Assembly (NCBI GenBank): GCA_029937535.1 | Contig: JAPYPT010000020.1 | Span: forward strand, 1 to 32,585 | Length of the DNA: 32,585 nt | Direction: 5' to 3' | Origin: Alphaproteobacteria bacterium | Lineage (GTDB): Bacteria > Pseudomonadota > Alphaproteobacteria > GCA-2731375 | Part shown: piece after piece, positions 1 through 32,585 of the stretch | How positions within the stretch are numbered: the first letter of the stretch is position 1 | How the letters are laid out: the number at the start of each line of letters is the position of its first letter | Made by a program: the position numbers and the translations under genes | The notes under the pieces: model-generated | The model's database searches: none | What the model saw: only the letters and a program-made list of their open reading frames with translations | What the model was told of the DNA's origin: nothing

Positions 1-1
1 G

Positions 2-277
2 GCACAGACCCATTGGCGCGAGAAACACGGTCCCATCGCCGCCCAAATCGACACCTTGCGCCGCTATGTGCAATGCCACGTCCGCCTGGGCGCCTACCGC
101 AAGGCCGCGCTGCCCGCCTTCGACGGCATCCCCATGGCCTGGTTCGATAACGTGGCGGATATGCGTCTATCAGCGAGCTCCGATGCCTATGCGCAAACCA
201 AGGCAGACGAAATCAACTTCCTCGAACCGGGCCGGATCGGCACGATTTTGACCGAGGAACACGTCATTATTGGATAG
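2..277 (+). CDS. EthD-like domain protein, C-terminal fragment (5' end outside window)
   Basis: The frame is open from base 2 to a TAG at 275-277, so this is the C-terminal 91 residues of a gene that starts before the window. The first residues read THWREKHGPIA, which resembles the conserved WxxxHxP signature of EthD/dimeric alpha-beta barrel proteins (ferredoxin-like fold, small-molecule degradation accessory proteins). A later segment, GIPMAWFDNVADM, also fits EthD proteins, which often carry a G-x-x-x-x-W/F pattern there. A catalytic role cannot be assigned from the fragment. It converges with the minus-strand regulator gene that follows 3 bases later. Confidence 0.6.
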   Translation, partial: AQTHWREKHGPIAAQIDTLRRYVQCHVRLGAYRKAALPAFDGIPMAWFDNVADMRLSASSDAYAQTKADEINFLEPGRIGTILTEEHVIIG

Positions 278-280
278 GCA

Positions 281-697
281 TTATGCGGCGGTGCCCACGC
301 CGTCGCCGGCAAATGTAGAGACCAGGTCAAACAGGCATTTTTGCTGGGCCGATGGCAGGGTCCGCAAGGCGCGGCAGAGGCGTTGTTCCCTGTCGCCGAG
401 GGATTGGCCAAGGATATCGCCGGTGGCTTGATCCGGCTGCCGAATATGGTCATCCAGGCCGTCAAAAAAATACGAAACCGGAACGTTCAAGGCCTGCGCC
501 AGGGCCCACAACCGGCCGGCGTTGATCCGGCTGGCGCCGGTTTCATATTTCTGGATTTGTTGATATGTCAGCTCAAGCGCCGCGCCAAGGTCGGACTGTG
601 TGTGGCCAAGCAGGTTGCGGCGCAAGCGCAAACGGGCGCCGACGAATTTATCCACGTCCCGTTGATCCCTATCAAGCCAAGTTGCCGGTGTCTCCAT
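281..697 (-). CDS. XRE-family helix-turn-helix transcriptional regulator
   Basis: This 138-residue protein carries a Cro/C1-type helix-turn-helix at about residues 18-72: RLRLRRNLLGHTQSDLG, then a recognition helix around LTYQQIQKYETGASRI, then LWALAQALNVPVSYFF. The order and spacing are those of the HTH_3 family. The C-terminal half (about 75-138) is helical and polar with no recognised domain, and may serve in dimerisation. The gene lies 62 bases downstream of a second XRE gene on the same strand, but it has a good promoter of its own and a palindrome over its start codon, so negative autoregulation is likely (inference). Proteins of this size and layout are common single regulators in Rhodospirillales. 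No phage genes are adjacent. Confidence 0.85.
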   Translation of the reverse strand: METPATWLDRDQRDVDKFVGARLRLRRNLLGHTQSDLGAALELTYQQIQKYETGASRINAGRLWALAQALNVPVSYFFDGLDDHIRQPDQATGDILGQSLGDREQRLCRALRTLPSAQQKCLFDLVSTFAGDGVGTAA

Positions 698-707
698 AAT
701 GGAGACA
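689..707. promoter_or_regulatory. Perfect palindrome (putative operator) over the start codon of the XRE regulator
   Basis: TGTCTCCAT-A-ATGGAGACA is a perfect 9-bp inverted repeat with a one-base centre. It covers the ATG of the regulator at 697-695 and directly abuts the candidate -10 box. The position is that expected for an autorepressor site. Binding by the adjacent HTH protein is inferred. Confidence 0.6.
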
Positions 708-736
708 TGTATAGATTTATTTTTAATTGATTACAA
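708..736 (-). promoter_or_regulatory. Sigma70-like promoter for the XRE regulator
   Basis: Read on the minus strand, TTGTAA (736-731) is followed by a 17-base A/T-rich spacer and TATACA (713-708). Transcription would start only about 3 bases before the ATG at 697, so the transcript would be nearly leaderless. The region is clearly more A/T-rich than its surroundings. Confidence 0.55.
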
Positions 737-759
737 CACGTTTTTGTATATGCCCGGTC

Positions 760-1485
760 TTAGGCTGCGGTCTCGGGCTGGATCACCATGGCGACTACAC
801 CCATGATTTCCGCCTGATCGTTGGCCTGGGCCTGGTAATCTGAAATTGAGGTATCGTCGGGACGTTCAAACCGGCCTTGGGCATCGCGCAGGCCGCTCCC
901 GGTATCCGGCGCGCGGCGGATCGTAACGGCGTTAGGCAGCTGACGGTTGGACGACCGGGTCAGCAGCACCAAATCGCCGGTAATGGTACGGTCCAGGTAA
1001 CCCAGTAGGATTTCCATGACCCCGCCATCGCCCATGCTGTTGGAAAAATGGCGGACAACAATGCGGTCGCCCTGTTTCATGACCGTTTGAAGCCTGTCTT
1101 GACGGCGGAGAATAACCAGGCTGCCCCGGGGGTAGATGCCATCGCAGCTGTCATCATGGACTTCGCAGGCGAAGCAGTCTTCCGGCCGGCTCAAGCCGCG
1201 GGAAGGCGAGAGTTGCTCGAGGGGCCGGGGCATATCGAACCCGGCCAGATCGGAGAAGGCGGCGGAAATATAATGGCTGACGGGCACGGAGGGCCCGCCC
1301 GCCGTCAGGAAATCCGCCGGCGCGGCGTCAAGCGCGGTTGCCAGGCGCGTCAACCACACATCGGTCAGGCGTTGGCTGCCGTTCTCCAGCTTATAAATTT
1401 TCGAACGGGACGCGCCAACCAGCCGCGCCAACTGGTCGACGGACAGCCCGCGCCTCTCCCGGATGGTGGTTAGGTGATTGGCCAT
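760..1485 (-). CDS. XRE regulator with LexA/S24-like C-terminal domain
   Basis: This 241-residue protein has an N-terminal helix-turn-helix at about residues 5-60 (LTTIRERRGLSVDQLA, then GASRSKIYKLENGSQRL). The C-terminal region is laid out like the S24/LexA domain of phage-type repressors: DDSCDGIYPRGSLVIL at about 111-126, then QGDRIVVRHF. The presumed nucleophile Ser113 is followed by Cys where LexA-type proteins have Met. No convincing catalytic Lys is visible in the later strand, where arginines stand instead. It may therefore sense through this domain without self-cleavage. It is the upstream gene of a pair of XRE regulators on this strand. No nearby prophage supports a phage origin. 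Confidence 0.78.
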   Translation of the reverse strand: MANHLTTIRERRGLSVDQLARLVGASRSKIYKLENGSQRLTDVWLTRLATALDAAPADFLTAGGPSVPVSHYISAAFSDLAGFDMPRPLEQLSPSRGLSRPEDCFACEVHDDSCDGIYPRGSLVILRRQDRLQTVMKQGDRIVVRHFSNSMGDGGVMEILLGYLDRTITGDLVLLTRSSNRQLPNAVTIRRAPDTGSGLRDAQGRFERPDDTSISDYQAQANDQAEIMGVVAMVIQPETAA

Positions 1486-1576
1486 GCTGGTATCTAGAAT
1501 AACCTTAGGCTGCTACCCGCGCACCAGGAAATTTGTACACCCTGGCAGCATAATTAATCGCCAAAGTGGAGACGGT

Positions 1577-2371
1577 TCAGCGGCCTTCGAAGTCCGGTTT
1601 GCGTTTTTCGGCAAAGGCGGCCAGGCCCTCGGTCCGGTCGTGGGAGGCCGCATGCTGGGCGTTCAGCGACAATTCGTAGCGCAGGGCGGCGTCCAGGGAT
1701 TGTTCCAGGCCATCGTCCACCATGCGTTTCATGCGGCGCAGGCCAAGGGGGCTGCGTGCCGCCAGGGTGGCGATCAAATCCTCCACCGCCGCCAGCAGAT
1801 CGCCATCGGCGGCGACCTGGTTGACCAGGCCCCATTCCAGCATCCGCCGGGCGGGCAGGAACTCGCCGGTATAGAGCAGTTGCTTGGCCCGCGTGGGGCC
1901 AATTTTGCGGGGTAGGCGCACGGAGCTGCCGCCGCCCGGAACCAGGCCGTAATTGGCGTGGGCATCGCCCAGTTTCGCGCTTTCCGCCGCCACCACCAGA
2001 TCACAGGCCAACAGCAGTTCAAGCCCGCCCGCCAGGGCCAAACCGTTGACCGCCGCGATGACCGGGCAGGGAAAGCCCTCGATGCGGAGCAACAACCGGC
2101 GCAGGCCGTCTAGAAACTGGCTATTGATAGTGGCCGCGTCGGCGCCCGCCATGCGTTCCTTGGCGGCCTTCAGATCGGCGCCCGCGCAAAACGCCCGGCC
2201 ATTGCCGGTGATGGCGACAGCGCATAATTGCCGCCGCCCCTCAATGCCGTCCAGGGCCTCATTCAGATCGTCGATCATGGCCGGCGAGATAGAGTTCAAG
2301 GCATCCGGCCGGTTCAAGGTGATGATCACGGAGCGCTCGCGGTCGTCAACGATGATGGTCTGGTAGGACAT
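1577..2371 (-). CDS. Enoyl-CoA hydratase/isomerase family (crotonase fold) protein
   Basis: This protein has 264 residues from the ATG at 2371, which is preceded by AGGAG at a 7-base spacing. An in-frame upstream ATG at 2416 lacks such a site. Crotonase features are TLNRPDALNS (19-27), the oxyanion-hole segment FCAGADLK (61-68), NGLALAGGLELLLACD (109-124) and GLVPGGGSSVRLPRKIG (142-158). The first catalytic Glu of hydratases is present (Glu118). The second, which normally sits in a P-E pair before the GxxPG loop, is His138 (codon at 1960-1958). Classical syn-hydration may therefore not be its reaction; isomerase, dehalogenase or thioesterase activity on an acyl-CoA is possible. It is divergent from the amidohydrolase gene. 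Confidence 0.88.
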   Translation of the reverse strand: MSYQTIIVDDRERSVIITLNRPDALNSISPAMIDDLNEALDGIEGRRQLCAVAITGNGRAFCAGADLKAAKERMAGADAATINSQFLDGLRRLLLRIEGFPCPVIAAVNGLALAGGLELLLACDLVVAAESAKLGDAHANYGLVPGGGSSVRLPRKIGPTRAKQLLYTGEFLPARRMLEWGLVNQVAADGDLLAAVEDLIATLAARSPLGLRRMKRMVDDGLEQSLDAALRYELSLNAQHAASHDRTEGLAAFAEKRKPDFEGR

Positions 2372-2426
2372 TCCGTGGCTCCTGTGTTTCCCGAGCCTAA
2401 TTATCCCACGTCCCAATCCGCGGCGC

Positions 2427-2468
2427 GAGAGTGAATGACCCCGAGAGAATGACCACGAGAGAATGCTC
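2427..2468. repeat. Three short direct repeats in the divergent intergenic region
   Basis: CGAGAGTGAATGACC at 2427, CGAGAGAATGACC at 2443 and CGAGAGAATGCT at 2457 form three near-identical direct units spaced 16 and 14 bases apart. They lie between the divergent crotonase and amidohydrolase genes. This could be a multi-site regulator target or a small slippage tract. The remainder of the 2372-2527 gap holds no gene that I can see. Confidence 0.5.
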
Positions 2469-2527
2469 TTCCCCCCGGCCCCGGCCTCCGCTACCGTTGG
2501 CTAGGACATAATGGGGAAGGCAGGGCA

Positions 2528-3787
2528 ATGGCGATGCAGAACATGGCGATCAACAGTGACCGGTTGTGGTCCACTTTGATGGAGATGGCGCAAATTGGCG
2601 CGACGGAAAAAGGCGGGGTGAACCGTCAGGCCTTGACGGAGCTGGACGGCCAGGGCCGGGACCTCTTCGTGCGCTGGTGCGAGGAAGCGGGCTGCAGCGT
2701 CAGGGTCGATGCGGTGGGCAATATCTATGCCCGACGCCCCGGCAAGGACGATACCCTGGCCCCGGTCATGACGGGCAGTCATCTCGACACCCAGCCCACG
2801 GGGGGTAAGTGGGATGGCGTCTTCGGCGTGCTTTCGGGCCTGGAGGTGATCCGCACCCTGAACGATTTGAACTATCAGACGGAACGTCCCGTCGAGGTCA
2901 CGGTCTGGACCAACGAGGAAGGCTGCCGTTTCGCCCCCGCCATGATGGGCTCGGGCGTGGCCATTGGAAAGTTCGATCTGGACGAGATTTACAGCCTGAC
3001 CGATAGCGACGGCAAGACCTTCCGCGAAGAACTGGAGGCGATTGGTTATTTGGGGACGGATGCGGCAACGGTGGGCGAGGTGGCGGCTTTTTTCGAAGTG
3101 CACATCGAACAGGGCCCCATTCTGGAAAATGAAGATAAAACCATCGGTATCGTCCAGGGCGCCCAGGGCCAGCGCTGGTTCGACGTCACCTTGACCGGGC
3201 AGGAGGCCCATGCCGGTCCCACGCCCATGAAGACCCGGCGTGACGCCCTGGTCGGCGCGGCGGAACTGGTGGCGGCGGTCAACCGCATTGGGCTGGAGTT
3301 CCAGCCCGGCGCCTGCGCCACGGTGGGGCAATTCAATGTCAGCCCCAATTCCCGAAATACCATTCCGGGCCATGTCGCCTTCAGCGTTGATTTCCGCCAC
3401 CCCGACGATGACCGCCTATCGGCCATGAAGGCGGCGTTCGAGCAGGCCTGCGAGGCTGCCGCAGGCGCCCGTGGCCTGGAATTGGATTGCCGGGAAATCT
3501 GGTATCAGCCGCCGATTGTCTTCAACGCCGATTGTGTGGCGGCGGTGAAGGGCGGCGCGGAAGCCACCGGTCTCGCGGCCATGGAAATCGTCTCGGGCGC
3601 CGGCCATGACGCCTGCCATATCTCCACCCTGGCCCCCACCGGCATGATCTTCGTGCCCTGCAAGGACGGCATCAGCCATAACGAGGTGGAAAGCGCCACC
3701 CAGGACCACTGCGCCGCCGGCTGCAACGTGTTGTTGCACGCCATGGTCGATCGGGCCAATTCATCTGCCAATGCAACGGAAGGATAG
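2528..3787 (+). CDS. M20-family Zn-dependent amidohydrolase (N-carbamoyl-L-amino-acid hydrolase / allantoate amidohydrolase type)
   Basis: This 419-residue protein has the usual length for hydantoinase/carbamoylase-type M20 enzymes. These hydrolyse N-carbamoyl amino acids, ureidoglycine-type compounds or allantoate to release CO2 and ammonia. Bimetal-site residues are visible: His85 in GSHLDTQPTGGKWDG with the bridging Asp96, the Glu pair in WTNEEGCRFAP (130-131), His192 in VHIEQGP, and a C-terminal His in GAGHDACH. The dimerisation (lid) domain lies between about residues 215 and 330. The substrate cannot be read from the sequence. The start at 2528 has a GGAAGG-like site upstream, but ATGs at 2534 and 2543 are also possible. 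The next gene begins 6 bases after the stop, so they are probably co-transcribed. Confidence 0.9.
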   Translation: MAMQNMAINSDRLWSTLMEMAQIGATEKGGVNRQALTELDGQGRDLFVRWCEEAGCSVRVDAVGNIYARRPGKDDTLAPVMTGSHLDTQPTGGKWDGVFGVLSGLEVIRTLNDLNYQTERPVEVTVWTNEEGCRFAPAMMGSGVAIGKFDLDEIYSLTDSDGKTFREELEAIGYLGTDAATVGEVAAFFEVHIEQGPILENEDKTIGIVQGAQGQRWFDVTLTGQEAHAGPTPMKTRRDALVGAAELVAAVNRIGLEFQPGACATVGQFNVSPNSRNTIPGHVAFSVDFRHPDDDRLSAMKAAFEQACEAAAGARGLELDCREIWYQPPIVFNADCVAAVKGGAEATGLAAMEIVSGAGHDACHISTLAPTGMIFVPCKDGISHNEVESATQDHCAAGCNVLLHAMVDRANSSANATEG

Positions 3788-3793
3788 GATGTC

Positions 3794-4078
3794 ATGGATT
3801 TAAAAGCCTTCAAGTCATCGTTGAGCAAGGATGCGCCGCCCGCGGGTCTTGGCACGGCCGTCCAGGCGTTGTGGCGGGTCGCCAATGATGAATGGGACGA
3901 GGCCCACAAGCTGGCCCAGGAGCAAGCCGATGCGGAAGGCGCCTGGGTGCACGCTCATCTGCACCGCGTCGAAGGGGATCTGCGGAACGCCGGCCACTGG
4001 TACGGCCGGGCAGGCAAGCCGGAAGCCACGACTGCCCTGGATGCCGAATGGGACGAAATTGCCACGGCGCTGCTGTAA
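3794..4078 (+). CDS. Small conserved hypothetical protein
   Basis: This is a 94-residue soluble, acidic, Trp-rich protein with no recognised domain. Ala-rich helices alternate with conserved-looking motifs: ALWRVANDEWDEAHKLAQ (25-42), GAWVHAHLHRVEGDLRNAGHWYGRAGK (49-75) and DAEWDEIATALL at the C-terminus. The helix-loop-helix pattern suggests a short TPR/SEL1-like helical repeat fold (inference). It starts 6 bases after the amidohydrolase stop, with AGGAT upstream, so it is probably translated from the same mRNA. Similar small proteins occur as hypotheticals in other alphaproteobacteria to my recollection; no function is known to me. Confidence 0.7.
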   Translation: MDLKAFKSSLSKDAPPAGLGTAVQALWRVANDEWDEAHKLAQEQADAEGAWVHAHLHRVEGDLRNAGHWYGRAGKPEATTALDAEWDEIATALL

Positions 4079-4093
4079 TTCCGGGTTTGGCGA

Positions 4094-4819
4094 ATGCCGC
4101 AAAAGACCCCTGGTGAACGCGCTGCCGCATTAATCGGACGCGCGGCGGAGGCGCAACGGCGGGCAACGCGCAAGGCTTTGTCCGGCGGTCGGTCGGTGGC
4201 CCGTTTGCTGGCCATGACCAGGGCCGCCCTGGCGCGGGTTGAGCGTACAATCGAGCGGGTCAACAAGATGATGCCGCCCGCCAGAGCCATCGCCTGTGGT
4301 CCCCAATGCCCATTTTGCTGCCACATCCGTTTGACGGCCAGCCCGCCGGAGGTTTTGTTGATTGCCGATCATTTGCGGGGGAGCCTGGGGAATGAGGCAT
4401 TGGCGAAGACCAAACTGCGGGTCGCCAATATGGATCATCTGACCCGGGGCCATGACGAGGCCCGGCGTGAGGCCATGCGGCTGCCCTGTGCCATGCTGGT
4501 GGATCGGAGCTGCGCCATCCATTCCGTGCGCCCGGTCAGTTGCCGGGCCGTCGCCTCGGTCGATGTCGCCGCCTGCGAACGGGCCTATGCCTCCCGCATG
4601 GCCGAACCGGTGCCCCAGGTGCGCCTGCAAGGCACCGCCGCCGACGGCATTGGATACGGCCTGATCGCCGGTTTGAGGGAAAGCGGGTTTGGTTTGGAAA
4701 ACCTTGAATTCAACGCCGGGCTTCACATCGCGCTGCAAAATGAAGATACGGCTCAATGCTGGCTGGACGGCGAACCGGTGTTTGCCCCGGCTACGGAAAT
4801 CGCGGAAAAGTCCGGCTGA
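4094..4819 (+). CDS. YkgJ/UPF0153-like cysteine-cluster protein
   Basis: This 241-residue protein has eight cysteines arranged as in the YkgJ family of putative Zn- or Fe-S-binding proteins: CGPQCPFCC (68-76), PCAMLVDRSCAIHSVRPVSCR (Cys132, 140, 150) and Cys161. The family's typical sequence C-x(3)-C-x(2)-C with a later C-x(2)-Y/H-x-x-RP-x-x-CR is recognisable here as CAIHSVRPVSCR. The N-terminal 60 residues are basic and helical (Arg/Ala-rich). The biochemical role of the family is not established. The gene starts 15 bases after the small protein gene and converges with the next gene, leaving only 8 bases between stops. Confidence 0.83.
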   Translation: MPQKTPGERAAALIGRAAEAQRRATRKALSGGRSVARLLAMTRAALARVERTIERVNKMMPPARAIACGPQCPFCCHIRLTASPPEVLLIADHLRGSLGNEALAKTKLRVANMDHLTRGHDEARREAMRLPCAMLVDRSCAIHSVRPVSCRAVASVDVAACERAYASRMAEPVPQVRLQGTAADGIGYGLIAGLRESGFGLENLEFNAGLHIALQNEDTAQCWLDGEPVFAPATEIAEKSG

Positions 4820-4827
4820 TGGTTGCT

Positions 4828-5394
4828 TTAATCCGCCAGCAGGTTGTCGATTTCGCTTTGGTCCAGGTTGGGCGTGTCGCCATGAATTATGGCGGCGGCG
4901 ACATCGATCAGACGTTGCAACAGCCGGGTCGCCGTGGCGGCGGCAACAGCCAGTTCTTCCGGACGGCCGCCGTCTATGGCCGCCTCGATAATTTCAATAT
5001 TTTTCAACACCACCTTGTTCATGCGTTCGATGGTTTCATCGAATGGCTCGCGGAACACCGCCGGGGCGTTCTCATAGGCTTCGATGGTCAAGTCGCTATC
5101 GGATAGGCCACTGTCGGCAAAATGCTGGGTATAACTTTTCGGTTGCCAGATTTTGGCTTCATCCAGGATATCCGGCATATCAGGTATCATATCAAGAAGC
5201 ATCACTATCTCGTTGAAATGATTTAGATAATCTGTTGCTAAGAATGTGTCTATATTGATGTTGGCGCCGGCGACGCGTGACTTCAATTGGTCCGCTGGAT
5301 CGGAGTTTTTTACCTCTTCCGATGCTGTTTCGTGGCTCATCATGATCATCCGCCGCGTCCCGTCTTCACCCCGATGCAGCAAGTTTCGCGTCAT
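4828..5394 (-). CDS. Hypothetical protein with FliM-like C-terminal peptide
   Basis: This protein has up to 188 residues. It is acidic and predicted helical, with no recognised globular domain. Its most telling feature is the last 12 residues (177-188), LDQSEIDNLLAD. These closely match the N-terminal CheY-P-binding peptide of the flagellar switch protein FliM (consensus LSQxEIDALL), here at the opposite terminus. The middle (about 125-165, ERMNKVVLKNIEIIEAA and AVAAATATRLLQRLIDVAAAIIHG) forms amphipathic helices. The start is uncertain: ATGs at residues 1, 16, 18 and 19 are all in frame and none has a strong ribosome site, though the MSHE start at 5340 is plausible. It converges with the YkgJ-like gene. 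Confidence 0.65.
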   Translation of the reverse strand: MTRNLLHRGEDGTRRMIMMSHETASEEVKNSDPADQLKSRVAGANINIDTFLATDYLNHFNEIVMLLDMIPDMPDILDEAKIWQPKSYTQHFADSGLSDSDLTIEAYENAPAVFREPFDETIERMNKVVLKNIEIIEAAIDGGRPEELAVAAATATRLLQRLIDVAAAIIHGDTPNLDQSEIDNLLAD

Positions 5395-5446
5395 CGATAT
5401 CCGCGATCATGGTGACGCCAATTGGTTAATATTAGCTTTCCCAACT

Positions 5447-6973
5447 TCAATGTGCGCCGCCCGGCGCTGGCTTCCGAATGAGCAGGATCAGCGGCAGGAC
5501 CGCGACAGAGGCGATGGCGGAGAGAAAAAAGACGTCCAAATAGCCAATCATCGCCGCTTGCCGGGCGATCTCATTTTGCACCAAGACCAGGCCGCTGTTG
5601 CCGGCGCTCGGCGTCCAGGCCCCGCCAATGGACCATAAAGCCTTGTTGTAAGGGTTGATGAATTCACTCAAACCCGCTTGTGTCGTCCCGCTCATGCGCA
5701 CCAGAACGGCCAGTGCGATGGCCAGTCCCATGGCGCTGCCCAGACTGCGGATCAGATTCCAAATCGACGAGGCCTCGGTGCGATGGCGTGCGTCCAACGT
5801 GGAAAACGTCAACATGCCCAATGGCGCGATGACAAAGCCCGCGCCCATGCCCTGTACCCAGCCAGTCCAGGAAACCTGCCAGTCGCTGACCTGCAGGTTC
5901 CAGCCCGACATAGCGAGGCTAGAGATGCCGAGCAGAATGAAACCCGTGGTGACCCAGATCCGGGCATCGACCTTGTCGCCGAAGCGGCCGAACAGCATCA
6001 TGGAGAACATCATGCCAAGGCCGCGCGGCGCCATGAGAACCCCGATGGTGGTGATGGGATAGCCCTGCAAGCCCTGCAAAAACGGTGGCAGCATGACCAG
6101 GGGCGCCAAGCTCAAAAATCCGTAAAGAAAGACAAATACAACGCCAAGGGCATAGTTCCGGTCGCGGAAAAGCCGCAGGTTGACCATGGGGTGCTTGGCG
6201 GTCAGGCCTTGCACCGCGAAGACGTATAGACCAATCAAGACTAGACCGAATTCCAACATGATTTCGCCGGATTCAAACCAATCCAGCCGCTCGCCCCGGT
6301 CCAGCATGGTCTGCAAGGCGCCGACGCCAATGGCCAGAGCGAAAAACCCCAGCCAATCAAACCCTCTTGGCGTCGTGCTCCGTGGTGTTTTGAGCAGGAA
6401 TACCAGGCCGCCCAAAAGGGCGAATATGCCCAACGGGACGTTGATGTAATAGACCCAGCGCCAGGAGTATTCATGGGTCAGATAGCCGCCCAGGGAGGGC
6501 CCGATAACAGGCGCCGTCATGATGCCGATACCCCACATGGCCATGGCCTTGGCGTGTTGAGAGGGGGGGTAATTGTCCAGCAGAATGGATTGTGACAGCG
6601 GTATCAGAAAGGCGCCGAAGCTTCCCTGGGCCAGCCGGTAGGCGATCTCGGCCGGTAGGGACTGGGCGCTGCCGCAGAGCGCCGAGAATATCGTGAAACC
6701 GCTGATGGCGACGATAAATAGCTGTTTGCGGCCAATACGCTCGGCCAGCCAGGCGGTGGTCGGCAGGGCGATGGCGCTGATCACGATGTATGAGGTCAAG
6801 ACCCACGAAATCTGGTCCTGGGTAGCTGAAAACGTTCCCTGCATGTGGGGCAGCGCCACCGCCGCGATGGTCCAATCCAGGGCATACATGGAGGACGCCA
6901 GCATCACCGTTATGGTGATGGCCAGCCGCTTGGTCCGGTCCATGCTCTGTGTTGCTGAATTGGCGGGCTTCAT
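5447..6973 (-). CDS. DHA2-family MFS drug exporter (EmrB/QacA type, 14 TM)
   Basis: This 508-residue inner-membrane protein has about 14 hydrophobic segments. It carries MFS/DHA2 signatures: LDWTIAAVALPHM (32-44, the D-x-T motif of TM1), LAERIGRKQLF (motif A loop after TM2), GIGIMTAPVIGPSLGGYLT (motif C, antiporter signature) and WRWVYYINVPLGI. Proton-driven drug or metabolite efflux is the family role. No HlyD/EmrA adaptor gene is next to it, so it either works alone or its partner lies elsewhere. Met11 is a possible alternative start; neither site has a clear Shine-Dalgarno. The gene is divergent from the next gene. Confidence 0.92.
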   Translation of the reverse strand: MKPANSATQSMDRTKRLAITITVMLASSMYALDWTIAAVALPHMQGTFSATQDQISWVLTSYIVISAIALPTTAWLAERIGRKQLFIVAISGFTIFSALCGSAQSLPAEIAYRLAQGSFGAFLIPLSQSILLDNYPPSQHAKAMAMWGIGIMTAPVIGPSLGGYLTHEYSWRWVYYINVPLGIFALLGGLVFLLKTPRSTTPRGFDWLGFFALAIGVGALQTMLDRGERLDWFESGEIMLEFGLVLIGLYVFAVQGLTAKHPMVNLRLFRDRNYALGVVFVFLYGFLSLAPLVMLPPFLQGLQGYPITTIGVLMAPRGLGMMFSMMLFGRFGDKVDARIWVTTGFILLGISSLAMSGWNLQVSDWQVSWTGWVQGMGAGFVIAPLGMLTFSTLDARHRTEASSIWNLIRSLGSAMGLAIALAVLVRMSGTTQAGLSEFINPYNKALWSIGGAWTPSAGNSGLVLVQNEIARQAAMIGYLDVFFLSAIASVAVLPLILLIRKPAPGGAH

Positions 6974-7032
6974 GTCATATCAAGCTGGCGTTCGAGGACA
7001 TTCCTGGGCGTCGTATTTTTACGGGGAGTGTT

Positions 7033-8118
7033 ATGTCGGTTAATCCATTTAAAAACGTCCTGGCGCAAAGCGGCGCGCCCGGCTCCACAACCGCCCGGTG
7101 GAAGGCGGTTGCCGACCTCTATCATGCCTATTTTACGGGCTTGATCCTGATGATCGCGTCCCGGAAAGGGGGCGATGCGGCGGGCGAATGGATTTTTCGC
7201 ACTTTTCGCCGGCAACATCACGAAAAATTCCTCTCTTCCTTCAAAAAACTTGGGCTGGAGCACCTGCCCGACGCCGTGGCGGCGGCGCAATATCACTATC
7301 TGTCCAATTCCGTCGGCGGGGCGGAGGTGGAATACATGTACGAAACCGATAGCAAGGCCTGGGTGCATTTCTGTCATCCCCGCTGGATGTACGACGGCGC
7401 GGCGCTGTGCGGCGCCCCCCTGCAGGTCAGCCATGGTTTTCTGCGTGGCTGGTATGGCCATAACGGCGTCTCCCTGGGCAACCCGCGCCTGGGCTTTGTC
7501 TGCACCTCACAGGACATGACGGCGGAATACGGCCTGGCGGGGTATTTTCAGGAATTCGACCACGATCTGGGCCCCGACGAGCGCCTGCAATTCGCCTCCG
7601 GTGAAATGGCGCCGCCATTCGAGCCGGCCCAGGCGCCACAATTGAATACGGACGAGTGGCCGGAGCAGCGCCTGCACAAGGCCAATCGTAACTACGCCAT
7701 GGAGTATATCAAAACCGGCCTGCCCGAACTGATCGCCACCCTGGGTCCCGGCGAGGCCGGCGCCCTGGGCAACCTGGCCGGAAACATCATTGGCCGGCAG
7801 TATTTCTGGCAGATCCGTGAACGGCTCGGGACCACGGGTGACGGCGCCCTGGATTTCGCCAACTTCATGGCGGCGATGGCGGCGGCCCAGGATGACGGGG
7901 TGGAGGTTTCGGGCACCGACACGGATGCCACGGTGCGGGTGACCGGCTGGCGCCTGATGCGCGGGCGCGAGAGCGAGCACGAGGCGGTGTTCGAGGCCTG
8001 GAACGGCCTGTGGCAAGGCTGCCTCGCCGCCCATAACCGCTTCCTGGCGATCCAGATCGGCGACCGCATGGACTACGGCGATGACGCCTTCGAATGGCGC
8101 ATCCGCAAGGTCCGGTGA
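7033..8118 (+). CDS. Protein of unknown function (361 aa), possibly ATC-hydrolase-like
   Basis: The ATG at 7033 is chosen because GGGGAG lies just upstream (7022-7027). The frame is open to an earlier ATG at 6949, but that would run into the divergent MFS gene. The protein is soluble, without a signal peptide or membrane helices. An N-terminal helical region (about 15-70) is followed by a mixed domain with Trp/His/Cys-rich segments: WVHFCHPRWMYDG (about 114-126), VSHGFLRGWYG and LGFVCTSQD (about 153-161), then GYFQEFDHDL. A single conserved-looking Cys followed by an aromatic/acidic stretch is reminiscent of L-2-amino-thiazoline-4-carboxylate hydrolase-like proteins, but this resemblance is weak. 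Function unknown. Confidence 0.72.
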   Translation: MSVNPFKNVLAQSGAPGSTTARWKAVADLYHAYFTGLILMIASRKGGDAAGEWIFRTFRRQHHEKFLSSFKKLGLEHLPDAVAAAQYHYLSNSVGGAEVEYMYETDSKAWVHFCHPRWMYDGAALCGAPLQVSHGFLRGWYGHNGVSLGNPRLGFVCTSQDMTAEYGLAGYFQEFDHDLGPDERLQFASGEMAPPFEPAQAPQLNTDEWPEQRLHKANRNYAMEYIKTGLPELIATLGPGEAGALGNLAGNIIGRQYFWQIRERLGTTGDGALDFANFMAAMAAAQDDGVEVSGTDTDATVRVTGWRLMRGRESEHEAVFEAWNGLWQGCLAAHNRFLAIQIGDRMDYGDDAFEWRIRKVR

Positions 8119-8134
8119 TTGGTCCGCAACACTG

Positions 8135-8794
8135 TCACCATGATCGTGCCGGGCCATGGCGTTCGAAAAGCGCAAGCAAAACGGCGGAAACGATGCTGAT
8201 GACAACGATGTAATCGACTGCGTGGTCGAGCATGTAAGCGCTTGCTCCGGCGACGGCGGCCCAGGCCAGCGGCAGAGCGAAAAGGAGCCGTGGCGGCGTG
8301 CGCAGGGCCAGCAATAGTCCGACCATAAGGATCGCCGTCGGGTTCGGGGCGGTGCCGGCCAGGGGCAGGGATGTCCAGTCATATCCCTGGATTAATAAAA
8401 TCAAGGGATGGATCACCAAGGCAAAGAGGATCAGCGCCGTCGAAAGGGTGCGGGCCAGGCTGGATCGAAAACCCAAATTTATCCCGGTAGGGGAAAGGCT
8501 GAACCAGGTCAGCATAACACCTTGGCCAATCCAGGCAGCGGCGTAATAAGGCGCCATGAAGTTCAGTTCGGCCATCATATCCAGTTGGTGCGCCACGCCG
8601 ACCCACAGACAGGACGCGGCAAGATATCCGGCAAGGCAGCGGGATATCCATTTTGCTGCCCGTCTTTGCAGGCGCAGCGTCAGGGCGGCAATCAGGGCCG
8701 CCAGCACCCAGGCAGACAATACCACGGGTAGCCAACGTGCATTGTAGTCGCCCATCAAGGCGAAATAGACGTCGAGGGAATAGGGTAATTCCAT
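8135..8794 (-). CDS. DUF6064-family integral membrane protein
   Basis: This 219-residue protein has six to seven hydrophobic helices. It starts MELPYSLDVYFALMGDYN, which matches the characteristic opening of DUF6064 proteins (LPFS...F...YN). Later helices around residues 20-40, 50-70, 80-100, 117-135, 145-165, 168-188 and 190-208 fill most of the length. The function of the family is not known. The gene starts 36 bases after the aldo/keto reductase stop on the same strand and is probably the last gene of that run. It converges with the preceding plus-strand gene, with only 16 bases between stops. Confidence 0.72.
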   Translation of the reverse strand: MELPYSLDVYFALMGDYNARWLPVVLSAWVLAALIAALTLRLQRRAAKWISRCLAGYLAASCLWVGVAHQLDMMAELNFMAPYYAAAWIGQGVMLTWFSLSPTGINLGFRSSLARTLSTALILFALVIHPLILLIQGYDWTSLPLAGTAPNPTAILMVGLLLALRTPPRLLFALPLAWAAVAGASAYMLDHAVDYIVVISIVSAVLLALFERHGPARSW

Positions 8795-8830
8795 GAAACC
8801 ACGCCGCGCTGATTGCCGGCCCCGGGGCCG

Positions 8831-9763
8831 CTATAGATCTTCGATAAAACGCACCATGCGCCGGCGTATCTTGGGCTCGGGCAGGCGGCCGCGCAGGGCC
8901 CCCATGTTCTCTTCCATGTGCGCCACCCGAGAGGTTGCCGGAATGGCGCAGGTGACGCTTGGATGGGAGATGATGAATTTCAAGAAGAACTGCGCCCAGT
9001 TCGAACAGTCGAATTCCTTGACCCAGCCAGGCAGCGGCTTGTCCCGTACCAAAGGAAACAGGCCGCCGCCCTGAAACGGCCGGTTGATGATCACGCCTAG
9101 CCCGCGCTCCCGCGCCAGGGGCAGCAGGCGCGCTTCGGCTTCCCGGTCCAGTATGTTGTAGGTGAATTGCACGAAATCCAGGGATTGAGCGGCCATGATC
9201 CGTTCCATTTCACTGTGCCGGCCGCCGTGGGACGTGGTGATGCCGATATAACGAATCCGGCCCTCCGCCTTGGCTTGGCGCAGGGTCTGCAAATGCGCCT
9301 CCCAATCCACCAGGTTGTGGATTTGCATGAGGTCGAAGCGGTCGACCGCCCAAAGCGCGGCGGCTTCCCGAATCTGGCTTTCCGCGCTGGTGCCATACGG
9401 GGTCCAGACCTTTGTGGCGGAAAACAGGCCTTGTTTATTCTCCAGCCGTTTCAGGCACCAGCCGATAACCTCTTGCGAACTGCCGTACATGGGCGAGCTG
9501 TCGATCATCCCGCCGCCCAATTCAAGAAATCTCCGCAGCACCGCCAGCCGCCGCCGGCGCAGCCTTTCACTACCGCCGACATTAAAGGTAATCCAGGTGC
9601 CCATGCCGAGGGCGGGGATTTCCTCTCCCGTCGCCGGGATCTTACGCCGGATCAAGGTGCCCGGTTTCGCCGCCGGGTCGGTGGAAAACAATGGTGTCAA
9701 TGAAGCGCCCAGCGCCGAAAACAGCAGCCGGCGGCGGTTGAATATCAACCGCTGGGTCTGCAT
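8831..9763 (-). CDS. Tat-exported aldo/keto reductase
   Basis: This 310-residue protein has an intact AKR catalytic tetrad: Asp88 and Tyr93 (MIDSSPMYGSS), Lys118 (SATKVW) and His149 (MQIHNL). The TIM-barrel order is kept, from GMGTW to the C-terminal AIPATSR segment that contacts NADP(H) phosphate in AKRs. The N-terminus, NRRRLLFSALGASLTPLF (9-26), is a twin-arginine signal-like sequence with a hydrophobic core, so periplasmic export via Tat is predicted. That would require the cofactor to be loaded in the cytoplasm. The carbonyl substrate is unknown. It lies in a minus-strand run behind the alpha/beta hydrolase and before DUF6064. Confidence 0.87.
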   Translation of the reverse strand: MQTQRLIFNRRRLLFSALGASLTPLFSTDPAAKPGTLIRRKIPATGEEIPALGMGTWITFNVGGSERLRRRRLAVLRRFLELGGGMIDSSPMYGSSQEVIGWCLKRLENKQGLFSATKVWTPYGTSAESQIREAAALWAVDRFDLMQIHNLVDWEAHLQTLRQAKAEGRIRYIGITTSHGGRHSEMERIMAAQSLDFVQFTYNILDREAEARLLPLARERGLGVIINRPFQGGGLFPLVRDKPLPGWVKEFDCSNWAQFFLKFIISHPSVTCAIPATSRVAHMEENMGALRGRLPEPKIRRRMVRFIEDL

Positions 9764-9806
9764 TGCCTTCGGTGCCGCCGTCTCACCGCATCATGTCTCC
9801 AACCCT

Positions 9807-10757
9807 TTAGGATAGTGCGTCGCGCAATCGTTTGGCGGCAAGACTTTGCGCGGCAATGGAATCGTCCAACATGGGCGCCATGGAAAAGAAGCCGTGGATC
9901 ATGCCCTCAAAATCCACGTGTTCGCAGGCCACGCCTTCGGCCACCAGCCGCTTGCCGCATTCCCGGCCCTCGTGGTTGAGGATATCGCATTCCGCCGTGA
10001 TCAACAGCACCGGCGGCAGGCCGGCAAAGCTGGCCGCGCGGGAGGGCGAGGCGCGCCAATCGGCCAATTCCTCGTCGCTGTTGAGATAGTGTTCCCGGAA
10101 ATAAGGTATCGAGTCCGCCACCAGGGGGCCATGGCCCTTGCCATAGGTCTCGTAGGTGGGCGTGCCGCCGGCATAATCCATCACGGGATAGACCAGCAAT
10201 TGAAAGGCGATGGATAAATCATCCGCGCTGTCGCGGGCCATGAGGGAGACGACAAGGGCCAGGTTGCCGCCCGCGCTGTCGCCGCCCACGGCGATTTTGT
10301 CGGCCCGGATGCCCATCTCATCGGCATTGTCCGAGAGCCACTTGGTGGCGGCATAGCTGTCATCGACGGAAGCGGGAAATTTTGCCTCCGGTCCCATGCG
10401 GTAATCCACGGAGAGGACGAAGATTCCGGCGTCCCGGCACATGGCGCGGGCGACGGAATCGTGGGTCTCGAGGCTGCCGATAACATGACCGCCACCATGG
10501 AAATAGACCAGGGCGCCCACCGCGCCGTCCGAGCCACCGGCGCCGGCGGGGCGGTAGGTGCGCACGGGAATATCGCCCATCGGTCCGGGAATGGTCCGGT
10601 CCTCGACCGCGCCGACCTCGACGATGGGCGCATTGCGGGCCTTCACGCCGGCTTCCATCTGCGCCCTGGCATCGACCGGGCTCAACTCGTGCATGGGCTT
10701 CAGGCCCAGGGCCTTCATGGCCTCCAACAGATCGAGCAATTGGGGTTTCATTGCCAT
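9807..10757 (-). CDS. Alpha/beta hydrolase of the hormone-sensitive-lipase (HSL) esterase family
   Basis: This 316-residue cytoplasmic esterase has the family oxyanion-hole motif HGGG (87-90). Its nucleophile is Ser161 in GGDSAGGN, its acid is Asp258 in AECDILNHEG and its base is His288 in GMIHGFF. The length is typical of bacterial HSL/group IV esterases. These hydrolyse short-chain esters or lactones; the physiological ester is not evident. The start at 10757 has GGAGGAA upstream on the minus strand; a second ATG two codons later is a less likely alternative. The spacing of 33 bases to the SDR gene upstream suggests co-transcription. Confidence 0.9.
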   Translation of the reverse strand: MAMKPQLLDLLEAMKALGLKPMHELSPVDARAQMEAGVKARNAPIVEVGAVEDRTIPGPMGDIPVRTYRPAGAGGSDGAVGALVYFHGGGHVIGSLETHDSVARAMCRDAGIFVLSVDYRMGPEAKFPASVDDSYAATKWLSDNADEMGIRADKIAVGGDSAGGNLALVVSLMARDSADDLSIAFQLLVYPVMDYAGGTPTYETYGKGHGPLVADSIPYFREHYLNSDEELADWRASPSRAASFAGLPPVLLITAECDILNHEGRECGKRLVAEGVACEHVDFEGMIHGFFSMAPMLDDSIAAQSLAAKRLRDALS

Positions 10758-10790
10758 GATTTCGTTTCCTCCATTTTTTCGACTGAAATT

Positions 10791-11552
10791 TTAATACTGC
10801 ACACTTGGGGTCAAGGCGCCATCGACCAACAGGTTGGCGCCGCTGATGAAGCTGGCCAGGGGACTGCACAAAAAGACCGTGGCATCCGCCACCTCTTCCG
10901 GCGTGCCCATGCGGCCCATGGGGTTCAGGCCCAGGGCGCCCTTATAGATTTCAGGCGTTTCCACTTCGCGCTGATGCCACACCCCACCCTCGAAATAGAT
11001 CGTGCCGGGCGAGACCGAATTAAAGCGCAAACCCTTGGACGCATGCGCGTGCGCCAGGTTGGAGATATGGTTGACCAGGGCCGCCTTCATGGTGTTGTAG
11101 GGCCGCACGCCGCCGAAAAACTGCAGCGCCCCGACCGAGTTGATGGCGACAACGGAACCGGCATCGGATTTCTCCAGATGGGGCAGGGCGCCGTCAATCG
11201 TGTGAATGGTGCCCATGATGTCGATCTCGAAGGCGGCGCGCCAATCTTCTTCCGTGTCCGTGGTTGCCATGGCCGATACATTGGCCACCAGCACATCCAG
11301 CCCGCCCAGTTCATCCGCCGCGCTGTCGATCCAGGCTTTCAGGGCGGTTTCATCGCCCACGTCCACGCCCCCGCCCGTGGCCCGCACGCCCATGCCTTGC
11401 AGGGCCGCGACCGTCTCCGCCACCGCCTCCGGATCGCGGGCGCATATCGCCACATCCGCGCCTTCCGTCGCCAGACGCTCCGCGATGGCCCGGCCGATGC
11501 CCCGGGTTCCGCCCGTCACCAGAGCCTTTTTGCCCCGTAATCCCAAATCCAT
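10791..11552 (-). CDS. SDR-family oxidoreductase (classical short-chain dehydrogenase)
   Basis: This 253-residue protein has the Rossmann motif TGGTRGIG (13-20), an NVSA version of the NNAG strand motif (91-94) and the catalytic residues Ser139, Tyr152 and Lys156 (YNTMK). The C-terminal SFISGANLLVDGAL is the usual end of FabG-like SDRs. It is an NAD(P)-dependent hydroxyl/keto oxidoreductase of unknown substrate. GGGGGAG precedes the ATG at 11552. The neighbours (zinc alcohol dehydrogenase upstream, HSL esterase downstream) suggest sequential ester and alcohol oxidation steps. Confidence 0.9.
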   Translation of the reverse strand: MDLGLRGKKALVTGGTRGIGRAIAERLATEGADVAICARDPEAVAETVAALQGMGVRATGGGVDVGDETALKAWIDSAADELGGLDVLVANVSAMATTDTEEDWRAAFEIDIMGTIHTIDGALPHLEKSDAGSVVAINSVGALQFFGGVRPYNTMKAALVNHISNLAHAHASKGLRFNSVSPGTIYFEGGVWHQREVETPEIYKGALGLNPMGRMGTPEEVADATVFLCSPLASFISGANLLVDGALTPSVQY

Positions 11553-11585
11553 GCCGTTATCTCCCCCTCATGTATTTATTTTTTC

Positions 11586-11598
11586 GAGTGTACCACTC
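11586..11598. promoter_or_regulatory. Short inverted repeat upstream of the SDR gene
   Basis: GAGTG-TAC-CACTC is a perfect 5-bp inverted repeat in the 70-base gap between the alcohol dehydrogenase stop and the SDR start. It is followed, in the direction of the SDR gene, by an A/T-rich run that could hold a -10 box. It could be an operator for an internal promoter. A match this short can also arise by chance. Confidence 0.3.
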
Positions 11599-11622
11599 AC
11601 CGACGGCGTCGGGAAACCCGAA

Positions 11623-12675
11623 CTAAATAGCTGGGTCCAGGAGGATCTTGCATTGACCGGTAGGTGACTTCAGGCCTTCGAAGGCGGCGGAGAAGTCGTC
11701 GAAGCCGACCACGCCGGTAATCATGGGGCTGGGGTCGATACGGCCCCGGTCCAGCATTTCCAGGGTCAGTTCGAAATCCCGTCTTTCGTACATGTAGCTG
11801 TATTTGACGGACAATTCCTTGCTGACGGCCTTGACCGGCATAATGCTGTCGGCGCTCATGCATAACCCGGCGATGACCAGGCGGCCGTTCACGGGGGCGT
11901 AGTCCATGGCCAGTTGCTGGCTGCCCGCTATGCCGACACAGTCAAAGACCACCTCGGCCCGGCGGCCGGCAATCTGTTTGTAGCGGTTGACCACATCCTC
12001 CCGGCTGGCGTCGATCCCGTCCGTGGCGCCCAGGGCAGCCGCCTTGGCCAGACGGCCCGCGGACAGATCGGAGATCACCACATGCCGGGCGCCGAAAAAG
12101 CGGCACCACAAGGCCACCGCCAGGCCGATGGGCCCGGCGCCGATAATCAATACCCCATCGCCCACCGCCAGACCCGCCGTGCGCACCGCATGCAGGCCCA
12201 CCGCCAGGGGTTCGACCAGGCCGCCGGCCTGATAGTCCACCCCAGGGGGCAAGGCCAAGGCCTCCGCCCCGCCGACCCGGACATAGTCGGCATAGCCGCC
12301 CTGTGGCCCCTCCGCATGTCCCATGCCGGTATTGACGACTTGCCGGCAGCGGTGGCCGCGGCCGGACAGGCAGTCCAGGCACTGACCGCAGGAAATATAG
12401 GGCAGGGCGCAAACCCGGTCTCCTTCGTGCCAGTGTCCCGGCGCCTGACCGCCGACCTCCACCACCTCGCCGCAGAATTCGTGGCCCATGATGGCGCCCT
12501 GGCGCAACGGCGCCATGCCGCTGGAGCGATCAGAGAGAGCGGCCAAATGCAGGTCCGAGCCGCAAATGCCGCAGCTCTTGACCTGCACCAGTAAATCGGT
12601 GGGCTGGGGCTCGGGGGCCTCGACCTCGCCGATCACCAGGGGCTGGCCCGGCGCCTCGAACAGTGCTGCACGCAT
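11623..12675 (-). CDS. Zinc-dependent medium-chain alcohol/polyol dehydrogenase
   Basis: This 350-residue protein starts at the ATG at 12675, which has GGGAAGAG upstream; in-frame ATGs at 12696 and 12717 are weaker. Catalytic Zn ligands are Cys35 (SCGICGSDLH) and His65-Glu66 (GHEFCGEVVEVG). The structural Zn site is Cys96, Cys99, Cys102 and Cys110. The Rossmann segment GAGPIGLAVA is followed by an Asp at the end of the next strand (VVISDLS), which predicts NAD rather than NADP. The family includes sorbitol, threonine and butanediol dehydrogenases, and the exact substrate is open. It is the first gene of a five-gene minus-strand run and is divergent from the epimerase-like gene. Confidence 0.9.
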   Translation of the reverse strand: MRAALFEAPGQPLVIGEVEAPEPQPTDLLVQVKSCGICGSDLHLAALSDRSSGMAPLRQGAIMGHEFCGEVVEVGGQAPGHWHEGDRVCALPYISCGQCLDCLSGRGHRCRQVVNTGMGHAEGPQGGYADYVRVGGAEALALPPGVDYQAGGLVEPLAVGLHAVRTAGLAVGDGVLIIGAGPIGLAVALWCRFFGARHVVISDLSAGRLAKAAALGATDGIDASREDVVNRYKQIAGRRAEVVFDCVGIAGSQQLAMDYAPVNGRLVIAGLCMSADSIMPVKAVSKELSVKYSYMYERRDFELTLEMLDRGRIDPSPMITGVVGFDDFSAAFEGLKSPTGQCKILLDPAI

Positions 12676-12756
12676 TTCCGCTCTTCCCGCATCCATTGAG
12701 TTGGCGTTATTGTCCAAGTGCTGGCCCCCGAACGCAAGATGGAAATGTTATTGCTC

Positions 12757-13803
12757 ATGACCGATGTTTTAATACCCGCGGATTTTCCAAGCGGTTTCGC
12801 CGACGCGGCGGCACTGGAAGAATTCATGACCCGGCCCAGCCAGGCCTTGATCGATGATCTGGCGAAACTGGATGGCGATATCATGGTGCTGGGCGTGGGC
12901 GGCAAGATGGGCCCGACCCTGGCGCGGCTGGCCAAGCGCGCCGCGCCCGGCAAACGCATCATCGGCGTGGCGCGGTTTTCCGAAGCGGGTCTGGCGGAAC
13001 AGCTGCAAAGCCACGGTATCGAGACCATAACCTGCGATTTGCTGAACCGGGACGCCGTCGCCGCCCTGCCTGACATCGCCAACGTGGTGTTCATGGCGGG
13101 GCGCAAGTTCGGTTCCGCCGGGGCCGAGGAACTGACCTGGGCCATGAATGTGCATGTGCCGGCAATTGTCGCGGAGCGTTTTTGCCAGGCCCGGATCGTC
13201 AGTTTCTCGACCGCCTGCGTCTACCCTTTCGTCTCGATCCTCTCCCAAGGCGCCGGCGAGGACGTGGCGGCAACCCCGCCGCCGGGCGAATACGCCAATT
13301 CCTGCGTCGGCCGGGAGCGGATGTTCGAATATTTTTCCAATCTCCATGATACACCCGGCCGCAGTATCCGCTTGAGCTATGCCATCGACATGCGTTACGG
13401 CGTGCTCCATGACGTCGCGGCCAAGGTCTGGGCCGGCGAGGTGATTGATTTGACCATGGGGCATGCCAACGTCATTTGGCAGGGCGACGCCAATTCCCAG
13501 GTCCTGCGCGCCCTGCACCATTGCACGACGCCGCCCAGCCCCCTGAACGTCACCGGGCCCGAAGTGGTCGCCATTTCCTGGCTGGCCGCCGAATTCGGCA
13601 AACGGTTCGGGTTGGAGGTGGAGCTGACGGGGGAGCCGGCGCCGGAAGCCTGGCTGATCAACACAGCCCGCGCCGAGACCTTGTTTGGCTATCCCATGGT
13701 CTCGTTGGCCAGCATGGTCGATTGGGTGGCCGACTGGGTTGCCCGCGACGGCGGCAGCCTTGGCAAGCCGACCCATTTTGAAGTCCGCGATGGCAACTAT
13801 TGA
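12757..13803 (+). CDS. NAD-dependent epimerase/dehydratase-like protein with Cys in place of the catalytic Lys
   Basis: This protein has 348 residues from the ATG at 12757. In-frame starts at 12718 (GTG), 12739 and 12745 remain possible. The Rossmann motif VLGVGGKMG (44-52) and the extended-SDR serine strand SFSTACVYP (149-157) are present. The active-site helix reads [15 protein letters not shown]: Tyr179 is kept, but Cys183 (TGC at 13303) stands where the YxxxK motif needs Lys. The C-terminal part ([25 protein letters not shown]) resembles the substrate domain of nucleotide-sugar or lactone-type epimerases. It may bind NAD without classical catalysis or use a different chemistry. The downstream GNAT gene overlaps its end by 14 bases. 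Confidence 0.85.
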
Positions 13804-14638
13804 TGAGTTGACATGGTCCGGCCTGGGCGCGGCGGACATTGACGCCGCCGTCGGGCTGAATGCCGAGGCGGGCTGGAACCAGAACGCCGCCGATTGGCAA
13901 TTCATGCTGGAACGGGGCGAGGGCATGGCGGTTCGCGGTGAGGCGCTGGTGGCCACATCCATGCTGTTGCCCCAGGGCGGCCGCTTTGCCTGGATCGCCA
14001 TGATCCTGGTCACCGCCGCCTGGCAGCGCCAGGGCCTGGCCAGCGAGTTGATGCGCCGCTGTTTGGCGCGGGCCGTTGCGCTGAACCTGATTGCCGGGTT
14101 GGATGCGACGACGGCCGGGCGCCGGGTTTATCTGCCATTGGGCTTTCAGGACATCTATCCCCTGACCCGCTGGCAGGTGGAAAACCCCCAGGTTGGCGAC
14201 CGTGGAGCCGGCGTGCGGCCCATGGGGCAAGACGATCTGGACCGGGTTGCGGCGTGGGACGAAGGCATCTCCGGCGCCCCCCGCAAGGCTTTGTTGAGGC
14301 ATCTTTACAAGCGCTGCCCCGAACGCGCCTTCGTGCTGGAGGCGGGGGATGGTTTGCAGGGTTTTGTCCTGGCCCGCGATGGCCGCCTGGCGACGCAAAT
14401 CGGGCCGTTATCGGCTAACAGCGGCGATGGGGCGGCCGCCTTGCTGGGGGCGTCTCTTGGCGCCGGGTCCGGTCCGGTTTTTTTGGACGCCGCCGATCAT
14501 CACGGCCTGCTTCGCCAGTTCCTGCAAGATGCCGGCTTCAAGGAACAACGGGGTTACATGCGCATGCTGCTGGGCCGCACCGAACCCTTGGACGACCCGA
14601 ACCGCGTGTTCCTGATTGCCGGACCGGAATTGGGCTGA
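13790..14638 (+). CDS. GNAT acetyltransferase with YitH/Acetyltransf_18-like C-terminal domain
   Basis: This protein has 282 residues from the ATG at 13790, which lies inside the end of the epimerase-like gene and suggests translational coupling. The first half is a GNAT domain: the acetyl-CoA pyrophosphate loop reads QRQGLA (79-84), and the preceding strand, AWIAMILV, is typical. The second half (about 138-282) resembles the C-terminal domain found in YitH-like proteins, with segments [17 protein letters not shown] and a closing GYMRMLLGR. It is cytoplasmic, and the acceptor substrate is not known. Co-occurrence with an epimerase-like protein suggests a sugar or amino-sugar acceptor, but this is inference only. 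Confidence 0.85.
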
Positions 14639-14650
14639 TACCAAGCCGTC

Positions 14651-15283
14651 ATGACAAATCTTGCTGACATCGAAATTAGGCCGGCGGCGCCCGATAATGA
14701 GGAGCGCGCCGCCCTGTTGCTCCATGCCACCGCACGGCCCGTGTTCGAATTCGTCTATGGACCGGATCGCAGCTTCATGCTGGCCATGCTGGCGGCGCAA
14801 TGGCAGGCGGAGGATAGTCTTTTCAGCCACCGCCATGCCCAGGGCGCCTACGACCCATCCGGCACCCTGATCGGGCTTGAACTCGGCTTCGACGCCACGT
14901 GCGATGACGCCGCACTTGCCGGCTCCTTTGCCGTGAGCCAGGCCCAGGCCAGCGCCGCGCAGCGCGCGCATATCTCACAGGCCGTTCGGCAATTGATCTA
15001 CTTCACGCCCCCCACGCCGGATGGCAATTATTGCGTGCACAATCTGGCGGTGGACCCCCAGGCAGGAGTCAGGGGCCTCGGCCGCCGGCTTTTGCAGGGC
15101 GCTTTTGAGCGGCAAGCGGCGGCGGGATATAGCGCCGTCTGCCTGGATGTCCTGGACGACAACCCCGCCGTGGGTTTCTACCTTCACATGGGCATGGAAC
15201 TGGCCTGCGAAGTGCGCCTGCCGCGCCTGATCGAGGAGCATAATATGCCGGCCATCTACCGCATGGTAAAAACGCTTGGATAG
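14651..15283 (+). CDS. GNAT-family N-acetyltransferase
   Basis: This 210-residue single-domain GNAT has the acetyl-CoA motif A region VHNLAVDPQAGVRGLGRRLL (129-148), with the R/Q-x-x-G-x-G/A loop as RGLGRR. It is followed by the motif B strand and helix AVCLDVLDDNPAVGFYLHMGM. The N-terminal segment (about 1-60) is longer than in minimal GNATs. It starts 12 bases after the previous GNAT gene and probably belongs to the same operon. The acceptor is unknown. The two acetyltransferases are not close copies of each other. Confidence 0.87.
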   Translation: MTNLADIEIRPAAPDNEERAALLLHATARPVFEFVYGPDRSFMLAMLAAQWQAEDSLFSHRHAQGAYDPSGTLIGLELGFDATCDDAALAGSFAVSQAQASAAQRAHISQAVRQLIYFTPPTPDGNYCVHNLAVDPQAGVRGLGRRLLQGAFERQAAAGYSAVCLDVLDDNPAVGFYLHMGMELACEVRLPRLIEEHNMPAIYRMVKTLG

Positions 15284-15312
15284 CGCATCACATTGATATT
15301 GGAGACTTGGAC

Positions 15313-15618
15313 ATGACCGCATATCTCATCGTACGCGCCGAAGTGGATCCTTCGGTCAGGGAAGGCTTCGACACCTGGTACCAGAACGAACATCTGCCCG
15401 ACGCCCTGAAGGCCTTCGACGCCGTCAGCGCCAAACGCGGGTGGAGCAGCGTTGAAGCGGATGTCCACATCGCCTTCTATGAGTTCCGCGACCTGGACGC
15501 CGCCGAAGCCCTGATCGGTTCGGACATCATGACGGGCTTCATCGCCGAGTTCGACCGCCACTGGTCCGGCAAGGTGACGCGAACGCGGGAACTGGTGGAG
15601 TTTTCACAACAGATTTAA
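15313..15618 (+). CDS. Small dimeric alpha/beta-barrel (ferredoxin-like) protein
   Basis: This protein has 101 residues from the ATG at 15313, with GGAG 8 bases upstream; a TTG at 15307 is less likely. The sequence opens with a strand, YLIVRAEVDPSVREGFDTWYQNEHLPDAL. This is the W-Y-x-x-E-H-L-P pattern seen in EthD/ABM-like dimeric alpha-beta barrel proteins, small enzymes or chaperones of aromatic and polyketide chemistry. No cofactor site is evident. It follows the GNAT genes on the same strand with a short gap and may be part of their operon. Confidence 0.7.
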   Translation: MTAYLIVRAEVDPSVREGFDTWYQNEHLPDALKAFDAVSAKRGWSSVEADVHIAFYEFRDLDAAEALIGSDIMTGFIAEFDRHWSGKVTRTRELVEFSQQI

Positions 15619-15689
15619 AAACCGGCGGATTCACCAGTCAAATTCCATCATGAATGGATTCGTAGATTACATCTCGTTATGCTCTCGCC

Positions 15690-17453
15690 ATGTCGGATCG
15701 AACACAGCGCAGACTGGCCGCGATCGTTGCCGCGGACGTGGTTGGCTATTCGAGGCTCATGGGCGCGGACGAGGAAGGAACGCTGGCCGCCCTGAAAGAG
15801 CTGCGCCGCGATCTCGTCGACCCAAACATCAGCGGCCATGGCGGGCGCATCGTGAAAACCACCGGAGATGGGCTGCTCCTGGAATTTCCAAGTGTTCTGG
15901 AAGCCGTCCGCTGTTCCATTCAAATCCAAGAGGCCATGGCGGAACGGACCGCCGATATCCCGGATGACCGCAAAATGCTGTTCCGTTTTGGCATCAACCT
16001 TGGCGATATCATTATCGACGGCGAAGACATCCATGGCGACGGCGTCAACATCGCCGCCCGCTTGGAGGCGCTGGCCCATCCAGGGGGGATTTGCATTTCC
16101 GATGACGTGATGCGTCAGATCAGAGGGAAAACGGACATCGGGTTTGCCGATGACGGGCCGCACGAGGTCAAGAATATTTCTCAGCCCATCCATGTCTGGC
16201 GCTGGCCCGTGGCGGAAAGCGTCCCCGAGACGCAAACCGAAAGCAAGTCACTGCCGTTGCCGGAGAAACCGTCCATCGCCGTGCTGCCGTTCGACAATAT
16301 GTCCGGTGATCCGGAGCAGGAGTATTTCGCCGACGGCGTTGCCGAGGACATCATCACCGCATTATCAAAATACGGTTGGTTCTTTGTCACCGCCCGCAAT
16401 TCCTCCTTCACCTATAAGGGCGCGGCTATCGATATCAAGCAGGTTGGGTCGGAGTTGGGCGTCAGATACGTTTTGGAAGGCAGCGTGCGCAAGGCGGGTA
16501 CGCGGGTGCGCGTCACCGCGCAGTTGATCGAGGCGGCCAGCGGCAACCATATCTGGGCCGAGCGCTATGACCGTGAATTGGCCGACATCTTCGACCTGCA
16601 GGACGATATAACCATTGCGGTGGTCGGCGCCGTCGAGCCGGAACTGGCCATCGCCGAACGGGACCGGGCGACACGCAAGCCAACGGATTCTCTTGATGCC
16701 TGGGATCTTTATCAACGGGGCATGTGGCACTTTTGGCGCCTCAATAGGGAGGATGGCGCCATTGCGATGGCGTATCTCGAGAGGGCCTGCGAGATGGACC
16801 AGAAATTTGCCTCCGCCCTAGCGGGGCTCGCCTGGGTCCATAATAATCATGCGATTCATAGCTGGACCGAAACACCGGAGCTCTCGCGGGCCAAGGCATT
16901 CGAGGCGGCCCGGCGCGCCGCCGAAATCGATGACAAGGACCCATTTGCCCATATGGTCCTTGGTAGAATTTACACCCATCGAGCGGAGTTCGATCACGCT
17001 ATCGCAGAGCTTGAACGGGCATTGGAAATCAATCCCAATTTCATGATGGCGCAGTTTGGTCTCGGGTTTGTACTCGTTGCGATGGACAAACCGGAAACGG
17101 CCATGTCTCATCTCGACCAGGCGATCCGCCAAAGCCCCAACGATCCCGCGCTCTGGGCTATTGAATTGACGATGTCGCGTGCGCTGTATCTTATCCAGCG
17201 ATATGACGAGGCCTTGTCTTGGGCGCAAAGATCCTGCCGGCATCCCACCGCGCCCTATTGGGCCGAGCTGGGATTGATTTCGCCGCTCATCGCGCTTGAT
17301 CGGACAGACGAAGCGCGAGCGGCATTGGCCATGGCGCGTGAGAAATACCCCGGCCTGTCGGAGTCGAACATAATTTCCGCACTCAGCTATTATAGTGACG
17401 CGCAGTTGGGCAAATTTTTGGATGACCTACGGAAAGCCGGGTTGCCGGAGTAA
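15690..17453 (+). CDS. Class III adenylate cyclase fused to TolB-like and TPR regions
   Basis: This 587-residue protein is predicted soluble: no transmembrane helix separates its parts. The cyclase domain (1-170) has both metal Asp residues (Asp16 in AADVVGYSRLM, Asp60 in TTGDGLLLEF), the adenine-specifying pair Lys56 and Asp117, and the transition-state residues Asn120 and Arg124 (VNIAARLE). It should therefore make cAMP. Residues about 195-310 (IAVLPFDNMSGDPEQEYFADGVAEDI, then YVLEGSVRK) form the TolB/FlgO-like domain often found in this fusion. Residues about 330-580 are TPR repeats. The start at 15690 has only a weak ribosome site. The gene converges with the binding-protein gene across a hairpin. 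Confidence 0.9.
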   Translation: MSDRTQRRLAAIVAADVVGYSRLMGADEEGTLAALKELRRDLVDPNISGHGGRIVKTTGDGLLLEFPSVLEAVRCSIQIQEAMAERTADIPDDRKMLFRFGINLGDIIIDGEDIHGDGVNIAARLEALAHPGGICISDDVMRQIRGKTDIGFADDGPHEVKNISQPIHVWRWPVAESVPETQTESKSLPLPEKPSIAVLPFDNMSGDPEQEYFADGVAEDIITALSKYGWFFVTARNSSFTYKGAAIDIKQVGSELGVRYVLEGSVRKAGTRVRVTAQLIEAASGNHIWAERYDRELADIFDLQDDITIAVVGAVEPELAIAERDRATRKPTDSLDAWDLYQRGMWHFWRLNREDGAIAMAYLERACEMDQKFASALAGLAWVHNNHAIHSWTETPELSRAKAFEAARRAAEIDDKDPFAHMVLGRIYTHRAEFDHAIAELERALEINPNFMMAQFGLGFVLVAMDKPETAMSHLDQAIRQSPNDPALWAIELTMSRALYLIQRYDEALSWAQRSCRHPTAPYWAELGLISPLIALDRTDEARAALAMAREKYPGLSESNIISALSYYSDAQLGKFLDDLRKAGLPE

Positions 17454-17463
17454 CCGAAATTAA

Positions 17464-17495
17464 GACCGCATCCGGCGCCAGGGCCGAATGCGGTC
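17464..17495. terminator. Bidirectional hairpin between convergent genes
   Basis: GACCGCAT (17464-17471) pairs with ATGCGGTC (17488-17495). The stem continues through CGGC/GCCG after a single mismatch, leaving a loop of about 6 bases. It sits between the convergent stops of the cyclase and binding-protein genes. Both flanks are A/T-rich, but a long U-tract is missing, so terminator strength is uncertain. Confidence 0.55.
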
Positions 17496-17508
17496 CAAAT
17501 TCGATGCG

Positions 17509-18501
17509 TCAGCCGCTGAATTTCACGGACATGTCCAGGAAATCGTTGGTGTAGGTTTTCTTGATGTCGAACGGCGCCTTGAGTTTGAAATAGGCTTCGA
17601 TCAATTTGTAATCCGCGGCCATGCGGGCGGGATCGAAATAGCCCAGCGCGCCATTGCGGGAGCTGGGCGCATCCATCAGTTCCTTGACTAGGGCCCAGTT
17701 GGCGAGGGACGAGCCGCGCTTCAGGCCGCTGTTGGCGGCGATGAGGGCATCGATGCAGGGATCGGCGTTCTTGGCGCAGGCGGCATAGGCCTTTTGCGTT
17801 ACCTGGACGAAACTTTTCACCACGCCCGGATTGGCCTTGAGGTATTTGCCGTTGGCGATCACGGAGTTGCCGTAGGGATTAACACCGATGTCCCTGCCGG
17901 CGACGAAGCCCATGTCATCGCCGAACACTTTCTGGAAGATGAAGTGGATGTTGTAGAACGATGTGGTGACCGCGATGGCGTCCGATTTCAGGGCCGCGAT
18001 CTTGGCATTTGGTTTGATGTTGACCCAAGTTACGCTGTCGGGCGCCATGCCGGAGGCCTTGGCGAAGGCGGGCCACATTTGCCGGGCCGCATCCCACGGC
18101 GGATTGCCGATTTTCTTGCCGGCGAAATCCTTGATGGTTTTGATGCCGGAGCTTTTTTTCCAATAAAAGCCATAGGGCGAATTGGCGTAGATATTAAAGA
18201 CAGCCACCAGGTCGGCGCCCTTGCCCTTGTTGACCAGGGCCGTGCCCAGATCGGCAATGCCGAGCTGGTTTTTGCCAATGCCCACGCGCTGGGATGAGAG
18301 CGTCGAGCCCTTGCCCTGCTCAATGGTTAGATCGATGCCCTTGTCCATATACCAGCCTTGGGATTTGGCCCAATAGACCGGTGCGTGATCGCCACCGGCG
18401 ACCCAATTCAGAATAAAACTGACCTTTTCCGCCGCCTGGGCGGAACCAGCCAAAATAACCGCGGCGCAGATGGCGGCCAGGGTGAGTTTAAAAATTTTCA
18501 T
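17509..18501 (-). CDS. ABC transporter periplasmic substrate-binding protein (NMT1/SsuA-like)
   Basis: This 330-residue protein has a cleavable signal peptide (MKIFKLTLAAICAAVILAG, probable cleavage after SAQA at about residue 23). The mature part begins VSFILNWVAGGDHAPVYWAKSQGWYMDKGIDLTI, the usual opening of NMT1/ThiY/SsuA-type binding proteins for pyrimidines, sulfonates, nitrate and similar small molecules. Its permease and ATPase partners are encoded about 2.7 kb away on the other strand, on the far side of tetR. GGAGG lies 7 bases before the ATG. It is divergent from tetR across a 69-base region holding a perfect palindrome, so it is likely under TetR control. Ligand unknown. Confidence 0.9.
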   Translation of the reverse strand: MKIFKLTLAAICAAVILAGSAQAAEKVSFILNWVAGGDHAPVYWAKSQGWYMDKGIDLTIEQGKGSTLSSQRVGIGKNQLGIADLGTALVNKGKGADLVAVFNIYANSPYGFYWKKSSGIKTIKDFAGKKIGNPPWDAARQMWPAFAKASGMAPDSVTWVNIKPNAKIAALKSDAIAVTTSFYNIHFIFQKVFGDDMGFVAGRDIGVNPYGNSVIANGKYLKANPGVVKSFVQVTQKAYAACAKNADPCIDALIAANSGLKRGSSLANWALVKELMDAPSSRNGALGYFDPARMAADYKLIEAYFKLKAPFDIKKTYTNDFLDMSVKFSG

Positions 18502-18534
18502 GCTTGATCCTCCAAGGGATATTCGTTAGCTCTG

Positions 18535-18550
18535 GTAACCAATTGGTTAC
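18535..18550. promoter_or_regulatory. Putative TetR operator 1 (perfect palindrome)
   Basis: GTAACCAATTGGTTAC is a perfect 16-bp palindrome in the 69-base divergent region between the binding-protein gene and tetR. The same pattern recurs upstream of the dioxygenase gene at 19231-19248. The position and shared sequence suggest the TetR product binds both sites. Confidence 0.68.
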
Positions 18551-18570
18551 TCGAAACATAGGTTGCCCAT

Positions 18571-19209
18571 ATGGCCCCTGTCAACGCGCCCGCGAAACGC
18601 GACCCGGAAGCTGCCCGGCAACGCATTCTGCAAGCCGCCCTGGCCGAATTCTCGGACAAAGGCCTGGGCGGTGCGCGCGTGGATGTCATCGCACAACGGG
18701 CCGGCGCCAACAAGCGCATGCTGTATCATTATTTCGGCAACAAGGATGATTTGTTTCTGGCCGTGCTTGAATTGGCTTATGGCGAGATCCGTGAAGCTGA
18801 ACAGGCCCTGAACCTGGATGATCTTTCGCCGGTGGAAGGTATGCGGAAATTGGTCATCTTCACCTTTGATTATTTCGTGCGGGCGCCCTATTTCATCAAC
18901 CTCCTGAACAGCGAAAACCTGCACAACGCCCGGCATCTGCGGCGTAGCAAGGCCATATTGGATATGCATGGCCCGGTAATCGGCCTGATCACGGACTTAT
19001 TGCAACGTGGCATTGCCGAAGGTGTGTTTCGGGACGATGCGGACCCCATAGAGGTCTTCATCACCAATGCCGCTGTTGGATATTTCTACTTTTCCAATAT
19101 TCATACATTGTCGGTGATATTCGACCGTGATTTGCAGTCCGAGGAAGAGATTGCGGCCAGACGGGCTCATGTCGCGGATGTCGTGCTCGGCTATCTGCGT
19201 CCTGCTTGA
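18571..19209 (+). CDS. TetR/AcrR-family transcriptional regulator
   Basis: This 212-residue protein has an N-terminal TetR DNA-binding domain (about 13-60): ARQRILQAALAEFSDKGLGGARVDVIAQRAGANKRMLYHYFGNKDDLF, with the diagnostic YHYFGNKDDLF end. The ligand-binding C-terminal domain (70-212) is helical, with FDYFVRAPYFINLLNSENL, and resembles RutR-like members; the effector is probably a cluster substrate or intermediate. Palindromes GTAACCAATTGGTTAC on its upstream side and a near copy downstream predict autoregulation plus control of the transporter and catabolic operon (inference). Confidence 0.9.
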   Translation: MAPVNAPAKRDPEAARQRILQAALAEFSDKGLGGARVDVIAQRAGANKRMLYHYFGNKDDLFLAVLELAYGEIREAEQALNLDDLSPVEGMRKLVIFTFDYFVRAPYFINLLNSENLHNARHLRRSKAILDMHGPVIGLITDLLQRGIAEGVFRDDADPIEVFITNAAVGYFYFSNIHTLSVIFDRDLQSEEEIAARRAHVADVVLGYLRPA

Positions 19210-19230
19210 CCTGTTTTGTTTGATGAAGTA

Positions 19231-19248
19231 AGTAACTGTTTGGTTACT
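19231..19248. promoter_or_regulatory. Putative TetR operator 2, before the dioxygenase operon
   Basis: AGTAAC-TGTTTG-GTTACT is an inverted repeat (6-bp arms). Its core, GTAACTGTTTGGTTAC, matches operator 1 at 13 of 16 positions. It ends just before the GGGGAG ribosome site of the dioxygenase gene, so a bound repressor would block transcription start or elongation. A TTGACC at 19206-19211 could be a -35 element, but no good -10 box is visible. Confidence 0.6.
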
Positions 19249-19262
19249 TTGGGGAGCCAATC

Positions 19263-20006
19263 TTGAAAACCCTCGATCCCGATCAGCTGAAAACCTATCG
19301 CGCGCGCGGCCATTTGACCGTTGAAGGTATATTTGGCGAAGCGGAGATTCGGGCCGCCATCGCCGATGCCGAAATCTGGGCGAAAGAAGAAATCGGCAAG
19401 CTGGATGCCGGCCAACAGGCCTGGTACGTCGAAGGCGCGATCACGGATCGGGCCGTGCTGCGTAAATTGGACAATCCCATCTATCTGCGCCCGGCGTTCC
19501 GGTCTCTGGCGGCGAATGAAGGCCTGTTGGCCATGGTGGAACAACTGATTGGCCCGTCGCCCAAGGCCTTTTTCAGCCAGATCTTCTTTAAGGCGGCGGG
19601 GGGCGGTGGACCCAAACCGGTACATCAGGACAATTATTACTTCGGTCCCAATGATCCCGAAGGCATGGTCACGGTCTGGATCGCCCTGGACGACGCGGAC
19701 GAAGGCAACGGCTGTTTGTATTATGCCGATGGCAGCAATTTGGGCGCCACCATCCCCCACACCGCGCCCGAGGGCGAACCATTTAATTTGTTGATCCCGG
19801 ACGATGCCGCTGCTGCTTATGAGATGACGCCGGCGCCCGTCCCACGCGGCGGCGTCTCCTTCCACCACGGCAATACCTTGCACCAATCCTCCGATAACCA
19901 ATCCGACAGACCGCGGCGGGCCTGTGCTATTCATTACGGCAACGGCAATGTGGAATTGGTTCATTCGAACTTGAGCTACGACGCGGATGTCGTGGTTTCG
20001 TTCTAA
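19263..20006 (+). CDS. Phytanoyl-CoA dioxygenase (PhyH) family Fe(II)/2-oxoglutarate oxygenase
   Basis: This 247-residue protein starts with TTG at 19263, supported by GGGGAG 6 bases upstream; no ATG is suitably placed. The Fe(II) triad is visible: His121 and Asp123 (VHQDNYYF) and distal His207 (HHGNTLHQSSDN). Arg219 (RPRRA) is placed to hold 2-oxoglutarate. These enzymes hydroxylate C-H bonds with O2 and 2-oxoglutarate; small bacterial members act on phosphonates, ectoine or quaternary amines rather than phytanoyl-CoA. As first gene after operator 2, it may carry out an activating hydroxylation of the imported substrate (inference). Confidence 0.88.
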   Translation: MKTLDPDQLKTYRARGHLTVEGIFGEAEIRAAIADAEIWAKEEIGKLDAGQQAWYVEGAITDRAVLRKLDNPIYLRPAFRSLAANEGLLAMVEQLIGPSPKAFFSQIFFKAAGGGGPKPVHQDNYYFGPNDPEGMVTVWIALDDADEGNGCLYYADGSNLGATIPHTAPEGEPFNLLIPDDAAAAYEMTPAPVPRGGVSFHHGNTLHQSSDNQSDRPRRACAIHYGNGNVELVHSNLSYDADVVVSF

Positions 20007-20021
20007 GGGGGAAGGCAAAAT

Positions 20022-21098
20022 ATGGCTTTGCATAGAGAGGAATTGCCGGCGGAAGTTCTCTCGCAACTGCGCCAGGGCGTGGTTATCCCGGCCCATCCCC
20101 TGGCCCTGACCGAAGCGCGGGCGTTGGATGAACGCCATCAGCGCGCCCTGACCCGGTATTACCTGGATGCGGGCGCGGGCGGTCTGGCGGTCGGCGTGCA
20201 TGCCACGCAGTTTGAAATTCGCGATGTCGGCCTGTACGAACCGGTGCTGCGCCTGGCAAAGGAAACCGCCACCGCCTGGACCGAGCGGACAACAATCATG
20301 ATCGCCGGCCTGGCGGGACCCACCAGCCAGGCCCTGGGGGAGGCGGACGTGGCGCTGGGCCTGGGCTATCACGCGGGCCTGTTGAGTCTGGCCGCCCACA
20401 AGGGCGCAAGCGAGGACGAACTGATCGCCCATTGTGGGGCGGTATCCGAACGCATTCCCTTGATCGGTTTTTATCTGCAGCCAGCAGTTGGCGGCATTGT
20501 TCTCTCGACCGAATTCTGGCGCCGCTTCGCCGCCCTCGACAACGTCATTGCCATCAAGGTGGCGCCGTTCAACCGCTATCGCACGCTGGATGTGATACGC
20601 GGCGTGGTCGCGGCGGAGGCGGAGGACCGGATCACTCTGTACACGGGCAACGATGATCATATTTTCCTCGATCTGTTGACGCCGTTCGCAGTGCGCCGGG
20701 GCGGGGAAGAGGTCGTGGTGCGTTTCCGGGGCGGGCTGTTGGGACATTGGAGCGTCTGGGTCAAGCCGGCCGTGGACTATCTGGCCCGGGCCCATGCCGC
20801 GGTTGCCGCAGGAGTGGTCGCGGCGGAGTTGCTGCAACTGGACAGCCAGATCACCGATGCCAACGGGGCGTTGTTCGATGTGGTCAACGATTTCGCCGGT
20901 TGTATTGCCGGTTGTCACGAGGTCCTGCGCCGGCAAGGCTTGTTGCAGGGCACCTGGTGCCTGAACCCGGACGAGGCCATGAGCCCCGGCCAGGCGGAGG
21001 AACTGGACCGCGTGATCGCCGACTACCCCCACCTGTGCGACGACGGCTTCGTGGCCGAGAATCTAGAGCGTTGGCTGGCTGGGAGTCCCCATGATTAG
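20022..21098 (+). CDS. Dihydrodipicolinate synthase/N-acetylneuraminate lyase (DapA) family protein
   Basis: This 358-residue TIM-barrel protein is slightly longer than DapA (about 290-300 aa). The Schiff-base lysine is probably Lys179 (VIAIKVAPFNRYRT). The tyrosine of the family's YNxP motif is probably Tyr151 (FYLQPAVGG). The opening segment, VVIPAHPLALTEARALDERHQRALTRYYLDAGAGGLAVGVH, follows the DapA beta-alpha order. Members perform aldol or retro-aldol reactions on pyruvate or 2-oxo acids. Not being a stand-alone lysine gene, it likely acts in the catabolic pathway. It starts 15 bases after the dioxygenase stop. Confidence 0.85.
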   Translation: MALHREELPAEVLSQLRQGVVIPAHPLALTEARALDERHQRALTRYYLDAGAGGLAVGVHATQFEIRDVGLYEPVLRLAKETATAWTERTTIMIAGLAGPTSQALGEADVALGLGYHAGLLSLAAHKGASEDELIAHCGAVSERIPLIGFYLQPAVGGIVLSTEFWRRFAALDNVIAIKVAPFNRYRTLDVIRGVVAAEAEDRITLYTGNDDHIFLDLLTPFAVRRGGEEVVVRFRGGLLGHWSVWVKPAVDYLARAHAAVAAGVVAAELLQLDSQITDANGALFDVVNDFAGCIAGCHEVLRRQGLLQGTWCLNPDEAMSPGQAEELDRVIADYPHLCDDGFVAENLERWLAGSPHD

Positions 21099-21189
21099 GG
21101 GTACACGTAACAAGTACATGTCCCCCTATTCACCCCCACCAATGGCACAGGCGGAGAATTTTGGGGACATGTACTTGTTACGTGTACCC
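21099..21189. repeat. Perfect 27-bp inverted repeat with 37-base loop (REP-like palindromic element)
   Basis: The arms at 21099-21125 and 21163-21189 are exact reverse complements over all 27 bases. The outer end of the left arm begins GGGTACACGTAAC; its inner end is TACATGTCCCC. The element starts directly after the TAG of the DapA-like gene and ends 37 bases before the ABC permease gene. The run of conserved G/C bases at both tips and the long stem recall extragenic palindromic elements moved by REP-associated (RAYT-type) transposases. No transposase gene lies nearby, so a non-autonomous element is likely. As RNA it would form a very stable hairpin able to attenuate or protect the mRNA. Confidence 0.7.
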
Positions 21190-21226
21190 AAATTTCGGGC
21201 CATCGCCGCCAATGGATTGACTGAAC

Positions 21227-21997
21227 ATGGATGACGGCCGCGATAAACTGCGTAAGTGGGTGTTGATCATCGTTATGCACCTAGCCGCCCTGGCCGCGTG
21301 GCAGGCCTGGATCACCCTGGGTGAGGTTGAGCCCTATATCATGCCGGCGCCTCTGGACACCTTCGCCACCTTGTTGGAATGGAAGACCTACGCCTGGGGC
21401 CATAACACTCTGATTACCGCCGCCTCGGTGTTCGGCGGCTTCTGGCTGGCGGTTGTGGTGGGGGTTGGCATGGCGGTGCTGTTTTCCTGGTCGCGCTGGC
21501 TGAATGATGCCCTGATGCCCTTGATCGTTTCCCTGAACATGATCCCCAAGGTGGCCCTGGGACCGATCTTTATCGTCTGGTTTTCCTATGGCCTGGGCCC
21601 GAATATCCTGATCGCCTTTTCCATCTGCTTTCTGCCGATCCTGATCACGACATCTCGGGGACTGGGCGAGGTGGAGCCGGAACTGATCGATCTGGTCCGT
21701 ACCCTGCGCGCTTCGCGCTGGCAGATCTTCACCAAGATCCAGTTGCCCGGCGCCCTGCCGTTCATTTTTTCCGGCATGAAGGTGGCCGTGGTGCTGGCGG
21801 TGGCGGGCGCCATCGTGGGTGAGTTCATCGCCTCGGAAGAAGGCCTCGGCTATTTGATGATGCAGGTGCAGGTGACCCTGGACACCGCCGGCATGTTCAT
21901 GGCCGTGCTGATGATTACCGCCGTGGGCGTCAGCCTGTACGCCATCGTCCTGCTGCTGGAACGCCTGCTGGTGGTCTCCGATGCGCGGATGGAATAG
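21227..21997 (+). CDS. ABC transporter permease (SsuC/TauC-like)
   Basis: This 256-residue inner-membrane protein has about six hydrophobic helices. The cytoplasmic EAA loop, which docks the ATPase, is visible at about residues 147-182: GEVEPELIDLVRTLRASRW followed by IFTKIQLPGALPFIF. Family members form the channel for sulfonate, taurine, nitrate or pyrimidine uptake. It is followed directly by the ATPase gene (stop TAG at 21995-21997, next ATG at 21998). Its partner is the binding protein at 17509-18501. The ribosome site upstream of 21227 is weak, and the inverted repeat may affect expression of this gene relative to the upstream ones. Confidence 0.9.
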   Translation: MDDGRDKLRKWVLIIVMHLAALAAWQAWITLGEVEPYIMPAPLDTFATLLEWKTYAWGHNTLITAASVFGGFWLAVVVGVGMAVLFSWSRWLNDALMPLIVSLNMIPKVALGPIFIVWFSYGLGPNILIAFSICFLPILITTSRGLGEVEPELIDLVRTLRASRWQIFTKIQLPGALPFIFSGMKVAVVLAVAGAIVGEFIASEEGLGYLMMQVQVTLDTAGMFMAVLMITAVGVSLYAIVLLLERLLVVSDARME

Positions 21998-22768
21998 ATG
22001 AGCGCCAACCCCGCATTCATCCAGCTCGACGGCGTGCGCAAGGTATATCGCGGCCGGCGGGCGGATTTTCTCGCCGTCTCCGATGTCACCTTCGATGTTT
22101 CATTGGGCGAACTGGTCTGCATGGTCGGGCCATCGGGCTGTGGCAAAACGACCGTGCTGAAGATCCTGGCCGGCTTGCATTCCCACGAGGATGGCACGGT
22201 CCGCATCGGCTCGAATGCCGAAAAATTCGACCCCGCCCGTGATATCGGCATGGTCTTCCAACAGCCCCTGCTGTTGAAATGGCGCCGGGTCATCGACAAC
22301 GTCTTGCTGCCGGCCGAAATTCTGGGCCTGAACATGGCCGAGGCACGGGACCGGGCCGGGCATCTGCTGGAGATGGTCGGCCTCACCGGTTTCGCGGAGA
22401 GCTATCCCTATGAATTGTCGGGCGGCATGCAGCAGCGCGCCGCCATCGCCCGCGCCCTGGTGCATGATCCGAAATTGATCCTGATGGACGAACCCTTCGG
22501 GGCCCTGGACGCCTTGACGCGGGAAAAAATGAACCTGGAGTTGCTGCGCATCTGGAGCGAGAGCGGCAAGACCATCGTCTTCGTGACCCACGGCATACAG
22601 GAGGCCGTGTTCCTGGGCAGCCGGGTGGTTGTGCTGACGGCGGGCCCCGCCCGCATGGCTGATAATTTTTTGGTCGATCTGCCGTATCCGCGGACCCTGG
22701 ACATGAAAACACAGGAAGCCTTCGGCGATTACACCCGCCGGATCTATAAATTATTGGGAATGGAGTGA
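21998..22768 (+). CDS. ABC transporter ATP-binding protein (SsuB/TauB-like)
   Basis: This 256-residue ATPase has Walker A GPSGCGKT (44-51), a Q-loop around Gln88-Gln89 (MVFQQP), the ABC signature LSGGMQQR (140-147), Walker B LILMDEP (160-166) followed by the D-loop GALDALTR, and an H-loop His in VFVTHGI. It energises uptake through the adjacent permease. Abutting genes make equal expression with the permease likely. The last region (about 205-256) is short, as in the nitrate/sulfonate importer group, without an added regulatory domain. Confidence 0.93.
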   Translation: MSANPAFIQLDGVRKVYRGRRADFLAVSDVTFDVSLGELVCMVGPSGCGKTTVLKILAGLHSHEDGTVRIGSNAEKFDPARDIGMVFQQPLLLKWRRVIDNVLLPAEILGLNMAEARDRAGHLLEMVGLTGFAESYPYELSGGMQQRAAIARALVHDPKLILMDEPFGALDALTREKMNLELLRIWSESGKTIVFVTHGIQEAVFLGSRVVVLTAGPARMADNFLVDLPYPRTLDMKTQEAFGDYTRRIYKLLGME

Positions 22769-22787
22769 GTATGAGCGAGAAACGCCA

Positions 22788-23939
22788 ATGACCGAAAAAA
22801 GACTCGGCATCATCATGAACGGCGTCACCGGGCGCATGGGCAAGAACCAGCATCTGATCCGCTCGATCCTGGAAATCATGAACGCGGGCGGCCTGGAGCT
22901 GGCCGACGGCAGCCGCGTCATGCCGGATCCGATCCTGGTGGGGCGGGATGCGGGCCGGGTCGGCGCCTTGGCGCGGGCGCATGGCCTAAGCCGGTGGACC
23001 TCCGATCTGGACGCGGCAATGGCCAACCCCGACGACACGCTGTTTTTCGATGCCGCCACCACCCAGGCCCGCGCCGGGCTGCTGACAAAGGCGATCGAGG
23101 CCGGCAAGGACATCTATTGCGAAAAACCAACCTCCGACAGCCTGGCCGATGCCTATGGCGTTTATCAAAAGGCCAAGGCCGCCGGCATCAAACATGGCGT
23201 GGTGCAGGATAAATTGTTTCTGCCGGGGATCGGCAAACTGAAATACCTGATCGACGCCGGTTTCTTCGGCCGCATTCTTTCGGTGCGGGGCGAGTTCGGT
23301 TATTGGGTCTTCGACGGTGATTTGCAGCCCGCCCAACGCCCGTCCTGGAATTACAAAAAAAGCGAGGGCGGCGGCATTATCCTCGATATGCTGTGCCATT
23401 GGCGCTATGTGCTGGACAACACCTTTGGCGCCGTGAAATCGGTCAGTTGTCTGGGCGCCACCCACATCCCCAAACGCTGGGACGAGAACGATGCGGCCTA
23501 CGAGGCGGACGTGGACGATGCCGCCTATGCCACCTTCCAGCTTGAAGGCGGGATCGTGGCGCATTTCAATTCTTCATGGGCCACTCGTGTGCGCCGGGAC
23601 GATTTATTGACCCTGCATGTGGACGGCACCCATGGTTCCGCCGTGGCCGGCCTGCGCCGCTGCCGCAGCCAGGCCCTGGTCAACACGCCGACGCCGGTCT
23701 GGAACCCCGACATTCCCCCCGCCATCGATTACCAGGATGGCTGGGAGGAGGTGCCCGACCCGGTCCCCTACGACAATGCCTTCAAGGCGCAGTGGGAATT
23801 GTTCATCCGTCATCTTTACGGCGACGGGCCCTTTCCCTGGGATCTTCTGGCTGGCGCCCGCGGCGTGCAATTGGCGGAGTTGGGTTTGCAAAGCTGGGCC
23901 GAGCGGCGCTGGATGGATATTCCCGATTTGGAGGCCTAG
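22788..23939 (+). CDS. Gfo/Idh/MocA-family NAD(P)-dependent oxidoreductase
   Basis: This 383-residue protein has a dinucleotide-binding opening (LGIIMNGVTGRMGKNQHL, 6-23), in which the usual GxGxxG is degenerate as NGVTGRMG. The family EKP motif is at 112-114 (DIYCEKPTSDS). The C-terminal substrate domain begins near residue 140, with GGGIILDMLCHWRYVLD around 198-214, where members carry the active-site Asp/His pair. Family members oxidise or reduce cyclic polyols, sugars and sugar acids. It follows the ABC ATPase with a 19-base gap. A seven-codon reading frame starting ATGAGC at 22771 lies in the gap and is probably not meaningful. Confidence 0.88.
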   Translation: MTEKRLGIIMNGVTGRMGKNQHLIRSILEIMNAGGLELADGSRVMPDPILVGRDAGRVGALARAHGLSRWTSDLDAAMANPDDTLFFDAATTQARAGLLTKAIEAGKDIYCEKPTSDSLADAYGVYQKAKAAGIKHGVVQDKLFLPGIGKLKYLIDAGFFGRILSVRGEFGYWVFDGDLQPAQRPSWNYKKSEGGGIILDMLCHWRYVLDNTFGAVKSVSCLGATHIPKRWDENDAAYEADVDDAAYATFQLEGGIVAHFNSSWATRVRRDDLLTLHVDGTHGSAVAGLRRCRSQALVNTPTPVWNPDIPPAIDYQDGWEEVPDPVPYDNAFKAQWELFIRHLYGDGPFPWDLLAGARGVQLAELGLQSWAERRWMDIPDLEA

Positions 23940-23941
23940 GC

Positions 23942-25108
23942 ATGGCGACCCTGAACCTGCCAGTTGGCAATGGTCGACTGGAATCCTTCTCCACCAGCAC
24001 GCCGAGAGATTTCCCAGCCCGCGCCAACCGCCCCTTCAACCGCATCGCCTATTCGGCCGCCCACGTGGTGGCGGATCCCTTGTCGGACGCCGATCCCTGG
24101 CTGGAGGCGGCGATCGATTGGGATGCCACCATCGCCTACCGCGCCAAGCTCTATGATCTCGGGCTCGGCGTGGCGGAGGCCATGGATACGGCCCAGCGCG
24201 GCATGGGGCTGGACTGGGCCGCCAGTCAGACCTTGATCCGCCGCAGTCTGGAGGCCGCCCGCCATATCCCCGGCGCCCGTATCGCCTGTGGCGCCGGTAC
24301 GGATCATTTGGAACCGTCGGCGGATCTGCGGCTCGATGACGTGATCCGCGCTTATGAGGAACAGGTCGAATTCGTCGAAGAGAAAGGCGGACGCATCATC
24401 CTGATGGCTAGCCGGGCGCTCGCCGCCTGCGCCACCTCTCCCGACGACTACGCCTTGGTCTATGACCGTATCTTGAGTCAGGTTCGCGAGCCGGTCCTGA
24501 TCCATTGGCTGGGCGAGATGTTCGACCCGGCCCTGGCCGGTTACTGGGGCCATGACGATCACATGGCGGCCATGGATGTCTGCCTCGATATGCTGGCCGC
24601 CAACGCCAACCAGATCGACGGCATCAAGATCTCGCTGTTGGACAAGGACAAGGAAATTGCCATGCGCCGGCGTCTGCCCGCGGACGTGGCGATGTACACC
24701 GGCGATGATTTCAACTACGCCGAACTGATCGCCGGCGACGAGATGGGCTATTCCCATGCCCTGTTGGGTATTTTCGACGCCATCGCGCCCGCCGCCTCCG
24801 CCGCCCTGGATGCCTTCGCGGGCGGAGACGAGGCGCGCTTTCACGACATTCTGGCCCCCACCGTGCCGCTCTCCCGCCACATCTTCCGCGCCCCCACCCG
24901 GTTCTACAAAACCGGCGTGGTCTTCATGGCCTGGCTGAATGGCCATCAGGACCATTTCGTCATGGTCGGCGGCCAGCAAAGCGCCCGATCCCTCGCCCAT
25001 TTGGCCGAACTTTTCCGCCTGGCCGATGCCGCCGGCCTGCTGGCTGATCCGGATTTGGCCAGTAACCGCATGGGAGCATTGTTGGCCACTCAGGGCGTCA
25101 CGGATTAG
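23942..25108 (+). CDS. DUF993-family TIM-barrel protein
   Basis: This protein has 388 residues from the ATG at 23942, two bases after the dehydrogenase stop; the frame is open further upstream but overlaps that gene. It is recognisable as DUF993, a distant relative of the DapA/aldolase superfamily: FNRIAYSAAHVVADPLSD (32-49), ACGAGTDHLEP (115-125), EPVLIHWLGEMFDPALAGYWG (183-203) and IDGIKISLLDKDKE (225-238), where Lys229 stands where a DapA-type Schiff-base Lys would be. The enzyme activity of the family is not established. The co-located Gfo/Idh/MocA and sugar isomerase genes suggest aldol cleavage or lyase chemistry on a keto-sugar (inference). Confidence 0.86.
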   Translation: MATLNLPVGNGRLESFSTSTPRDFPARANRPFNRIAYSAAHVVADPLSDADPWLEAAIDWDATIAYRAKLYDLGLGVAEAMDTAQRGMGLDWAASQTLIRRSLEAARHIPGARIACGAGTDHLEPSADLRLDDVIRAYEEQVEFVEEKGGRIILMASRALAACATSPDDYALVYDRILSQVREPVLIHWLGEMFDPALAGYWGHDDHMAAMDVCLDMLAANANQIDGIKISLLDKDKEIAMRRRLPADVAMYTGDDFNYAELIAGDEMGYSHALLGIFDAIAPAASAALDAFAGGDEARFHDILAPTVPLSRHIFRAPTRFYKTGVVFMAWLNGHQDHFVMVGGQQSARSLAHLAELFRLADAAGLLADPDLASNRMGALLATQGVTD

Positions 25109-25127
25109 GCACCTGTTCCCAATTGAT

Positions 25128-25568
25128 ATGGATACGTTAACGCCAAAACAACGAAGCGAGCGAATGGGCCGCGTTAGGAGCAAGAACACGAAGCCCGAAA
25201 TTGCGGTTCGTCGATTGATACACGGCATGGGTCTGCGGTACCGCCTCCATCGTCGAGACTTGCCTGGGTCTCCGGATTTGGTGTTTTCGTCTCGCCAAAA
25301 AGTCATCTTCGTCCATGGTTGCTTTTGGCATCGTCACCAGAATTGCAAACTGGCCCGCCTACCCAAGACTCGAACTGAATTCTGGTTGCCGAAACTGGAG
25401 GGAAACAGAATACGCGACATCGACAATCAAAAACGATTGTCCGGTCTCGGCTGGGAATACCTAGTTGTCTGGGAATGCCAAGTGCGAGACACTAAAAAAC
25501 TGAAAGATCTGATTCGCGGGTTCCTATTAGGCGAAAGGGTAGTATTTTCCGATGTTGAAGACGGTTGA
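25128..25568 (+). CDS. vsr: Very-short-patch repair endonuclease
   Basis: This protein has 146 residues from the ATG at 25128. The open frame extends upstream into DUF993, but this ATG gives the standard Vsr N-terminus, MDTLTPKQRSERMGRVRSKNTKPE. The catalytic Asp is Asp50 (LPGSPDLVF), and the Zn and active-site histidines lie in FVHGCFWHRH (61-70) with Cys73 following. Vsr nicks 5' of the T in T:G mismatches produced by deamination of 5-methylcytosine. Linkage to a C5-methyltransferase is therefore expected. The end overlaps the methyltransferase start by 17 bases. Base composition is more A/T-rich than the flanking genes. Confidence 0.94.
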   Translation: MDTLTPKQRSERMGRVRSKNTKPEIAVRRLIHGMGLRYRLHRRDLPGSPDLVFSSRQKVIFVHGCFWHRHQNCKLARLPKTRTEFWLPKLEGNRIRDIDNQKRLSGLGWEYLVVWECQVRDTKKLKDLIRGFLLGERVVFSDVEDG

Positions 25569-26775
25569 ATTGTTCGCTGGGGCAGGCGGCCTTGGCATGG
25601 GATTGAGCCTTGCTGGATTTGAAGCATGCGCGGTCGTGGAGTGGGATCGATGGGCATGCGACACGATGAACGAAAATCGACGGCGCGATTTCCCCTTATT
25701 GCGGAACTGGCCAATTACCCATGGGGATGTCCGAGATTTTAGCTATGAATCACTGGAAGATAAAATTGATTTGGTCGCTGGCGGACCGCCCTGCCAACCT
25801 TTCTCCATGGGCGGCAAGCACCGCGGCTTCGAAGATAATCGTGATATGTTTCCCGCCACGGTCGATGCGATCCGGCGCCTTCGGCCAAAGGCTTTCATTG
25901 TCGAGAATGTGAAGGGTCTGACGCGAACCGCGTTTGAAAATTATTTTCAGTATATTTTACTTCAATTGACTTTTCCCGAACTTCGGCGCCGGGGAAATGA
26001 AGACTGGCTTGCGCATTTGGGTAGATTGGAACGTACCAAGACGTCCAACAAACGAAGTGGCCTAACCTATAAATTGGTACACAGAGTGCTAAACGCCGCC
26101 GACCATGGCGTGCCTCAAAAACGTGAGCGGGTATTTATCGTCGGTTTTCGAAGTGATATCGGTGCAAAATGGTCGTTTCCCGAACCGACGCATAGCCTGG
26201 ATGCCTTGCTTGAAGATCAGTGGGTTGGGGGAGAGTATTGGGACCGGCATGAAATTTCCAAGCGAGCCCGACCGGCGATGCCGGATCGATACGAAAAACG
26301 AATTGAAAATTTGAAAAAGTCAAACTTTCGTCCCATGTTGGACTCCAAACCTTGGCGGACCGTTCGGGACGCCTTGATTGGGCTACCGAACCCGGAAACC
26401 GGTGAAGGCGATGGTGAACTGTTCAATCATCGTTTTCAGGCGGGCGCACGGCCATACGTTGGCCATACGGGCAGTCCCATGGATTTGCCGGCGAAAGCCT
26501 TAAAGGCGGGAGATCATGGCGTGCCAGGCGGCGAAAACATGCTCGTTAAGATCGATGGTCAGGTCCGTTATTTCACTGTTCGCGAAGCGGCGAGGCTTCA
26601 GACATTTCCAGATGGCTACCTTTTTCATGGATCGTGGAGCGAAACCATGCGTCAACTTGGGAATGCCGTCCCGGTTCGTCTGGCCCATGTGATAGCCAGT
26701 AGTGTCGGTGTGGAACTTGCACGCCATGATGAACGGGAGCTGAAACGCCTGGCAAAACGTTTGGCACCGACATGA
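25552..26775 (+). CDS. DNA (cytosine-5)-methyltransferase of a type II R-M system
   Basis: This 407-residue protein has all major C5-MTase motifs: motif I VELFAGAGGLGMGLSLAGFE (5-24), motif IV GGPPCQPFSMGG with catalytic Cys81, motif VI FIVENVKG with Glu118, motif VIII QKRERVFIVGF, motif IX around RPYVGHTGSPMDLPAKAL, and motif X TVREAARLQTFPDGY then QLGNAVPVRLA. It is the modification partner of the adjacent GIY-YIG endonuclease and overlaps it by 4 bases (ATGA at 26772). If the endonuclease is Eco29kI-like, the target is CCGCGG (inference). Sampled lines inside the gene have 38-52% GC by hand count, against about 60% nearby. Confidence 0.93.
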   Translation: MLKTVELFAGAGGLGMGLSLAGFEACAVVEWDRWACDTMNENRRRDFPLLRNWPITHGDVRDFSYESLEDKIDLVAGGPPCQPFSMGGKHRGFEDNRDMFPATVDAIRRLRPKAFIVENVKGLTRTAFENYFQYILLQLTFPELRRRGNEDWLAHLGRLERTKTSNKRSGLTYKLVHRVLNAADHGVPQKRERVFIVGFRSDIGAKWSFPEPTHSLDALLEDQWVGGEYWDRHEISKRARPAMPDRYEKRIENLKKSNFRPMLDSKPWRTVRDALIGLPNPETGEGDGELFNHRFQAGARPYVGHTGSPMDLPAKALKAGDHGVPGGENMLVKIDGQVRYFTVREAARLQTFPDGYLFHGSWSETMRQLGNAVPVRLAHVIASSVGVELARHDERELKRLAKRLAPT

Positions 26776-27386
26776 GTGAACCCGAGGTTTTCAACCCTCT
26801 GGACAAACGCAATTTGGGTGAAAGCGTATCGGATGCCTTGCTGCGTGGGCAGGCACGGCCAATGGGCGAGTTGGATAGCTTTATTGGCGCCGGAATCTAT
26901 GTGATCTATTATTCGGGTGCGTTTGATCCATATTTACCTATCTCGGAACGCAACCAAGGCGACGCCTTTGAAATGCTTTTATATGTCGGGAAGGCCGTTC
27001 CGCCTGGCGCGCGAAAAGGCGGCTTTGGTCTCGACGCGGACCCAGGCAATGCTCTGAGCTCACGGCTGCGTCAGCATGCGGCAAGCATTGATCAAACAAG
27101 CAACCTGAATATCGAGGATTTCGATTGTCGTTTTCTCGTGGTTGAAGATATTTGGATCCCGTTGGGTGAAAATCTACTCATCACGAAATTTGGGCCGATC
27201 TGGAATAGACTTATTGACGGATTTGGAAATCACGATCCGGGCAGCGGTCGATATAATCAAGTTCGCTCAAGATGGGATGTGCTCCATCCTGGACGGCCAT
27301 GGGCGGAACGACTACGAGATAGACCGGAGAGCGCGGAGCAAATTTCGAGAGAACTGAAAACATACCTCCGAGACTTGTTGCGATGA
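26772..27386 (+). CDS. Eco29kI-family GIY-YIG restriction endonuclease
   Basis: This 204-residue protein opens with FNPLDKRNLGESVSDALL (7-24), the recognised start of the Eco29kI family. The GIY strand is GAGIYVIYYSG (39-49) and the YVGK strand is LLYVGKAVP (69-77). A catalytic Arg/His pair lies in LSSRLRQHAAS (95-105), and the metal-binding Glu is in GENLLITKFGPIWN (132-145). Members cut CCGCGG as a dimer, and its own methyltransferase protects that sequence. No separate control (C) protein gene is seen, so regulation probably relies on gene order and coupling to the methyltransferase. Base composition is A/T-richer than the genes downstream. Confidence 0.88.
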   Translation: MSEPEVFNPLDKRNLGESVSDALLRGQARPMGELDSFIGAGIYVIYYSGAFDPYLPISERNQGDAFEMLLYVGKAVPPGARKGGFGLDADPGNALSSRLRQHAASIDQTSNLNIEDFDCRFLVVEDIWIPLGENLLITKFGPIWNRLIDGFGNHDPGSGRYNQVRSRWDVLHPGRPWAERLRDRPESAEQISRELKTYLRDLLR

Positions 27387-27419
27387 CAAGATTTGTCCGG
27401 CTCTAGCGACGAACATGTA

Positions 27420-28439
27420 GTGGTGAATCCAACAATCCTGCAAATAGGCTTTGGCAATTTTGGGCCGACCCACCTGGCGGCCTGGCGTTCGTTGGGATTG
27501 GCGGATGGCTTGCTTGTGGTCGATCCGGAGTTGGCGGCACGGCGGCGTTGTTTGGACTTGGGGCTGCCCGAAAGCCGTGTCGGGGGGGATGTCGCGGAAT
27601 TTCTTGATCGGGCGGATTTGGTGGTCGTGCTGGCGCCCACCGACCGGCACTTCGAAGTTTGCCAACCGCTGCTGGCGGCGGGCAAGCACCTGTTTATTGA
27701 AAAGCCCATGACCGCGACCCTGGCCGAGGCCGAGGGACTGCGTGATCTGGTTAAGGATCAAGTGGTGCAGGTGGGATTTTATTTCCGCGCTCATCCCCTG
27801 GCGAAACTGGCCAAGGCGGAGGTTGATGCGGGGCATCTGGGCGATCTACGCTACATCTCGGCAAGGTTTCATGGTTACAAGCGGGCCCGTGGCGACAGCG
27901 GCGTGGTGGGCAATGACGCGGTGCATTTCATCGATCAGGCGAACTGGATGATGGGCGCGCTGCCTGTTGCCGTGGACGCGGTGACGCGGGATCATTTCGG
28001 CCGGGGCTATGACGATCTGGCCCTGATCCGGCTGTTCTATCCCTCTGGCGCCCTGGCCCATATCGAAGTTGGGTGTATTCAACCCGGGCGCTGGAATGAC
28101 AATATCGTGCCCGGCGCCACGCAGACCAAGGAATTCATGGTGGCGGGCAGTGAAGGTGCCGCGGAGATCGATTATCAAACCAGCGAATTGCGCCTGCATC
28201 GGGTCCGTCACGAATTGACGGACGGGCTATGGCGGCCCGACAACCGGGGCGTCGAAATGCCCCATGCCGCCGTGGTCGAGCCGCACGATGTCGTGGCGGC
28301 GGAATTCAGCGCCTTTCTTGAGGCGGTGGATGGTAAGGCGCCGCCCCTGGCGGGCATGGAGGAATGCGGCGTCGGCATGGCGCGAATTCTCGATGCTATT
28401 CACCGCTCGGCGGAACGGGAACAAAGGATCGCGTTGTGA
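27420..28439 (+). CDS. Second Gfo/Idh/MocA-family oxidoreductase
   Basis: This protein has about 339 residues from GTG at 27420. The alternatives are GTG at 27423 and TTG at 27393, and none has a clear ribosome site. The Rossmann motif is ILQIGFGNFGPTHLAAW, and the EKP motif is in HLFIEKPMTATL. The substrate domain contains GVVGNDAVHFIDQANWMMG with the family Asp/His pair. It is a sugar or polyol dehydrogenase/reductase, not a close copy of the first one at 22788. It begins right after the restriction gene, which may have displaced its original translation signals. The next gene overlaps its stop by four bases. Confidence 0.85.
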   Translation: MVNPTILQIGFGNFGPTHLAAWRSLGLADGLLVVDPELAARRRCLDLGLPESRVGGDVAEFLDRADLVVVLAPTDRHFEVCQPLLAAGKHLFIEKPMTATLAEAEGLRDLVKDQVVQVGFYFRAHPLAKLAKAEVDAGHLGDLRYISARFHGYKRARGDSGVVGNDAVHFIDQANWMMGALPVAVDAVTRDHFGRGYDDLALIRLFYPSGALAHIEVGCIQPGRWNDNIVPGATQTKEFMVAGSEGAAEIDYQTSELRLHRVRHELTDGLWRPDNRGVEMPHAAVVEPHDVVAAEFSAFLEAVDGKAPPLAGMEECGVGMARILDAIHRSAEREQRIAL

Positions 28440-29266
28440 AATTCGCCTTATGTAACGAAGTGATCGCGGACATGAGCTTCGCCGCGCAATGCGACTTTGC
28501 CGCCGCCCTGGGCTATGACGGCCTGGAGGTGGCGCCCTTTACCCTGTCGGATGAGCCGCACGAGGGGGGCGCTGTTGATATCGTCGCCACGCGGCGGGCC
28601 GCACGGGATGCCGGCGTTGAAATCGTTTCCCTGCACTGGCTGCTTGTCGCGCCTTCCGGTTTGTCGATCACCGATCCCGACGATGATACCAGGGCGCGCA
28701 CGGTGGATGTGATGCGCCGCCTGATCGGCCTTTGCGGCGAATTGGGCGGCACGGCTCTGGTGCATGGCTCACCCCTGCAGCGGCGCTTGACCCCTGGCGA
28801 TGAAGATGGCGCCCGGCAACGGGCCATCGATTGTTTCGCTGCTGTCGCCGACGACGCCAAGGCCGCCGGTGTCACCTATTGTATTGAGGCATTGGCGCCC
28901 GAGGATGCGGAATTCATCAACCGCATCGCTGAGGCTGCGGCCATGGTCGACACCATTGGCAGTCCCCATATCCGCACCATGCTCGATTGCTGCGCCACGG
29001 CGCGGCTGGATGAAGACAGCCCCGCCGAACTGATCGAGCGTTGGCTGCCCAGCGGCCATTTGGCCCATGTCCAGGTCAACGACGGCAACGGCCGGGGACC
29101 GGGGCAGGGCGCGATGGCCTTTGCGCCCATCCTGTCGGCCTTGCAACGGCACGGCTATGACGGCACGGTGGCGGTGGAACCATTTGACTATTATCCCGAC
29201 GGCCACGCGGCGGCGGCCCGCGCCATCGGCTATTTACGCGGTATAGAGGAGGCCTTGCGTGACTGA
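28436..29266 (+). CDS. Sugar phosphate isomerase/epimerase family (AP_endonuc_2 TIM barrel), copy 1
   Basis: This protein has 276 residues from the GTG at 28436, chosen because AAGGA lies 7 bases upstream and the codon overlaps the previous stop as GTGA. The xylose-isomerase-like TIM barrel is seen in GYDGLEVAPFTL (about 23-34), VEIVSLHWLL, GGTALVHGSPLQRRL, VTYCIEALAPEDAEF with the metal Glu, IRTMLDCCATAR, LAHVQVNDGNGRGPGQGAM and GTVAVEPFDYYPDG. The metal-ligand pattern of Glu/Asp/His/Glu on successive strands fits inosose isomerase (IolI/IolE)-like enzymes that interconvert keto-sugars or polyols. Confidence 0.88.
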   Translation: MKFALCNEVIADMSFAAQCDFAAALGYDGLEVAPFTLSDEPHEGGAVDIVATRRAARDAGVEIVSLHWLLVAPSGLSITDPDDDTRARTVDVMRRLIGLCGELGGTALVHGSPLQRRLTPGDEDGARQRAIDCFAAVADDAKAAGVTYCIEALAPEDAEFINRIAEAAAMVDTIGSPHIRTMLDCCATARLDEDSPAELIERWLPSGHLAHVQVNDGNGRGPGQGAMAFAPILSALQRHGYDGTVAVEPFDYYPDGHAAAARAIGYLRGIEEALRD

Positions 29267-30638
29267 TCCCATAAAGCTTTCCGTCCAAGAGGTGCAACTG
29301 TTCGAGCGTGACGTGACCCTGCGCATGCCCTTCCGCTTTGGCGTTGTCACGCTGCGGGAAAGCCCCCAGGTCTTTGCCAGGGTGCGGATACGGCTGGATG
29401 ATGGCCGGGAAGGCTGGGGACTATCGGCCGAGATGCTGGCGCCGAAATGGTTCGACAAGAATTTGGAGCTCAGCAACGAAGACAACTTCGATCAATTGCG
29501 CCTGGCACTTGCCACCGCCACCGGCCTTTATCGTGACGCCGCGCCCGCCACGGCCTTCGGGCTGTTCCGCTCCAACTATGATGAGCAGATCCGTATTTGC
29601 GGCGAACGGGGGGATAACTCCCTGGTCGCCAACTATGGCCCGGCGGTGCTGGACCGCGCGGTTCTCGATGCGCTCTGCCGCCTGCACGAAGTTTCGTTCT
29701 ACACAGCGATCCAGGGCAATCTGCCGGGTATCGAAAGCGATGAATATGACATGGACCGGTTCCTGGCGGGATTGCGCCCGGCGGCACGCATCCATGCCCG
29801 CCATACGGTGGGCATGGTCGATCCGATCCGGGAGAACCCCGAGCCCGTGGGTGACGGTCTGCCCGAAACCCTGCAAGAGGTCATCGCGGCCTATGGCCAT
29901 CGGTATTTCAAGATCAAGGTCTGCGGTGATTTGGACGAGGACGTGGCGCGGCTGGTGGAAATTGCCGATGTGCTGGATGAGCGCCAGGATGACTACATCA
30001 TCTCTCTCGACGGCAACGAACAATATAACGACGTCGCCGGTGTGTCCGCCCTGCTGGACGGGATCGAAGGCGACGAGCGGTTGAAGCGCTTCAATGATGC
30101 CATCCTGTTCGTGGAACAGCCCATTTCCCGCGCCGTGGCCTTGGACGTTGATGTCAGCCTGCTCAGCGCCCGCAAGCCTGTGATCCTGGATGAGGCCGAT
30201 GGCTTCCTGGGCGCCTTTCCCAGAGGCCGGGAACTTGGCTATCGCGGCGTTTCCTCGAAGACCTGCAAGGGCTTCTACAAATCAATCCTGAACCGGGGAC
30301 GCTGCGCCCACTGGGGCGAGGGCTATTTCATGTCGGGGGAGGATTTGACGACCCAGGCCGGCATCTCCGTGCAGCAGGATCTGGCCCTGGTCAATCTGCT
30401 TGGCATCACGCATGTGGAGCGCAACGGCCATCACTACGTCAACGGGATGTCGGGCGTGCCGGAGGCCGAGCAGGCCGCTTTCCGCGGCGCCCATCCGGAT
30501 ATGTACCACCTTGCCGACGGCGTCACCCGGCTGGCTATCACGGACGGTGAGATCGCCATTGGCTCGTTGGACGCGGTTGGTTTTGCGTATGGCGCGGAGC
30601 CGGATTTCACGGCCATGCGGGAGGCCGGACATGGCTGA
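29259..30638 (+). CDS. Enolase-superfamily (mandelate racemase/muconate lactonizing-like) dehydratase
   Basis: This 459-residue protein starts with GTG at 29259 (AGAGGAGG upstream), overlapping the previous stop by 8 bases. Superfamily residues are visible: the base pair Lys218/Lys220 (YFKIKVCGDLD), metal ligands Asp251 (SLDGNEQY), Glu286 (FVEQP) and Asp311/Glu312 (VILDEADG), and Lys334 (VSSKTCKG) on the final strand. It is 60-100 residues longer than typical mandelate racemase members, with an extended N-terminal part. It may dehydrate a sugar acid to a 2-keto-3-deoxy acid, feeding the aldolase at 31480. It is cytoplasmic, and the substrate is unknown. Confidence 0.84.
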   Translation: MTDPIKLSVQEVQLFERDVTLRMPFRFGVVTLRESPQVFARVRIRLDDGREGWGLSAEMLAPKWFDKNLELSNEDNFDQLRLALATATGLYRDAAPATAFGLFRSNYDEQIRICGERGDNSLVANYGPAVLDRAVLDALCRLHEVSFYTAIQGNLPGIESDEYDMDRFLAGLRPAARIHARHTVGMVDPIRENPEPVGDGLPETLQEVIAAYGHRYFKIKVCGDLDEDVARLVEIADVLDERQDDYIISLDGNEQYNDVAGVSALLDGIEGDERLKRFNDAILFVEQPISRAVALDVDVSLLSARKPVILDEADGFLGAFPRGRELGYRGVSSKTCKGFYKSILNRGRCAHWGEGYFMSGEDLTTQAGISVQQDLALVNLLGITHVERNGHHYVNGMSGVPEAEQAAFRGAHPDMYHLADGVTRLAITDGEIAIGSLDAVGFAYGAEPDFTAMREAGHG

Positions 30639-31452
30639 TCTGGCGCGGCTGTCGATTAATCAGGCCACCACGCGGGAACAACACAGCCTGGCCCAGGCGA
30701 TCGCGGCCTATGCCGGGGCCGGCGTTACCGGTATCTCGATCTGGCGGGACAAGCTGGCCGACTGCGGTCTGGGGGAAGCGGCCGCCATGCTCAAGGACCA
30801 TGGGCTGCGGGTTTCGGGCCTGTGCCGTGCCGGGCAGTTCCCGGCATCGGATGCAGCCGAACGTCAGGCCCGGCTCGATGATAACAGGTTGGCGGTGGAT
30901 CAGGCCGTAGCCCTGGGGGCCGAATGCCTGATCGTCGTTGCCGGCGGCCTGCCGGAAGGTTCAAGGGACCTGCCCGGCGCCCGAGCAATGATCCGCGACG
31001 GCCTGGGCGCGGTGATGGACCATGCCCGCGCCGCCCAAATGCCCGTCGCCATCGAACCCCTGCATCCCATGTATGCCGCCGATCGGTGCGCTATCAATAC
31101 AATGAGCCAGGCGCTGGATCTTTGCGACGAACTGGGGCCGGGCCTTGGCGTTGCGGTGGATGTCTATCATGTCTGGTGGGACCCCGATTTGCAGGCCCAG
31201 ATCGAACGCGCCGGCGATCGCGTGCTGGCCTATCACGTCTGCGATTGGCTGGTTCCGACCACGGATTTATTGCTGGATCGCGGCATGATGGGCGACGGTG
31301 TCATCGATATACCGCAAATCAGCGAGTGGGTTGACGGCACCGGCTATAATGGGCTGATAGAAGTAGAAATCTTCTCGGCCGAGAATTGGTGGAAACGGCC
31401 CGCCGACGAAGTGATCCGCACCTGCCGGGAACGCATGTTATCATCTGTATAA
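30631..31452 (+). CDS. Sugar phosphate isomerase/epimerase family (AP_endonuc_2 TIM barrel), copy 2
   Basis: This protein has 273 residues from the ATG at 30631, which overlaps the enolase-like stop by 8 bases. The barrel is seen in GVTGISIWRDKL, LRVSGLCRAGQFP, CLIVVAGGLPEGSRDL, PVAIEPLHPMYAADRCAINT (metal Glu and substrate His), LGVAVDVYHVWWDP (metal Asp and His), VLAYHVCDWLVPTTDLLLDRGMMGDGVIDI, and LIEVEIFSAENWW (final metal Glu). The HVWWDP and RGMMGDGVID motifs are classical for IolE/hydroxypyruvate isomerase-like sugar isomerases. It is clearly different in sequence from copy 1, suggesting a separate step in the pathway. Confidence 0.9.
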   Translation: MADLARLSINQATTREQHSLAQAIAAYAGAGVTGISIWRDKLADCGLGEAAAMLKDHGLRVSGLCRAGQFPASDAAERQARLDDNRLAVDQAVALGAECLIVVAGGLPEGSRDLPGARAMIRDGLGAVMDHARAAQMPVAIEPLHPMYAADRCAINTMSQALDLCDELGPGLGVAVDVYHVWWDPDLQAQIERAGDRVLAYHVCDWLVPTTDLLLDRGMMGDGVIDIPQISEWVDGTGYNGLIEVEIFSAENWWKRPADEVIRTCRERMLSSV

Positions 31453-31479
31453 ATAACTGAATTTTGGGGAGGACGCCGC

Positions 31480-32262
31480 ATGGCTGTCATCGAGAATGTT
31501 ACCAAGCAGAAACTGGCGGCGGGCGAATTGTCCCTCGGCCTCGGCGTGCGTATCGCGCGCGGGGTGGAGATTGCCAAGGTGGCCAAGGTGTGCGGCTATG
31601 ACTGGCTGTTCATCGATATGGAGCACAGCCCCCTCTCCCTGGAGACCGTGGCGGATATCAGCCTGGCCGGATTGGATGCGGGTTGCACGCCCATCGTCAG
31701 GGCCTCGTCCCATCTGCACCACCATGCCAGCCGGCCCCTGGATGCGGGCGCGCAAGGCGTTGTGGTGCCGCATGTCAATTCGGCGGAGGAGGCGCGGCGC
31801 GTGGTCGATCAATGTCTCTATCCGCCCATCGGTCACCGCTCTCTCGCGGGCGGCGCGGCGATCCTGGAATATGAGAGCCTGCCCATGGCCGAGGCCACGA
31901 AGGTGATCAATAAAAATTTGCTGGTTGTGGTCATGCTGGAAAGTCCGGAGGCCATCGCCAACGCCGATGAAATTGCCGCCGTCGAAGGCGTCGATGTGTT
32001 GTTGATCGGCACCAACGATCTATGTGCCGAGATGGGTATCTCCGGGCAGTATGACCATGATGACGTGGTCGCCGCCTATGACGCGACTGTTTCGGCCTGC
32101 CGCAATAACGGCAAATGGGCCGGCATGGGCGGTATCTATGATGATCTGGCGGCGAAGTATATCAAGATGGGCGTACGCATGGTTCTGGGCGGCAGTGATC
32201 TGTCCTATCTGATGGCTGCCGCGAAGGGCAGGGCGGGGGCCCTGCACGGCATCGATTTATAA
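31480..32262 (+). CDS. HpcH/HpaI-type class II aldolase (2-keto-3-deoxy acid aldolase)
   Basis: This 260-residue protein has GGAGG 8 bases before the ATG. The HpcH/HpaI family residues are visible: general base His49 (FIDMEHSPLS), Arg74 (IVRASSH), metal Glu154 (VVMLESPEAI) and Asp180 (IGTNDLCAEMG). Members cleave 2-keto-3-deoxy-aldonates or 4-hydroxy-2-ketoacids to pyruvate plus an aldehyde, with a divalent metal. The length agrees with the family. It is the last enzyme of the catabolic run, consistent with the terminal carbon-splitting step (inference). Confidence 0.9.
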   Translation: MAVIENVTKQKLAAGELSLGLGVRIARGVEIAKVAKVCGYDWLFIDMEHSPLSLETVADISLAGLDAGCTPIVRASSHLHHHASRPLDAGAQGVVVPHVNSAEEARRVVDQCLYPPIGHRSLAGGAAILEYESLPMAEATKVINKNLLVVVMLESPEAIANADEIAAVEGVDVLLIGTNDLCAEMGISGQYDHDDVVAAYDATVSACRNNGKWAGMGGIYDDLAAKYIKMGVRMVLGGSDLSYLMAAAKGRAGALHGIDL

Positions 32263-32287
32263 ACCCAACTCTGCTAGCCTGACGGCC

Positions 32288-32536
32288 ATGAGCACGTTTA
32301 TTCTCGTTTGGCTGTTGTCGGCACTGGTGGTGATAGCTGTTGTTTATCTGGTCAAGAGCCTGCGGCGACACCGTCCGGCGCGATTAGGTAACTTCCATTG
32401 GCCGGGCATGATTGTCATCGGACTTATTGTCGGCGCCTTCCCGGCGTTCATCTACTACATTCAGACCCCGCGCGCGGTTTCGGTGCCAGATGGCGTTGCC
32501 GAGCGGCCGAAGATTTCCGAACCGGCGAAAAACTAG
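32288..32536 (+). CDS. Small membrane protein with two predicted TM helices
   Basis: This 82-residue protein has an N-terminal hydrophobic helix (about 4-22, ILVWLLSALVVIAVVYLV), a short basic loop (KSLRRHRPARLG) and a second helix (about 39-57, GMIVIGLIVGAFPAFIYYI). It ends in a polar tail rich in Pro and charged residues. The basic loop predicts a cytoplasmic inner side with both termini outside. It is not part of a recognised family known to me. It follows the aldolase gene by 25 bases and may be co-transcribed. Confidence 0.55.
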   Translation: MSTFILVWLLSALVVIAVVYLVKSLRRHRPARLGNFHWPGMIVIGLIVGAFPAFIYYIQTPRAVSVPDGVAERPKISEPAKN

Positions 32537-32585
32537 AGCGTTTTCAATTTAGTATGACCCATATCCTGAATTTGCAAGATAGTTG
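32537..32585. other. Window-end intergenic sequence, possibly the start of a dispersed repeat
   Basis: The last 49 bases are A/T-rich and contain no gene start. AGAGCGTTTTCAATTTAG resembles the opening of small palindromic intergenic repeats seen in many alphaproteobacterial genomes, whose other half would lie beyond the window. The identification is tentative. Confidence 0.25.

What the first reader, a model, noticed from the sequence alone, without database searches (positions are those of the whole stretch)
17509..32262. Catabolic cluster for an unknown substrate: ABC uptake, TetR, dioxygenase, paired dehydrogenases and isomerases, dehydratase and aldolase
Seen: a signal-peptide binding protein, permease and ATPase, a PhyH dioxygenase, a DapA-family protein, DUF993, two distinct Gfo/Idh/MocA enzymes, two distinct AP_endonuc_2-type sugar isomerases, an enolase-superfamily protein with the Lys/metal pattern, and an HpcH/HpaI aldolase. 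From the family roles this forms a plausible path: import, hydroxylation, oxidation, isomerisation, dehydration to a 2-keto-3-deoxy acid, then retro-aldol cleavage to pyruvate and an aldehyde. I do not recognise this exact set as a described pathway. The binding protein type is unusual for sugars, and the oxygenase could act on a phosphonate, sulfonate or quaternary amine attached to a polyol.
Basis: partly seen in the sequence, partly recalled or inferred. Interest (0 to 1): 0.7.

Follow-up and report, generated by a model that had tools for sequence, protein, structure and literature searches.

The report
Conserved catabolic operon, unknown acidic substrate
An alphaproteobacterium, probably marine, carries a widespread and self-regulated set of genes that very probably imports and breaks down some small acidic sugar-like compound; the compound is unknown, several of the enzymes have solved structures but no known job, and a restriction-modification cassette sits in the middle of the set.

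Summary
The genes are as described. Three corrections. (1) A type II restriction-modification cassette (25128-27386) sits inside the operon; nine other genus genomes lack it there, one has a decayed copy. (2) The block extends left to 12718. (3) Oxygenase and HpcH/HpaI aldolase are not core: 6 and 0 of 93 loci outside the genus. The recurring set is TetR, SDR, DapA-like, Iso1, enolase-like, Gfo1, DUF993, Iso2, with an exchangeable NMT1-ABC, TctABC or TRAP importer. In 387 class genomes enolase-like and Gfo1 co-occur in 28, 3.3 expected. A palindrome, GTAACY-N4-RGTTAC, occurs exactly twice in the 5.58-Mb draft genome, both beside tetR here, and recurs at many related clusters. Gfo1, DUF993 and Iso2 have close solved structures without an assigned substrate; the term DUF993 is in no held paper. 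Best reading: a TetR-controlled, non-phosphorylating catabolic operon for an anionic polyhydroxylated compound, cleaved by Schiff-base lyases. Substrate, TetR binding and order of steps are unproven.

The parts
12718..13803 (+). Extended SDR (PF01370), 'Epi4': left edge of the block as far as followed
   Evidence: Pfam 35 bits; orthologue in 41 of 93 loci outside the genus; no PDB sequence match at E 0.001
13685..14638 (+). GNAT with Acetyltransf_18 domain, syntenic accessory gene
   Evidence: Pfam; 9 of 93 loci outside the genus; next to Epi4 in the genus
14651..15283 (+). Second GNAT, present in some genus members only
   Evidence: Pfam; 0 of 93 outside the genus
17509..18501 (-). NMT1/SsuA-like periplasmic binding protein
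   Evidence: PF09084 150 bits
18535..18550 (.). Operator candidate 1, perfect 16-bp palindrome GTAACCAATTGGTTAC between binding protein and tetR
   Evidence: Site kept in place in 9 genomes, window included; perfect in 4 of them; with 19232 the only GTAACY-N4-RGTTAC sites in the draft genome
18571..19209 (+). TetR regulator (TetR_C_29)
19232..19247 (.). Operator candidate 2, between tetR and PhyH, ahead of the main operon
19263..20006 (+). PhyH Fe(II)/2-oxoglutarate dioxygenase, accessory
   Evidence: PF05721 96 bits; H121, D123, H202, H207, R218 conserved in 12; 6 of 93 loci outside the genus
20022..21098 (+). Divergent DapA-fold lyase with Schiff-base-type K179
   Evidence: model pLDDT 93 matches the DHDPS fold, TMt up to 0.86; K179 invariant in 31
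21227..21997 (+). ABC permease
21998..22768 (+). ABC ATPase (taurine/nitrate type)
22788..23939 (+). Gfo/Idh/MocA dehydrogenase Gfo1
   Evidence: close to solved 3oqb, E 1.3e-171, named only 'Oxidoreductase'
23942..25108 (+). DUF993, DapA-like barrel with conserved K231 (numbered from 23936)
   Evidence: PF06187 624 bits; close to solved 4dnh, 'Uncharacterized protein'; K231 in 97% or more of 60
25128..25568 (+). Vsr mismatch endonuclease, inserted R-M cassette
   Evidence: absent at this junction in 9 of 10 other genus genomes
25552..26775 (+). C5-cytosine methyltransferase, inserted R-M cassette
26772..27386 (+). Eco29kI-type restriction endonuclease, inserted R-M cassette
   Evidence: PF09517 225 bits; in 2 of 31 genomes searched, own included, same place
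27393..28439 (+). Second Gfo/Idh/MocA dehydrogenase Gfo2, mainly this family; start codon uncertain
   Evidence: 5 of 93 loci outside the genus
28433..29266 (+). AP_endonuc_2 isomerase/epimerase/lyase Iso1
   Evidence: E152, D185, H212, E249 conserved in 48; 65 of 93 loci
29259..30638 (+). Divergent enolase-superfamily enzyme with Lys/Lys pattern
30631..31452 (+). AP_endonuc_2 protein Iso2
   Evidence: close to solved 3qc0 ('sugar isomerase') and 3ju2 ('uncharacterized protein SMc04130'), E 4e-108, and 7vpf ('Xylose isomerase'), E 4e-79
31480..32262 (+). HpcH/HpaI aldolase, accessory; right edge of the block
   Evidence: 0 of 93 outside the genus at 40% identity or more

Best explanation
A TetR-controlled, non-phosphorylating catabolic operon for a small, negatively charged, polyhydroxylated compound (sugar-acid or cyclitol-acid type). 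Shown: gene content, synteny, co-occurrence, a cluster-specific palindrome pair, intact catalytic residues, exchangeable importers. Inferred: TetR sits on two palindromes beside its own gene and represses both the binding-protein gene and the enzyme operon until the substrate or an intermediate releases it. The NMT1-type ABC importer (elsewhere TctABC or TRAP) brings the anion in. Gfo1, with or without Epi4, oxidises a hydroxyl to a ketone. The metal-dependent barrels Iso1 and Iso2 epimerise, isomerise or beta-eliminate next to that ketone. The enolase-like enzyme abstracts a proton alpha to a carboxylate. The DapA-fold proteins (DapA-like and DUF993) cleave or dehydrate a resulting 2-oxo acid through a lysine Schiff base, giving central 2-oxo acids. 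PhyH, Gfo2 and the HpcH/HpaI aldolase widen the range in this lineage. The R-M cassette is a passenger that left the catabolic reading frames intact.
For: Synteny in the genus. Core recurs far outside: of 93 distinct loci outside the genus brought in by the enolase-like gene, Iso1 65, Gfo1 54, TctA 51, DUF993 49, DapA-like 42, Epi4 41, Iso2 40, TetR 36, against 0 for the cyclase/TPR gene and for each R-M gene. Class-level co-occurrence in 387 genomes. A Nitratireductor plasmid has, by its annotation, TctCBA-TetR-isomerase-enolase-Gfo-DUF993-isomerase as one run. Operator: two sites in the whole draft genome, both here; 15 of 17 sites in the 10 genus genomes searched lie at the cluster; relaxed motif 78 hits in 49 of 125 loci against 0 in three simulations and 12 for five permuted palindromes together. 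Catalytic residues conserved (their roles recalled). Models: DapA fold, enolase superfamily. Importers swap among NMT1-ABC, TctABC and TRAP.
Against: No substrate, assay or transcript. Iso1 is gone from the cluster in G001, G003, G004 and G007 and truncated in G006 and G008, with a 55-57% homologue elsewhere in only three of those six. G010 has lost TetR and nearly all of PhyH; G011, same family, shows no TetR, PhyH, ABC genes or aldolase in the fetched stretch. Parts occur apart: 4 of 32 enolase-like genomes lack Gfo1 and 4 lack DapA-like, and in 9 of 20 DUF993 neighbourhoods neither window-like Gfo1 nor Iso2 is near. Rhizobium plasmids carry the enolase-like gene with GH39, KduI/IolB and a hydroxyacid dehydrogenase instead. 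The operator is missing from most sequences (strict form in 29 of 131; relaxed form in 22 of 69 distant loci), and its reversed control also occurs about 1.5 times per genus genome (15 in 10). Fisher tests ignore shared ancestry.
Confidence: 0.6

Rival explanations
1. A variant of the keto-glycoside route (levoglucosan LgdA-B1-B2-C type): Gfo1 oxidises a glycoside or anhydrosugar at C3, Iso1/Iso2 beta-eliminate and hydrate, Gfo2 reduces the 3-keto sugar back.
For: Two Gfo/Idh/MocA plus two PF01261 proteins is the enzyme set of that route (PMC10066097, passages seen). Best NCBIfam hit of Gfo1 is levoglucosan dehydrogenase; 6a3f is the second PDB hit of Gfo1 and the first of Gfo2.
Against: 62 bits against a cut-off of 650 for LgdA. 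Gfo2 in only 5 of 93 loci, so the reduction step is missing elsewhere. The scheme has no role for the enolase-like, DapA-like or DUF993 proteins. Importers are acid-type.
Confidence: 0.13
2. An analogue of the oxidative uronate pathway: Epi4 as uronate dehydrogenase, the enolase-like protein as aldarolactone cycloisomerase, DapA-like as keto-deoxy-aldarate dehydratase, for a different uronic or aldaric acid.
For: Same three superfamilies in logical order (Udh, Gci, KdgD: PMC6353982, passages seen; their superfamilies are recalled). A keto-deoxy-D-galactarate dehydratase, 4ur7, is among the fold matches of the DapA-like model. TctABC/TRAP importers fit sugar acids. The Rhizobium relatives of the enolase-like gene sit with KduI/IolB and GH39.
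Against: No sequence match of Epi4 or the enolase-like protein to any PDB chain. The Lys/Lys pattern is not the Lys/His type that I recall for Gci. No semialdehyde dehydrogenase in the block. Does not explain Gfo1-DUF993-Iso2.
Confidence: 0.15
3. Two or more separate pathways that share a locus: TetR-Gfo1-DUF993-Iso2 as one unit and Epi4-DapA-Iso1-Eno as another.
For: TetR-Gfo1-DUF993-Iso2 stands without Eno in the fetched stretch, e.g. L192 and Pseudoroseomonas. Ramlibacter-type loci have Epi4-DapA-Tct-Iso1-Eno without the trio nearby. The R-M cassette and other inserts lie between DUF993 and Gfo2.
Against: Genome-level co-occurrence; one apparent operon with one operator pair in most of this genus; the same motif fronts both kinds of gene in other families.
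Confidence: 0.2

Closest known systems
Levoglucosan LGDH pathway (LgdA, LgdB1, LgdB2, LgdC)
   Same: Two Gfo/Idh/MocA dehydrogenases and two PF01261 barrels beside an ABC importer (PMC10066097, passages)
   Different: Far below the LgdA model cut-off; adds enolase-like, DapA-like, DUF993, SDR; acid-type importers; TetR
Oxidative hexuronate pathway of Agrobacterium (Udh, Gci, KdgD)
   Same: Dehydrogenase, cycloisomerase, dehydratase, non-phosphorylating (PMC6353982, passages)
   Different: No sequence match of the first two enzymes to any solved structure; extra Gfo, isomerase and DUF993 genes
Uncharacterised S. meliloti proteins SMc04130 and SMc04132
   Same: SMc04130 is the deposited name of 3ju2, close to Iso2. 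4dnh, close to DUF993, is SMc04132 by my recollection. The locus numbers suggest neighbours; their genome region was not looked at
   Different: No function given; the one paper found lists SMc04132, 04133, 04135, 04138 and 04139 with negative values in one table (PMC12542648, one passage seen)
Eco29kI-type R-M systems with Vsr
   Same: Vsr, C5-methyltransferase and PF09517 nuclease; a Paraburkholderia plasmid has the same three gene kinds at 65% over 87% of the cassette
   Different: Sits inside a catabolic operon, same strand, no gene broken

Membership tests
Levoglucosan LGDH pathway | LgdA-level match (NCBIfam NF052479, cut-off 650 bits) | tested here: not met
   Gfo1 62 bits, Gfo2 45 bits
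Levoglucosan LGDH pathway | Two Gfo/Idh/MocA and two PF01261 genes together | tested here: met
Levoglucosan LGDH pathway | Activity on levoglucosan | not testable with these tools
   needs assay
Oxidative uronate pathway | SDR recognisably related to solved proteins such as Udh | tested here: not met
   0 PDB sequences at E 0.001; NCBIfam only 19 bits, to another family
Oxidative uronate pathway | Enolase-superfamily cycloisomerase related to solved proteins such as Gci | tested here: not met
   0 PDB sequences at E 0.01; fold match only
Oxidative uronate pathway | DapA-family keto-deoxy-aldarate dehydratase | tested here: inconclusive
   Fold match incl. 4ur7 at 16% identity; activity not testable
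myo-Inositol pathway (IolG) | TIGR04380 cut-off 355 bits | tested here: not met
   52 and 55 bits
Enolase superfamily | Fold plus KxK, three carboxylate ligands, second catalytic residue | tested here: met
   Model matches; residues invariant in 37; roles of the residues recalled
Enolase superfamily | Pfam MR_MLE_C gathering score 29.4 | tested here: not met
   23.9 bits
DapA/DHDPS superfamily (DapA-like protein) | Fold and Schiff-base lysine | tested here: met
   lysine role recalled
DUF993 (PF06187) | Pfam gathering score 24 | tested here: met
   624 bits
HpaI 4-hydroxy-2-oxoheptanedioate aldolase | TIGR02311 cut-off 369 bits | tested here: not met
   150 bits; general family PF03328 met
Methylphosphonate hydroxylase (PhyH) | NF052437 cut-off 500 bits | tested here: not met
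   42 bits
Eco29kI-type R-M | PF09517 nuclease beside a C5-methyltransferase | tested here: met
Eco29kI-type R-M | Cleavage and methylation of CCGCGG (site recalled) | not testable with these tools
   site depletion was no evidence

The most novel reading that the evidence does not exclude
An undescribed catabolic pathway, spread over Alpha- and Betaproteobacteria, for an abundant but unrecognised anionic compound, in which DUF993 performs a lyase reaction not yet known and TetR uses a dedicated GTAACC-N4-GGTTAC operator. Three of its enzymes already have solved structures awaiting a substrate.
Probability: 0.45. Interest if true: 0.65.

Novelty: new variant of a known kind. Interest (0 to 1): 0.5.

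Why it matters
Of 387 sampled genomes of the class, 32 hold the enolase-like gene and 24 hold it with both Gfo1 and the DapA-like gene; many Betaproteobacteria carry it too with much of the set beside it. The substrate is therefore probably common in soil and sea. Structural biology left close relatives of Gfo1, DUF993 and Iso2 solved but without a substrate; tying them to one regulated operon gives a common question, and the operator and the exchangeable importers make it testable.

Tried and rejected
CCGCGG depletion as a sign of an active Eco29kI-like system: 17 found in the window against 36.9 expected, but all eight relatives looked at, seven of them without the cassette, are short of it too; rejected.

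Link to glycolysis: in several Betaproteobacteria the cluster lies beside genes that look, by their first residues, like transketolase, GAPDH, phosphoglycerate kinase and pyruvate kinase (by eye, no family search); taken as chromosomal context.

Internal TGA in DapA-like hits: in the one checked (G128) it is the normal stop, reached because the match runs past the end; the others were not checked.

Inositol, levoglucosan and uronate pathways: see the membership rows. Hydroxyproline betaine epimerase was considered because, as I recall, one fold hit (4h2h) is such an enzyme; I know of no Gfo or isomerase partners there, and the paper search gave nothing useful.

Caveats on counts. The 93 loci are what is left of 94 after one duplicate (L123); L145 and the genus loci L078-L086 had been left out beforehand as copies of genomes already held; one of the 93 (L031, G012) is from the window's own family. 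A gene counts there at 40-65% identity or more, depending on the gene, at E 1e-10 or less; many contigs end inside the cluster, so partner counts are lower bounds. One search held both L061 and L123, so its 42 hits are 41 sites. The orthologue counts include shadow frames and were not used. One search kept 80 of 134 relatives. In one search I set the gene lists by hand: 9 of 41 short or weak enolase-like matches and 5 of 45 Gfo1 matches (41-49% identity) were left out.
Full report
What is there. The window is one whole contig (C124, 32,585 bases) of a 5.58-Mb draft genome. Its nearest relatives in the named collection are metagenome genomes titled Rhodospirillaceae, Alphaproteobacteria or Proteobacteria bacterium; that they are marine I infer from isolate names. 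Reading order: binding protein (minus), tetR, PhyH, DapA-like, permease, ATPase, Gfo1, DUF993, Vsr, methyltransferase, Eco29kI-like nuclease, Gfo2, Iso1, enolase-like, Iso2, HpcH/HpaI aldolase.

A passenger in the middle. Vsr, C5-methyltransferase and an Eco29kI-type nuclease (225 bits to PF09517) fill 25128-27386. In nine of the ten other genus genomes the DUF993 and Gfo2 matches lie 6-42 bases apart; the tenth, G008, has a 1.3-kb remnant in the same place. There Vsr is nearly whole, and the methyltransferase is cut to its first 166 residues and joined in frame to residues 92-204 of the nuclease. PF09517 occurs in 2 of 31 genomes searched (own plus 30 relatives, G010 to G014 among them), these two. 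Cassette identity between them (80-81% of bases) is like that of neighbouring genes (81-85%), so I infer one old insertion, inherited and decaying in one branch; the placing of G002, which lacks it, is weakly supported (0.45). Two genomes of the same family but other genera have other DNA at this junction (2.4 and 3.2 kb). No catabolic gene is broken.

The true extent. In the genus an extended SDR and a GNAT gene lie upstream of the binding protein in the same order as at 12718-14638 in the window. SDR-GNAT-binding protein-DapA runs also occur in Betaproteobacteria. A cyclase/TPR gene at 15690-17453 of the window has no match in the fetched stretches of 11 relatives, though those of G005 and G008 do not reach that side. 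To the right, after the aldolase, relatives carry genes that look like molybdate uptake (by first residues and an ATPase match), so I place the edge there.

Is it a unit? Yes by four tests. Synteny: the block is conserved in the genus. Neighbourhood: in 93 distinct loci outside the genus brought in by the enolase-like gene, Iso1 65, Gfo1 54, DUF993 49, DapA-like 42, SDR 41, Iso2 40, TetR 36; window genes serving as controls (cyclase/TPR and each of the three R-M genes) 0. Genome level: among 387 class genomes enolase-like 32, Gfo1 40, DapA-like 44; pairs 28, 28 and 32 against 3.3, 3.6 and 4.5 expected; all three 24 against 0.38; without the own genus still 23 of 27 enolase-like genomes hold Gfo1 (ancestry not corrected). 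Regulation: next paragraph.

The operator. Between the divergent binding-protein and tetR genes lies a perfect palindrome, GTAACCAATTGGTTAC (18535-18550). The site is kept in place in 9 genomes, window included, perfect in 4, while its surroundings vary. A second, GTAACTGTTTGGTTAC (19232-19247), lies between tetR and PhyH, 15 bases before the main operon. GTAACY-N4-RGTTAC occurs nowhere else in the draft genome. In the 10 genus genomes searched, 15 of 17 sites are at the cluster; the other two are on other contigs of G007 and G008, and G005, whose contig is short, has none. The reversed control pattern occurs 15 times in the same genomes, so position and not number is the evidence; five genomes outside the genus show one site in all. 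In the window plus 130 loci the pattern occurs 42 times (41 sites after one duplicate) in 29 sequences, 39 of the 42 within 200 bases of a match to a cluster gene (TetR, BP, PhyH, TctC, Iso1, Gfo1, DapA-like and others), and never in three simulations. A relaxed form gives 78 hits in 49 of 125 loci (10 of 16 genus and family, 11 of 20 class, 22 of 69 distant, 6 of 20 DUF993 loci) against 12 hits for five permuted palindromes together. None of four literal spellings is in the held papers. The site thus follows the cluster across families with both ABC and Tct importers, which supports one shared inducer; TetR binding itself is inferred.

Importers. Window-like NMT1-ABC genes occur in 18 of 93 loci, TctA in 51 (10 with both), TRAP receptor DctP in 8; a Rhizobium paralogue uses an oligopeptide-type ABC importer. 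By family knowledge TctABC and TRAP carry organic anions; that is why I think of an anionic substrate. PhyH occurs only beside the window-like ABC genes (6 of 6; Fisher 2e-5), so it probably prepares a particular form of the substrate.

Enzymes. Gfo1 keeps the EKP and D-x3-H residues typical of the family (roles recalled). Iso1 and Iso2 keep acidic and histidine residues of the metal-ligand kind; Iso1 is distantly like D-psicose/tagatose 3-epimerases. The enolase-like model (pLDDT 91) matches enolase-superfamily structures of several subgroups at 13-20% identity: uncharacterised ones first, then N-acyl amino acid racemase/OSBS, dipeptide epimerase, muconate-lactonising enzyme, and also mandelate racemases. 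K218-x-K220 and K334 suggest the Lys/Lys branch; sugar-acid dehydratases, as I recall, use His. DUF993 and the DapA-like protein share no significant sequence similarity, but both keep the lysine at the Schiff-base position (K231, K179). Gfo1, DUF993 and Iso2 are close to solved 3oqb, 4dnh and 3qc0/3ju2/7vpf, which bear only family-type or 'uncharacterized' names.

What weakens the story. Iso1 is missing from the cluster in four genus members and cut in two; three of those six have a 55-57% homologue elsewhere. G010 lacks TetR and nearly all of PhyH; G003 lacks PhyH; G011 shows no TetR, PhyH, ABC genes or aldolase in its stretch. So no strict linear order can rest on these genes. DUF993 exists in other settings. 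The substrate is not identified.

Known or not. The term DUF993 is in none of the held papers; SMc04132 is in one, in a table (one passage seen). Searches for the gene set gave nothing. Most subscription papers are not held, so this is weak evidence of novelty. The levoglucosan and oxidative uronate pathways are the nearest in logic (passages seen) and fail sequence tests for membership. I file it as a new variant of a known kind: a regulated, non-phosphorylating catabolic operon built of known superfamilies, with orphan members and an unknown substrate.

Noticed in passing
window 25128-27386; L021 (G008): Type II R-M cassette (Vsr, C5-MTase, Eco29kI-like) inside a catabolic operon, with an in-frame MTase-nuclease fusion remnant in a relative at the same site.
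   Followed up: yes
window 15690-17453: Adenylate/guanylate cyclase domain with TPR repeats lies between the GNAT genes and the binding protein; no match in the fetched stretches of 11 relatives.
   Followed up: partly
L022, L025, L027, L028 (absent); L021, L024 (cut): Iso1 lost or cut between Gfo2 and the enolase-like gene in 6 of 10 other genus members.
   Followed up: partly
L029 and L030, DUF993-Gfo2 junction: Other DNA (2.4 kb; 3.2 kb holding TctC- and TctA-like genes) at the same junction as the R-M cassette, a possible insertion hotspot.
   Followed up: partly
L121:3213-4217 and 21 of 93 loci: A short MetE-like protein (Meth_synt_2) often lies by the cluster, 14 of 21 times beside the window-like ABC genes; role unknown.
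   Followed up: no
L158, L159 (Rhizobium plasmids): Enolase-like paralogue (about 51%) with GH39, KduI/IolB, AP_endonuc_2 and 2-hydroxyacid dehydrogenase; 92 of 128 plasmid records with a match are Rhizobium, two neighbourhoods viewed.
   Followed up: partly
window 11623-12717 (minus): Zinc alcohol dehydrogenase directly left of the SDR; a gene of similar look sits there in L020, L022, L028 and L029 (cluster c33); not compared by sequence.
   Followed up: no

What the first reader, a model, noticed from the sequence alone, without database searches (positions are those of the whole stretch)
25128..27386. Vsr / C5-methyltransferase / Eco29kI-like restriction cassette inserted inside a catabolic operon
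Three genes (vsr, MTase and GIY-YIG endonuclease) overlap or touch and interrupt the same-strand run between DUF993 and the second Gfo/Idh/MocA gene. Their base composition is visibly lower: sampled 60-base lines at 26281, 27181 and 25741 are about 38%, 43% and 52% GC, against 60% at 24541 in DUF993. It sits almost scarless (19 bases upstream, 33 bases downstream) with no integrase or transposase. Such insertion into a metabolic operon suggests recent transfer and may make the downstream catabolic genes depend on readthrough from the defence genes.
Basis: partly seen in the sequence, partly recalled or inferred. Interest (0 to 1): 0.65.

Follow-up and report, generated by a model that had tools for sequence, protein, structure and literature searches.

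The report
Eco29kI-like restriction cassette inside catabolic operon
A complete three-gene bacterial DNA-defence cassette (a mismatch-repair nick enzyme, a DNA methylase and a restriction enzyme) has been dropped cleanly between two genes of a nutrient-breakdown operon; the insertion is real and can be dated by comparison with relatives, but it is old rather than recent and of a kind already known.

Summary
Window 25128-27386 encodes an intact vsr, a C5-cytosine methyltransferase and an Eco29kI-type GIY-YIG endonuclease, overlapping head to tail, at 51-53% GC (GC3 about 0.5) inside a same-strand catabolic operon of 61-65% GC. The insertion is real: in nine congeneric genomes DUF993 is followed directly by the same Gfo/Idh/MocA gene, with only 9-40 nt between. 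"Recent transfer" is not supported. A second species, G008, carries the cassette at the same junction with spacers of identical length (19 and 36 nt). Cassette synonymous divergence between the two species is at least that of the flanking operon genes, while the proteins are conserved. So the cassette most likely entered before these species split and has been under purifying selection. In G008 a deletion of about 1 kb fuses the methylase start to the endonuclease end and removes essential residues of both. The same vsr-M-R unit occurs in many phyla, in a P2-like Burkholderia phage and beside an integrase on a plasmid. In a gammaproteobacterium it sits bare between thiE and hemL, which adjoin in relatives. 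Verdict: an ordinary, well-resolved case of a bare type II R-M cassette acquired by an operon.

The parts
23942..25108 (+). DUF993 gene, upstream flank of the insertion (operon member)
   Evidence: PF06187 E 1.4e-187; orthologues of 84-90% identity in the ten congeneric genomes
25109..25127 (+). left junction spacer, 19 nt; same length in G008
25128..25568 (+). vsr, very-short-patch repair mismatch endonuclease (146 aa)
   Evidence: TIGR00632 142.2 bits; E 1.5e-30 to E. coli Vsr 1cw0, with the PD, HGCFWH and RD motifs kept
25552..26775 (+). C5-cytosine DNA methyltransferase (407 aa), motifs I, IV (PCQ), VI (ENV), VIII (QKRER) and X present
   Evidence: PF00145; HhaI/HaeIII MTase matches; PADLOC MTase_II PDLC03307 E 9.8e-127
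26772..27386 (+). Eco29kI-type GIY-YIG restriction endonuclease (204 aa), equivalents of Y49, Y76, R104, H108, E142 and N154 at Y43, Y71, R98, H102, E133 and N145
   Evidence: PF09517; alignment to 3mx4/3nic; catalytic residues from PMC1952068
27387..27422 (+). right junction spacer, 36 nt; same length in G008
27423..28439 (+). second Gfo/Idh/MocA gene, downstream flank; GTG start where relatives mostly have ATG
   Evidence: PF01408; directly follows DUF993 in nine relatives
20022..23939 (+). upstream operon: DHDPS-like, ABC permease, ABC ATPase, first Gfo/Idh/MocA
   Evidence: order conserved in relatives
28436..32262 (+). downstream operon: xylose-isomerase-like, enolase-superfamily, xylose-isomerase-like, HpcH/HpaI aldolase
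   Evidence: order mostly conserved in relatives

Best explanation
This is a complete type II restriction-modification cassette of the Eco29kI kind, in the order vsr-M-R. It inserted once, without its own recombinase and without disrupting either flanking gene, into the short gap between DUF993 and a Gfo/Idh/MocA gene. This happened in an ancestor shared by the host and a sister species. Inferred mechanism: the methylase makes 5-methylcytosine in the site that the GIY-YIG endonuclease would cut (CCGCGG if specificity is as in Eco29kI); the endonuclease cuts unmethylated incoming DNA; Vsr nicks at T:G mismatches that arise when the 5-methylcytosines deaminate. The genes are probably read on the operon transcript, with translation coupled through overlapping stops and starts. 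Shown: gene identities, catalytic residues, empty sites, the shared junction, age and purifying selection. Inferred: activity, site specificity, co-transcription, and the delivery vehicle (temperate phage, plasmid or transformation).
For: Families and intact catalytic residues. Empty site in nine congeneric genomes and no other copy of M or R in the 15 family genomes. Same junction in G008 with spacers of equal length and residual similarity (25 of 55 nt; shuffle p 0.0003). Cassette divergence G000-G008: dN 0.05-0.11, pS 0.53-0.68, against flank pS 0.34-0.56. Same vsr-M-R order in about 13 other genomes of several phyla, in Burkholderia phage Milagro and beside an integrase on a Paraburkholderia plasmid. 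Second bare insertion between thiE and hemL in locus L047, with the two genes adjacent in 18 relatives.
Against: G002, sister to G000 on gyrA (100/98), lacks the cassette, so a loss or local recombination is needed; upstream operon genes instead pair G000 with G008 (95/94). CCGCGG is not rarer in G000 (536/Mb) than in G002 (520/Mb) or G008 (473/Mb), so there is no genomic footprint of activity on that site. MTase and REase pS exceed that of the flanks, which leaves room for two separate acquisitions.
Confidence: 0.85

Rival explanations
1. Recent horizontal transfer into this species only.
For: Low GC and GC3 against the operon; absent from most of the genus and from sister species G002.
Against: G008 has it at the same junction with equal spacer lengths and cassette divergence no lower than that of the flanks; low GC is equally present in G008 and in homologues in other GC-rich genomes.
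Confidence: 0.07
2. Two independent insertions of related cassettes at the same operon gap in G000 and G008, the gap acting as a small integration hotspot.
For: MTase and REase pS (0.67-0.68) exceeds flank pS; G002 on gyrA is closer to G000 yet empty; other modules occupy this gap in other genera, DHOD-like plus Fe-S protein ORFs in G011 and tripartite-transporter-like ORFs in G014.
Against: Identical spacer lengths on both sides with residual similarity (p 0.0003); cassette nt identity (0.80-0.81) is in the range of neighbours such as GFO2 and enolase (0.805); higher pS is expected where GC3 is not constrained.
Confidence: 0.1
3. Metagenome assembly or binning artefact joining an R-M contig to the operon.
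For: G000 is fragmented (534 contigs); G008's contig is titled as a metagenome-assembled genome (L056).
Against: Two separately assembled genomes show the same joint with diverged sequence on both sides; all flanking genes are in conserved order.
Confidence: 0.02
4. Ancestral operon component of the genus lost many times.
For: None beyond its presence in two species.
Against: Nine empty congeners and absence in other genera of the family would require many precise losses.
Confidence: 0.02

Closest known systems
Eco29kI restriction-modification system (E. coli plasmid pECO29; CCGCGG)
   Same: REase is of the same Pfam family (PF09517), about 40% identical to the E. coli plasmid copies over residues 17-199, with all six active-site residues kept; a C5 MTase is adjacent
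   Different: Order is vsr-M-R here, whereas R precedes M in the 40-45% identical homologues found here; carries vsr; chromosomal, inside an operon
vsr-M-Eco29kI module of Burkholderia phage Milagro (OM638609.1)
   Same: Same three genes, same order, overlapping ends; REase 59% identical
   Different: Carried as phage cargo near a tyrosine integrase, not bare in an operon
vsr-M-R module of the Paraburkholderia aromaticivorans plasmid (NZ_CP051517.1)
   Same: Same three genes, same order, overlapping ends; REase 59% identical
   Different: Next to a site-specific integrase and other defence-like genes
Bare chromosomal R-M systems in small acquired regions (Oliveira et al. 2014, PMC4176335)
   Same: A complete R-M system in a small acquired region with no mobile element around it
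   Different: Here the empty site and the second occupied species allow the event to be placed relative to speciation

Membership tests
Eco29kI-family type II restriction endonuclease | PF09517 profile match and the six GIY-YIG catalytic residues | tested here: met
   E 5.6e-67; residues aligned to 3mx4 and compared with PMC1952068
Eco29kI-family type II restriction endonuclease | Cleaves CCGCGG | not testable with these tools
   No extra depletion of CCGCGG in G000 compared with empty relatives, so indirect evidence is neutral
C5-cytosine DNA methyltransferase | PF00145 match with motifs I, IV, VI, VIII and X | tested here: met
Vsr mismatch endonuclease | TIGR00632 above cutoff with the E. 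coli Vsr motif residues | tested here: met
Type II R-M system | Adjacent M and R genes, both intact | tested here: met
   Intact and overlapping in the window; not intact in G008
Recently transferred gene cassette | Present in one species only, or much less diverged than its flanks | tested here: not met
Mobile element with its own recombinase | Integrase or transposase, terminal repeats, target duplication | tested here: not met
   No such genes or terminal repeats; the junctions are too diverged to see a short target duplication

The most novel reading that the evidence does not exclude
The vsr-M-R unit has a preference for entering the tiny gaps between genes of native operons, by an unrecognised recombinase-free route, so that a host metabolic promoter comes to drive it. 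Two independent resolved cases (this window and thiE/hemL in L047) are compatible, but most other copies examined lie between genes on differing strands, which argues against a general preference.
Probability: 0.08. Interest if true: 0.6.

Novelty: new member of a known kind. Interest (0 to 1): 0.3.

Why it matters
How complete R-M systems move when they are rarely on recognisable mobile elements is an open point raised in PMC4176335. This locus gives a clean resolved example with empty site, shared occupied site, purifying selection and a decayed sister copy, plus a second independent case at thiE/hemL. It also shows that low GC is not a clock for R-M cassettes. The general phenomenon is known, so the weight is modest.

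Tried and rejected
Recency from low GC: rejected, because homologues are GC-poor in other GC-rich hosts and in G008. Footprint by CCGCGG avoidance: no difference from empty relatives; CCGCGG is tenth most depleted of 64 palindromes in a 241-kb sample of G000, not exceptional. Terminal repeats at the cassette ends: none. A general preference for operon gaps: ORF layouts around ten homologous cassettes show mixed neighbour strands; only L047 is clearly inside a same-strand run. Promoter and terminator scan: counts at chance level. Furuta et al. 2010 on mobile R-M forms is not held.

Full report
What is there. The window carries, on the + strand, vsr (25128-25568), a C5-cytosine methyltransferase (25552-26775) and an Eco29kI-type endonuclease (26772-27386). 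Profile matches are well above curated cutoffs. The endonuclease aligns to the solved R.Eco29kI chains. The positions matching Y49, Y76, R104, H108, E142 and N154 are Tyr, Tyr, Arg, His, Glu and Asn (numbering assumes a 21-residue offset of the crystallised chain, which places every named residue correctly except E142, where the chain shown has Gln). Mutagenesis of five of these (not Y76) showed a catalytic role in R.Eco29kI (PMC1952068). The methylase shows motifs I, IV, VI, VIII and X in its sequence and aligns to M.HhaI and M.HaeIII. Vsr aligns to E. coli Vsr with its core motifs. All three reading frames are intact.

The surroundings. The cassette lies in a same-strand run of DHDPS-like, ABC permease, ABC ATPase, Gfo/Idh/MocA, DUF993 | cassette | Gfo/Idh/MocA, two xylose-isomerase-like proteins, enolase-superfamily and HpcH/HpaI aldolase genes. 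Gaps are 19 nt upstream and 36 nt downstream to the start that relatives support. GC is 0.51-0.53 (GC3 0.50-0.53) against 0.61-0.65 (GC3 0.70-0.83) in neighbours.

The empty site. All ten other genomes of the genus have DUF993. In nine of them (G001-G007, G009, G010; G007's contig starts inside DUF993) the next gene is the same Gfo/Idh/MocA gene after 9-40 nt. No other copy of this methylase or endonuclease was found in the 15 genomes of the family; only distant C5 methylases turned up in G000 and G003. In two other genera the same gap holds other modules: in G011 two ORFs that I read from sequence as DHOD-like and Fe-S protein genes, and in G014 ORFs that resemble a tripartite transporter (not profile-tested).

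Age. G008 carries the cassette at the same junction. Its spacers have the same lengths, 19 and 36 nt, with 25 of 55 positions identical, which shuffles reach with p 0.0003. Codon-aligned comparison of G000 and G008 gives pS 0.53 (vsr), 0.67 (M) and 0.68 (R), against 0.34-0.56 for the flanking operon genes, and dN 0.05-0.11. So the cassette has been diverging at least as long as the operon and has been under purifying selection. A gyrA tree puts G002, which is empty, next to G000 (100/98), with G008 outside. The operon genes upstream of the cassette pair G000 with G008 (95/94), and the DUF993+GFO2 tree and the downstream tree are unresolved. The three lineages split almost together. G002's empty site can be explained by loss, by recombination with an empty allele, or by the local gene tree.

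Decay in G008. There a deletion joins methylase residue 166 to endonuclease residue 92 in frame. By comparison with the window about 1 kb is missing. The product lacks methylase motifs VIII-X and the target-recognition region, and both tyrosines of the endonuclease active site (the Y49A mutant of R.Eco29kI has no activity), so the system is most likely dead in that genome. Losing methylase and endonuclease function together avoids self-restriction (inference). An assembly collapse at this point is not excluded.

Wider distribution. Of 53 GTDB loci with a related endonuclease, about 13 have vsr directly upstream of M and R in the same order, in several phyla; the more distant homologues with R before M have no vsr. 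The same module is cargo in Burkholderia phage Milagro and lies beside a site-specific integrase on a Paraburkholderia plasmid; a Halomonas phage has M-R without an annotated vsr. These are plausible vehicles. In locus L047 (a gammaproteobacterium) the module sits with no mobile gene between thiE and hemL, at 0.45 GC against 0.65; the two genes adjoin in 18 relatives. That is a second, independent bare insertion. Other copies lie between genes of mixed orientation, so no general preference for operon gaps is claimed.

How it probably works. Standard type II R-M action with Vsr guarding against the mutational cost of 5-methylcytosine. Specificity CCGCGG is inferred from family only. The genome gives no support by site avoidance: 536 sites/Mb in G000, 520 in empty G002, 473 in G008. 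Transcription from the operon promoter is inferred from spacing and lack of terminators above chance.

Verdict. Recency is rejected. The kind is known: complete R-M systems often sit in small acquired regions without recognisable mobile elements (PMC4176335). Interest is modest.

Noticed in passing
genomes G009 and G005 (sister species of the same genus): GGCGCC occurs only 1524 and 1433 times, against 7300-11500 in congeners: about five- to six-fold depletion, suggesting a long-lived restriction system with that site in this lineage.
   Followed up: no
L033 (G000:C85) 1714-4348: A second vsr (60% identical) divergent from a second C5 methylase, with a convergent 383-aa ORF without Pfam or PADLOC match that could be its endonuclease.
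   Followed up: partly
window 28436-29266: The xylose-isomerase-like gene after GFO2 is intact in G000, G002, G005, G009 and G010 but missing or truncated at the same place in G001, G003, G004, G006, G007 and G008.
   Followed up: no
L047 4289-6695: Bare vsr-M-R cassette between thiE and hemL in a gammaproteobacterium; a GAGG ribosome-binding-like site before hemL is kept and relatives show an empty site.
   Followed up: yes
G003: rpoB matches two places, one of them in three pieces, and the genome is listed at 7% contamination; its rpoB copy L098 is only 79% identical to that of G000, so it is probably foreign sequence in the bin.
   Followed up: no
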